NCBI GenBank assembly: GCA_001695595.3
Contig: MBPM02000112.1
Location: 1 to 64,000, forward strand
Origin: Plasmopara viticola
Taxonomy: Eukaryota > Oomycota > Peronosporomycetes > Peronosporales > Peronosporaceae
Direction: 5' to 3'
Length of the DNA stretch: 64,000 nt
The notes below the pieces were generated by a model, which was not told the DNA's origin, did no database searches, and saw only the letters and a list, made by a program, of their open reading frames with translations. The position numbers and the translations under genes are program-made. Below, in pieces: positions 1-64,000 of this stretch (positions within the stretch are counted from its first letter, which is position 1; every line of letters starts with the position of its first letter).

Positions 1-448
1 TCACAATGGCGACGTCCATCAATTCGAGACGATGAGAAAGTTTGTATCCAGCTACCAATCATGTGCCGCATATTTACAACCGAGAAAAGCTAAGTTTTAC
101 GATGTGAGTCAGTACTTGTAAGTCACTTGCGGACCAGGTCACTGCTTGCGAATGAAGCTGAGACTCCATTTGCAGGTAGCATGAAAATGTACGCGCAGCT
201 GATATGATGACTGTGCTCTATGGTACAGTATACTAAAGGCAGCAAACCCAAGTTGCATTCAGCATGTGAGCATATAGAGCTTGACAAAGCCAGTAGCACG
301 CAGAGGCAAGTAGTCTATGTAGTGTGGGCATGATTCAATAATCAATGAATGACTATAGAAAAATGCAACTGAATACGTAAGTAGCTAGGCTTGTCGTACA
401 ACACTTCATGTATAATCTCTGTGGGATTGGTCGATGGTTGCATATTTG

Positions 449-514
449 AGCACTGATATTGCTATGCGATTAGATTATTTCAGCACTAAGATTGCTATTT
501 GATTACATTATTAA
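449..514. repeat. Two 33-bp direct subrepeats inside the spacer
   Basis: Bases 449-481 and 482-514 are diverged head-to-tail copies sharing AGCACT, ATTGCTAT, GATTA and ATTATT blocks, and a third partial start (AGCAC) follows. The pair sits about 45-110 bp upstream of each tRNA in every unit. Its role is unknown: it could be a remnant of spacer growth by slippage or an upstream element. Confidence 0.85.
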
Positions 515-557
515 AGCACGAGTTTTTGTATTTTGTAGCCTGGTGATATTGTAATGG

Positions 558-628
558 GTCAGTTTGCCCGGGGTTACGTTCAGGTCGTAATGTTTTCGAA
601 CGCGTGGGTTCAAATCCCACAGCTGACA
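558..628 (+). pseudogene. tRNA-Leu(CAG), class B deletion (71 nt)
   Basis: Eleven nt are lost (tRNA positions 14-24), so CCCG joins directly to GGG. The D-loop and its conserved GG are gone and box A is destroyed. The acceptor, anticodon and T arms are intact. Probably non-functional. The junction has a 1-nt microhomology (G). Confidence 0.85.
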
Positions 629-1288
629 AGTTGTCCTGCTAGTGTCTTTGAGACGACGATTGCGCTGCCGTCTCCAACTTTTGCATACATCTTCTTAAGC
701 TGCAGTAAATTTCAAATGTCTGGTTTTGAGGTCACAATGGCGACGTCCATCAATTCGAGACGATGAGAAAGTTTGTATCCAGCTACCAATCATGTGCCGC
801 ATATTTACAACCGAGAAAAGCTAAGTTTTACGATGTGAGTCAGTACTTGTAAGTCACTTGCGGACCAGGTCACTGCTTGCGAATGAAGCTGAGACTCCAT
901 TTGCAGGTAGCATGAAAATGTACGCGCAGCTGATATGATGACTGTGCTCTATGGTACAGTATACTAAAGGCAGCAAACCCAAGTTGCATTCAGCATGTGA
1001 GCATATAGAGCTTGACAAAGCCAGTAGCACGCAGAGGCAAGTAGTCTATGTAGTGTGGGCATGATTCAATAATCAATGAATGACTATAGAAAAATGCAAC
1101 TGAATACGTAAGTAGCTAGGCTTGTCGTACAACACTTCATGTATAATCTCTGTGGGATTGGTCGATGGTTGCATATTTGAGCACTGATATTGCTATGCGA
1201 TTAGATTATTTCAGCACTAAGATTGCTATTTGATTACATTATTAAAGCACGAGTTTTTGTATTTTGTAGCCTGGTGATATTGTAATGG

Positions 1289-1369
1289 GTCAGTTTGCCC
1301 GAGTGGTCTAAGGGTTACGTTCAGGTCGTAATGTTTTCGAACGCGTGGGTTCAAATCCCACAGCTGACA
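1289..1369 (+). tRNA. tRNA-Leu(CAG), one-base deletion (81 nt)
   Basis: One G is missing from the G4 run after the D-loop (three remain). The D stem CCC/GGG can still form, but the linker base before the anticodon stem is lost. It may be weakly functional. Confidence 0.75.
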
Positions 1370-2029
1370 AGTTGTCCTGCTAGTGTCTTTGAGACGACGA
1401 TTGCGCTGCCGTCTCCAACTTTTGCATACATCTTCTTAAGCTGCAGTAAATTTCAAAGGTCTGGTTTTGAGGTCACAATGGCGACGTCCATCAATTCGAG
1501 ACGATGAGAAAGTTTGTATCCAGCTACCAATCATGTGCCGCATATTTACAACCGAGAAAAGCTAAGTTTTACGATGTGAGTCAGTACTTGTAAGTCACTT
1601 GCGGACCAGGTCACTGCTTGCGAATGAAGCTGAGACTCCATTTGCAGGTAGCATGAAAATGTACGCGCAGCTGATATGATGACTGTGCTCTATGGTACAG
1701 TATACTAAAGGCAGCAAACCCAAGTTGCATTCAGCATGTGAGCATATAGAGCTTGACAAAGCCAGTAGCACGCAGAGGCAAGTAGTCTATGTAGTGTGGG
1801 CATGATTCAATAATCAATGAATGACTATAGAAAAATGCAACTGAATACGTAAGTAGCTAGGCTTGTCGTACAACACTTCATGTATAATCTCTGTGGGATT
1901 GGTCGATGGTTGCATATTTGAGCACTGATATTGCTATGCGATTAGATTATTTCAGCACTAAGATTGCTATTTGATTACATTATTAAAGCACGAGTTTTTG
2001 TATTTTGTAGCCTGGTGATATTGTAATGG

Positions 2030-2111
2030 GTCAGTTTGCCCGAGTGGTCTAAGGGGTTACGTTCAGGTCGTAATGTTTTCGAACGCGTGGGTTCAAATCC
2101 CACAGCTGACA
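2030..2111 (+). tRNA. tRNA-Leu(CAG), reference copy
   Basis: The 82-nt gene folds completely: acceptor GTCAGTT/AGCTGAC (one G-U pair), D stem CCC/GGG with a GTGG-containing loop, anticodon stem TTACG/CGTAA with loop TTCAGGT (anticodon CAG, T33, G37), a class II variable arm (GTT-TTCG-AAC), and T arm GTGGG-TTCAAAT-CCCAC. The discriminator base is A, as expected for Leu. There is no intron and no encoded CCA. Box A (TGCCCGAGTGG) and box B (GGTTCAAATCC) are present. It should decode CUG codons. Confidence 0.98.
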
Positions 2112-2771
2112 AGTTGTCCTGCTAGTGTCTTTGAGACGACGATTGCGCTGCCGTCTCCAACTTTTGCATACATCTTCTTAAGCTGCAGTAAATTTCAAAG
2201 GTCTGGTTTTGAGGTCACAATGGCGACGTCCATCAATTCGAGACGATGAGAAAGTTTGTATCCAGCTACCAATCATGTGCCGCATATTTACAACCGAGAA
2301 AAGCTAAGTTTTACGATGTGAGTCAGTACTTGTAAGTCACTTGCGGACCAGGTCACTGCTTGCGAATGAAGCTGAGACTCCATTTGCAGGTAGCATGAAA
2401 ATGTACGCGCAGCTGATATGATGACTGTGCTCTATGGTACAGTATACTAAAGGCAGCAAACCCAAGTTGCATTCAGCATGTGAGCATATAGAGCTTGACA
2501 AAGCCAGTAGCACGCAGAGGCAAGTAGTCTATGTAGTGTGGGCATGATTCAATAATCAATGAATGACTATAGAAAAATGCAACTGAATACGTAAGTAGCT
2601 AGGCTTGTCGTACAACACTTCATGTATAATCTCTGTGGGATTGGTCGATGGTTGCATATTTGAGCACTGATATTGCTATGCGATTAGATTATTTCAGCAC
2701 TAAGATTGCTATTTGATTACATTATTAAAGCACGAGTTTTTGTATTTTGTAGCCTGGTGATATTGTAATGG
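2112..2771. repeat. Representative 660-bp spacer
   Basis: This spacer matches the consensus. Immediately after the tRNA is a short trailer reaching the first T4 run at 2162-2165. The middle is AT-rich and without long ORFs. Near the 3' end are two 33-bp direct subrepeats and then a T-rich stretch ('gagtttttgtattttg') about 45 bp before the next tRNA. I see no second RNA gene on either strand. Confidence 0.8.
2162..2165 (+). terminator. Possible Pol III terminator (representative)
   Basis: This T4 run is the first one downstream of the tRNA, 51 nt past its 3' end, and it recurs in every unit. Pol III normally stops at T4 or longer. The weak, distant run implies a long 3' trailer. Confidence 0.4.
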
Positions 2772-2853
2772 GTCAGTTTGCCCGAGTGGTCTAAGGGGTT
2801 ACGTTCAGGTCGTAATGTTTTCGAACGCGTGGGTTCAAATCCCACAGCTGACA
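2772..2853 (+). tRNA. tRNA-Leu(CAG)
   Basis: Full 82-nt class, identical to the reference copy at 2030. Confidence 0.97.
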
Positions 2854-3513
2854 AGTTGTCCTGCTAGTGTCTTTGAGACGACGATTGCGCTGCCGTCTCC
2901 AACTTTTGCATACATCTTCTTAAGCTGCAGTAAATTTCAAAGGTCTGGTTTTGAGGTCACAATGGCGACGTCCATCAATTCGAGACGATGAGAAAGTTTG
3001 TATCCAGCTACCAATCATGTGCCGCATATTTACAACCGAGAAAAGCTAAGTTTTACGATGTGAGTCAGTACTTGTAAGTCACTTGCGGACCAGGTCACTG
3101 CTTGCGAATGAAGCTGAGACTCCATTTGCAGGTAGCATGAAAATGTACGCGCAGCTGATATGATGACTGTGCTCTATGGTACAGTATACTAAAGGCAGCA
3201 AACCCAAGTTGCATTCAGCATGTGAGCATATAGAGCTTGACAAAGCCAGTAGCACGCAGAGGCAAGTAGTCTATGTAGTGTGGGCATGATTCAATAATCA
3301 ATGAATGACTATAGAAAAATGCAACTGAATACGTAAGTAGCTAGGCTTGTCGTACAACACTTCATGTATAATCTCTGTGGGATTGGTCGATGGTTGCATA
3401 TTTGAGCACTGATATTGCTATGCGATTAGATTATTTCAGCACTAAGATTGCTATTTGATTACATTATTAAAGCACGAGTTTTTGTATTTTGTAGCCTGGT
3501 GATATTGTAATGG

Positions 3514-3595
3514 GTCAGTTTGCCCGAGTGGTCTAAGGGGTTACGTTCAGGTCGTAATGTTTTCGAACGCGTGGGTTCAAATCCCACAGCTGACA
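3514..3595 (+). tRNA. tRNA-Leu(CAG)
   Basis: Full 82-nt class. Confidence 0.97.
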
Positions 3596-4255
3596 AGTTG
3601 TCCTGCTAGTGTCTTTGAGACGACGATTGCGCTGCCGTCTCCAACTTTTGCATACATCTTCTTAAGCTGCAGTAAATTTCAAAGGTCTGGTTTTGAGGTC
3701 ACAATGGCGACGTCCATCAATTCGAGACGATGAGAAAGTTTGTATCCAGCTACCAATCATGTGCCGCATATTTACAACCGAGAAAAGCTAAGTTTTACGA
3801 TGTGAGTCAGTACTTGTAAGTCACTTGCGGACCAGGTCACTGCTTGCGAATGAAGCTGAGACTCCATTTGCAGGTAGCATGAAAATGTACGCGCAGCTGA
3901 TATGATGACTGTGCTCTATGGTACAGTATACTAAAGGCAGCAAACCCAAGTTGCATTCAGCATGTGAGCATATAGAGCTTGACAAAGCCAGTAGCACGCA
4001 GAGGCAAGTAGTCTATGTAGTGTGGGCATGATTCAATAATCAATGAATGACTATAGAAAAATGCAACTGAATACGTAAGTAGCTAGGCTTGTCGTACAAC
4101 ACTTCATGTATAATCTCTGTGGGATTGGTCGATGGTTGCATATTTGAGCACTGATATTGCTATGCGATTAGATTATTTCAGCACTAAGATTGCTATTTGA
4201 TTACATTATTAAAGCACGAGTTTTTGTATTTTGTAGCCTGGTGATATTGTAATGG

Positions 4256-4329
4256 GTCAGTTTGCCCGAGTGGTCTACGTTCAGGTCGTAATGTTTTCGA
4301 ACGCGTGGGTTCAAATCCCACAGCTGACA
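4256..4329 (+). pseudogene. tRNA-Leu(CAG), class C deletion (74 nt)
   Basis: Eight nt are lost around tRNA positions 22-30, so GGTCTA joins CG. This removes the 3' side of the D stem and the first bases of the anticodon stem. The junction has a 2-nt microhomology (TA). Probably non-functional. Confidence 0.85.
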
Positions 4330-4989
4330 AGTTGTCCTGCTAGTGTCTTTGAGACGACGATTGCGCTGCCGTCTCCAACTTTTGCATACATCTTCTTAAG
4401 CTGCAGTAAATTTCAAAGGTCTGGTTTTGAGGTCACAATGGCGACGTCCATCAATTCGAGACGATGAGAAAGTTTGTATCCAGCTACCAATCATGTGCCG
4501 CATATTTACAACCGAGAAAAGCTAAGTTTTACGATGTGAGTCAGTACTTGTAAGTCACTTGCGGACCAGGTCACTGCTTGCGAATGAAGCTGAGACTCCA
4601 TTTGCAGGTAGCATGAAAATGTACGCGCAGCTGATATGATGACTGTGCTCTATGGTACAGTATACTAAAGGCAGCAAACCCAAGTTGCATTCAGCATGTG
4701 AGCATATAGAGCTTGACAAAGCCAGTAGCACGCAGAGGCAAGTAGTCTATGTAGTGTGGGCATGATTCAATAATCAATGAATGACTATAGAAAAATGCAA
4801 CTGAATACGTAAGTAGCTAGGCTTGTCGTACAACACTTCATGTATAATCTCTGTGGGATTGGTCGATGGTTGCATATTTGAGCACTGATATTGCTATGCG
4901 ATTAGATTATTTCAGCACTAAGATTGCTATTTGATTACATTATTAAAGCACGAGTTTTTGTATTTTGTAGCCTGGTGATATTGTAATGG

Positions 4990-5071
4990 GTCAGTTTGCC
5001 CGAGTGGTCTAAGGGGTTACGTTCAGGTCGTAATGTTTTCGAACGCGTGGGTTCAAATCCCACAGCTGACA
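4990..5071 (+). tRNA. tRNA-Leu(CAG)
   Basis: Full 82-nt class. Confidence 0.97.
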
Positions 5072-5731
5072 AGTTGTCCTGCTAGTGTCTTTGAGACGAC
5101 GATTGCGCTGCCGTCTCCAACTTTTGCATACATCTTCTTAAGCTGCAGTAAATTTCAAAGGTCTGGTTTTGAGGTCACAATGGCGACGTCCATCAATTCG
5201 AGACGATGAGAAAGTTTGTATCCAGCTACCAATCATGTGCCGCATATTTACAACCGAGAAAAGCTAAGTTTTACGATGTGAGTCAGTACTTGTAAGTCAC
5301 TTGCGGACCAGGTCACTGCTTGCGAATGAAGCTGAGACTCCATTTGCAGGTAGCATGAAAATGTACGCGCAGCTGATATGATGACTGTGCTCTATGGTAC
5401 AGTATACTAAAGGCAGCAAACCCAAGTTGCATTCAGCATGTGAGCATATAGAGCTTGACAAAGCCAGTAGCACGCAGAGGCAAGTAGTCTATGTAGTGTG
5501 GGCATGATTCAATAATCAATGAATGACTATAGAAAAATGCAACTGAATACGTAAGTAGCTAGGCTTGTCGTACAACACTTCATGTATAATCTCTGTGGGA
5601 TTGGTCGATGGTTGCATATTTGAGCACTGATATTGCTATGCGATTAGATTATTTCAGCACTAAGATTGCTATTTGATTACATTATTAAAGCACGAGTTTT
5701 TGTATTTTGTAGCCTGGTGATATTGTAATGG

Positions 5732-5813
5732 GTCAGTTTGCCCGAGTGGTCTAAGGGGTTACGTTCAGGTCGTAATGTTTTCGAACGCGTGGGTTCAAAT
5801 CCCACAGCTGACA
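5732..5813 (+). tRNA. tRNA-Leu(CAG)
   Basis: Full 82-nt class. Confidence 0.97.
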
Positions 5814-6473
5814 AGTTGTCCTGCTAGTGTCTTTGAGACGACGATTGCGCTGCCGTCTCCAACTTTTGCATACATCTTCTTAAGCTGCAGTAAATTTCAA
5901 AGGTCTGGTTTTGAGGTCACAATGGCGACGTCCATCAATTCGAGACGATGAGAAAGTTTGTATCCAGCTACCAATCATGTGCCGCATATTTACAACCGAG
6001 AAAAGCTAAGTTTTACGATGTGAGTCAGTACTTGTAAGTCACTTGCGGACCAGGTCACTGCTTGCGAATGAAGCTGAGACTCCATTTGCAGGTAGCATGA
6101 AAATGTACGCGCAGCTGATATGATGACTGTGCTCTATGGTACAGTATACTAAAGGCAGCAAACCCAAGTTGCATTCAGCATGTGAGCATATAGAGCTTGA
6201 CAAAGCCAGTAGCACGCAGAGGCAAGTAGTCTATGTAGTGTGGGCATGATTCAATAATCAATGAATGACTATAGAAAAATGCAACTGAATACGTAAGTAG
6301 CTAGGCTTGTCGTACAACACTTCATGTATAATCTCTGTGGGATTGGTCGATGGTTGCATATTTGAGCACTGATATTGCTATGCGATTAGATTATTTCAGC
6401 ACTAAGATTGCTATTTGATTACATTATTAAAGCACGAGTTTTTGTATTTTGTAGCCTGGTGATATTGTAATGG

Positions 6474-6546
6474 GTCAGTTTGCCCGAGTGGTTACGTTCA
6501 GGTCGTAATGTTTTCGAACGCGTGGGTTCAAATCCCACAGCTGACA
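6474..6546 (+). pseudogene. tRNA-Leu(CAG), class D deletion (73 nt)
   Basis: Nine nt are lost (about tRNA positions 20-28), so GAGTGGT joins TACG. The 3' side of the D stem is removed. The junction has a 3-nt microhomology (GGT). Probably non-functional. Confidence 0.85.
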
Positions 6547-7206
6547 AGTTGTCCTGCTAGTGTCTTTGAGACGACGATTGCGCTGCCGTCTCCAACTTTT
6601 GCATACATCTTCTTAAGCTGCAGTAAATTTCAAAGGTCTGGTTTTGAGGTCACAATGGCGACGTCCATCAATTCGAGACGATGAGAAAGTTTGTATCCAG
6701 CTACCAATCATGTGCCGCATATTTACAACCGAGAAAAGCTAAGTTTTACGATGTGAGTCAGTACTTGTAAGTCACTTGCGGACCAGGTCACTGCTTGCGA
6801 ATGAAGCTGAGACTCCATTTGCAGGTAGCATGAAAATGTACGCGCAGCTGATATGATGACTGTGCTCTATGGTACAGTATACTAAAGGCAGCAAACCCAA
6901 GTTGCATTCAGCATGTGAGCATATAGAGCTTGACAAAGCCAGTAGCACGCAGAGGCAAGTAGTCTATGTAGTGTGGGCATGATTCAATAATCAATGAATG
7001 ACTATAGAAAAATGCAACTGAATACGTAAGTAGCTAGGCTTGTCGTACAACACTTCATGTATAATCTCTGTGGGATTGGTCGATGGTTGCATATTTGAGC
7101 ACTGATATTGCTATGCGATTAGATTATTTCAGCACTAAGATTGCTATTTGATTACATTATTAAAGCACGAGTTTTTGTATTTTGTAGCCTGGTGATATTG
7201 TAATGG

Positions 7207-7288
7207 GTCAGTTTGCCCGAGTGGTCTAAGGGGTTACGTTCAGGTCGTAATGTTTTCGAACGCGTGGGTTCAAATCCCACAGCTGACA
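7207..7288 (+). tRNA. tRNA-Leu(CAG)
   Basis: Full 82-nt class; first of ten consecutive intact copies. Confidence 0.97.
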
Positions 7289-7948
7289 AGTTGTCCTGCT
7301 AGTGTCTTTGAGACGACGATTGCGCTGCCGTCTCCAACTTTTGCATACATCTTCTTAAGCTGCAGTAAATTTCAAAGGTCTGGTTTTGAGGTCACAATGG
7401 CGACGTCCATCAATTCGAGACGATGAGAAAGTTTGTATCCAGCTACCAATCATGTGCCGCATATTTACAACCGAGAAAAGCTAAGTTTTACGATGTGAGT
7501 CAGTACTTGTAAGTCACTTGCGGACCAGGTCACTGCTTGCGAATGAAGCTGAGACTCCATTTGCAGGTAGCATGAAAATGTACGCGCAGCTGATATGATG
7601 ACTGTGCTCTATGGTACAGTATACTAAAGGCAGCAAACCCAAGTTGCATTCAGCATGTGAGCATATAGAGCTTGACAAAGCCAGTAGCACGCAGAGGCAA
7701 GTAGTCTATGTAGTGTGGGCATGATTCAATAATCAATGAATGACTATAGAAAAATGCAACTGAATACGTAAGTAGCTAGGCTTGTCGTACAACACTTCAT
7801 GTATAATCTCTGTGGGATTGGTCGATGGTTGCATATTTGAGCACTGATATTGCTATGCGATTAGATTATTTCAGCACTAAGATTGCTATTTGATTACATT
7901 ATTAAAGCACGAGTTTTTGTATTTTGTAGCCTGGTGATATTGTAATGG

Positions 7949-8030
7949 GTCAGTTTGCCCGAGTGGTCTAAGGGGTTACGTTCAGGTCGTAATGTTTTCG
8001 AACGCGTGGGTTCAAATCCCACAGCTGACA
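7949..8030 (+). tRNA. tRNA-Leu(CAG)
   Basis: Full 82-nt class. Confidence 0.97.
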
Positions 8031-8690
8031 AGTTGTCCTGCTAGTGTCTTTGAGACGACGATTGCGCTGCCGTCTCCAACTTTTGCATACATCTTCTTAA
8101 GCTGCAGTAAATTTCAAAGGTCTGGTTTTGAGGTCACAATGGCGACGTCCATCAATTCGAGACGATGAGAAAGTTTGTATCCAGCTACCAATCATGTGCC
8201 GCATATTTACAACCGAGAAAAGCTAAGTTTTACGATGTGAGTCAGTACTTGTAAGTCACTTGCGGACCAGGTCACTGCTTGCGAATGAAGCTGAGACTCC
8301 ATTTGCAGGTAGCATGAAAATGTACGCGCAGCTGATATGATGACTGTGCTCTATGGTACAGTATACTAAAGGCAGCAAACCCAAGTTGCATTCAGCATGT
8401 GAGCATATAGAGCTTGACAAAGCCAGTAGCACGCAGAGGCAAGTAGTCTATGTAGTGTGGGCATGATTCAATAATCAATGAATGACTATAGAAAAATGCA
8501 ACTGAATACGTAAGTAGCTAGGCTTGTCGTACAACACTTCATGTATAATCTCTGTGGGATTGGTCGATGGTTGCATATTTGAGCACTGATATTGCTATGC
8601 GATTAGATTATTTCAGCACTAAGATTGCTATTTGATTACATTATTAAAGCACGAGTTTTTGTATTTTGTAGCCTGGTGATATTGTAATGG

Positions 8691-8772
8691 GTCAGTTTGC
8701 CCGAGTGGTCTAAGGGGTTACGTTCAGGTCGTAATGTTTTCGAACGCGTGGGTTCAAATCCCACAGCTGACA
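8691..8772 (+). tRNA. tRNA-Leu(CAG)
   Basis: Full 82-nt class. Confidence 0.97.
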
Positions 8773-9432
8773 AGTTGTCCTGCTAGTGTCTTTGAGACGA
8801 CGATTGCGCTGCCGTCTCCAACTTTTGCATACATCTTCTTAAGCTGCAGTAAATTTCAAAGGTCTGGTTTTGAGGTCACAATGGCGACGTCCATCAATTC
8901 GAGACGATGAGAAAGTTTGTATCCAGCTACCAATCATGTGCCGCATATTTACAACCGAGAAAAGCTAAGTTTTACGATGTGAGTCAGTACTTGTAAGTCA
9001 CTTGCGGACCAGGTCACTGCTTGCGAATGAAGCTGAGACTCCATTTGCAGGTAGCATGAAAATGTACGCGCAGCTGATATGATGACTGTGCTCTATGGTA
9101 CAGTATACTAAAGGCAGCAAACCCAAGTTGCATTCAGCATGTGAGCATATAGAGCTTGACAAAGCCAGTAGCACGCAGAGGCAAGTAGTCTATGTAGTGT
9201 GGGCATGATTCAATAATCAATGAATGACTATAGAAAAATGCAACTGAATACGTAAGTAGCTAGGCTTGTCGTACAACACTTCATGTATAATCTCTGTGGG
9301 ATTGGTCGATGGTTGCATATTTGAGCACTGATATTGCTATGCGATTAGATTATTTCAGCACTAAGATTGCTATTTGATTACATTATTAAAGCACGAGTTT
9401 TTGTATTTTGTAGCCTGGTGATATTGTAATGG

Positions 9433-9514
9433 GTCAGTTTGCCCGAGTGGTCTAAGGGGTTACGTTCAGGTCGTAATGTTTTCGAACGCGTGGGTTCAAA
9501 TCCCACAGCTGACA
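9433..9514 (+). tRNA. tRNA-Leu(CAG)
   Basis: Full 82-nt class. Confidence 0.97.
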
Positions 9515-10174
9515 AGTTGTCCTGCTAGTGTCTTTGAGACGACGATTGCGCTGCCGTCTCCAACTTTTGCATACATCTTCTTAAGCTGCAGTAAATTTCA
9601 AAGGTCTGGTTTTGAGGTCACAATGGCGACGTCCATCAATTCGAGACGATGAGAAAGTTTGTATCCAGCTACCAATCATGTGCCGCATATTTACAACCGA
9701 GAAAAGCTAAGTTTTACGATGTGAGTCAGTACTTGTAAGTCACTTGCGGACCAGGTCACTGCTTGCGAATGAAGCTGAGACTCCATTTGCAGGTAGCATG
9801 AAAATGTACGCGCAGCTGATATGATGACTGTGCTCTATGGTACAGTATACTAAAGGCAGCAAACCCAAGTTGCATTCAGCATGTGAGCATATAGAGCTTG
9901 ACAAAGCCAGTAGCACGCAGAGGCAAGTAGTCTATGTAGTGTGGGCATGATTCAATAATCAATGAATGACTATAGAAAAATGCAACTGAATACGTAAGTA
10001 GCTAGGCTTGTCGTACAACACTTCATGTATAATCTCTGTGGGATTGGTCGATGGTTGCATATTTGAGCACTGATATTGCTATGCGATTAGATTATTTCAG
10101 CACTAAGATTGCTATTTGATTACATTATTAAAGCACGAGTTTTTGTATTTTGTAGCCTGGTGATATTGTAATGG

Positions 10175-10256
10175 GTCAGTTTGCCCGAGTGGTCTAAGGG
10201 GTTACGTTCAGGTCGTAATGTTTTCGAACGCGTGGGTTCAAATCCCACAGCTGACA
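10175..10256 (+). tRNA. tRNA-Leu(CAG)
   Basis: Full 82-nt class. Confidence 0.97.
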
Positions 10257-10916
10257 AGTTGTCCTGCTAGTGTCTTTGAGACGACGATTGCGCTGCCGTC
10301 TCCAACTTTTGCATACATCTTCTTAAGCTGCAGTAAATTTCAAAGGTCTGGTTTTGAGGTCACAATGGCGACGTCCATCAATTCGAGACGATGAGAAAGT
10401 TTGTATCCAGCTACCAATCATGTGCCGCATATTTACAACCGAGAAAAGCTAAGTTTTACGATGTGAGTCAGTACTTGTAAGTCACTTGCGGACCAGGTCA
10501 CTGCTTGCGAATGAAGCTGAGACTCCATTTGCAGGTAGCATGAAAATGTACGCGCAGCTGATATGATGACTGTGCTCTATGGTACAGTATACTAAAGGCA
10601 GCAAACCCAAGTTGCATTCAGCATGTGAGCATATAGAGCTTGACAAAGCCAGTAGCACGCAGAGGCAAGTAGTCTATGTAGTGTGGGCATGATTCAATAA
10701 TCAATGAATGACTATAGAAAAATGCAACTGAATACGTAAGTAGCTAGGCTTGTCGTACAACACTTCATGTATAATCTCTGTGGGATTGGTCGATGGTTGC
10801 ATATTTGAGCACTGATATTGCTATGCGATTAGATTATTTCAGCACTAAGATTGCTATTTGATTACATTATTAAAGCACGAGTTTTTGTATTTTGTAGCCT
10901 GGTGATATTGTAATGG

Positions 10917-10998
10917 GTCAGTTTGCCCGAGTGGTCTAAGGGGTTACGTTCAGGTCGTAATGTTTTCGAACGCGTGGGTTCAAATCCCACAGCTGACA
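10917..10998 (+). tRNA. tRNA-Leu(CAG)
   Basis: Full 82-nt class. Confidence 0.97.
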
Positions 10999-11658
10999 AG
11001 TTGTCCTGCTAGTGTCTTTGAGACGACGATTGCGCTGCCGTCTCCAACTTTTGCATACATCTTCTTAAGCTGCAGTAAATTTCAAAGGTCTGGTTTTGAG
11101 GTCACAATGGCGACGTCCATCAATTCGAGACGATGAGAAAGTTTGTATCCAGCTACCAATCATGTGCCGCATATTTACAACCGAGAAAAGCTAAGTTTTA
11201 CGATGTGAGTCAGTACTTGTAAGTCACTTGCGGACCAGGTCACTGCTTGCGAATGAAGCTGAGACTCCATTTGCAGGTAGCATGAAAATGTACGCGCAGC
11301 TGATATGATGACTGTGCTCTATGGTACAGTATACTAAAGGCAGCAAACCCAAGTTGCATTCAGCATGTGAGCATATAGAGCTTGACAAAGCCAGTAGCAC
11401 GCAGAGGCAAGTAGTCTATGTAGTGTGGGCATGATTCAATAATCAATGAATGACTATAGAAAAATGCAACTGAATACGTAAGTAGCTAGGCTTGTCGTAC
11501 AACACTTCATGTATAATCTCTGTGGGATTGGTCGATGGTTGCATATTTGAGCACTGATATTGCTATGCGATTAGATTATTTCAGCACTAAGATTGCTATT
11601 TGATTACATTATTAAAGCACGAGTTTTTGTATTTTGTAGCCTGGTGATATTGTAATGG

Positions 11659-11740
11659 GTCAGTTTGCCCGAGTGGTCTAAGGGGTTACGTTCAGGTCGT
11701 AATGTTTTCGAACGCGTGGGTTCAAATCCCACAGCTGACA
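11659..11740 (+). tRNA. tRNA-Leu(CAG)
   Basis: Full 82-nt class. Confidence 0.97.
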
Positions 11741-12400
11741 AGTTGTCCTGCTAGTGTCTTTGAGACGACGATTGCGCTGCCGTCTCCAACTTTTGCATAC
11801 ATCTTCTTAAGCTGCAGTAAATTTCAAAGGTCTGGTTTTGAGGTCACAATGGCGACGTCCATCAATTCGAGACGATGAGAAAGTTTGTATCCAGCTACCA
11901 ATCATGTGCCGCATATTTACAACCGAGAAAAGCTAAGTTTTACGATGTGAGTCAGTACTTGTAAGTCACTTGCGGACCAGGTCACTGCTTGCGAATGAAG
12001 CTGAGACTCCATTTGCAGGTAGCATGAAAATGTACGCGCAGCTGATATGATGACTGTGCTCTATGGTACAGTATACTAAAGGCAGCAAACCCAAGTTGCA
12101 TTCAGCATGTGAGCATATAGAGCTTGACAAAGCCAGTAGCACGCAGAGGCAAGTAGTCTATGTAGTGTGGGCATGATTCAATAATCAATGAATGACTATA
12201 GAAAAATGCAACTGAATACGTAAGTAGCTAGGCTTGTCGTACAACACTTCATGTATAATCTCTGTGGGATTGGTCGATGGTTGCATATTTGAGCACTGAT
12301 ATTGCTATGCGATTAGATTATTTCAGCACTAAGATTGCTATTTGATTACATTATTAAAGCACGAGTTTTTGTATTTTGTAGCCTGGTGATATTGTAATGG

Positions 12401-12482
12401 GTCAGTTTGCCCGAGTGGTCTAAGGGGTTACGTTCAGGTCGTAATGTTTTCGAACGCGTGGGTTCAAATCCCACAGCTGACA
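12401..12482 (+). tRNA. tRNA-Leu(CAG)
   Basis: Full 82-nt class. Confidence 0.97.
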
Positions 12483-13142
12483 AGTTGTCCTGCTAGTGTC
12501 TTTGAGACGACGATTGCGCTGCCGTCTCCAACTTTTGCATACATCTTCTTAAGCTGCAGTAAATTTCAAAGGTCTGGTTTTGAGGTCACAATGGCGACGT
12601 CCATCAATTCGAGACGATGAGAAAGTTTGTATCCAGCTACCAATCATGTGCCGCATATTTACAACCGAGAAAAGCTAAGTTTTACGATGTGAGTCAGTAC
12701 TTGTAAGTCACTTGCGGACCAGGTCACTGCTTGCGAATGAAGCTGAGACTCCATTTGCAGGTAGCATGAAAATGTACGCGCAGCTGATATGATGACTGTG
12801 CTCTATGGTACAGTATACTAAAGGCAGCAAACCCAAGTTGCATTCAGCATGTGAGCATATAGAGCTTGACAAAGCCAGTAGCACGCAGAGGCAAGTAGTC
12901 TATGTAGTGTGGGCATGATTCAATAATCAATGAATGACTATAGAAAAATGCAACTGAATACGTAAGTAGCTAGGCTTGTCGTACAACACTTCATGTATAA
13001 TCTCTGTGGGATTGGTCGATGGTTGCATATTTGAGCACTGATATTGCTATGCGATTAGATTATTTCAGCACTAAGATTGCTATTTGATTACATTATTAAA
13101 GCACGAGTTTTTGTATTTTGTAGCCTGGTGATATTGTAATGG

Positions 13143-13224
13143 GTCAGTTTGCCCGAGTGGTCTAAGGGGTTACGTTCAGGTCGTAATGTTTTCGAACGCG
13201 TGGGTTCAAATCCCACAGCTGACA
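13143..13224 (+). tRNA. tRNA-Leu(CAG)
   Basis: Full 82-nt class. Confidence 0.97.
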
Positions 13225-13884
13225 AGTTGTCCTGCTAGTGTCTTTGAGACGACGATTGCGCTGCCGTCTCCAACTTTTGCATACATCTTCTTAAGCTGCA
13301 GTAAATTTCAAAGGTCTGGTTTTGAGGTCACAATGGCGACGTCCATCAATTCGAGACGATGAGAAAGTTTGTATCCAGCTACCAATCATGTGCCGCATAT
13401 TTACAACCGAGAAAAGCTAAGTTTTACGATGTGAGTCAGTACTTGTAAGTCACTTGCGGACCAGGTCACTGCTTGCGAATGAAGCTGAGACTCCATTTGC
13501 AGGTAGCATGAAAATGTACGCGCAGCTGATATGATGACTGTGCTCTATGGTACAGTATACTAAAGGCAGCAAACCCAAGTTGCATTCAGCATGTGAGCAT
13601 ATAGAGCTTGACAAAGCCAGTAGCACGCAGAGGCAAGTAGTCTATGTAGTGTGGGCATGATTCAATAATCAATGAATGACTATAGAAAAATGCAACTGAA
13701 TACGTAAGTAGCTAGGCTTGTCGTACAACACTTCATGTATAATCTCTGTGGGATTGGTCGATGGTTGCATATTTGAGCACTGATATTGCTATGCGATTAG
13801 ATTATTTCAGCACTAAGATTGCTATTTGATTACATTATTAAAGCACGAGTTTTTGTATTTTGTAGCCTGGTGATATTGTAATGG

Positions 13885-13966
13885 GTCAGTTTGCCCGAGT
13901 GGTCTAAGGGGTTACGTTCAGGTCGTAATGTTTTCGAACGCGTGGGTTCAAATCCCACAGCTGACA
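13885..13966 (+). tRNA. tRNA-Leu(CAG)
   Basis: Full 82-nt class; last of the ten-copy intact run. Confidence 0.97.
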
Positions 13967-14626
13967 AGTTGTCCTGCTAGTGTCTTTGAGACGACGATTG
14001 CGCTGCCGTCTCCAACTTTTGCATACATCTTCTTAAGCTGCAGTAAATTTCAAAGGTCTGGTTTTGAGGTCACAATGGCGACGTCCATCAATTCGAGACG
14101 ATGAGAAAGTTTGTATCCAGCTACCAATCATGTGCCGCATATTTACAACCGAGAAAAGCTAAGTTTTACGATGTGAGTCAGTACTTGTAAGTCACTTGCG
14201 GACCAGGTCACTGCTTGCGAATGAAGCTGAGACTCCATTTGCAGGTAGCATGAAAATGTACGCGCAGCTGATATGATGACTGTGCTCTATGGTACAGTAT
14301 ACTAAAGGCAGCAAACCCAAGTTGCATTCAGCATGTGAGCATATAGAGCTTGACAAAGCCAGTAGCACGCAGAGGCAAGTAGTCTATGTAGTGTGGGCAT
14401 GATTCAATAATCAATGAATGACTATAGAAAAATGCAACTGAATACGTAAGTAGCTAGGCTTGTCGTACAACACTTCATGTATAATCTCTGTGGGATTGGT
14501 CGATGGTTGCATATTTGAGCACTGATATTGCTATGCGATTAGATTATTTCAGCACTAAGATTGCTATTTGATTACATTATTAAAGCACGAGTTTTTGTAT
14601 TTTGTAGCCTGGTGATATTGTAATGG

Positions 14627-14699
14627 GTCAGTTTGCCCGAGTGGTTACGTTCAGGTCGTAATGTTTTCGAACGCGTGGGTTCAAATCCCACAGCTGACA
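14627..14699 (+). pseudogene. tRNA-Leu(CAG), class D deletion (73 nt)
   Basis: Same 9-nt deletion as the copy at 6474. Confidence 0.85.
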
Positions 14700-15359
14700 A
14701 GTTGTCCTGCTAGTGTCTTTGAGACGACGATTGCGCTGCCGTCTCCAACTTTTGCATACATCTTCTTAAGCTGCAGTAAATTTCAAAGGTCTGGTTTTGA
14801 GGTCACAATGGCGACGTCCATCAATTCGAGACGATGAGAAAGTTTGTATCCAGCTACCAATCATGTGCCGCATATTTACAACCGAGAAAAGCTAAGTTTT
14901 ACGATGTGAGTCAGTACTTGTAAGTCACTTGCGGACCAGGTCACTGCTTGCGAATGAAGCTGAGACTCCATTTGCAGGTAGCATGAAAATGTACGCGCAG
15001 CTGATATGATGACTGTGCTCTATGGTACAGTATACTAAAGGCAGCAAACCCAAGTTGCATTCAGCATGTGAGCATATAGAGCTTGACAAAGCCAGTAGCA
15101 CGCAGAGGCAAGTAGTCTATGTAGTGTGGGCATGATTCAATAATCAATGAATGACTATAGAAAAATGCAACTGAATACGTAAGTAGCTAGGCTTGTCGTA
15201 CAACACTTCATGTATAATCTCTGTGGGATTGGTCGATGGTTGCATATTTGAGCACTGATATTGCTATGCGATTAGATTATTTCAGCACTAAGATTGCTAT
15301 TTGATTACATTATTAAAGCACGAGTTTTTGTATTTTGTAGCCTGGTGATATTGTAATGG

Positions 15360-15441
15360 GTCAGTTTGCCCGAGTGGTCTAAGGGGTTACGTTCAGGTCG
15401 TAATGTTTTCGAACGCGTGGGTTCAAATCCCACAGCTGACA
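15360..15441 (+). tRNA. tRNA-Leu(CAG)
   Basis: Full 82-nt class. Confidence 0.97.
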
Positions 15442-16101
15442 AGTTGTCCTGCTAGTGTCTTTGAGACGACGATTGCGCTGCCGTCTCCAACTTTTGCATA
15501 CATCTTCTTAAGCTGCAGTAAATTTCAAAGGTCTGGTTTTGAGGTCACAATGGCGACGTCCATCAATTCGAGACGATGAGAAAGTTTGTATCCAGCTACC
15601 AATCATGTGCCGCATATTTACAACCGAGAAAAGCTAAGTTTTACGATGTGAGTCAGTACTTGTAAGTCACTTGCGGACCAGGTCACTGCTTGCGAATGAA
15701 GCTGAGACTCCATTTGCAGGTAGCATGAAAATGTACGCGCAGCTGATATGATGACTGTGCTCTATGGTACAGTATACTAAAGGCAGCAAACCCAAGTTGC
15801 ATTCAGCATGTGAGCATATAGAGCTTGACAAAGCCAGTAGCACGCAGAGGCAAGTAGTCTATGTAGTGTGGGCATGATTCAATAATCAATGAATGACTAT
15901 AGAAAAATGCAACTGAATACGTAAGTAGCTAGGCTTGTCGTACAACACTTCATGTATAATCTCTGTGGGATTGGTCGATGGTTGCATATTTGAGCACTGA
16001 TATTGCTATGCGATTAGATTATTTCAGCACTAAGATTGCTATTTGATTACATTATTAAAGCACGAGTTTTTGTATTTTGTAGCCTGGTGATATTGTAATG
16101 G

Positions 16102-16183
16102 GTCAGTTTGCCCGAGTGGTCTAAGGGGTTACGTTCAGGTCGTAATGTTTTCGAACGCGTGGGTTCAAATCCCACAGCTGACA
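16102..16183 (+). tRNA. tRNA-Leu(CAG)
   Basis: Full 82-nt class. Confidence 0.97.
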
Positions 16184-16843
16184 AGTTGTCCTGCTAGTGT
16201 CTTTGAGACGACGATTGCGCTGCCGTCTCCAACTTTTGCATACATCTTCTTAAGCTGCAGTAAATTTCAAAGGTCTGGTTTTGAGGTCACAATGGCGACG
16301 TCCATCAATTCGAGACGATGAGAAAGTTTGTATCCAGCTACCAATCATGTGCCGCATATTTACAACCGAGAAAAGCTAAGTTTTACGATGTGAGTCAGTA
16401 CTTGTAAGTCACTTGCGGACCAGGTCACTGCTTGCGAATGAAGCTGAGACTCCATTTGCAGGTAGCATGAAAATGTACGCGCAGCTGATATGATGACTGT
16501 GCTCTATGGTACAGTATACTAAAGGCAGCAAACCCAAGTTGCATTCAGCATGTGAGCATATAGAGCTTGACAAAGCCAGTAGCACGCAGAGGCAAGTAGT
16601 CTATGTAGTGTGGGCATGATTCAATAATCAATGAATGACTATAGAAAAATGCAACTGAATACGTAAGTAGCTAGGCTTGTCGTACAACACTTCATGTATA
16701 ATCTCTGTGGGATTGGTCGATGGTTGCATATTTGAGCACTGATATTGCTATGCGATTAGATTATTTCAGCACTAAGATTGCTATTTGATTACATTATTAA
16801 AGCACGAGTTTTTGTATTTTGTAGCCTGGTGATATTGTAATGG

Positions 16844-16925
16844 GTCAGTTTGCCCGAGTGGTCTAAGGGGTTACGTTCAGGTCGTAATGTTTTCGAACGC
16901 GTGGGTTCAAATCCCACAGCTGACA
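16844..16925 (+). tRNA. tRNA-Leu(CAG)
   Basis: Full 82-nt class. Confidence 0.97.
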
Positions 16926-17585
16926 AGTTGTCCTGCTAGTGTCTTTGAGACGACGATTGCGCTGCCGTCTCCAACTTTTGCATACATCTTCTTAAGCTGC
17001 AGTAAATTTCAAAGGTCTGGTTTTGAGGTCACAATGGCGACGTCCATCAATTCGAGACGATGAGAAAGTTTGTATCCAGCTACCAATCATGTGCCGCATA
17101 TTTACAACCGAGAAAAGCTAAGTTTTACGATGTGAGTCAGTACTTGTAAGTCACTTGCGGACCAGGTCACTGCTTGCGAATGAAGCTGAGACTCCATTTG
17201 CAGGTAGCATGAAAATGTACGCGCAGCTGATATGATGACTGTGCTCTATGGTACAGTATACTAAAGGCAGCAAACCCAAGTTGCATTCAGCATGTGAGCA
17301 TATAGAGCTTGACAAAGCCAGTAGCACGCAGAGGCAAGTAGTCTATGTAGTGTGGGCATGATTCAATAATCAATGAATGACTATAGAAAAATGCAACTGA
17401 ATACGTAAGTAGCTAGGCTTGTCGTACAACACTTCATGTATAATCTCTGTGGGATTGGTCGATGGTTGCATATTTGAGCACTGATATTGCTATGCGATTA
17501 GATTATTTCAGCACTAAGATTGCTATTTGATTACATTATTAAAGCACGAGTTTTTGTATTTTGTAGCCTGGTGATATTGTAATGG

Positions 17586-17658
17586 GTCAGTTTGCCCGAG
17601 TGGTTACGTTCAGGTCGTAATGTTTTCGAACGCGTGGGTTCAAATCCCACAGCTGACA
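17586..17658 (+). pseudogene. tRNA-Leu(CAG), class D deletion (73 nt)
   Basis: Same 9-nt deletion as the copy at 6474. Confidence 0.85.
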
Positions 17659-18318
17659 AGTTGTCCTGCTAGTGTCTTTGAGACGACGATTGCGCTGCCG
17701 TCTCCAACTTTTGCATACATCTTCTTAAGCTGCAGTAAATTTCAAAGGTCTGGTTTTGAGGTCACAATGGCGACGTCCATCAATTCGAGACGATGAGAAA
17801 GTTTGTATCCAGCTACCAATCATGTGCCGCATATTTACAACCGAGAAAAGCTAAGTTTTACGATGTGAGTCAGTACTTGTAAGTCACTTGCGGACCAGGT
17901 CACTGCTTGCGAATGAAGCTGAGACTCCATTTGCAGGTAGCATGAAAATGTACGCGCAGCTGATATGATGACTGTGCTCTATGGTACAGTATACTAAAGG
18001 CAGCAAACCCAAGTTGCATTCAGCATGTGAGCATATAGAGCTTGACAAAGCCAGTAGCACGCAGAGGCAAGTAGTCTATGTAGTGTGGGCATGATTCAAT
18101 AATCAATGAATGACTATAGAAAAATGCAACTGAATACGTAAGTAGCTAGGCTTGTCGTACAACACTTCATGTATAATCTCTGTGGGATTGGTCGATGGTT
18201 GCATATTTGAGCACTGATATTGCTATGCGATTAGATTATTTCAGCACTAAGATTGCTATTTGATTACATTATTAAAGCACGAGTTTTTGTATTTTGTAGC
18301 CTGGTGATATTGTAATGG

Positions 18319-18400
18319 GTCAGTTTGCCCGAGTGGTCTAAGGGGTTACGTTCAGGTCGTAATGTTTTCGAACGCGTGGGTTCAAATCCCACAGCTGACA
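18319..18400 (+). tRNA. tRNA-Leu(CAG)
   Basis: Full 82-nt class. Confidence 0.97.
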
Positions 18401-19060
18401 AGTTGTCCTGCTAGTGTCTTTGAGACGACGATTGCGCTGCCGTCTCCAACTTTTGCATACATCTTCTTAAGCTGCAGTAAATTTCAAAGGTCTGGTTTTG
18501 AGGTCACAATGGCGACGTCCATCAATTCGAGACGATGAGAAAGTTTGTATCCAGCTACCAATCATGTGCCGCATATTTACAACCGAGAAAAGCTAAGTTT
18601 TACGATGTGAGTCAGTACTTGTAAGTCACTTGCGGACCAGGTCACTGCTTGCGAATGAAGCTGAGACTCCATTTGCAGGTAGCATGAAAATGTACGCGCA
18701 GCTGATATGATGACTGTGCTCTATGGTACAGTATACTAAAGGCAGCAAACCCAAGTTGCATTCAGCATGTGAGCATATAGAGCTTGACAAAGCCAGTAGC
18801 ACGCAGAGGCAAGTAGTCTATGTAGTGTGGGCATGATTCAATAATCAATGAATGACTATAGAAAAATGCAACTGAATACGTAAGTAGCTAGGCTTGTCGT
18901 ACAACACTTCATGTATAATCTCTGTGGGATTGGTCGATGGTTGCATATTTGAGCACTGATATTGCTATGCGATTAGATTATTTCAGCACTAAGATTGCTA
19001 TTTGATTACATTATTAAAGCACGAGTTTTTGTATTTTGTAGCCTGGTGATATTGTAATGG

Positions 19061-19134
19061 GTCAGTTTGCCCGAGTGGTCTACGTTCAGGTCGTAATGTT
19101 TTCGAACGCGTGGGTTCAAATCCCACAGCTGACA
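19061..19134 (+). pseudogene. tRNA-Leu(CAG), class C deletion (74 nt)
   Basis: Same 8-nt deletion as the copy at 4256. Confidence 0.85.
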
Positions 19135-19794
19135 AGTTGTCCTGCTAGTGTCTTTGAGACGACGATTGCGCTGCCGTCTCCAACTTTTGCATACATCTTC
19201 TTAAGCTGCAGTAAATTTCAAAGGTCTGGTTTTGAGGTCACAATGGCGACGTCCATCAATTCGAGACGATGAGAAAGTTTGTATCCAGCTACCAATCATG
19301 TGCCGCATATTTACAACCGAGAAAAGCTAAGTTTTACGATGTGAGTCAGTACTTGTAAGTCACTTGCGGACCAGGTCACTGCTTGCGAATGAAGCTGAGA
19401 CTCCATTTGCAGGTAGCATGAAAATGTACGCGCAGCTGATATGATGACTGTGCTCTATGGTACAGTATACTAAAGGCAGCAAACCCAAGTTGCATTCAGC
19501 ATGTGAGCATATAGAGCTTGACAAAGCCAGTAGCACGCAGAGGCAAGTAGTCTATGTAGTGTGGGCATGATTCAATAATCAATGAATGACTATAGAAAAA
19601 TGCAACTGAATACGTAAGTAGCTAGGCTTGTCGTACAACACTTCATGTATAATCTCTGTGGGATTGGTCGATGGTTGCATATTTGAGCACTGATATTGCT
19701 ATGCGATTAGATTATTTCAGCACTAAGATTGCTATTTGATTACATTATTAAAGCACGAGTTTTTGTATTTTGTAGCCTGGTGATATTGTAATGG

Positions 19795-19867
19795 GTCAGT
19801 TTGCCCGAGTGGTTACGTTCAGGTCGTAATGTTTTCGAACGCGTGGGTTCAAATCCCACAGCTGACA
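19795..19867 (+). pseudogene. tRNA-Leu(CAG), class D deletion (73 nt)
   Basis: Same 9-nt deletion as 6474, directly next to a class C copy. Confidence 0.85.
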
Positions 19868-20527
19868 AGTTGTCCTGCTAGTGTCTTTGAGACGACGATT
19901 GCGCTGCCGTCTCCAACTTTTGCATACATCTTCTTAAGCTGCAGTAAATTTCAAAGGTCTGGTTTTGAGGTCACAATGGCGACGTCCATCAATTCGAGAC
20001 GATGAGAAAGTTTGTATCCAGCTACCAATCATGTGCCGCATATTTACAACCGAGAAAAGCTAAGTTTTACGATGTGAGTCAGTACTTGTAAGTCACTTGC
20101 GGACCAGGTCACTGCTTGCGAATGAAGCTGAGACTCCATTTGCAGGTAGCATGAAAATGTACGCGCAGCTGATATGATGACTGTGCTCTATGGTACAGTA
20201 TACTAAAGGCAGCAAACCCAAGTTGCATTCAGCATGTGAGCATATAGAGCTTGACAAAGCCAGTAGCACGCAGAGGCAAGTAGTCTATGTAGTGTGGGCA
20301 TGATTCAATAATCAATGAATGACTATAGAAAAATGCAACTGAATACGTAAGTAGCTAGGCTTGTCGTACAACACTTCATGTATAATCTCTGTGGGATTGG
20401 TCGATGGTTGCATATTTGAGCACTGATATTGCTATGCGATTAGATTATTTCAGCACTAAGATTGCTATTTGATTACATTATTAAAGCACGAGTTTTTGTA
20501 TTTTGTAGCCTGGTGATATTGTAATGG

Positions 20528-20609
20528 GTCAGTTTGCCCGAGTGGTCTAAGGGGTTACGTTCAGGTCGTAATGTTTTCGAACGCGTGGGTTCAAATCCCA
20601 CAGCTGACA
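20528..20609 (+). tRNA. tRNA-Leu(CAG)
   Basis: Full 82-nt class, flanked by two class D copies. Confidence 0.97.
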
Positions 20610-21269
20610 AGTTGTCCTGCTAGTGTCTTTGAGACGACGATTGCGCTGCCGTCTCCAACTTTTGCATACATCTTCTTAAGCTGCAGTAAATTTCAAAGGT
20701 CTGGTTTTGAGGTCACAATGGCGACGTCCATCAATTCGAGACGATGAGAAAGTTTGTATCCAGCTACCAATCATGTGCCGCATATTTACAACCGAGAAAA
20801 GCTAAGTTTTACGATGTGAGTCAGTACTTGTAAGTCACTTGCGGACCAGGTCACTGCTTGCGAATGAAGCTGAGACTCCATTTGCAGGTAGCATGAAAAT
20901 GTACGCGCAGCTGATATGATGACTGTGCTCTATGGTACAGTATACTAAAGGCAGCAAACCCAAGTTGCATTCAGCATGTGAGCATATAGAGCTTGACAAA
21001 GCCAGTAGCACGCAGAGGCAAGTAGTCTATGTAGTGTGGGCATGATTCAATAATCAATGAATGACTATAGAAAAATGCAACTGAATACGTAAGTAGCTAG
21101 GCTTGTCGTACAACACTTCATGTATAATCTCTGTGGGATTGGTCGATGGTTGCATATTTGAGCACTGATATTGCTATGCGATTAGATTATTTCAGCACTA
21201 AGATTGCTATTTGATTACATTATTAAAGCACGAGTTTTTGTATTTTGTAGCCTGGTGATATTGTAATGG

Positions 21270-21342
21270 GTCAGTTTGCCCGAGTGGTTACGTTCAGGTC
21301 GTAATGTTTTCGAACGCGTGGGTTCAAATCCCACAGCTGACA
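21270..21342 (+). pseudogene. tRNA-Leu(CAG), class D deletion (73 nt)
   Basis: Same 9-nt deletion as the copy at 6474. Confidence 0.85.
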
Positions 21343-22002
21343 AGTTGTCCTGCTAGTGTCTTTGAGACGACGATTGCGCTGCCGTCTCCAACTTTTGCAT
21401 ACATCTTCTTAAGCTGCAGTAAATTTCAAAGGTCTGGTTTTGAGGTCACAATGGCGACGTCCATCAATTCGAGACGATGAGAAAGTTTGTATCCAGCTAC
21501 CAATCATGTGCCGCATATTTACAACCGAGAAAAGCTAAGTTTTACGATGTGAGTCAGTACTTGTAAGTCACTTGCGGACCAGGTCACTGCTTGCGAATGA
21601 AGCTGAGACTCCATTTGCAGGTAGCATGAAAATGTACGCGCAGCTGATATGATGACTGTGCTCTATGGTACAGTATACTAAAGGCAGCAAACCCAAGTTG
21701 CATTCAGCATGTGAGCATATAGAGCTTGACAAAGCCAGTAGCACGCAGAGGCAAGTAGTCTATGTAGTGTGGGCATGATTCAATAATCAATGAATGACTA
21801 TAGAAAAATGCAACTGAATACGTAAGTAGCTAGGCTTGTCGTACAACACTTCATGTATAATCTCTGTGGGATTGGTCGATGGTTGCATATTTGAGCACTG
21901 ATATTGCTATGCGATTAGATTATTTCAGCACTAAGATTGCTATTTGATTACATTATTAAAGCACGAGTTTTTGTATTTTGTAGCCTGGTGATATTGTAAT
22001 GG

Positions 22003-22084
22003 GTCAGTTTGCCCGAGTGGTCTAAGGGGTTACGTTCAGGTCGTAATGTTTTCGAACGCGTGGGTTCAAATCCCACAGCTGACA
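22003..22084 (+). tRNA. tRNA-Leu(CAG)
   Basis: Full 82-nt class. Confidence 0.97.
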
Positions 22085-22744
22085 AGTTGTCCTGCTAGTG
22101 TCTTTGAGACGACGATTGCGCTGCCGTCTCCAACTTTTGCATACATCTTCTTAAGCTGCAGTAAATTTCAAAGGTCTGGTTTTGAGGTCACAATGGCGAC
22201 GTCCATCAATTCGAGACGATGAGAAAGTTTGTATCCAGCTACCAATCATGTGCCGCATATTTACAACCGAGAAAAGCTAAGTTTTACGATGTGAGTCAGT
22301 ACTTGTAAGTCACTTGCGGACCAGGTCACTGCTTGCGAATGAAGCTGAGACTCCATTTGCAGGTAGCATGAAAATGTACGCGCAGCTGATATGATGACTG
22401 TGCTCTATGGTACAGTATACTAAAGGCAGCAAACCCAAGTTGCATTCAGCATGTGAGCATATAGAGCTTGACAAAGCCAGTAGCACGCAGAGGCAAGTAG
22501 TCTATGTAGTGTGGGCATGATTCAATAATCAATGAATGACTATAGAAAAATGCAACTGAATACGTAAGTAGCTAGGCTTGTCGTACAACACTTCATGTAT
22601 AATCTCTGTGGGATTGGTCGATGGTTGCATATTTGAGCACTGATATTGCTATGCGATTAGATTATTTCAGCACTAAGATTGCTATTTGATTACATTATTA
22701 AAGCACGAGTTTTTGTATTTTGTAGCCTGGTGATATTGTAATGG

Positions 22745-22815
22745 GTCAGTTTGCCCGGGGTTACGTTCAGGTCGTAATGTTTTCGAACGCGTGGGTTCAA
22801 ATCCCACAGCTGACA
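22745..22815 (+). pseudogene. tRNA-Leu(CAG), class B deletion (71 nt)
   Basis: Same 11-nt deletion as the copy at 558; starts a run of four defective copies. Confidence 0.85.
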
Positions 22816-23475
22816 AGTTGTCCTGCTAGTGTCTTTGAGACGACGATTGCGCTGCCGTCTCCAACTTTTGCATACATCTTCTTAAGCTGCAGTAAATTTC
22901 AAAGGTCTGGTTTTGAGGTCACAATGGCGACGTCCATCAATTCGAGACGATGAGAAAGTTTGTATCCAGCTACCAATCATGTGCCGCATATTTACAACCG
23001 AGAAAAGCTAAGTTTTACGATGTGAGTCAGTACTTGTAAGTCACTTGCGGACCAGGTCACTGCTTGCGAATGAAGCTGAGACTCCATTTGCAGGTAGCAT
23101 GAAAATGTACGCGCAGCTGATATGATGACTGTGCTCTATGGTACAGTATACTAAAGGCAGCAAACCCAAGTTGCATTCAGCATGTGAGCATATAGAGCTT
23201 GACAAAGCCAGTAGCACGCAGAGGCAAGTAGTCTATGTAGTGTGGGCATGATTCAATAATCAATGAATGACTATAGAAAAATGCAACTGAATACGTAAGT
23301 AGCTAGGCTTGTCGTACAACACTTCATGTATAATCTCTGTGGGATTGGTCGATGGTTGCATATTTGAGCACTGATATTGCTATGCGATTAGATTATTTCA
23401 GCACTAAGATTGCTATTTGATTACATTATTAAAGCACGAGTTTTTGTATTTTGTAGCCTGGTGATATTGTAATGG

Positions 23476-23546
23476 GTCAGTTTGCCCGGGGTTACGTTCA
23501 GGTCGTAATGTTTTCGAACGCGTGGGTTCAAATCCCACAGCTGACA
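23476..23546 (+). pseudogene. tRNA-Leu(CAG), class B deletion (71 nt)
   Basis: Same 11-nt deletion as its left neighbour. Confidence 0.85.
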
Positions 23547-24206
23547 AGTTGTCCTGCTAGTGTCTTTGAGACGACGATTGCGCTGCCGTCTCCAACTTTT
23601 GCATACATCTTCTTAAGCTGCAGTAAATTTCAAAGGTCTGGTTTTGAGGTCACAATGGCGACGTCCATCAATTCGAGACGATGAGAAAGTTTGTATCCAG
23701 CTACCAATCATGTGCCGCATATTTACAACCGAGAAAAGCTAAGTTTTACGATGTGAGTCAGTACTTGTAAGTCACTTGCGGACCAGGTCACTGCTTGCGA
23801 ATGAAGCTGAGACTCCATTTGCAGGTAGCATGAAAATGTACGCGCAGCTGATATGATGACTGTGCTCTATGGTACAGTATACTAAAGGCAGCAAACCCAA
23901 GTTGCATTCAGCATGTGAGCATATAGAGCTTGACAAAGCCAGTAGCACGCAGAGGCAAGTAGTCTATGTAGTGTGGGCATGATTCAATAATCAATGAATG
24001 ACTATAGAAAAATGCAACTGAATACGTAAGTAGCTAGGCTTGTCGTACAACACTTCATGTATAATCTCTGTGGGATTGGTCGATGGTTGCATATTTGAGC
24101 ACTGATATTGCTATGCGATTAGATTATTTCAGCACTAAGATTGCTATTTGATTACATTATTAAAGCACGAGTTTTTGTATTTTGTAGCCTGGTGATATTG
24201 TAATGG

Positions 24207-24280
24207 GTCAGTTTGCCCGAGTGGTCTACGTTCAGGTCGTAATGTTTTCGAACGCGTGGGTTCAAATCCCACAGCTGACA
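24207..24280 (+). pseudogene. tRNA-Leu(CAG), class C deletion (74 nt)
   Basis: Same 8-nt deletion as the copy at 4256. Confidence 0.85.
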
Positions 24281-24940
24281 AGTTGTCCTGCTAGTGTCTT
24301 TGAGACGACGATTGCGCTGCCGTCTCCAACTTTTGCATACATCTTCTTAAGCTGCAGTAAATTTCAAAGGTCTGGTTTTGAGGTCACAATGGCGACGTCC
24401 ATCAATTCGAGACGATGAGAAAGTTTGTATCCAGCTACCAATCATGTGCCGCATATTTACAACCGAGAAAAGCTAAGTTTTACGATGTGAGTCAGTACTT
24501 GTAAGTCACTTGCGGACCAGGTCACTGCTTGCGAATGAAGCTGAGACTCCATTTGCAGGTAGCATGAAAATGTACGCGCAGCTGATATGATGACTGTGCT
24601 CTATGGTACAGTATACTAAAGGCAGCAAACCCAAGTTGCATTCAGCATGTGAGCATATAGAGCTTGACAAAGCCAGTAGCACGCAGAGGCAAGTAGTCTA
24701 TGTAGTGTGGGCATGATTCAATAATCAATGAATGACTATAGAAAAATGCAACTGAATACGTAAGTAGCTAGGCTTGTCGTACAACACTTCATGTATAATC
24801 TCTGTGGGATTGGTCGATGGTTGCATATTTGAGCACTGATATTGCTATGCGATTAGATTATTTCAGCACTAAGATTGCTATTTGATTACATTATTAAAGC
24901 ACGAGTTTTTGTATTTTGTAGCCTGGTGATATTGTAATGG

Positions 24941-25013
24941 GTCAGTTTGCCCGAGGGTCTACGTTCAGGTCGTAATGTTTTCGAACGCGTGGGTTCAAAT
25001 CCCACAGCTGACA
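24941..25013 (+). pseudogene. tRNA-Leu(CAG), class F double deletion (73 nt)
   Basis: Carries the class C 8-nt deletion plus loss of the T at tRNA position 16, giving CGAGGGTCTACG. Position 16 is exactly where the retroelements join. It looks like a second hit on a class C copy. Confidence 0.85.
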
Positions 25014-25673
25014 AGTTGTCCTGCTAGTGTCTTTGAGACGACGATTGCGCTGCCGTCTCCAACTTTTGCATACATCTTCTTAAGCTGCAGTAAATTTCAA
25101 AGGTCTGGTTTTGAGGTCACAATGGCGACGTCCATCAATTCGAGACGATGAGAAAGTTTGTATCCAGCTACCAATCATGTGCCGCATATTTACAACCGAG
25201 AAAAGCTAAGTTTTACGATGTGAGTCAGTACTTGTAAGTCACTTGCGGACCAGGTCACTGCTTGCGAATGAAGCTGAGACTCCATTTGCAGGTAGCATGA
25301 AAATGTACGCGCAGCTGATATGATGACTGTGCTCTATGGTACAGTATACTAAAGGCAGCAAACCCAAGTTGCATTCAGCATGTGAGCATATAGAGCTTGA
25401 CAAAGCCAGTAGCACGCAGAGGCAAGTAGTCTATGTAGTGTGGGCATGATTCAATAATCAATGAATGACTATAGAAAAATGCAACTGAATACGTAAGTAG
25501 CTAGGCTTGTCGTACAACACTTCATGTATAATCTCTGTGGGATTGGTCGATGGTTGCATATTTGAGCACTGATATTGCTATGCGATTAGATTATTTCAGC
25601 ACTAAGATTGCTATTTGATTACATTATTAAAGCACGAGTTTTTGTATTTTGTAGCCTGGTGATATTGTAATGG

Positions 25674-25755
25674 GTCAGTTTGCCCGAGTGGTCTAAGGGG
25701 TTACGTTCAGGTCGTAATGTTTTCGAACGCGTGGGTTCAAATCCCACAGCTGACA
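25674..25755 (+). tRNA. tRNA-Leu(CAG)
   Basis: Full 82-nt class; first of nine consecutive intact copies. Confidence 0.97.
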
Positions 25756-26415
25756 AGTTGTCCTGCTAGTGTCTTTGAGACGACGATTGCGCTGCCGTCT
25801 CCAACTTTTGCATACATCTTCTTAAGCTGCAGTAAATTTCAAAGGTCTGGTTTTGAGGTCACAATGGCGACGTCCATCAATTCGAGACGATGAGAAAGTT
25901 TGTATCCAGCTACCAATCATGTGCCGCATATTTACAACCGAGAAAAGCTAAGTTTTACGATGTGAGTCAGTACTTGTAAGTCACTTGCGGACCAGGTCAC
26001 TGCTTGCGAATGAAGCTGAGACTCCATTTGCAGGTAGCATGAAAATGTACGCGCAGCTGATATGATGACTGTGCTCTATGGTACAGTATACTAAAGGCAG
26101 CAAACCCAAGTTGCATTCAGCATGTGAGCATATAGAGCTTGACAAAGCCAGTAGCACGCAGAGGCAAGTAGTCTATGTAGTGTGGGCATGATTCAATAAT
26201 CAATGAATGACTATAGAAAAATGCAACTGAATACGTAAGTAGCTAGGCTTGTCGTACAACACTTCATGTATAATCTCTGTGGGATTGGTCGATGGTTGCA
26301 TATTTGAGCACTGATATTGCTATGCGATTAGATTATTTCAGCACTAAGATTGCTATTTGATTACATTATTAAAGCACGAGTTTTTGTATTTTGTAGCCTG
26401 GTGATATTGTAATGG

Positions 26416-26497
26416 GTCAGTTTGCCCGAGTGGTCTAAGGGGTTACGTTCAGGTCGTAATGTTTTCGAACGCGTGGGTTCAAATCCCACAGCTGACA
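26416..26497 (+). tRNA. tRNA-Leu(CAG)
   Basis: Full 82-nt class. Confidence 0.97.
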
Positions 26498-27157
26498 AGT
26501 TGTCCTGCTAGTGTCTTTGAGACGACGATTGCGCTGCCGTCTCCAACTTTTGCATACATCTTCTTAAGCTGCAGTAAATTTCAAAGGTCTGGTTTTGAGG
26601 TCACAATGGCGACGTCCATCAATTCGAGACGATGAGAAAGTTTGTATCCAGCTACCAATCATGTGCCGCATATTTACAACCGAGAAAAGCTAAGTTTTAC
26701 GATGTGAGTCAGTACTTGTAAGTCACTTGCGGACCAGGTCACTGCTTGCGAATGAAGCTGAGACTCCATTTGCAGGTAGCATGAAAATGTACGCGCAGCT
26801 GATATGATGACTGTGCTCTATGGTACAGTATACTAAAGGCAGCAAACCCAAGTTGCATTCAGCATGTGAGCATATAGAGCTTGACAAAGCCAGTAGCACG
26901 CAGAGGCAAGTAGTCTATGTAGTGTGGGCATGATTCAATAATCAATGAATGACTATAGAAAAATGCAACTGAATACGTAAGTAGCTAGGCTTGTCGTACA
27001 ACACTTCATGTATAATCTCTGTGGGATTGGTCGATGGTTGCATATTTGAGCACTGATATTGCTATGCGATTAGATTATTTCAGCACTAAGATTGCTATTT
27101 GATTACATTATTAAAGCACGAGTTTTTGTATTTTGTAGCCTGGTGATATTGTAATGG

Positions 27158-27239
27158 GTCAGTTTGCCCGAGTGGTCTAAGGGGTTACGTTCAGGTCGTA
27201 ATGTTTTCGAACGCGTGGGTTCAAATCCCACAGCTGACA
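27158..27239 (+). tRNA. tRNA-Leu(CAG)
   Basis: Full 82-nt class. Confidence 0.97.
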
Positions 27240-27899
27240 AGTTGTCCTGCTAGTGTCTTTGAGACGACGATTGCGCTGCCGTCTCCAACTTTTGCATACA
27301 TCTTCTTAAGCTGCAGTAAATTTCAAAGGTCTGGTTTTGAGGTCACAATGGCGACGTCCATCAATTCGAGACGATGAGAAAGTTTGTATCCAGCTACCAA
27401 TCATGTGCCGCATATTTACAACCGAGAAAAGCTAAGTTTTACGATGTGAGTCAGTACTTGTAAGTCACTTGCGGACCAGGTCACTGCTTGCGAATGAAGC
27501 TGAGACTCCATTTGCAGGTAGCATGAAAATGTACGCGCAGCTGATATGATGACTGTGCTCTATGGTACAGTATACTAAAGGCAGCAAACCCAAGTTGCAT
27601 TCAGCATGTGAGCATATAGAGCTTGACAAAGCCAGTAGCACGCAGAGGCAAGTAGTCTATGTAGTGTGGGCATGATTCAATAATCAATGAATGACTATAG
27701 AAAAATGCAACTGAATACGTAAGTAGCTAGGCTTGTCGTACAACACTTCATGTATAATCTCTGTGGGATTGGTCGATGGTTGCATATTTGAGCACTGATA
27801 TTGCTATGCGATTAGATTATTTCAGCACTAAGATTGCTATTTGATTACATTATTAAAGCACGAGTTTTTGTATTTTGTAGCCTGGTGATATTGTAATGG

Positions 27900-27981
27900 G
27901 TCAGTTTGCCCGAGTGGTCTAAGGGGTTACGTTCAGGTCGTAATGTTTTCGAACGCGTGGGTTCAAATCCCACAGCTGACA
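27900..27981 (+). tRNA. tRNA-Leu(CAG)
   Basis: Full 82-nt class. Confidence 0.97.
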
Positions 27982-28641
27982 AGTTGTCCTGCTAGTGTCT
28001 TTGAGACGACGATTGCGCTGCCGTCTCCAACTTTTGCATACATCTTCTTAAGCTGCAGTAAATTTCAAAGGTCTGGTTTTGAGGTCACAATGGCGACGTC
28101 CATCAATTCGAGACGATGAGAAAGTTTGTATCCAGCTACCAATCATGTGCCGCATATTTACAACCGAGAAAAGCTAAGTTTTACGATGTGAGTCAGTACT
28201 TGTAAGTCACTTGCGGACCAGGTCACTGCTTGCGAATGAAGCTGAGACTCCATTTGCAGGTAGCATGAAAATGTACGCGCAGCTGATATGATGACTGTGC
28301 TCTATGGTACAGTATACTAAAGGCAGCAAACCCAAGTTGCATTCAGCATGTGAGCATATAGAGCTTGACAAAGCCAGTAGCACGCAGAGGCAAGTAGTCT
28401 ATGTAGTGTGGGCATGATTCAATAATCAATGAATGACTATAGAAAAATGCAACTGAATACGTAAGTAGCTAGGCTTGTCGTACAACACTTCATGTATAAT
28501 CTCTGTGGGATTGGTCGATGGTTGCATATTTGAGCACTGATATTGCTATGCGATTAGATTATTTCAGCACTAAGATTGCTATTTGATTACATTATTAAAG
28601 CACGAGTTTTTGTATTTTGTAGCCTGGTGATATTGTAATGG

Positions 28642-28723
28642 GTCAGTTTGCCCGAGTGGTCTAAGGGGTTACGTTCAGGTCGTAATGTTTTCGAACGCGT
28701 GGGTTCAAATCCCACAGCTGACA
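28642..28723 (+). tRNA. tRNA-Leu(CAG)
   Basis: Full 82-nt class. Confidence 0.97.
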
Positions 28724-29383
28724 AGTTGTCCTGCTAGTGTCTTTGAGACGACGATTGCGCTGCCGTCTCCAACTTTTGCATACATCTTCTTAAGCTGCAG
28801 TAAATTTCAAAGGTCTGGTTTTGAGGTCACAATGGCGACGTCCATCAATTCGAGACGATGAGAAAGTTTGTATCCAGCTACCAATCATGTGCCGCATATT
28901 TACAACCGAGAAAAGCTAAGTTTTACGATGTGAGTCAGTACTTGTAAGTCACTTGCGGACCAGGTCACTGCTTGCGAATGAAGCTGAGACTCCATTTGCA
29001 GGTAGCATGAAAATGTACGCGCAGCTGATATGATGACTGTGCTCTATGGTACAGTATACTAAAGGCAGCAAACCCAAGTTGCATTCAGCATGTGAGCATA
29101 TAGAGCTTGACAAAGCCAGTAGCACGCAGAGGCAAGTAGTCTATGTAGTGTGGGCATGATTCAATAATCAATGAATGACTATAGAAAAATGCAACTGAAT
29201 ACGTAAGTAGCTAGGCTTGTCGTACAACACTTCATGTATAATCTCTGTGGGATTGGTCGATGGTTGCATATTTGAGCACTGATATTGCTATGCGATTAGA
29301 TTATTTCAGCACTAAGATTGCTATTTGATTACATTATTAAAGCACGAGTTTTTGTATTTTGTAGCCTGGTGATATTGTAATGG

Positions 29384-29465
29384 GTCAGTTTGCCCGAGTG
29401 GTCTAAGGGGTTACGTTCAGGTCGTAATGTTTTCGAACGCGTGGGTTCAAATCCCACAGCTGACA
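29384..29465 (+). tRNA. tRNA-Leu(CAG)
   Basis: Full 82-nt class. Confidence 0.97.
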
Positions 29466-30125
29466 AGTTGTCCTGCTAGTGTCTTTGAGACGACGATTGC
29501 GCTGCCGTCTCCAACTTTTGCATACATCTTCTTAAGCTGCAGTAAATTTCAAAGGTCTGGTTTTGAGGTCACAATGGCGACGTCCATCAATTCGAGACGA
29601 TGAGAAAGTTTGTATCCAGCTACCAATCATGTGCCGCATATTTACAACCGAGAAAAGCTAAGTTTTACGATGTGAGTCAGTACTTGTAAGTCACTTGCGG
29701 ACCAGGTCACTGCTTGCGAATGAAGCTGAGACTCCATTTGCAGGTAGCATGAAAATGTACGCGCAGCTGATATGATGACTGTGCTCTATGGTACAGTATA
29801 CTAAAGGCAGCAAACCCAAGTTGCATTCAGCATGTGAGCATATAGAGCTTGACAAAGCCAGTAGCACGCAGAGGCAAGTAGTCTATGTAGTGTGGGCATG
29901 ATTCAATAATCAATGAATGACTATAGAAAAATGCAACTGAATACGTAAGTAGCTAGGCTTGTCGTACAACACTTCATGTATAATCTCTGTGGGATTGGTC
30001 GATGGTTGCATATTTGAGCACTGATATTGCTATGCGATTAGATTATTTCAGCACTAAGATTGCTATTTGATTACATTATTAAAGCACGAGTTTTTGTATT
30101 TTGTAGCCTGGTGATATTGTAATGG

Positions 30126-30207
30126 GTCAGTTTGCCCGAGTGGTCTAAGGGGTTACGTTCAGGTCGTAATGTTTTCGAACGCGTGGGTTCAAATCCCACA
30201 GCTGACA
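30126..30207 (+). tRNA. tRNA-Leu(CAG)
   Basis: Full 82-nt class. Confidence 0.97.
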
Positions 30208-30867
30208 AGTTGTCCTGCTAGTGTCTTTGAGACGACGATTGCGCTGCCGTCTCCAACTTTTGCATACATCTTCTTAAGCTGCAGTAAATTTCAAAGGTCT
30301 GGTTTTGAGGTCACAATGGCGACGTCCATCAATTCGAGACGATGAGAAAGTTTGTATCCAGCTACCAATCATGTGCCGCATATTTACAACCGAGAAAAGC
30401 TAAGTTTTACGATGTGAGTCAGTACTTGTAAGTCACTTGCGGACCAGGTCACTGCTTGCGAATGAAGCTGAGACTCCATTTGCAGGTAGCATGAAAATGT
30501 ACGCGCAGCTGATATGATGACTGTGCTCTATGGTACAGTATACTAAAGGCAGCAAACCCAAGTTGCATTCAGCATGTGAGCATATAGAGCTTGACAAAGC
30601 CAGTAGCACGCAGAGGCAAGTAGTCTATGTAGTGTGGGCATGATTCAATAATCAATGAATGACTATAGAAAAATGCAACTGAATACGTAAGTAGCTAGGC
30701 TTGTCGTACAACACTTCATGTATAATCTCTGTGGGATTGGTCGATGGTTGCATATTTGAGCACTGATATTGCTATGCGATTAGATTATTTCAGCACTAAG
30801 ATTGCTATTTGATTACATTATTAAAGCACGAGTTTTTGTATTTTGTAGCCTGGTGATATTGTAATGG

Positions 30868-30949
30868 GTCAGTTTGCCCGAGTGGTCTAAGGGGTTACGT
30901 TCAGGTCGTAATGTTTTCGAACGCGTGGGTTCAAATCCCACAGCTGACA
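30868..30949 (+). tRNA. tRNA-Leu(CAG)
   Basis: Full 82-nt class. Confidence 0.97.
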
Positions 30950-31609
30950 AGTTGTCCTGCTAGTGTCTTTGAGACGACGATTGCGCTGCCGTCTCCAACT
31001 TTTGCATACATCTTCTTAAGCTGCAGTAAATTTCAAAGGTCTGGTTTTGAGGTCACAATGGCGACGTCCATCAATTCGAGACGATGAGAAAGTTTGTATC
31101 CAGCTACCAATCATGTGCCGCATATTTACAACCGAGAAAAGCTAAGTTTTACGATGTGAGTCAGTACTTGTAAGTCACTTGCGGACCAGGTCACTGCTTG
31201 CGAATGAAGCTGAGACTCCATTTGCAGGTAGCATGAAAATGTACGCGCAGCTGATATGATGACTGTGCTCTATGGTACAGTATACTAAAGGCAGCAAACC
31301 CAAGTTGCATTCAGCATGTGAGCATATAGAGCTTGACAAAGCCAGTAGCACGCAGAGGCAAGTAGTCTATGTAGTGTGGGCATGATTCAATAATCAATGA
31401 ATGACTATAGAAAAATGCAACTGAATACGTAAGTAGCTAGGCTTGTCGTACAACACTTCATGTATAATCTCTGTGGGATTGGTCGATGGTTGCATATTTG
31501 AGCACTGATATTGCTATGCGATTAGATTATTTCAGCACTAAGATTGCTATTTGATTACATTATTAAAGCACGAGTTTTTGTATTTTGTAGCCTGGTGATA
31601 TTGTAATGG

Positions 31610-31691
31610 GTCAGTTTGCCCGAGTGGTCTAAGGGGTTACGTTCAGGTCGTAATGTTTTCGAACGCGTGGGTTCAAATCCCACAGCTGACA
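31610..31691 (+). tRNA. tRNA-Leu(CAG)
   Basis: Full 82-nt class; last intact copy before E1. Confidence 0.97.
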
Positions 31692-32351
31692 AGTTGTCCT
31701 GCTAGTGTCTTTGAGACGACGATTGCGCTGCCGTCTCCAACTTTTGCATACATCTTCTTAAGCTGCAGTAAATTTCAAAGGTCTGGTTTTGAGGTCACAA
31801 TGGCGACGTCCATCAATTCGAGACGATGAGAAAGTTTGTATCCAGCTACCAATCATGTGCCGCATATTTACAACCGAGAAAAGCTAAGTTTTACGATGTG
31901 AGTCAGTACTTGTAAGTCACTTGCGGACCAGGTCACTGCTTGCGAATGAAGCTGAGACTCCATTTGCAGGTAGCATGAAAATGTACGCGCAGCTGATATG
32001 ATGACTGTGCTCTATGGTACAGTATACTAAAGGCAGCAAACCCAAGTTGCATTCAGCATGTGAGCATATAGAGCTTGACAAAGCCAGTAGCACGCAGAGG
32101 CAAGTAGTCTATGTAGTGTGGGCATGATTCAATAATCAATGAATGACTATAGAAAAATGCAACTGAATACGTAAGTAGCTAGGCTTGTCGTACAACACTT
32201 CATGTATAATCTCTGTGGGATTGGTCGATGGTTGCATATTTGAGCACTGATATTGCTATGCGATTAGATTATTTCAGCACTAAGATTGCTATTTGATTAC
32301 ATTATTAAAGCACGAGTTTTTGTATTTTGTAGCCTGGTGATATTGTAATGG

Positions 32352-32422
32352 GTCAGTTTGCCCGGGGTTACGTTCAGGTCGTAATGTTTTCGAACGCGTG
32401 GGTTCAAATCCCACAGCTGACA
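32352..32422 (+). pseudogene. tRNA-Leu(CAG), class B deletion (71 nt)
   Basis: Same 11-nt deletion as the copy at 558. Confidence 0.85.
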
Positions 32423-33082
32423 AGTTGTCCTGCTAGTGTCTTTGAGACGACGATTGCGCTGCCGTCTCCAACTTTTGCATACATCTTCTTAAGCTGCAGT
32501 AAATTTCAAAGGTCTGGTTTTGAGGTCACAATGGCGACGTCCATCAATTCGAGACGATGAGAAAGTTTGTATCCAGCTACCAATCATGTGCCGCATATTT
32601 ACAACCGAGAAAAGCTAAGTTTTACGATGTGAGTCAGTACTTGTAAGTCACTTGCGGACCAGGTCACTGCTTGCGAATGAAGCTGAGACTCCATTTGCAG
32701 GTAGCATGAAAATGTACGCGCAGCTGATATGATGACTGTGCTCTATGGTACAGTATACTAAAGGCAGCAAACCCAAGTTGCATTCAGCATGTGAGCATAT
32801 AGAGCTTGACAAAGCCAGTAGCACGCAGAGGCAAGTAGTCTATGTAGTGTGGGCATGATTCAATAATCAATGAATGACTTTAGAAAAATGCAACTGAATA
32901 CGTAAGTAGCTAGGCTTGTCGTACAACACTTCATGTATAATCTCTGTGGGATTGGTCGATGGTTGCATATTTGAGCACTGATATTGCTATGCGATTAGAT
33001 TATTTCAGCACTAAGATTGCTATTTGATTACATTATTAAAGCACGAGTTTTTGTATTTTGTAGCCTGGTGATATTGTAATGG

Positions 33083-33153
33083 GTCAGTTTGCCCGGGGTT
33101 ACGTTCAGGTCGTAATGTTTTCGAACGCGTGGGTTCAAATCCCACAGCTGACA
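33083..33153 (+). pseudogene. tRNA-Leu(CAG), class B deletion (71 nt)
   Basis: Same 11-nt deletion; last complete locus before E1. Confidence 0.85.
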
Positions 33154-33812
33154 AGTTGTCCTGCTAGTGTCTTTGAGACGACGATTGCGCTGCCGTCTCC
33201 AACTTTTGCATACATCTTCTTAAGCTGCAGTAAATTTCAAAGGTCTGGTTTTGAGGTCACAATGGCGACGTCCATCAATTCGAGACGATGAGAAAGTTTG
33301 TATCCAGCTACCAATCATGTGCCGCATATTTACAACCGAGAAAAGCTAAGTTTTACGATGTGAGTCAGTACTTGTAAGTCACTTGCGGACCAGGTCACTG
33401 CTTGCGAATGAAGCTGAGACTCCATTTGCAGGTAGCATGAAAATGTACGCGCAGCTGATATGATGACTGTGCTCTATGGTACAGTATACTAAAGGCAGCA
33501 AACCCAAGTTGCATTCAGCATGTGAGCATATAGAGCTTGACAAAGCCAGTAGCACGCAGAGGCAAGTAGTCTATGTAGTGTGGGCATGATTCAATAATCA
33601 ATGAATGACTATAGAAAAATGCAACTGAATACGTAAGTAGCTAGGCTTGTCGTACAACACTTCATGTATAATCTCTGTGGGATTGGTCGATGGTTGCATA
33701 TTTGAGCACTGATATTGCTATGCGATTAGATTATTTCAGCACTAAGATTGCTATTTGATTACATTATTAAAGCACGAGTTTTTGTATTTTGTAGCCTGGT
33801 GATATTGTAATG

Positions 33813-33828
33813 GGTCAGTTTGCCCGAG
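33813..33828. repeat. E1 target-site duplication, left copy
   Basis: GGTCAGTTTGCCCGAG occurs here and at 41642-41657 on the other side of E1. The following T could belong to either the target or the element. The target normally reads TGGGTCAG, so E1's right copy seems to have lost one G. Confidence 0.9.
33814..33828 (+). pseudogene. 5' fragment of tRNA-Leu(CAG) cut by E1
   Basis: Only the first 15 nt of the tRNA remain before the E1 3' end begins. This is the left copy of the target duplication; the same bases recur at 41643-41657 within a complete tRNA. Confidence 0.95.
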
Positions 33829-33934
33829 TTCAAGTAGTCTGTATTACTTAATACGACTTCCACTTCTCTATGCCTACGTCGTTTAACTAATATACAATCT
33901 ACTACCTTTCTATAGGTTAATTTGAGGCTTTCTT

Positions 33935-34477
33935 TTAATCGTTTGGTGTGACAAGCACTTTGATCGGCTGGATAGAACTGATTGATTTTCATTCACAATC
34001 CTTCACCGGGACCAGTATTTCTGTTGGTTTCGCGGATATCCACTTGGACGTGATAGTTGACCTACCTAGCAAAGTATTGACCTCCCATGTACAGTTCGAA
34101 GCCTTGTCCATCGTTGCGGGAAGCGAAGCCGGTGTTCCAGCTCTCGGTCCGCTGCAGACACGCCTGCTTAGAGCGGTCAACCACTATCTCCACAACAGAA
34201 CTCGGGCTCGAGCCGCCCGTCGCCCTTTCGGGCCCTGGCGACGACCCTCTAGTCTCCGAAACTGAAGTGGAGAAGTGGAGGCTCACTCTTTGGACGCGCA
34301 GCCCTGATGCAGCGCCTCGACCACAGGGTCCTCTACCGCAGCAACTGGATCGAGAGTCAGGCTCAGGCCGCCCGTCACCCTTTCGGGCCCTGGCGACGAC
34401 CGTCTAGTCTCTGACCTCAATCCAGTCGTCTTGGTCGGGGAGGGCCTGGGGAAGCACTGGTTGCCGGTTGAGTTCAT
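33935..34477 (-). pseudogene. E1 ORF3 remnant (internally deleted)
   Basis: It starts at an ATG (product MNSTGNQCF) that E2 also has, 351 nt after the ORF2 stop. The first 64 codons match E2 ORF3 (shared DPVVEA), then the frame ends. Compared with E2 about 690 bp are missing, including the chromodomain and the catalytic-Cys part of the protease-like region, and a segment encoding SSPGPER is duplicated. The C-terminal end is still recognisable (QVN, NTG, PIKV) down to a TAA at the same place as the E2 TAG, but with a +1 shift before it. E3 shares this shortened layout. Confidence 0.65.
34218..34243 (-). other. Hairpin-forming motif in E1 3' region
   Basis: CGTCGCC at 34218-34224 and GGCGACG at 34237-34243 form a perfect 7-bp stem around a GGGCCC-containing loop. 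A second copy at 34373-34398 has one change that becomes a G-U pair in the minus-strand (element sense) RNA. Both copies overlap SSPGPER-coding sequence, so the pairing may be incidental. Confidence 0.4.
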
Positions 34478-34554
34478 CCTGGCTACTTGGGGCTTGATCG
34501 GCTTGACTTGGGTACTTGGAGGAAAATTGGAAAGTGAGGATGTGTGTTATGAGG

Positions 34555-34636
34555 CACAAAATCACCTCTATATCTTATCCCCTCCGAAAATCGATCACAA
34601 AATCACCTCTAGATCTTATCCCCTCCGAAAATCGAT
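34555..34636. repeat. 41-bp tandem duplication between ORF2 and ORF3 of E1
   Basis: Bases 34555-34595 and 34596-34636 differ at one position; the shared core includes TTATCCCCTCCGAAAATCGA. E2 and E3 have a single copy, so this is private to E1. Confidence 0.9.
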
Positions 34637-34828
34637 CGCTCTTAAAATAATATTCTGACCTGTCAGACTGATCACCCGTCTAAGCCGATCACTTTGGGAC
34701 ATGATATTCTGTAAAAATTCATATACAGTATCACAGGTAAACCGAAATCTTGGCCAATTTTGGAGCCGAATTGAGTCCGCCGGCGAAAAGAAACGGCTGA
34801 GGCGAAGTGTTGGTAGAAGTAGGGACGG

Positions 34829-37800
34829 CTACAGGAAACGCACAACAAACAGCGGAGCGTTGGTGCGCATAAAGGCACCCATCGAGCGAGAGCATCGGAG
34901 TCGGGTCAGCACAGAATGGAGCGATGCTTGCTGGTCTTCGTCGTACACCCTGCGTTTGCATGCACGCACGTGGGCACTAAGTGTGGTGTACACGACCCGG
35001 AGCGCAGGCACCAGAGGCAAAAGCTCACGCTGGCGGAACAATCCGTCATTGCGCACTGTCCACAGCAAGTGGAGCGTGATGCAACGTGTGATCTGCCACA
35101 GATCATGCACCACGGCGGCATGGTCGTGCCAAGCGGATGTAAGGGCTGGTGGGCGACCAAGGGCGATGTCGAGCCATGTCGGTGTGGTGACAAAGAAAGC
35201 TGACCAGTCCGAAACAGAACTGGCCATAGCTCGGCTGGTAGAACGCACTCAAAGAACAGGTGCCGTTCTGTTTCCACTGCGTTGCATCCGCTGCGTACGC
35301 AGTAGATGATGCCAGGATGCGCCTCGCGCAGAAAAGAGAATCGTGAACGCACTGGCAACAGACGGAAGGCGAGTCGGAATTGCAGATCTTCGTATACAGG
35401 AAGCAGCAGCCGACGTAAACGCTTGGACTGTTCCACGAAAACTTTGATGTCGATTGTTGTGGCGTGCTCATCGTGCAGCTGGGTTGGGTGTGGCTTCGTG
35501 GCGTGGGGATCTTCCACACAAGCAGGAGCAACTGGGAACGTGGTACTAAGGGCGCAACACAGACGCGTTCCCCCACGCGCACGCCAACGTATGGTGCAGT
35601 GGGACACACCCAGGCCACGCCTGGAGGCGGAAGCGGTGTATTGGCGCATAGATCCCGTAGTCGCTCGAAGACTTGTGTGGCTTCGTGATGCAGGCGTCGG
35701 AGCCACTGGTACTGCTGGTACACAGGGACTGACGTGAGCCGGTAGTCAATGTGTCCGCGCGCAAACGCATCAGCATCCGGCCATGCACCGCCAGCGTTCA
35801 AGAAGTCAGCAAGACACCGAAGTTTGAAAGTTGTTGCGGTGTGCTGGCGGTAGCTGCGCTGGGGCTCGGCAACCATGCAAAGACTACGCCGCTGTACTTT
35901 TGAGCTGCTAACACGGGCGGCGAGTTCAAACTGGAAAGCAGCGTCGGCGTGGAACCAAATTGGTTGGTTCAGCACATAGCCGAGGCGGGCGAGGGGGGCG
36001 AGGTCTCGCCATGTGACTTCCCACTTGGTCATATACCATAGACGCCAGACTTGGCGCCACCACTGTGACAACACATCCCACCGCAGCAGAGCGCCGTGGC
36101 GCATGGGGCTAACCGTAAGATAGTCGAGAGGACGCCGGGGACCCCAAGTGGGCAACACAAGCGACAGAAGCACGACTCCTGGTGTGGTCCAGTTACATTG
36201 GGACGAGGTCGACGCAGCGATGAACTGGAGCAGCACGCTGAGCTTTTGACGCTTGAGTGAGGCTTCGATGCTGGGTACTGACAGACCACCGTCGGAGCGA
36301 GGTTGATACAGAAACTCCTTGGGAATCAGCTGGACGTGTTTGGCGTTGCGTTCGTAGCGACGTGCAAGTACAAAGCGGTTGAGCGTGGACTGCCACTGCT
36401 TAACGATCCGCTGCGGGATTGGCACATGCACAGTGTAGTGCCACAACCGAGAAAGCACCATTGTTAGCGCAACCAGCAGGCGTCCTCGCAAGGTGCGAGC
36501 GCGACGAAACCATTGGAGAAAACCTTCGTAGAATCGCCTGTCCAAGAGCTCTATGATGGCGTTTTCAACAGGATCCTGACCAAACAGGATGCCCAGAAAC
36601 TTGACCGTCTCACCACGCTGGAGCAACTTGACACCAGGAAAACAAGGAGGGTTTGTCCGTCGGTTTAGAGGCATAAGCACGCATTTGGCATAGTTGAGCT
36701 TGGCTCCGGAGCCATCGCAGTACAGCTGAACCAGGTCAAGCTGTGCCTGGATGCCGGACACCGAGCCAGAGAGCAACGTTGTGTCATCAGCAAAAAAGAC
36801 GCTGGTGGCGGTGTGGTCTTCGGTGAGGCAAACACCATGCTCTTCATGCTGTCGGAGCAGGTTCCCCAGTGGCTCGATAGCCATAAGAAACAGCAGCGCT
36901 GAGAGTGGGTCGCCTTGCTTGACTCCTCTTGTGGGGAAAATCGGCGGCTGGATGTGACCGTTGAGCAAGAGGTGTGCTTGTGGGGCGGTGTAAAGCAACC
37001 TCGCCCAGTTGGTGAAGGCGCCGCCGCAACCCATGCGATCGAGCACTTGAAACATGTAGTCCCAGTCGACCCGATCGTACGCCTTCTCGAAATCGAGAAA
37101 CAAAGCGTAGGCTTCTTCGTCGCGTGCAGTCGTGAGGTCTTGCAGATCGGCCATGAACCGCACATGATGATGAATAGACCGACCCTTGACGAACGCCTTC
37201 TGGTCGGTGTGTATAAGCTCAGGAAGGCAGTGCTGGAGGCGGTAGGTCAAGACCTTGGATAACGCCTTCACGTCAACGCCAATGAGCGAGATCGGCCGAA
37301 AGTTTCCGGGGTCGTCACGCGAGCCTTTCTTGTGCAACATGCACACAGCCGACTTGCGCTGGGAAGGGAGGAGCTCACCTCGTGCCAACTGATAATTGAA
37401 CACTATGCTCAGACATTCCCCGAAAACGTCGGGCGCGACCTGATAGAAGCCAGCTGTGAGACCGTCCATGCCAGGCGCGGAGTTGGTCTTCATATGCTTG
37501 AGCGCGTCAGCAAGATTGGCTCCGGAAATCGGGGCGTTGAGACGGTCTTGTTCATCGGTTGTTAGACGCTTGTCAATCGTGTTCAACAGCTTTCGTCGGC
37601 TGCTGGGATTGATGGTTGGTAATGGTCCGGCAGGATTGGCAGCATCGCCCATGATACAACCCCAGTGGGCCCGAAAGCATGCTGAGATGTCCGCTGGGTT
37701 TTGCGAGATGTCGCCGCTGGGAGTCCGAACTTGTTCAATGCTTACCCGTCGGAGTGATGGGTCGATCGGACGGAAGAAGTACGTGGAAGACGTCTCGGCC

Positions 37801-38966
37801 TTCTGAACTTGAAAGTCAAAGGCCGAGTCTTGGTTGTAGCAGCGAGACCGGGTCACGCAGTCGCGGTATGTGTCTAGTGCAGCACGAAAGGCCTCTTGGG
37901 AGGTTGCGTCTCGCTTGTTATGGTACCGCATTGCTGCTTGGTCTAGCGTGATTTGTGCGGCTGTAATGGCGACGTCGTTTTGGCTGCGTAGCTTACGTTG
38001 GAGGGCCTGTAGCTGGCGCCGCATAAATTTCTTCCACTGCTCCCAGACTTTGCCTGGGTTCGATGCAGCCTGGAGATTCTCGAGCACCTGTCGGGCTTCA
38101 CCACAGATGGCATCGACAACATCGGAGTACTCAAGAAGATACTCCGGAAAGCGCCAGTAGCCATATCCGTGGAGTTGAGACACCGAGCGCAAGGTTACTG
38201 TGTGCGCCAGGTGGTCACCAGCACCTTTGGGCTCAAAGTACTTAGAGTCGCCGTACAACGCGTTGCAGAAGTCTTCCGACAACATAGCATAGTCAAGTCG
38301 GTTCTGCCTCGGCTGGGGGCCAGTGTATATGCGCTCGTCTTGGTGGTGGATCCGCCAGGCATCTACGACACCTAGCTGGCTCAGCCAGCTCATACAAGCG
38401 CTGCGGCCCGGGCGAGCAAGCAAGCGTGGCTGGGATGAGTCGAGGCTGGGGTTCAGCGGCGTGTTCAAATCGCCGAGGACTATGTGCGTTGCATTGTCCT
38501 CAAAGCGGTCCACTGGAAGATGGTTGAAGAACACAGCTTTTTCGTGGTCGTCCACCGGCGAGTACACATTGTGGATGTACACAGGTGCACTGACGACCAC
38601 CAATCGAACAACTAGATAGCGTCCCGGACAGTCAGCTCGCGAAGCTCTTCGGCCGCATCGAAGCCTGGAAAGTCGTAGCGAAGCACAGTGAGCACTCCGC
38701 CAGATCGGTGTGTTGTCTGTGTGGCACTGACTGCACCAGGGTCGCTGACGAATAGCTTGTGCTGAAACGGGCCTGAAGGTTAAATTTGAAGGTGTCAAGA
38801 TGGTGGCAATCGCGGAATTTGGTCTCCTGGATGCAAGAGAGGCTGTGCTTCTCGAGCAAATTCTCTATTAGTAGGTGCCGTTTTTCTTGATCCCGTTGGT
38901 ATTAACGGTCAGCAAGCTGACTTCTTGCCACGAGACCTCGGGTGCGTCCACGCGTGGGACCACCTT
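34829..38966 (-). pseudogene. E1 ORF2: APE endonuclease + reverse transcriptase, frameshifted
   Basis: Domain order is APE endonuclease (CIQET near 38835; VYSP; GDLN near 38470; RLDYAML near 38290; GDH), then reverse transcriptase (APGMDG; LDFEKAYDR near 37080; GVKQGDPLS; FADD near 36790; KFLGILFG), then a C-x4-C-x7-H-x4-C zinc knuckle near 35260-35310. No RNase H is visible. The reading begins one base out of phase with the end of ORF1 and has no ATG before the endonuclease. Breaks relative to E2 are one-base losses at 38763, 38626, about 35500 and about 35210, plus an A-run length change at 38881-38885. The stretch from 38626 to 35500, including the whole RT, is uninterrupted. The product would nick the tRNA gene and prime cDNA synthesis there. 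Confidence 0.93.
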
Positions 38967-41552
38967 AGCACCTTAAGGCGAGCGGTCCAGTCACAAGCAC
39001 AGACTGACCGTCGACTTGCTGGAGCTGGAGCACATCCGCGTTCTCTGGGAAGTAATGGCCGCAGTCACGAAGGTACTCGAGGTCTTCGAGTATATCCCCT
39101 TGCCACTGGACTGCTTCCCAAATCTTGAAGCAGTGTGTGCCGATCTCGGAGCGAAGCAGGACCAACAACATATTGGGGTGAAGAAGACGTCGGTTGTGCG
39201 CTGGTATCCAAGGCACCGACCACCCGGTCAGACGCTGGAGCCAGTAGTCCTTTTCAAAGATCTGGGGCGCTGTGCACATCAACATCAACTCAAAGAGGGA
39301 CAGCGCCCTAGTCGCACGCACAATAGTTGGTGTGTCCGGGTTGTTCCACCACTGGGCAACGCATCGGAATACACCGTCACGCGTCTTAGGCACCTTGGTG
39401 CCGAGATACTTGGCCCACTTGCGAGCGAACGTATTCGTTTCGGTGTTGTCGGTCGCGCTTAAGATGCGATTGATCATGTGAAGCTGGGCCAGCTCGGTGA
39501 CGCTGGGGCTCAGCTCACGCATCTCACGCAAGAGCGCGGTGTTAAACGCCATTGGAGCTTTAACGGACCCCATGAACGTCAGCGTGTCGGGGTTGTTCGT
39601 CGTGCGAAGCGACTTGCGAAGGCCACTCACCATGGTGTCGGCGGCGGCCAAGCGATCCGGAAGCAGCTGGAGATCGGCTGTCTGTTCAGTAGCCTCCATC
39701 TCGCTGACAATCTCTTGGATTGGAGTAGGCTCTTTGGTTTTCACCACTCTGGTGTGGTGTTTGGTCAGAAAGTGACTGGCTTCTTTGCTGTCAGTCAGGT
39801 TGCGCGGCGCCTGCACCTTGCGTGGCACAATTTGAAACCGTGGGATCTCGACCTCATCGAGCGTTGCTGGGCAGCAGTCAAACTCGACCTCGACATTGCT
39901 GAGCACGTCGAAATAGTTGCTTGTCGTGACGCCGGTGAGAGGTTTCGGACGAGATTTCATCAGCATATTGGCAAAGTCTTCATCAGCACGAGAACGTTTG
40001 CCTTTGCGTTTGCCACCGACCCTGGGCACCAACTCAGATTGGGCAGTCGGTGGTGGTGGGAGCAAGAGCAACGGAGACGATGTCGGGCTGCTTGGTGGCG
40101 ACACGACTTGGGAGCCTGCAGTGCTTAGGGACAGCTCACTAGGCTCTAAGGTATCAGTCGGTGCTGCAACGATAGCAGTGGTCGCGGCAGAGTCTTCACG
40201 GATCGATCGTTGGAGCGACGTTTCCTGCACGCCACGACGTACCACGGCAGCATAAGATGGCTGCGACGGGCATTTATCTGGCCGCCTTTGGCTAGTGTCG
40301 GAGGATGGACCACCGTCTCTAGCTAAGTCGAGCGCGTGGATTGAGCGTTGACCGAACGACATGCGTTGGGTTGGAAACGGAGCGTTTTTGTGTGTACTGG
40401 GTAAATGCGTCCAGCAAAAACGAGCTGGTCGCACACAGTACCACTTATCACGAGCTCCGGAGGGCAATGGCTAGAGCGGAAGTACACACGCCAAGTGGCG
40501 GTGGTGATCACCGCGTCCAGATTTACATCGCGGAAAGTGCCGTAGATCGGCTGCGTACCGAGCTCGAAGAAGCGTTTCAACATGAGATCAGCATCGAAGT
40601 CACTGTCGACACTTGACACATCAATAAAGAAGCGGTCGGCAAGGATGTCAAACCCGCCGAATCGGTACCTGCCTCCGAGGATCTTGACTTCCTGGCCAGC
40701 AAGACTCTGGCAGGCTTCTTTCGTCTTCACCTTGACGCGGATGTTGCCGCCGGGAGCTTTGGTCAGCTGACCTAGTTGCTGCTGGTCGATTTGCTGTTGT
40801 ACGACAGGGTTGCCCTGGTCCTTGAGCAACGACGCGAGGATTTTGCTTGGTGCAGTGCGCTGGAAGGCGTGTCCAGTCTCGATGACCATTACATAGCGTG
40901 CACGAGGCAGCGCGTATGGACGAGCTCGGTCAATCGAGGCGGCGAGTTGGCTCCAATCGCCTCCGGCTTCATAAAGAGCATCAATGGTTTCGATGTCCAT
41001 CGCCTTGGGGCGGGGCATCTCGACACGCGGCGGGGCGGGTGCCTCAACGTTGTCGCGGCGGATCTCCGTAGAACGTTGAAGCAGGGCACGAAGCGTTGGC
41101 ATGCGCGTTGGTGCGCTCGCAGTCGAACGCGTGCGAGTTGCTGCGGTTTGCGGGAGAGCACTGGCGTTAGTTGGTGGCGTATATTGGCGTGTGTCGCTGT
41201 TGGGCTGCACATCTTCCACAAAATCCTGCGAAGCAGGTGGCTTGTGCGCAGGCGTGACCCGCAGCTGCACGATCATGCCATCACTTGTTTCGTGCGAGGC
41301 TTGCGACACAGAACCAGCGTTACTACCCTGGTCCGTGCATAAACACGAAGCTTCGATGGAACCGTGAATCCCACCGGCATCTGGGTTGTTGGGTACGGAC
41401 CCAGCTGAACTGTCGCTTGGTAGGGTTGCGGAACCTTCTATAGGCGATGGGTCGTGGGTACGTGCGGGGGAGGATGGGCGTAGAATCAGCTCACCCATCT
41501 CACAATCAGCTTGCGCTGACTCTAAGAAAGGGCAACTGGCTTCGGTGTCCAT
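38965..41552 (-). pseudogene. E1 ORF1 (gag-like), broken by one frameshift
   Basis: The start is the ATG matching the intact E2 copy (product beginning MDTEASCPF), 89 nt inside the element. The frame is open to about 40390, where one base is missing after a T5 run (plus strand). Compared with E2 this is near codon 389. The rest is open in another frame down to a TAA at 38965. An upstream in-frame GTG at 41621 was rejected as the start because E2 uses the ATG. The product should be the LINE ORF1 RNA-binding protein; no CCHC zinc knuckle is visible. Confidence 0.85.
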
Positions 41553-41641
41553 TGGTGGAAAGGCTTGCTTGGGTGCTTGAAAACTGGATACTTCGAAACT
41601 TGACTTGGTCGACTTGAGCACGACGAGGCAAATTGAGAAGT

Positions 41642-41657
41642 GGTCAGTTTGCCCGAG
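41642..41657. repeat. E1 target-site duplication, right copy
   Basis: Same 16 nt as 33813-33828. It forms the 5' end of the complete tRNA at 41643. Confidence 0.9.
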
Positions 41658-41724
41658 TGGTCTAAGGGGTTACGTTCAGGTCGTAATGTTTTCGAACGCG
41701 TGGGTTCAAATCCCACAGCTGACA
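41643..41724 (+). tRNA. tRNA-Leu(CAG), regenerated beside E1
   Basis: Full 82-nt class. Its 5' flank is now the E1 5' end (minus strand), so tRNA and element are divergent with about 1 bp between them. Box A and box B are complete. Confidence 0.97.
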
Positions 41725-42384
41725 AGTTGTCCTGCTAGTGTCTTTGAGACGACGATTGCGCTGCCGTCTCCAACTTTTGCATACATCTTCTTAAGCTGCA
41801 GTAAATTTCAAAGGTCTGGTTTTGAGGTCACAATGGCGACGTCCATCAATTCGAGACGATGAGAAAGTTTGTATCCAGCTACCAATCATGTGCCGCATAT
41901 TTACAACCGAGAAAAGCTAAGTTTTACGATGTGAGTCAGTACTTGTAAGTCACTTGCGGACCAGGTCACTGCTTGCGAATGAAGCTGAGACTCCATTTGC
42001 AGGTAGCATGAAAATGTACGCGCAGCTGATATGATGACTGTGCTCTATGGTACAGTATACTAAAGGCAGCAAACCCAAGTTGCATTCAGCATGTGAGCAT
42101 ATAGAGCTTGACAAAGCCAGTAGCACGCAGAGGCAAGTAGTGTATGTAGTGTGGGCATGATTCAATAATCAATGAATGACTATAGAAAAATGCAACTGAA
42201 TACGTAAGTAGCTAGGCTTGTCGTACAACACTTCATGTATAATCTCTGTGGGATTGGTCGATGGTTGCATATTTGAGCACTGATATTGCTATGCGATTAG
42301 ATTATTTCAGCACTAAGATTGCTATTTGATTACATTATTAAAGCACGAGTTTTTGTATTTTGTAGCCTGGTGATATTGTAATGG

Positions 42385-42466
42385 GTCAGTTTGCCCGAGT
42401 GGTCTAAGGGGTTACGTTCAGGTCGTAATGTTTTCGAACGCGTGGGTTCAAATCCCACAGCTGACA
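42385..42466 (+). tRNA. tRNA-Leu(CAG)
   Basis: Full 82-nt class. Confidence 0.97.
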
Positions 42467-43126
42467 AGTTGTCCTGCTAGTGTCTTTGAGACGACGATTG
42501 CGCTGCCGTCTCCAACTTTTGCATACATCTTCTTAAGCTGCAGTAAATTTCAAAGGTCTGGTTTTGAGGTCACAATGGCGACGTCCATCAATTCGAGACG
42601 ATGAGAAAGTTTGTATCCAGCTACCAATCATGTGCCGCATATTTACAACCGAGAAAAGCTAAGTTTTACGATGTGAGTCAGTACTTGTAAGTCACTTGCG
42701 GACCAGGTCACTGCTTGCGAATGAAGCTGAGACTCCATTTGCAGGTAGCATGAAAATGTACGCGCAGCTGATATGATGACTGTGCTCTATGGTACAGTAT
42801 ACTAAAGGCAGCAAACCCAAGTTGCATTCAGCATGTGAGCATATAGAGCTTGACAAAGCCAGTAGCACGCAGAGGCAAGTAGTGTATGTAGTGTGGGCAT
42901 GATTCAATAATCAATGAATGACTATAGAAAAATGCAACTGAATACGTAAGTAGCTAGGCTTGTCGTACAACACTTCATGTATAATCTCTGTGGGATTGGT
43001 CGATGGTTGCATATTTGAGCACTGATATTGCTATGCGATTAGATTATTTCAGCACTAAGATTGCTATTTGATTACATTATTAAAGCACGAGTTTTTGTAT
43101 TTTGTAGCCTGGTGATATTGTAATGG

Positions 43127-43208
43127 GTCAGTTTGCCCGAGTGGTCTAAGGGGTTACGTTCAGGTCGTAATGTTTTCGAACGCGTGGGTTCAAATCCCAC
43201 AGCTGACA
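43127..43208 (+). tRNA. tRNA-Leu(CAG)
   Basis: Full 82-nt class; its spacer has the one-base loss near 43665 (741-bp unit). Confidence 0.97.
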
Positions 43209-43867
43209 AGTTGTCCTGCTAGTGTCTTTGAGACGACGATTGCGCTGCCGTCTCCAACTTTTGCATACATCTTCTTAAGCTGCAGTAAATTTCAAAGGTC
43301 TGGTTTTGAGGTCACAATGGCGACGTCCATCAATTCGAGACGATGAGAAAGTTTGTATCCAGCTACCAATCATGTGCCGCATATTTACAACCGAGAAAAG
43401 CTAAGTTTTACGATGTGAGTCAGTACTTGTAAGTCACTTGCGGACCAGGTCACTGCTTGCGAATGAAGCTGAGACTCCATTTGCAGGTAGCATGAAAATG
43501 TACGCGCAGCTGATATGATGACTGTGCTCTATGGTACAGTATACTAAAGGCAGCAAACCCAAGTTGCATTCAGCATGTGAGCATATAGAGCTTGACAAAG
43601 CCAGTAGCACGCAGAGGCAAGTAGTCTATGTAGTGTGGGCATGATTCAATAATCAATGAATGACTTAGAAAAATGCAACTGAATACGTAAGTAGCTAGGC
43701 TTGTCGTACAACACTTCATGTATAATCTCTGTGGGATTGGTCGATGGTTGCATATTTGAGCACTGATATTGCTATGCGATTAGATTATTTCAGCACTAAG
43801 ATTGCTATTTGATTACATTATTAAAGCACGAGTTTTTGTATTTTGTAGCCTGGTGATATTGTAATGG

Positions 43868-43949
43868 GTCAGTTTGCCCGAGTGGTCTAAGGGGTTACGT
43901 TCAGGTCGTAATGTTTTCGAACGCGTGGGTTCAAATCCCACAGCTGACA
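43868..43949 (+). tRNA. tRNA-Leu(CAG)
   Basis: Full 82-nt class. Confidence 0.97.
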
Positions 43950-44609
43950 AGTTGTCCTGCTAGTGTCTTTGAGACGACGATTGCGCTGCCGTCTCCAACT
44001 TTTGCATACATCTTCTTAAGCTGCAGTAAATTTCAAAGGTCTGGTTTTGAGGTCACAATGGCGACGTCCATCAATTCGAGACGATGAGAAAGTTTGTATC
44101 CAGCTACCAATCATGTGCCGCATATTTACAACCGAGAAAAGCTAAGTTTTACGATGTGAGTCAGTACTTGTAAGTCACTTGCGGACCAGGTCACTGCTTG
44201 CGAATGAAGCTGAGACTCCATTTGCAGGTAGCATGAAAATGTACGCGCAGCTGATATGATGACTGTGCTCTATGGTACAGTATACTAAAGGCAGCAAACC
44301 CAAGTTGCATTCAGCATGTGAGCATATAGAGCTTGACAAAGCCAGTAGCACGCAGAGGCAAGTAGTCTATGTAGTGTGGGCATGATTCAATAATCAATGA
44401 ATGACTATAGAAAAATGCAACTGAATACGTAAGTAGCTAGGCTTGTCGTACAACACTTCATGTATAATCTCTGTGGGATTGGTCGATGGTTGCATATTTG
44501 AGCACTGATATTGCTATGCGATTAGATTATTTCAGCACTAAGATTGCTATTTGATTACATTATTAAAGCACGAGTTTTTGTATTTTGTAGCCTGGTGATA
44601 TTGTAATGG

Positions 44610-44691
44610 GTCAGTTTGCCCGAGTGGTCTAAGGGGTTACGTTCAGGTCGTAATGTTTTCGAACGCGTGGGTTCAAATCCCACAGCTGACA
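44610..44691 (+). tRNA. tRNA-Leu(CAG)
   Basis: Full 82-nt class. Confidence 0.97.
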
Positions 44692-45351
44692 AGTTGTCCT
44701 GCTAGTGTCTTTGAGACGACGATTGCGCTGCCGTCTCCAACTTTTGCATACATCTTCTTAAGCTGCAGTAAATTTCAAAGGTCTGGTTTTGAGGTCACAA
44801 TGGCGACGTCCATCAATTCGAGACGATGAGAAAGTTTGTATCCAGCTACCAATCATGTGCCGCATATTTACAACCGAGAAAAGCTAAGTTTTACGATGTG
44901 AGTCAGTACTTGTAAGTCACTTGCGGACCAGGTCACTGCTTGCGAATGAAGCTGAGACTCCATTTGCAGGTAGCATGAAAATGTACGCGCAGCTGATATG
45001 ATGACTGTGCTCTATGGTACAGTATACTAAAGGCAGCAAACCCAAGTTGCATTCAGCATGTGAGCATATAGAGCTTGACAAAGCCAGTAGCACGCAGAGG
45101 CAAGTAGTCTATGTAGTGTGGGCATGATTCAATAATCAATGAATGACTATAGAAAAATGCAACTGAATACGTAAGTAGCTAGGCTTGTCGTACAACACTT
45201 CATGTATAATCTCTGTGGGATTGGTCGATGGTTGCATATTTGAGCACTGATATTGCTATGCGATTAGATTATTTCAGCACTAAGATTGCTATTTGATTAC
45301 ATTATTAAAGCACGAGTTTTTGTATTTTGTAGCCTGGTGATATTGTAATGG

Positions 45352-45433
45352 GTCAGTTTGCCCGAGTGGTCTAAGGGGTTACGTTCAGGTCGTAATGTTT
45401 TCGAACGCGTGGGTTCAAATCCCACAGCTGACA
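45352..45433 (+). tRNA. tRNA-Leu(CAG)
   Basis: Full 82-nt class. Confidence 0.97.
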
Positions 45434-46093
45434 AGTTGTCCTGCTAGTGTCTTTGAGACGACGATTGCGCTGCCGTCTCCAACTTTTGCATACATCTTCT
45501 TAAGCTGCAGTAAATTTCAAAGGTCTGGTTTTGAGGTCACAATGGCGACGTCCATCAATTCGAGACGATGAGAAAGTTTGTATCCAGCTACCAATCATGT
45601 GCCGCATATTTACAACCGAGAAAAGCTAAGTTTTACGATGTGAGTCAGTACTTGTAAGTCACTTGCGGACCAGGTCACTGCTTGCGAATGAAGCTGAGAC
45701 TCCATTTGCAGGTAGCATGAAAATGTACGCGCAGCTGATATGATGACTGTGCTCTATGGTACAGTATACTAAAGGCAGCAAACCCAAGTTGCATTCAGCA
45801 TGTGAGCATATAGAGCTTGACAAAGCCAGTAGCACGCAGAGGCAAGTAGTCTATGTAGTGTGGGCATGATTCAATAATCAATGAATGACTATAGAAAAAT
45901 GCAACTGAATACGTAAGTAGCTAGGCTTGTCGTACAACACTTCATGTATAATCTCTGTGGGATTGGTCGATGGTTGCATATTTGAGCACTGATATTGCTA
46001 TGCGATTAGATTATTTCAGCACTAAGATTGCTATTTGATTACATTATTAAAGCACGAGTTTTTGTATTTTGTAGCCTGGTGATATTGTAATGG

Positions 46094-46175
46094 GTCAGTT
46101 TGCCCGAGTGGTCTAAGGGGTTACGTTCAGGTCGTAATGTTTTCGAACGCGTGGGTTCAAATCCCACAGCTGACA
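46094..46175 (+). tRNA. tRNA-Leu(CAG)
   Basis: Full 82-nt class; its spacer repeats the one-base loss seen near 43665. Confidence 0.97.
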
Positions 46176-46834
46176 AGTTGTCCTGCTAGTGTCTTTGAGA
46201 CGACGATTGCGCTGCCGTCTCCAACTTTTGCATACATCTTCTTAAGCTGCAGTAAATTTCAAAGGTCTGGTTTTGAGGTCACAATGGCGACGTCCATCAA
46301 TTCGAGACGATGAGAAAGTTTGTATCCAGCTACCAATCATGTGCCGCATATTTACAACCGAGAAAAGCTAAGTTTTACGATGTGAGTCAGTACTTGTAAG
46401 TCACTTGCGGACCAGGTCACTGCTTGCGAATGAAGCTGAGACTCCATTTGCAGGTAGCATGAAAATGTACGCGCAGCTGATATGATGACTGTGCTCTATG
46501 GTACAGTATACTAAAGGCAGCAAACCCAAGTTGCATTCAGCATGTGAGCATATAGAGCTTGACAAAGCCAGTAGCACGCAGAGGCAAGTAGTCTATGTAG
46601 TGTGGGCATGATTCAATAATCAATGAATGACTTAGAAAAATGCAACTGAATACGTAAGTAGCTAGGCTTGTCGTACAACACTTCATGTATAATCTCTGTG
46701 GGATTGGTCGATGGTTGCATATTTGAGCACTGATATTGCTATGCGATTAGATTATTTCAGCACTAAGATTGCTATTTGATTACATTATTAAAGCACGAGT
46801 TTTTGTATTTTGTAGCCTGGTGATATTGTAATGG

Positions 46835-46916
46835 GTCAGTTTGCCCGAGTGGTCTAAGGGGTTACGTTCAGGTCGTAATGTTTTCGAACGCGTGGGTTCA
46901 AATCCCACAGCTGACA
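46835..46916 (+). tRNA. tRNA-Leu(CAG)
   Basis: Full 82-nt class. Confidence 0.97.
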
Positions 46917-47576
46917 AGTTGTCCTGCTAGTGTCTTTGAGACGACGATTGCGCTGCCGTCTCCAACTTTTGCATACATCTTCTTAAGCTGCAGTAAATTT
47001 CAAAGGTCTGGTTTTGAGGTCACAATGGCGACGTCCATCAATTCGAGACGATGAGAAAGTTTGTATCCAGCTACCAATCATGTGCCGCATATTTACAACC
47101 GAGAAAAGCTAAGTTTTACGATGTGAGTCAGTACTTGTAAGTCACTTGCGGACCAGGTCACTGCTTGCGAATGAAGCTGAGACTCCATTTGCAGGTAGCA
47201 TGAAAATGTACGCGCAGCTGATATGATGACTGTGCTCTATGGTACAGTATACTAAAGGCAGCAAACCCAAGTTGCATTCAGCATGTGAGCATATAGAGCT
47301 TGACAAAGCCAGTAGCACGCAGAGGCAAGTAGTCTATGTAGTGTGGGCATGATTCAATAATCAATGAATGACTATAGAAAAATGCAACTGAATACGTAAG
47401 TAGCTAGGCTTGTCGTACAACACTTCATGTATAATCTCTGTGGGATTGGTCGATGGTTGCATATTTGAGCACTGATATTGCTATGCGATTAGATTATTTC
47501 AGCACTAAGATTGCTATTTGATTACATTATTAAAGCACGAGTTTTTGTATTTTGTAGCCTGGTGATATTGTAATGG

Positions 47577-47658
47577 GTCAGTTTGCCCGAGTGGTCTAAG
47601 GGGTTACGTTCAGGTCGTAATGTTTTCGAACGCGTGGGTTCAAATCCCACAGCTGACA
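47577..47658 (+). tRNA. tRNA-Leu(CAG)
   Basis: Full 82-nt class; its spacer has the 'agaagcagcgaac' variant. Confidence 0.97.
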
Positions 47659-48318
47659 AGTTGTCCTGCTAGTGTCTTTGAGACGACGATTGCGCTGCCG
47701 TCTCCAACTTTTGCATACATCTTCTTAAGCTGCAGTAAATTTCAAAGGTCTGGTTTTGAGGTCACAATGGCGACGTCCATCAATTCGAGACGATGAGAAA
47801 GTTTGTATCCAGCTACCAATCATGTGCCGCATATTTACAACCGAGAAAAGCTAAGTTTTACGATGTGAGTCAGTACTTGTAAGTCACTTGCGGACCAGGT
47901 CACTGCTTGCGAATGAAGCTGAGACTCCATTTGCAGGTAGCATGAAAATGTACGCGCAGCTGATATGATGACTGTGCTCTATGGTACAGTATACTAGAAG
48001 CAGCGAACCCAAGTTGCATTCAGCATGTGAGCATATAGAGCTTGACAAAGCCAGTAGCACGCAGAGGCAAGTAGTGTATGTAGTGTGGGCATGATTCAAT
48101 AATCAATGAATGACTATAGAAAAATGCAACTGAATACGTAAGTAGCTAGGCTTGTCGTACAACACTTCATGTATAATCTCTGTGGGATTGGTCGATGGTT
48201 GCATATTTGAGCACTGATATTGCTATGCGATTAGATTATTTCAGCACTAAGATTGCTATTTGATTACATTATTAAAGCACGAGTTTTTGTATTTTGTAGC
48301 CTGGTGATATTGTAATGG

Positions 48319-48400
48319 GTCAGTTTGCCCGAGTGGTCTAAGGGGTTACGTTCAGGTCGTAATGTTTTCGAACGCGTGGGTTCAAATCCCACAGCTGACA
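48319..48400 (+). tRNA. tRNA-Leu(CAG)
   Basis: Full 82-nt class. Confidence 0.97.
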
Positions 48401-49060
48401 AGTTGTCCTGCTAGTGTCTTTGAGACGACGATTGCGCTGCCGTCTCCAACTTTTGCATACATCTTCTTAAGCTGCAGTAAATTTCAAAGGTCTGGTTTTG
48501 AGGTCACAATGGCGACGTCCATCAATTCGAGACGATGAGAAAGTTTGTATCCAGCTACCAATCATGTGCCGCATATTTACAACCGAGAAAAGCTAAGTTT
48601 TACGATGTGAGTCAGTACTTGTAAGTCACTTGCGGACCAGGTCACTGCTTGCGAATGAAGCTGAGACTCCATTTGCAGGTAGCATGAAAATGTACGCGCA
48701 GCTGATATGATGACTGTGCTCTATGGTACAGTATACTAAAGGCAGCAAACCCAAGTTGCATTCAGCATGTGAGCATATAGAGCTTGACAAAGCCAGTAGC
48801 ACGCAGAGGCAAGTAGTCTATGTAGTGTGGGCATGATTCAATAATCAATGAATGACTATAGAAAAATGCAACTGAATACGTAAGTAGCTAGGCTTGTCGT
48901 ACAACACTTCATGTATAATCTCTGTGGGATTGGTCGATGGTTGCATATTTGAGCACTGATATTGCTATGCGATTAGATTATTTCAGCACTAAGATTGCTA
49001 TTTGATTACATTATTAAAGCACGAGTTTTTGTATTTTGTAGCCTGGTGATATTGTAATGG

Positions 49061-49142
49061 GTCAGTTTGCCCGAGTGGTCTAAGGGGTTACGTTCAGGTC
49101 GTAATGTTTTCGAACGCGTGGGTTCAAATCCCACAGCTGACA
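49061..49142 (+). tRNA. tRNA-Leu(CAG)
   Basis: Full 82-nt class. Confidence 0.97.
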
Positions 49143-49802
49143 AGTTGTCCTGCTAGTGTCTTTGAGACGACGATTGCGCTGCCGTCTCCAACTTTTGCAT
49201 ACATCTTCTTAAGCTGCAGTAAATTTCAAAGGTCTGGTTTTGAGGTCACAATGGCGACGTCCATCAATTCGAGACGATGAGAAAGTTTGTATCCAGCTAC
49301 CAATCATGTGCCGCATATTTACAACCGAGAAAAGCTAAGTTTTACGATGTGAGTCAGTACTTGTAAGTCACTTGCGGACCAGGTCACTGCTTGCGAATGA
49401 AGCTGAGACTCCATTTGCAGGTAGCATGAAAATGTACGCGCAGCTGATATGATGACTGTGCTCTATGGTACAGTATACTAAAGGCAGCAAACCCAAGTTG
49501 CATTCAGCATGTGAGCATATAGAGCTTGACAAAGCCAGTAGCACGCAGAGGCAAGTAGTGTATGTAGTGTGGGCATGATTCAATAATCAATGAATGACTT
49601 TAGAAAAATGCAACTGAATACGTAAGTAGCTAGGCTTGTCGTACAACACTTCATGTATAATCTCTGTGGGATTGGTCGATGGTTGCATATTTGAGCACTG
49701 ATATTGCTATGCGATTAGATTATTTCAGCACTAAGATTGCTATTTGATTACATTATTAAAGCACGAGTTTTTGTATTTTGTAGCCTGGTGATATTGTAAT
49801 GG

Positions 49803-49884
49803 GTCAGTTTGCCCGAGTGGTCTAAGGGGTTACGTTCAGGTCGTAATGTTTTCGAACGCGTGGGTTCAAATCCCACAGCTGACA
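49803..49884 (+). tRNA. tRNA-Leu(CAG)
   Basis: Full 82-nt class; spacer one base short near 50225. Confidence 0.97.
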
Positions 49885-50543
49885 AGTTGTCCTGCTAGTG
49901 TCTTTGAGACGACGATTGCGCTGCCGTCTCCAACTTTTGCATACATCTTCTTAAGCTGCAGTAAATTTCAAAGGTCTGGTTTTGAGGTCACAATGGCGAC
50001 GTCCATCAATTCGAGACGATGAGAAAGTTTGTATCCAGCTACCAATCATGTGCCGCATATTTACAACCGAGAAAAGCTAAGTTTTACGATGTGAGTCAGT
50101 ACTTGTAAGTCACTTGCGGACCAGGTCACTGCTTGCGAATGAAGCTGAGACTCCATTTGCAGGTAGCATGAAAATGTACGCGCAGCTGATATGATGACTG
50201 TGCTCTATGGTACAGTATACTAAAGCAGCAAACCCAAGTTGCATTCAGCATGTGAGCATATAGAGCTTGACAAAGCCAGTAGCACGCAGAGGCAAGTAGT
50301 GTATGTAGTGTGGGCATGATTCAATAATCAATGAATGACTATAGAAAAATGCAACTGAATACGTAAGTAGCTAGGCTTGTCGTACAACACTTCATGTATA
50401 ATCTCTGTGGGATTGGTCGATGGTTGCATATTTGAGCACTGATATTGCTATGCGATTAGATTATTTCAGCACTAAGATTGCTATTTGATTACATTATTAA
50501 AGCACGAGTTTTTGTATTTTGTAGCCTGGTGATATTGTAATGG

Positions 50544-50625
50544 GTCAGTTTGCCCGAGTGGTCTAAGGGGTTACGTTCAGGTCGTAATGTTTTCGAACGC
50601 GTGGGTTCAAATCCCACAGCTGACA
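50544..50625 (+). tRNA. tRNA-Leu(CAG)
   Basis: Full 82-nt class; spacer has the same one-base loss near 50966. Confidence 0.97.
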
Positions 50626-51284
50626 AGTTGTCCTGCTAGTGTCTTTGAGACGACGATTGCGCTGCCGTCTCCAACTTTTGCATACATCTTCTTAAGCTGC
50701 AGTAAATTTCAAAGGTCTGGTTTTGAGGTCACAATGGCGACGTCCATCAATTCGAGACGATGAGAAAGTTTGTATCCAGCTACCAATCATGTGCCGCATA
50801 TTTACAACCGAGAAAAGCTAAGTTTTACGATGTGAGTCAGTACTTGTAAGTCACTTGCGGACCAGGTCACTGCTTGCGAATGAAGCTGAGACTCCATTTG
50901 CAGGTAGCATGAAAATGTACGCGCAGCTGATATGATGACTGTGCTCTATGGTACAGTATACTAAAGCAGCAAACCCAAGTTGCATTCAGCATGTGAGCAT
51001 ATAGAGCTTGACAAAGCCAGTAGCACGCAGAGGCAAGTAGTGTATGTAGTGTGGGCATGATTCAATAATCAATGAATGACTATAGAAAAATGCAACTGAA
51101 TACGTAAGTAGCTAGGCTTGTCGTACAACACTTCATGTATAATCTCTGTGGGATTGGTCGATGGTTGCATATTTGAGCACTGATATTGCTATGCGATTAG
51201 ATTATTTCAGCACTAAGATTGCTATTTGATTACATTATTAAAGCACGAGTTTTTGTATTTTGTAGCCTGGTGATATTGTAATGG

Positions 51285-51366
51285 GTCAGTTTGCCCGAGT
51301 GGTCTAAGGGGTTACGTTCAGGTCGTAATGTTTTCGAACGCGTGGGTTCAAATCCCACAGCTGACA
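51285..51366 (+). tRNA. tRNA-Leu(CAG)
   Basis: Full 82-nt class; its spacer is the first with several substitutions. Confidence 0.97.
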
Positions 51367-52026
51367 AGTTGTCCTGCTAGTGTCTTTGAGACGACGATTG
51401 CGCTGCCGTCTCCAACTTTTGCATACATCTTCTTAAGCTGCAGTAAATTTCAAAGGTCTGGTTTTGAGGTCACAATGGCGACGTCCATCAATTCGAGACG
51501 ATGAGAAAGTTTGTATCCAGCTACCAATCATGTGCCGCATATTTACAACCGAGAAAAGCTAAGTTTTACGATGTGAGTCAGTACTTGTAAGTCACTTGCG
51601 GACCAGGTCACTGCTTGCGAATGAAGCTGAGACTCCATTTGCAGGTAGCATGAAAATATACGCGCAGCTGGTAAGATGACTGTGCTCTATGGTACAGTAT
51701 ACTAGAAGCAGCGAACCCAAGTTGCATTCAGCATGTGAGCATATAGAGCTTGACAAAGCCAGTAGCACGCAGAGGCAAGTAGTGTATGTAGTGTGGGCAT
51801 GATTCAATAATCAATGAATGACTTTAGAAAAATGCAACTGAATACGTAAGTAGCTAGGCTTGTCGTACAACACTTCATGTATAATCTCTGTGGGATTGGT
51901 CGATGGTTGCATATTTGAGCACTGATATTGCTATGCGATTACATTATTTCAGCACTAAGATTGCTATTTGATTACATTATAAAAGCACTAGTTTTTGTAT
52001 TTTGTAGCCTGGTGATATTGTAATGG

Positions 52027-52108
52027 GTCAGTTTGCCCGAGTGGTCTAAGGGGTTACGTTCAGGTTGTAATGTTTTCGAACGCGTGGGTTCAAATCCCAC
52101 AGCTGACA
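52027..52108 (+). tRNA. tRNA-Leu(CAG), anticodon-stem variant
   Basis: A full-length gene with one C to T change right after the anticodon loop (CAGGTT for CAGGTC), turning the closing G-C pair into G-U. Probably still functional. Confidence 0.92.
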
Positions 52109-52765
52109 AGTTGTCCTGCTAGTGTCTTTGAGACGACGATTGCGCTGCCGTCTCCAACTTTTGCGTACATCTTCTTAAGCTGCAGTAAATTTCAAAGGTC
52201 TGGTTTTGAGGTCACAATGGCGACGTCCATCAATTCGAGACGATGAGAAAGTTTGTATCCAGCTACCAATCATGTGCCGCATATTTACAACCGAGAAAAG
52301 CTAAGTTTTACGATGTGAGTCAGTACTTGTAAGTCACTTGCGGACCAGGTCACTGCTAGTGAATGAAGCTGAGACTCCATTTGCAGGTAGCATGAAAATG
52401 TACGCGCAGCTGGTAAGATGACTGTGCTCTATGGTACAGTATACTAGAAGCAGCGAACCCAAGTTGCATTCAGCATGTGAGCATATAGAGCTTGACAAAG
52501 CCAGTAGCACGCAGAGGCAAGTAGTCTATGTAGTGTGGGCATGATTCAATAATCAATGAATGACTATAGAAAAATGCAACTGAATACGTAAGTAGCTAGG
52601 CTTGTCGTACAACACTTCATGTATAATTTCTGTGGGATTGGTCGATGGTTGCATATTTGAGCACTGATATTGCTATGCGATTACATTATTTCAGCACTAA
52701 GATTGCTATTTGATTACATTATTAAAGCACTAGTTTTTGTATTTTGTAGCCTGGTGATATTGTAA

Positions 52766-52783
52766 TGGGTCAGTTTGGCCGAG
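52766..52783. repeat. E2 target-site duplication, left copy
   Basis: TGGGTCAGTTTGGCCGAG here matches 61238-61255 with one mismatch (GGCC versus GCCC). Confidence 0.88.
52769..52783 (+). pseudogene. 5' fragment of tRNA-Leu cut by E2
   Basis: The first 15 nt of the tRNA, followed at once by the E2 3' end. It reads TTTGGCCGAG where the array has TTTGCCCGAG. Confidence 0.95.
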
Positions 52784-52887
52784 TTCAAGTAGTCTGTATG
52801 ACTGAATACGACTTAGACTTTTCTATGACACGTCGAATATTAATATACAATTTACTACTTTGCTATAGACTAATGTGATGTGGACTT

Positions 52888-54115
52888 CTAGTCGTTAGAT
52901 GTGACAAACACCTTGATCGGTCGGATAAAACTAATGGTACGAAACCATAAGTTCTCACCGAGACCAGTATTGATGCTATTATCGCGAATAATTACCTCAC
53001 CTTGATCGTTGACCTGCATAGCAAATCAGTGACCTCGCATGTTCTTCTTGTACACCCCGACGAGGTATACACCACGGGCAAGAACGACTTTGGGCATGGG
53101 AAGCATCCGTCCAGCGATTGCGAGGTATCCTGCACCATTGCCGTCGAAGAGTTTACAGCGAAGTTGAGGCAGGTGAATGCTCCATCCTGACCTGGGGACG
53201 GCTTGACGACAGTAACGAACGATCTGGTCAATATTCCGGAAGCCATTGGTCACATCAAAGCCAACGAGCTTGGCTTGGTTGACGTAGTCTTGCCAGATGT
53301 TGGGTAGCCTTCGACTTGTGTCGGTGAGACCCATAAGCTCAAACGCCATTTGGATGGCGTGAGCGACGCACGAGTTATCCTCATTGTCGGCTATGGCAAG
53401 GAGGGCGCGACAGTCTCGGGCCACAAAGTCTTGATAGCTAATGTCGCGACCCGGGTGGCGTGTGAAGTATCTATCCACAATTTCGAGAGATTCTTGGTTA
53501 CCATCTTCGATGAGATGTTTGCGAGAGAGCCAAGAAGGCTCCGAGGAATCCTTCCAACGGACATGATACTCGTACTCGTCAGCGGGACCTCGACGATCGT
53601 CGATAGCCTCGATCTCGGCAACTTTGACAATGGCTGTAGAGCGACACGGACGTTTGGGGGCTGCATGGCGGCAAGTTGTTCAGCAGACCGCTTTCGAAGG
53701 CGGTATCGCTGGGCAGACGTGTCCTCGCTCGAAGTGGCTCGTGTAAGTACTGCGCTCGGTGCCTGAGAGCTGGAAGCACTAGCTGGCACTCTTGGGCTAG
53801 CCGAGAGTGGGCACGAAGGCAATGTCGGTAATTCTAGGGCTGAAGAAACTGGCATCGACGCAAGGTGTGAGGCCATGTCCGGAGTGGCAGGAGGCGTGAT
53901 TGGTGTTGCAGCCCTCGCACCAAACTTGGAAGCGCTGTCCTTTTGTGGTGCCTCGACCACAGGGTCCTCAACCGCAGCGACTGGATCAAGAGTCAGGCTC
54001 AGGCCGCCCGTCACCCTTTCGGGCCCTGGCGATGACCGTCTAGTCTCCAACCCTGGTCCAGCCGTCTTGGTGGGGGGGGGGCCCTGGGGAAGCACTGGTT
54101 GCTAGTTGAGTTCAT
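52888..54115 (-). pseudogene. E2 ORF3: chromodomain + papain-like protease-like protein, broken
   Basis: This third ORF starts 311 nt after ORF2 at an ATG shared with E1 (MNSTSNQCF). A long G run near 54071-54082 causes an early shift, after which a 234-codon frame (54095-53391) encodes a Pro/Ser/Ala-rich linker ending in a basic RYRLRKR patch. Near 53680-53630 the meaningful frame changes again. The next frame (53679-53026) encodes a chromodomain at about 53622-53455 (EYEYHVRWK, then EPSWLSRKHL: the Y...W...W aromatic pattern), then a region with Cys in DNSCVAHAI (near 53369), His in NMRGH (53031-53029) and, after a TGA at 53028-53026, an Asp/Asn in IIRDNS. That Cys-His-Asp/Asn order fits a papain-like peptidase. 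Chromodomains bind methylated histone tails. The chromodomain call is fairly firm, the protease call tentative. Confidence 0.7.
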
Positions 54116-54426
54116 CCTGGCTAGCTTGGGGCTTGGTCGGCTTGACTTGGGTACTTAGAGGAAAATTGGAAAGCGAGGATGTGTGTTATGAGGCACAAAA
54201 TCACCTCGAGATCTTATCCCCTCCGAAAATCGATCACTCTTAATTTAATATTCTGACCTGTCAGACTTATTCCCCGTCTAAGCCGATCATTTTGGGACAT
54301 GATTTTCTGTAAAAATTCATATACAGTATCACAGGTAAACCGAGATTTTGGCCAGTTTTGAAGCCGAATTGAGTCCGCCGGCGAAAAGTAACGGCTGAGG
54401 CGAAGTGTTGGTAGAAGTAGGGACGG

Positions 54427-57400
54427 CTATAGGAAACGCACAGCAAACAGCGGAGCGTTGGTGCGCATAAAGGCACCCATCGAGCGAGAGCATTGGAGCC
54501 GGGTCAGCACAGACTGGAGCGATGCTTTTTGGTCTTCGTCGTACACCCTACGTTTGCATGCACGCACGTGGGCACTAATTGTGGTGTACACGACCCGGAG
54601 CGCAGGCACCAGAGGTAAAAGCTCACGCTGGCGGAACAATCCGTCATTGCGCATTGTCCACAGCAAGTGGAGCGTGATGCAACGTGTGATCTGCCACAGA
54701 TCATGCACCACGGCGGCATGGTCGTGCCAAGCGGATGTAAGGGTTGGTGGGCGACCAAGGGCGATGTCGAGCCATGTCGGTGTGGTGACGAAGAAAGCTG
54801 ACCGGTCGCGAAACAAAACTGGCGATAGCTCGGCTGATAGAACGCACTCAAAGAACAGATGCCGCTCTGTTTCCACTGCGTTGCATCCGTTGCGTACGCA
54901 GTAGATGATGCCGGGATGCGCCTCGCGCATAAAAGAGAATCGTGAACGCACTGGCAACAGACGGAAGGCGAGTCGGAATTGCAGATCTTCGTATACAGGA
55001 AGCAGCAGCCGTCGTAAACGCTTGGACTGGCTCACAAATACCTTGATGTCGGTTGTTGTGGCGTTTTCATCGTGCAGCTGGATTGGGTGTGGCTTTGTGG
55101 GCGTGGGGATATTCCACACAAGCAGGAGCAACTGGGATCGCGGTACTAAGGGTGCAACACAGACACGTTTCCCCACGCGCACGCCAACGTATGGTGCAGT
55201 GGGACACACCCAGGCCACGCCTGGAGGCGGAAGCGGTGTATCGGCGCATAGATCACGTAGTCGCCTGAAGATTTGTGTGGCTTCGTGATGCAGGCGTCGG
55301 AGCCACTGGTACTGCTGGTACACAGGGACTGACGTAAGCCGGTAGTCGATGTGGCCGCGCGCAAACGCATCAGCACCCGGCCATGCACCCCCAGCGTCCA
55401 AGAAGTCAGCAAGACACCGAAGCTTGAAGGTTGTTGCGATGTGCTGGCGGTAGCTGCGCTGGGGCTCGGCAACCATGCACAGACTACGCCGCTGTACTTT
55501 TGAGCTGCTAACACGGGCGGCGAGTTCAAACTGGAAATCAGCGTCGGCGTGGAACCAAATCGGTTGGTTCATCACATAGCCGAGGCGGGCGAGGGGGGCG
55601 AGGTCTCGCCATGTGACTTCCCACTTGGTCATATACCATTGACGCCAGACTTGACGCCACCACTGTGACAACACATCCCACCGCAGCAGAGCGCCGTGGC
55701 GCATGGGGCTAACCGTAAGATAGTCGAGAGGACGCCGGGGACCCCAAGTGGGCAGCACAAGCGACAAAAGCACGACTCCTGGTATGGTCCAGTTACATTG
55801 GGACGAGATCGACGTAGCGATGAACTGGAGCAGCACGCTGAGCTTTTGACGCTTGAGTGAGGCTTCGATGCTGGGTACTGACAGACCACCGTCGGAGCGA
55901 GGTTGATACAGAAACTCCTTGGGAATCAGCTGGACGTGTTTGGCGTTGCGTTCGTAGCGACGTGCAAGTACAAAGCGGTTGAGCGTGGACTGCAACTGCT
56001 TAACGATCCGCTGCGGGATTGGCACATGCACAGTGTAGTGCCACAACCGAGAAAGCACCATTGTTAGCGCAACCAGCAGGCGTCCTCGCAAGGTGCGAGC
56101 GCGACGAAACCATTGGAGAAAACATTCGTAGAATCGCCTGTCCAAGAGCTCTATGATGGCGTTTTCAACAGGATCCTGACCAAACAGGATGCCCAGAAAC
56201 TTGACCGTCTCACCACGCTGGAGCACCTTAACACCAGGAAAACAAGGAGGGTTTTTCCGTCGGTTTAGAGACATAAACACGCATTTGGCATAGTTGAGCC
56301 TGGCTCCGGAGCCATCGCAGTACAGTTAAACCAGGTCAAGCTGTGCCTGGATGCCGGACACCGAGCCAGAGAGCAACGTTGTGTCATCAGCAAAAAAGAC
56401 GCTGGTGGCGGTGTGGTCTTCGGTGAGGCAAACACCATGCTCTTCATGCTGTCGGAGGAGGTTCCCCAGTGGCTCGATGGCCATAAGAAACAGCAGCGCT
56501 GAGAGTGGGTCGCCTTGCTTGACTCCTCTTGTGGGGAACATCGGCGGCTGGATGTGACCGTTGAGCAAAAGCTGTGCTTGTGGGGCGGTGTAAAGCAACT
56601 TCGCGCAGTTGGTGAAGGCGCCGCCGCAACCCATGCGATCGAGCACTTGAAACATGTAGTCCCATTCGACCCGATCGTATGCCTTCTCGAAGTCGAGAAA
56701 CAAAGCGTAGGCTTCTTCGTCGCGTGCAGTCGTGAGGTCTTGCAGATCGGCCATGAACCGCACATGATGATGAATAGTCCGACCCTTGACGAACGCCTTC
56801 TGGTCGGTGTGTATAAGCTCAGGAAGGCAGTGCTGGAGGCGGTAGGTCAAGACCTTGGACAACGCCTTCACGTCAACGCCAATTAGCGAGATCGGCCGAA
56901 AGTTGCCGGGGTCGTCACGCGAGCCTTTCTTGTGCAACATGCACACAGCCGACTTGCGCTGGGAAGGGAGGAGCTCACCTCGTGCCAACTGATAATTGAA
57001 CACTATGCTCAGACATTCCCCGAAAACGTCGGGCGCGACTTGATAGAAGCCAGCCGTGGGACCGTCCATGCCAGGCGCGGAGTTGGTCTTCATATGCTTG
57101 AGCGCGTCAGCAAGATTGGCTCCGGAAATCGGGGCGTTGAGACGGTCTTGTTCATCGGTTGTTAGACGCTTGTCAATCGTGTTCAACAGCTTTCGTCGGC
57201 TGCTGGGATTGATGGGTGGTAATGGTCCAGGCAGCATCGCCTATGATACAACCCCAGTGGGCCCGAAAGCATGCTGAGATGTCCGCTGAGTTTGCGAGAT
57301 GTCGTCGCTGGGAGTCCGAACTTTTTCAATGCTGACCCGTCGGAGTGATGGGTCGATCGGACGGAAGAAGTACGTGGCAGCCGTCTCGGCCTTCTGAACT

Positions 57401-58561
57401 TGAAAGTCAAAGGCCGAGTCTTGGTTGTAGCAGCGAGACCGGGTCACGCAGTCGCGGTATGTGTCTAGTGCAGCACGAAAGGCTCCTTGGGAGGTTGCGT
57501 CTCGCTTGTTATGGTACCGCATTGCTGCTTGGTCTAGCGTGATTTGTGCGGCTGTAATGGCGACGTCGTTTTGGCTGCGTAGCTTACGTTGGAGGGCCTG
57601 TAGCTGGCGCCGCATAAATTTCTTCCACAGCTCCCAGACTTTGCCTGGGTTCGATGCAGCCTGAAGATTCTCGAGCACCTGTTGAGCTTCACCACAGATA
57701 GCAACGACAAAATCGGAGTACTCAAGAAGATACTCCGGAAAGCACCAGTAGCCATATCCGTGGAGCTGAGACACCGAGCGCAAGGTTACTGTGTGCGCCA
57801 GGTGGTCACCAGCACCTTTGGGCTCAAAGTACTTAGAGTCGCCGTACAACGCGTTGCAGAAGTCTTCCGACAACATAGCATAGTCAAGTCGGTTCTGCCT
57901 CGGCTAAGGGCCAGTGTATATGCGCTCGTCTTGGTGGTGGATCCGCCAGGCATCTACGACACCTTGCTGGCTCAGCCAGCTCATACAAGCGCTGCGGCCC
58001 GGGCGAGCAAGCAAGCGTGGCTGGGATGAGTCGAGGCTGGGGTTCAGCGGCGTGTTCAAATCGCCGAGGACTATGTGCGTTGCATTGTCCTCAAAGCGGT
58101 CCACTGGAAGATGGTTGAAGAACACAGCTTTTTCGTGGTCGTCCACCGGCGAGTACACATTGTGGATGTACACAGGTGCACTGACGACCACCAATCGAAC
58201 AACTAGATAGCGTCCCGGGACAGTCAGCTCGCGAAGCTCTTCGGCCGCATCGAAGCCTGGAAAGTCGTAGCGAAGCACAGTGAGCACTCCGCCAGATCGG
58301 TGTGTTGTCTGTGTGGCACTGACTGCACCAGGGTCGCTGACGAATAGCTTGTGCTTGAAACGGGCCTGAAGGTTAAATGTGAAGGTGTCAAGATGGTGGC
58401 AATCGCGTAATTTGGTCTCCTGGATGCAAGAGAGGCTGTGCTTCTCGAGCAAGCTCTCGATTAGTAGGTGTCCTTTTTTTCTTGATCCCGTTGGTATTAA
58501 CGGTCAGCAAGCTGACTTCTTGCCACGAGACCTCGGGTGCGTTCACGCGTGGGACCACCTT
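54427..58561 (-). pseudogene. E2 ORF2: APE endonuclease + reverse transcriptase, with stops
   Basis: The layout matches E1. The N-terminal motif LLTVNTNG lies just after ORF1, one base out of phase. Endonuclease motifs are CIQET, VYSP, GDLN and GDH; RT motifs are LDFEKAYDR near 56690, GVKQGDPLS and FADD near 56390; the C-terminal knuckle C-x4-C-x7-H-x4-C is near 54850-54910. Breaks relative to E1: an A-run length change near 58474-58480, a TAG at 57904-57906 where E1 has CAG, a one-base loss at 57291 and an 8-nt loss near 57229 (together restoring frame), and a TAA at 56326-56328 where E1 has CAG. The last 617 codons are open. The product is inactive unless supplied from another copy. Confidence 0.93.
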
Positions 58562-61148
58562 AGCACCTTAAGGCGAGCGGTTCAGTCACAAGCTCAGACT
58601 GACCGTCGACTTGCTGGAGCTGGAGCACATCCGCGTTCTCTGGGAAGTAATGGTCGCAGTCACGAAGGCACTCGAGGTCTTCGAGTATATCCCCTTGCCA
58701 CTGGACTGCTTCCCAAATCTTGAAACAGTGTGTGCCGATCTCGGAGCGAAGCAGGACCAACAACATATTGGGGTGAAGAAGACGTCGGTTGTGCGCTGGT
58801 ATCCAAGGCACCGACCACCCGGTCAGACGCTGGAGCCAGTAGTCCTTTTCAAAGATCTGGGGCGCTGTGCACATCAACATCAACTCAAAGAGGGACAGCG
58901 CCTTAGTCGCACGCACAATAGTTGGTGTGTCCGGGTTGTTCCACCACTGAGCAACGCACCGGAATACACCGTCACGCGTCTTAGGCACCTTGGTGCCGAG
59001 ATACTTGGCCCACTTGCGAGCGAACGTGTTGGTTTCGGTGTTGTCGGTCGCGCTTAAGATGCGATTGATCATGTGAAGCTGGGCCAGCTCGGTGACGCTG
59101 GGGCTCAGCTCACGCATCTCACGCAAGAGCGCGGTGTTAAACGCCATTGGAGCTTTAACGGAGCCCATGAACGTCAGCATGTCGGGGTTGTTCGTCGTGC
59201 GAAGCGACTTGCGAAGGCCACTCACCATGGTGTCGGCGGCGGCCAAGCGATCCGGAAGCAGCTGGAGATCGGCTGTCTGTTCAGTAGCCTCCATCTCGCT
59301 GACAATCTCTTGAATTGGAGTAGGCTCTTTGGTTTTCACCACTCTGGTGTGGTGTTTGGTCAGAAAGTGACTGGCTTCTTTGCTGTCAGTCAGGTTGCGC
59401 GGCGCCTGCACCTTGCGTGGCACAATTTGAAACCGTGGGATCTCGACCTCATCAAGCGTCGCTGGGCAGCAGTCAAACTCGACCTCGACATTGCTGAGCA
59501 CGTCGAAATACTTGCTTGTCGTGACGTCGGTGAGAGGTTTCGGACGAGATTTCATCAGCATATTGGCAAAGTCTCCATCAGCACGAGAACGTTTGCCTTT
59601 GCGTTTGCCACCGACCCTGGGCACCAACTCAGATTGGGCAGTCGGTGGTGGTGGGAGCAAGAGCAATGGAGACGATGTCGGGCTGCTTGGTGGCGACACG
59701 ACTTGGGATCCTGCAGTGCTTGGGGACAGCTCACTAGGCTCTACGGTATCAGTCGGTGCTGCAACGATAGCAGTGGTCGTGGCAGAGTCTTCACGGATCG
59801 ATCGTCGAAGCGACGTTTCCTGCACGCCACGACGTACCACGGCAGCACAAGATGGCTGCGACAGGCATTTATCTGGCCTGCTTTGGCTAGTGTTGGAAGA
59901 TGGACCACCGTCTCCAGCTAAGTCGAGCGCGTGGATCGAGCGTTGACCGAACGACATGCGTTGGGTTGGAAACGGAGCGTTTTTCGTGTGTACTGGGTAA
60001 ATGCGTCCAGCAAAAACGAGCTGGTCGCACACAGTACCACTTATCACGAGCTCCGGAGGGCAATGGCTAGAGCGGAAGTACACACGCCAAGTGGCGGTGG
60101 TGATTACCGCGTCCAGATTTACATCGCGGAACGTGCCGTAGATCGGCTGCGTACCGAGCTCGAAGAAGCGTTTCAACATGAGATCAGCATCGAAGTCACT
60201 GTCGACACTTGACACATCAATAAAGAAGCGGTCGGCAAGGATCTCAAACCCGCCGAATTGGTACCTGCCTCCGAGGATCGTGACTTCCTGGCCAGCAAGA
60301 CTCTGGCAGGCTTCTTTCGTCTTCACCTTGACGCGGATGTTGCCGCCGGGAGCTTTGGTCAGCTGACCTAGTTGCTGCTGGTCGATTTGCTGTTGTACGA
60401 CAGGGTTGCCCTGGTCCTTGAGCAACGACGCGAGGATTTTGCTTGGTGCAGTGCGCTGGAAGGCGTGTCCAGTCTCGATGACCATTACATAGCGTGCACG
60501 AGGCAGCGCGTATGGACGAGCTCGGTCAATCGAGGCGGCGAGTTGGCTCCAATCGCCTCCGGCTTCATAAAGAGCATCAATGGCTTCGATGTCTATCGCC
60601 TTGGGGCGGAGCATCTCGACACGCGGCGGGGCGGGTGCCTCAACGTTGTCGCGGCGGATCTCCGTAGAACGTTGAAGCAGGGCACGAAGCGTTGGCGTGC
60701 GCGTTGGTGCGCTCGCAGTCAAACGCGTGCGAGTTGCTGCGGTTTGCGGGAGAGCACTGGCGTTAGTTGGTGGCGTATATTGGCGTGTGTCGCTGTTGGG
60801 CTGCACATCTTCCACAAAATCCTGCGAAGCAGGTGGCTTGTGCGCAGGCGGGACACGCAGCTGCACCACCATGCCATCACTTGATTCGTGCGAGGCTTGC
60901 GCCACAGAACCAGCGTTACTACCCTGGTCCTTGCATAAAAACGAAGCTTCGATGGAACCGTGAATCCCACCGGCATCTGGGTTGTTGTGTACGGACCCAG
61001 CTGAACTGTCGCTTGATAGGGTTGCGGAACCTTCTATAGGCGATGGGTCGTGGGTACGTGCGAGGGGGGATGGGCGTAGAATCAGCTCACCCATCTCACA
61101 ATCAGCTTGCGCTGACTCTAAGAAAGGGCAACTGGCTTCGGTGTCCAT
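58560..61148 (-). CDS. E2 ORF1: gag-like protein, 862 aa, intact
   Basis: This is the only fully open element gene in the window. It begins with ATG (MDTEASCPF) 90 nt from the element 5' end and ends at TAA. Residues 1-190 are Ser/Thr/Pro-rich and low in complexity. Residues about 210-395 are a conserved block whose second half (RFFIDVSS, then WRVYFRSS and VFAGRIYPV) could form an RRM-like RNA-binding fold. A Pro-rich linker follows (about 460-505), then a basic patch GKRKGKRSR near 514-522 that could be a nuclear localisation signal, and a conserved C-terminal domain (about 610-862) rich in Trp and Leu. There is no CCHC knuckle. The expected role, from LINE biology, is binding element RNA as a ribonucleoprotein. 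The fold assignment is by eye. Confidence 0.9.
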   Translation of the reverse strand: MDTEASCPFLESAQADCEMGELILRPSPLARTHDPSPIEGSATLSSDSSAGSVHNNPDAGGIHGSIEASFLCKDQGSNAGSVAQASHESSDGMVVQLRVPPAHKPPASQDFVEDVQPNSDTRQYTPPTNASALPQTAATRTRLTASAPTRTPTLRALLQRSTEIRRDNVEAPAPPRVEMLRPKAIDIEAIDALYEAGGDWSQLAASIDRARPYALPRARYVMVIETGHAFQRTAPSKILASLLKDQGNPVVQQQIDQQQLGQLTKAPGGNIRVKVKTKEACQSLAGQEVTILGGRYQFGGFEILADRFFIDVSSVDSDFDADLMLKRFFELGTQPIYGTFRDVNLDAVITTATWRVYFRSSHCPPELVISGTVCDQLVFAGRIYPVHTKNAPFPTQRMSFGQRSIHALDLAGDGGPSSNTSQSRPDKCLSQPSCAAVVRRGVQETSLRRSIREDSATTTAIVAAPTDTVEPSELSPSTAGSQVVSPPSSPTSSPLLLLPPPPTAQSELVPRVGGKRKGKRSRADGDFANMLMKSRPKPLTDVTTSKYFDVLSNVEVEFDCCPATLDEVEIPRFQIVPRKVQAPRNLTDSKEASHFLTKHHTRVVKTKEPTPIQEIVSEMEATEQTADLQLLPDRLAAADTMVSGLRKSLRTTNNPDMLTFMGSVKAPMAFNTALLREMRELSPSVTELAQLHMINRILSATDNTETNTFARKWAKYLGTKVPKTRDGVFRCVAQWWNNPDTPTIVRATKALSLFELMLMCTAPQIFEKDYWLQRLTGWSVPWIPAHNRRLLHPNMLLVLLRSEIGTHCFKIWEAVQWQGDILEDLECLRDCDHYFPENADVLQLQQVDGQSELVTEPLALRC

Positions 61149-61237
61149 TGGGGGAAAGGCTTGCTTGGGTGCTTGAGAAACTGGATACTTCGAAACTTGA
61201 CTTGGTCGACTTGAGCACGACGAGGCAAATTGAGAAG

Positions 61238-61255
61238 TGGGTCAGTTTGCCCGAG
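61238..61255. repeat. E2 target-site duplication, right copy
   Basis: TGGGTCAGTTTGCCCGAG directly follows the E2 5' end (GAGAAG on the plus strand) and supplies the 5' end of the tRNA at 61241. Confidence 0.9.
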
Positions 61256-61322
61256 TTGTCTAAGGGGTTACGTTCAGGTCGTAATGTTTTCGAACGCGTG
61301 GGTTCAAATCCCACAGCTGACA
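61241..61322 (+). tRNA. tRNA-Leu(CAG), regenerated beside E2, D-loop mutation
   Basis: Full 82 nt, but GAGTGG reads GAGTTG, so one of the two conserved D-loop G residues (and part of box A) is changed. Folding and transcription may be impaired. Confidence 0.88.
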
Positions 61323-61948
61323 AGTTGTCCTGCTAGTGTCTTTGAGACGACGATTGCGCTGCCGTCTCCAACTTTTGCATACATCTTCTTAAGCTGCAGT
61401 AAATTTCAAAGGTCTGGTTTTGAGGTCACAATAGCGACGTCTATCAATTCGAAACAATGAGAAAGTTTGTATCCAGCTACCAATCATGTGCCGCATATTT
61501 ACAACCGAGAAAAGCTAAGTTTTACGGTGTGAGTCGCTACTTGATTGTCACTTGCGGACCAAGTCACTGCTTGTGAATGAAACTGAGACTCCATTTGCAG
61601 GTAGCATGAAAATGTACGCGCAGCTGGCTAGATGACTGTGCTCTGTGGTACAGTATACTAGAAGCAGCAAACCTAAGTTGCATTCAGCATGTGAGCATAT
61701 AGAGCTTGACAAAGCCGGTGAGACGCAGTAGCAAGTAGTGTATGTAGTGTGACATGATTCAATAACCAATAAATGACAATTTGAAAATGCAACTGAATAC
61801 GTAAGAAGCTAGGCTTGTCGTTCAGCGCTTCATTTATAATCTCTGTAGGATTGCTAGATGATTGCATTATTTTAGCATTGAGATTGCTATATGAAACATT
61901 ATATTAGCACTGGTTATTGATTTTTGTATCTTGGTGAACTTGTAATGG

Positions 61949-61963
61949 GTCAGTTTGCCCGAA
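61949..61963 (+). pseudogene. 5' fragment of tRNA-Leu cut by E3
   Basis: The first 15 nt of the tRNA with a final G to A (GCCCGAA), followed by the E3 3' end. The third insertion at the same position. Confidence 0.93.
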
Positions 61964-62050
61964 TTCAAGTAGTCTGTATAACATAATATGACTTGCACAT
62001 CTCTATGCCTACGTCGAAATATAATATACAAATTACTACCTCTCTACAAG

Positions 62051-62610
62051 TTAGTTCGAGGTTATTTTCCGACCATTTGGTGTGACAAACACTTTGATCG
62101 GCCGGATAGCTTAATGATTCGAAACCACAAGTTTTCATCGAGACCAGTATTGCTGCTGGTTCTGCGGATAAGTACTTGGCCTCGATTGTTGACCTGCATA
62201 GCAAGGAATTGAACTCCCATGTACAGTTCGAAGCCTTGTCCGACGTCGCGGGAGGCGAAGCCGGTGTTGCAGCTCCCGGTCCGATGCAGACACGCCGACT
62301 TAGAGTGGCCAACCTCTTCCCTTAAGCGAATTCGAGCTCGGGCCGCCCGTCGCCCTTACGGGCCCTGGCGACGACCCTTTAGTCTCCGAAATTGAAGCGG
62401 AGGGAAGCAGAGGCTCAGTCCTCGAACGCGTCGCCCTTATGTGGTGCCTCGACCACAAGGTCCAAAATCGCAGCGACTGAATCGAGAGTCGGGCTCAGGC
62501 CGCCCATCACTCTTTCGGGCCCTGGAGACGACCGTCTAGTCTCCGATCCCGGTCCAGTCGTCTTGGTCGGGTAGCCCCTGGAGAGACACTGGTTCTGGTT
62601 GGGGCTATCC
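62051..62610 (-). pseudogene. E3 ORF3 remnant (E1-type short form)
   Basis: It shares with E1 the layout of two SSPGPER-type segments and the missing chromodomain. The C-terminal end aligns with E2 (AMQVN, NTGLDENLWF, PIKVFVT) but with frame changes. The ATG used by E1 and E2 is lost. Confidence 0.55.
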
Positions 62611-62929
62611 TGGTAGGCTTAGGCTTAGTTGGCTTGACTTGGGTACTTGAAAGAATATCGAAACATGAGGACGAGTTATAAGAGGCGCTTAATCACCTCT
62701 CATACCTTAATCCCCTCCGAAAATCGATCACTTTGAGGCTGACAATCTAAGCTGTCAGAATTTTTCCCGTCCAAGTCGAGCACTCTAGAACATGATATTC
62801 TGTGAGAAGTCATATAAAATATCACAAGTAAACCGAGATTTTGGCCCGCCAGGTATAGCTTTGGAGTCGAATCGAGTCTGCCGGCGAAGAAAACGGCTGA
62901 AGGCGAAGTGTTGGTAGAGGTAGGGACGG

Positions 62930-64000
62930 CTACAGGAAGCGCACAACAAAGAGCGGTGCGTTGGTGCGCATAAAGGCACCCATCGAGCAAGAGCATCGAA
63001 GCCGAGCCAACACAAACTTGAGCGACGCTTGCTGCTCTTCATCGTACACCCTACGTTTTCAAATATGCACATGCGCACTAAGCGTGGTGTCCACGACCTG
63101 GAGCGCAAGCACCAGAGGCAAAAGCTCACGCTGGCGCAATAACCCGTCATTGCGCACTATCCACAGCAAGTGGAGCGTGATGCAACGTGTAATCTGCCAC
63201 TGGTCATGCACCACGGCAGCATGGTCGTGCCAAGCGGGTGTAAGGGCTAGTTGACGACCAGGGGCGATGTCGAGCCATGTCGGTGTGGTGACGGAGAAAG
63301 CTGACCAGTCACGAAACAAAACTGGCCATAGCTCGGCTGGCAGAACGCACTCAAAGAACAGGTGCCGCTCTGTTTCCACTGCGATGCACCCGCTGCGTAC
63401 GCAGTAGATGATGCCGGGATGCGCCTCGCGCAGAAACGAGAATCGTGAACGCACTGGCAGCAGACGGAAGGCGAGTAGGAATTGCAGATCTTCGTTTACA
63501 GGAAGCAGTAGCCGATGTAGACGCTTGGACTGGCTCACGAAATCTTTGATTTCGGTTATTGTAGCGCTTTCATCGTGCAGCTAGATTGAGTGTGGCTTCG
63601 TGGGTGCTGGGGTCTCCCACACAAACAGGAGCAACTGGGATCGTGGCACCAAGGACACAATACATTCGCGTTCCCCCTCACGCACGCCAGCGTGTGGCAC
63701 AGTGGGATACACCTAGGCCACGCCTGAAGTCGGAAGCGGTGCATTGAAGCACAGATTCCTTAGTCGCTCGAAGACTTGTGTGGCTTCGTGATGCAGGCGT
63801 CGAAGCCACTGGTTTTACTGGTATACAGGGACCGATGTAAGCCGGTATTCGATGTTGTCGCGCGCAAACGCATCAGCATCCGGCCATGCACCGTCAGCGT
63901 CCAGAAAATTAGCAACACACTAAAGCTTGAAAGTTGTTGCGGTGTGCTGGCGTTATCTGCACTGGGGCTCGGCAACTATGCACAGACTACGCCGCTGTAA
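62930..64000 (-). pseudogene. E3 ORF2 C-terminal remnant
   Basis: The stop at 62930-62932 matches those of E1 and E2. The clean stretch 63538-63059 (159 codons) encodes the C-terminal zinc knuckle (CVRSGC, then HLFFEC) and the flanking region. Elsewhere homologous segments are scattered over all three frames. The gene continues past the window; RT and endonuclease are not in view. Confidence 0.85.

Follow-up and report, generated by a model that had tools for sequence, protein, structure and literature searches.

Three LINEs at a tRNA-Leu(CAG) array

The window analysed here, the 64,000 nt at positions 1-64,000 of the forward strand of contig MBPM02000112.1 (C112) in the Plasmopara viticola assembly GCA_001695595.3, opens with a tandem array of tRNA-Leu(CAG) units (Table 1) that is the target of insertion and is interrupted by a LINE, E1. 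Most of the units are 99.6-99.9% identical to the query unit, the last two being 98.7 and 98.2% identical, and some carry deletions in box A. As the first-pass annotation had claimed, E1 and two further copies, E2 and E3, join tRNA-Leu(CAG) immediately after base 15, antisense to the gene and with a common 3' end. We read this directly: tRNA bases 1-15 lie at 33814-33828 before E1 and at 52769-52783 (a GGCCGAG variant) before E2, and TTCAAG follows from 33829, 52784 and 61964, respectively. The 16-18 bp target duplications it had described are likewise there, 16 bp and exact for E1 and 18 bp with one mismatch for E2. For E3, no second tRNA copy was found in the 9,951 bases read outside the window, and it counts as a 3' junction only. 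The identity of E1 and E2, 97% over 7 kb, falls to 74.5% in the last 263 bp, and because their 3' modules differ in this way the two are not simply a single insertion copied along with the array.

Table 1. Features of the window (positions 1 to 64,000 of C112)
Feature	Position	Strand	Remarks
Tandem array of 742-bp units	1..52768	+	One tRNA-Leu(CAG) gene per unit; unit comparison
tRNA with 9-bp box A deletion (bases 17-25)	6474..6546	+	Also at 14627, 17586, 19795, 21270
Two array units directly before E1	32352..33813	+	11-bp deletion (tRNA bases 13-23) across the presumed nick
E1 target duplication, left copy	33813..33828	+	1 bp + tRNA bases 1-15; direct reading
E1, full-length LINE	33829..41641	-	3' end at 33829, 5' end at 41641
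E1 ORF2, open frame	35103..38864	-	1253 aa stop to stop; endonuclease, RT (RVT_1), C-terminal Cys/His motif
E1 ORF1, interrupted	38965..41641	-	Two overlapping open frames
E1 target duplication, right copy	41642..41657	+	16 bp, exact
Complete tRNA-Leu(CAG) gene at E1 5' end	41643..41724	+	Head to head with E1
E2 target duplication, left copy	52766..52783	+	18 bp, one mismatch
E2, full-length LINE	52784..61237	-	3' module differs from E1
ORF3 in E2 3' module	53026..54101	-	Two overlapping open frames; by eye chromodomain-like and cysteine-protease-like
E2 ORF2, interrupted	54427..58503	-	Endonuclease 57904-58503, RT 56326-57240, C-terminus 54427-56325
E2 ORF1, open frame	58560..61237	-	893 aa stop to stop; without Pfam domain
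E2 target duplication, right copy	61238..61255	+
tRNA-Leu(CAG) gene at E2 5' end	61241..61322	+	One D loop base different
tRNA bases 1-15 left of E3	61949..61963	+	Ending CCCGAA
E3, more diverged copy at array edge	61964..64000	-	By homology runs past the window to ~65.9 kb of C112

The RT is of the non-LTR type (RVT_1, E = 4.2e-33; best PDB match human L1 ORF2p, E = 9.8e-60), and upstream of it an APE-type endonuclease aligns to the endonuclease part of L1. The endonuclease matches of E1 (E = 0.012) and E2 (Exo_endo_phos, E = 8e-4) are both below the Pfam cut-off, which the domain exceeds in the relatives P0003 and P0007. The open frame of E1 ORF2 is without the N-terminal part of the endonuclease, and its Cys/His motif was recognised by eye. 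Pfam found no domain over cut-off in ORF1 or ORF3; the latter is present in some copies, E2 among them, and absent from E1, and the AlphaFold model of an ORF3 homologue is too poor for use (mean pLDDT 45). The 3' end is fixed, some copies are 5'-truncated and there are target duplications, all of which are features of LINEs; LTRs are absent, as judged from reading the ends of E1 and E2. In a tree of 108 RT rows, built by a quick method with an arbitrary root, several long branches and no recognised Tx1 row, E1 groups with P0002 and P0003 from Globisporangium splendens (support 98), and next to these stands a larger group with P0024 (Plasmopara) and Globisporangium rows among its members. Viral contigs searched by protein and by pattern, and a genome contig collection searched by pattern, gave no match.

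Targets of family A and its sister families

In the window's own genome, 3'-end matches to the family of E1 (family A) gave 41 candidates, of which 40, spread over 18 contigs, were scored; these counts are lower bounds. All 40 lie at the same tRNA junction, 39 of them in tRNA genes for Leu or Ser and one in degenerate tRNA-like sequence; L040 is a partial match whose junction was scored by eye and whose duplication has one mismatch. Several of the C96 and C40 copies have flanks in common (those of L026 and L027 are identical, as are those of L024, L029-L032 and L037), so that independent insertion events are far fewer than 40. The 5' ends adjoin Leu CAG, TAG, CAA and TAA and Ser GCT, AGA, CGA and TGA genes, eight isoacceptors in all; since the Ser genes are identical in their first 15 bases, "Ser(gct)" in our junction table stands for every Ser gene. 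The element is antisense to the tRNA at every junction read, and its 3' end is nearly constant and without poly(A). On the tRNA-sense strand the joint follows the conserved A14/R15; Ala and Arg junctions are read as after A14, because intact gene copies have A15 where the junction has G. The 5' junction is uncertain by 1-2 bases where the element's last G is the same as the tRNA's first G. RNAalifold gave 0.0 for 40 distinct 3' ends all together, -3.2 for 20 of family A and -0.9 for 20 of the sister families. A short hairpin is visible by eye at the 3' ends.

The sister families (B), whose RT is mostly 65-70% identical to that of family A, use the same box A spot in class I tRNA genes (Lys, Ala, Thr, Met, Phe, Ile, Arg and others). 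We sampled 42 of 126 RT matches, chosen non-randomly from those reaching the query end, and could read 33 3' ends: 30, plus L103 and L111 (both Lys) and L098 (Thr, junction GCTCTG), found on recheck. Box A holds 32 of them; the exception is L108, found in box B of a tRNA-Ser gene, with TTCA at its joint, which is nearly the CTCA core. The four ends tabulated as "other" are L108, L086 and L088, assigned by eye from 8 and 13 bases of flank, and L096, by eye Met with an extra TTTAG (hence the TT printed for it in the table). The box A ends of L092, L100, L112 and L114 are in unassigned tRNAs, three mismatches from Cys. The 3' junction was not found in nine of the 42 sampled copies (L082, L083, L089, L090, L091, L094, L095, L099 and L117); L099/L129 leads into an array of tRNA-Cys genes, in an orientation opposite to expectation, and could be a real exception to box A targeting. 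The further relatives C5, C3 and C1 (52-61% RT identity) are left out of the junction counts. Strict target specificity, at 40/40 and 32/33 ends, is found in both A and B; the trait is not unique to the Tx1 clade, to which Keno and Mutsu belong. The bases at tRNA positions 12-13 tell A targets from B targets.

With other Leu, Ser and class I tRNA genes among the targets, we reject the specificity for tRNA-Leu(CAG) alone that was originally proposed. Every family A junction read agrees with the broader proposal of a target-specific APE-type LINE nicking box A, for a target wider than Leu(CAG). The worry that most genomic copies might be flanked by unrelated DNA is dispelled by the 40/40 matches at the tRNA junction, and the parallel worry, that all copies descend from one insertion by duplication, does not hold for the whole set, although some do share flanks.

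The rebuilt tRNA gene and rival readings

The target duplication corresponds approximately to tRNA bases 1-15 plus 0-3 bp. Among 24 position-paired copies, 22 have duplications of 14-18 bp (16 exact, six with one mismatch), the C25 and C49 copies being without one. In 22/26 family A cases, and for all three 5' ends ascribed to B, a complete tRNA stands at the 5' end or no more than 3 bases from it; the C90 5' end, a partial match, is without a tRNA. Copies truncated at the 5' end to 542-546 bp also have a whole tRNA after them, and at L019, L081, L100, L112 and L115 a tRNA rebuilt by one element appears, by eye, to have been the target of another.

We favour, with a probability of about 0.9, the reading that these are LINEs of a two-to-three-ORF, APE-endonuclease clade which enter tRNA box A by target-primed reverse transcription and in doing so would rebuild the tRNA. 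As judged from the junctions, the endonuclease would nick the tRNA-sense strand after A14/R15, the 3' end freed at the nick would prime cDNA synthesis from the 3' tail of the element RNA, and a second cut would fall where the tRNA begins; a preference for certain bases at positions 12-13 would split the class II family (A) from the class I families (B). Since the staggered stretch is the 5' part of the tRNA, a full insertion leaves a whole tRNA gene, internal promoter included, beside the element's 5' end; nothing but the upstream flank is altered, and the rebuilt gene can receive another insertion. It may be this self-repair that makes so destructive a target tolerable, the rebuilt genes being presumed functional.

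The tRNA 5' fragment is present on every 3' end read, as it would be if it were the element's own tRNA-derived tail, merely common to the copies. Yet the fragment matches the gene at the far end of the element (for example, GTCAGTTTGCCCGAG where that gene is Leu(CAG), GACACGATGGCCGAG for Leu(TAG) and GACAGCTTGGCCGAG for Ser), and with fragments matched at both ends we reject a tail as practically untenable. Hardly more credible is that the copies in tRNA arrays are one or a few insertions multiplied by array expansion. The identical flanks noted above speak for this, and it is true of some copies; as the sole origin of the whole set we reject it, given insertions in eight Leu/Ser isoacceptor genes (5' ends) and on 18 contigs (3' ends), the differing 3' modules of E1 and E2, and the use of the same base by sister families with ~67% identical RT. 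A more serious contender, still unlikely, is targeting mainly by Pol III factors (TFIIIB/TFIIIC) on the gene, as for Dictyostelium TRE5, instead of by an endonuclease reading box A: every target seen is a tRNA gene, L108 sits in box B of tRNA-Ser, and TRE5-A ORF1 interacts with TFIIIB according to an excerpt of PMC5911963. However, the joint is base-exact, whereas the factor-guided elements compared, as excerpts describe them, insert outside the gene anywhere within a window several to many bp wide; A and B targets are told apart by bases 12-13, yet both sets are Pol III genes; and the L108 joint, TTCA, is close to the CTCA core.

Besides the deletions in Table 1, the 11-bp allele recurs at 558, 22745 and 23476, and an 8-bp deletion (bases 21-28), which does not span the presumed nick, is found at 4256, 19061, 24207 and 24941. 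In the 60 units compared, all indels >1 bp lie within bases 13-28 of the 742, except in the divergent edge unit at 61241, which has a 32-bp spacer deletion. In the tRNA part of 40 units of a Leu(TAG) array, a 7-bp deletion ends at base 15, in a unit that lacks another base as well, and there are a complex allele 8 bases shorter, a 1-bp deletion in GGCC and a 1-bp insertion. The deletions in the window array cluster at the presumed nick, and we count them as support for box A entry by the LINE. There is a considerable chance, somewhat short of even, that they are unrelated to it and arose through slippage, through damage linked to transcription, or by chance with conversion then spreading them: breakpoint microhomology is seen by eye, just three distinct multi-base deletions are involved, their alleles spread by conversion, and the 8-bp deletion falls short of the nick. 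Against this stand the confinement of indels >1 bp to bases 13-28, unit 61241 apart, and the 7-bp deletion of the second array, which ends at base 15.

It is tempting to join all of this into one picture, which we hold tentatively and think rather more doubtful than not: an old oomycete LINE clade would use box A, which is among the most conserved regions of tRNA genes, as its landing site in most isoacceptors, with a two-base code at 12-13 that shares the targets out among families and a stagger tuned to the tRNA 5' end that returns the gene to the host, its nicks leaving box A deletions, and its truncated copies and rebuilt tRNAs seeding arrays, thereby partly making the giant "SINE-like" tRNA arrays of downy mildews. 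It offers a possible explanation for the deletion alleles; that it also accounts for how large and how variable the tRNA arrays of Peronosporaceae are is more speculative. With one site divided between families by two bases, the evolution of new LINE endonuclease target codes can be tested. Since all eukaryotic tRNA genes share box A, this endonuclease would lend itself naturally to site-specific cutting at a locus that is universal and multicopy.

Comparison with known site-specific elements

R1 and R2 occupy a fixed site in tandem RNA gene arrays (rDNA) and disrupt the RNA gene they enter, and to our knowledge neither rebuilds it. The cut geometry here, unlike that of the disruptive R1 and R2, appears to restore the RNA gene target. 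For R2, a fixed site in a tandem RNA gene array is also what part of the published account gives. A literature search, conducted outside Repbase, found no LINE with such an insertion in tRNA box A. Among the closest known systems are Keno in U2, Mutsu in 5S and Dewa in the tRNA-Leu spacer, target-specific APE LINEs which, according to an excerpt of PMC3706591, have a fixed site in multicopy RNA genes, Dewa's being tied to tRNA-Leu; the present site differs in lying inside tRNA genes, in many isoacceptors, and in a duplication that rebuilds the gene. The dictyostelid TRE5, TRE3 and NLTR-A are also non-LTR elements aimed at tRNA genes. They insert in a window outside the gene, NLTR-A, which has an RNase H domain, sitting 2-6 bp upstream of the tRNA in the portion of PMC5006619 consulted, whereas the joint here is at base 14/15 within the gene. 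Utopia of oomycetes, a LINE site-specific for U2 and drawn with a Ulp1-like protease in an excerpt of PMC4640811, resembles the present elements as a site-specific LINE of a small RNA gene in the same organism group, and possibly in that protease; its endonuclease is of the restriction-like kind, and it differs in targeting U2 rather than tRNA box A. Many families of Dada DNA transposons also use box A, duplicating bases 8-13 (TAGCTC, or TGGCCG for Ser) followed by AG/AA, as part of PMC8869645 describes. Dada has a DDE transposase and 6-7 bp duplications, whereas the elements described here have RT and APE domains and no transposase, join 1-2 bases further on, and copy bases 1-15 in duplications of 14-18 bp. 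The use of box A by both looks convergent.

Insertion into box A of tRNA genes

Tandem 742-bp units, each with one tRNA-Leu(CAG) gene, fill the first 52.8 kb of the window except for E1, and large tRNA arrays are likewise described in papers on P. infestans (PMC9584435) and Peronospora effusa (PMC11540230). The first-pass annotation held that the window's three LINE copies, E1, E2 and E3, share one antisense joint, directly after tRNA base 15 and continuing with TTCAAG, and that E1 and E2 are flanked by target duplications; direct reading confirmed the joint, and the duplications were upheld as well (Table). No tRNA gene adjoining the 5' side of E3 was found in the 9,951 bases read.

Table. 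LINE copies of the window, antisense in tRNA-Leu(CAG) genes
Copy	Position	tRNA sequence ending at joint	Target duplication	3' module
E1	33829-41641	GCCCGAG	16 bp, exact	33829-34600, ORF3-
E2	52784-61237	GGCCGAG	18 bp, one mismatch	53026-54101, ORF3+
E3	from 61964	GCCCGAA		

When the genome (92,937,831 bases in 358 contigs, of which C112 supplies the window as its positions 1-64000) was searched with the 200-bp 3' end of E1, 40 places were scored among 41 candidates, the window's three copies included, and in all 40 the joint follows tRNA base 14 or 15. These E1-like LINEs, here family A, lie in 4 Leu(CAG), 18 Leu(TAG), 2 Leu(CAA), 1 Leu(TAA-like) and 14 Ser genes, and in one degenerate tRNA-like sequence, where the copy has a target duplication of its own.

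The reverse transcriptase (RT) of E1 finds 126 genomic places, and most copies outside family A are 65-70% identical to it. In a sample of 42 copies of these sister LINEs (family B, in class I tRNA genes) in which the expected 3' end was read, the end was seen in 33, and 32 of those are joined to box A, two of them known from short flanks of 8 (L086) and 13 (L088) bases. The box A targets are Lys(TTT, CTT), Ala, Thr, Met, Phe, Ile, Arg and unassigned tRNAs; A14 is altered in two of the 32 (L098, L115). The single exception, L108 (C211), occupies the T arm (box B) of a tRNA-Ser gene, where it joins at TTCA; this site, GTTCA, resembles the CTCA core. Among the nine copies whose 3' end was not found in the sequence read, five have sequence resembling tRNA-Gly to the left of ORF3, three remain in other sequence throughout, and one (L099/L129, C274) reaches a tRNA-Cys array whose orientation is the reverse of that seen at the remaining insertions. 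By eye, antisense sequence resembling tRNA-Gly(TCC), with no matching 5' acceptor strand, lies within or next to the 3' region in five family B copies that carry ORF3 (L124-L127, L132). The 3' region of L083 and L089 (C238, C140) holds a different chromodomain-like frame on the opposite strand, perhaps another element, and at L079 (C176) an array of tRNA-His/tRNA-Ala dimers that repeats every ~301 bp stops at a family B insertion in the Ala gene.

In Ala and Arg genes, base 15 is A in intact copies and G at the junction, so the joint there follows A14, with the G supplied by the element. Bases 12-13 read CG at 39 of 40 family A sites (GG at the degenerate one), as against TC in 28 of 30 family B ends (box B site counted), CC in one and TT in one; the TT is the effect of an extra TTTAG, its Met gene reading TC, as do the other three ends read.

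Rebuilt tRNA genes and box A deletions

With the 5' end of E1 as query, 30 genomic places were found, 26 of which match family A across most of the query. A complete tRNA gene begins no more than 3 bases beyond the element in 22 of the 26; one 5' end (L019) adjoins a tRNA holding a second element, and three (C9, C25, C49) adjoin degenerate tRNA-like sequence. Isoacceptors at family A 5' ends are Leu CAG, TAG, CAA and TAA and Ser GCT, CGA, AGA and TGA. The C90 5' end, a partial match, has no tRNA. The remaining three matches, limited to the last 43-55 bp of the query, have B reverse transcriptases close by and are on that ground assigned to family B; each adjoins a complete Thr or Lys gene.

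Where both ends of a copy were read and paired by position, 22 of 24 copies have a 14-18 bp target duplication (16 exact, 6 with one mismatch) spanning tRNA bases 1-15 plus 0-3 bp, base 1 being absent at C299. Since the duplication is the 5' part of the tRNA, the 5' junction bears an entire tRNA gene, its two internal promoter boxes included. Such a rebuilt gene is again a target, as indicated by five cases, identified by eye, in which an element is joined to the tRNA directly behind another element's 5' end (L019, L081, L100, L112, L115). A whole Leu(TAG) gene also adjoins each of three truncated copies, which measure 542-546 bp and share 91% identity with the E2 3' module. The 5' ends of families A and B are alike only in their last 43-55 bp, just upstream of the rebuilt tRNA; this stretch may provide the gene with a new 5' flank.

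Sixty array units were compared over the unit length, with the divergent unit at the array edge, 61241, set apart; that unit has lost 32 bp of spacer and carries several indels of 1 bp. In the others, indels longer than 1 bp take just three forms, deletions of 11, 9 or 8 bp that together affect 14 units and all fall within tRNA bases 13-28. Deletions of 1 bp occur inside the tRNA at bases 16 and 24, and outside it at 423 and 540 only. The 11-bp deletion spans the presumed nick after A14/R15, base 16 adjoins it, and the 8-bp deletion does not span it. In the Leu(TAG) arrays (40 units, tRNA part compared), one unit has a 7-bp deletion ending at base 15. It is possible that these deletions come from failed nicks mended by end joining, or that target-resistant alleles have been selected.

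Proteins, activity and known LINE targets

E1 and E2 are 97% identical across 7,055 bp and just 74.5% identical in their 3'-terminal 263 bp, and E2 has ~880 bp including a third ORF (ORF3) where E1 has ~200 bp. Modules with and without ORF3 are found on otherwise 97% identical LINEs, a difference that suggests a template switch, or recombination, close to the 3' terminus.

ORF2 encodes an APE-type domain and an RT, with human L1 ORF2p as its best solved match; among the best 120 of 1293 matches, the named RT relatives come mostly from oomycetes (Globisporangium, Peronospora, Phytophthora, Aphanomyces) and in one case from a plant. ORF1 (893 aa in E2) has 16 matches, all six named ones oomycete, and no domain in a Pfam search. 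The ORF3 of E2, a frame also present in some family B copies, has seven relatives, one named 'Chromo domain-containing' (Lagenidium) and two with chromodomain-like N-terminal parts; its conserved motifs, identified by eye (NSC..HA, HC, REN/RED), suggest a putative cysteine protease. The contigs of two database proteins, P0123 and the LINE protein P0039, have an identical listed length, 8565, and are probably one. Short hypothetical proteins of Plasmopara halstedii and Bremia lactucae (P0124-P0128) match the C-terminal half of ORF3. Like the ORFs in 'SINE-like' units of P. effusa, they may represent gene models that were placed on truncated 3' ends of LINEs.

Broken and open frames coexist among the copies, and the RT at C96:231089, 100% identical (rounded) to that of E1, points to recent activity, as judged from sequence. 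In the literature as far as its text was accessible, we found no LINE inside tRNA box A, and one might be entered in Repbase alone. Two of those sources name tRNA genes among LINE targets, with no detail in the text available (PMC4640811, PMC8869645), and a passage quoting Kojima and Fujiwara 2004 gives a tRNA-Leu spacer as the site of Dewa (PMC3706591).
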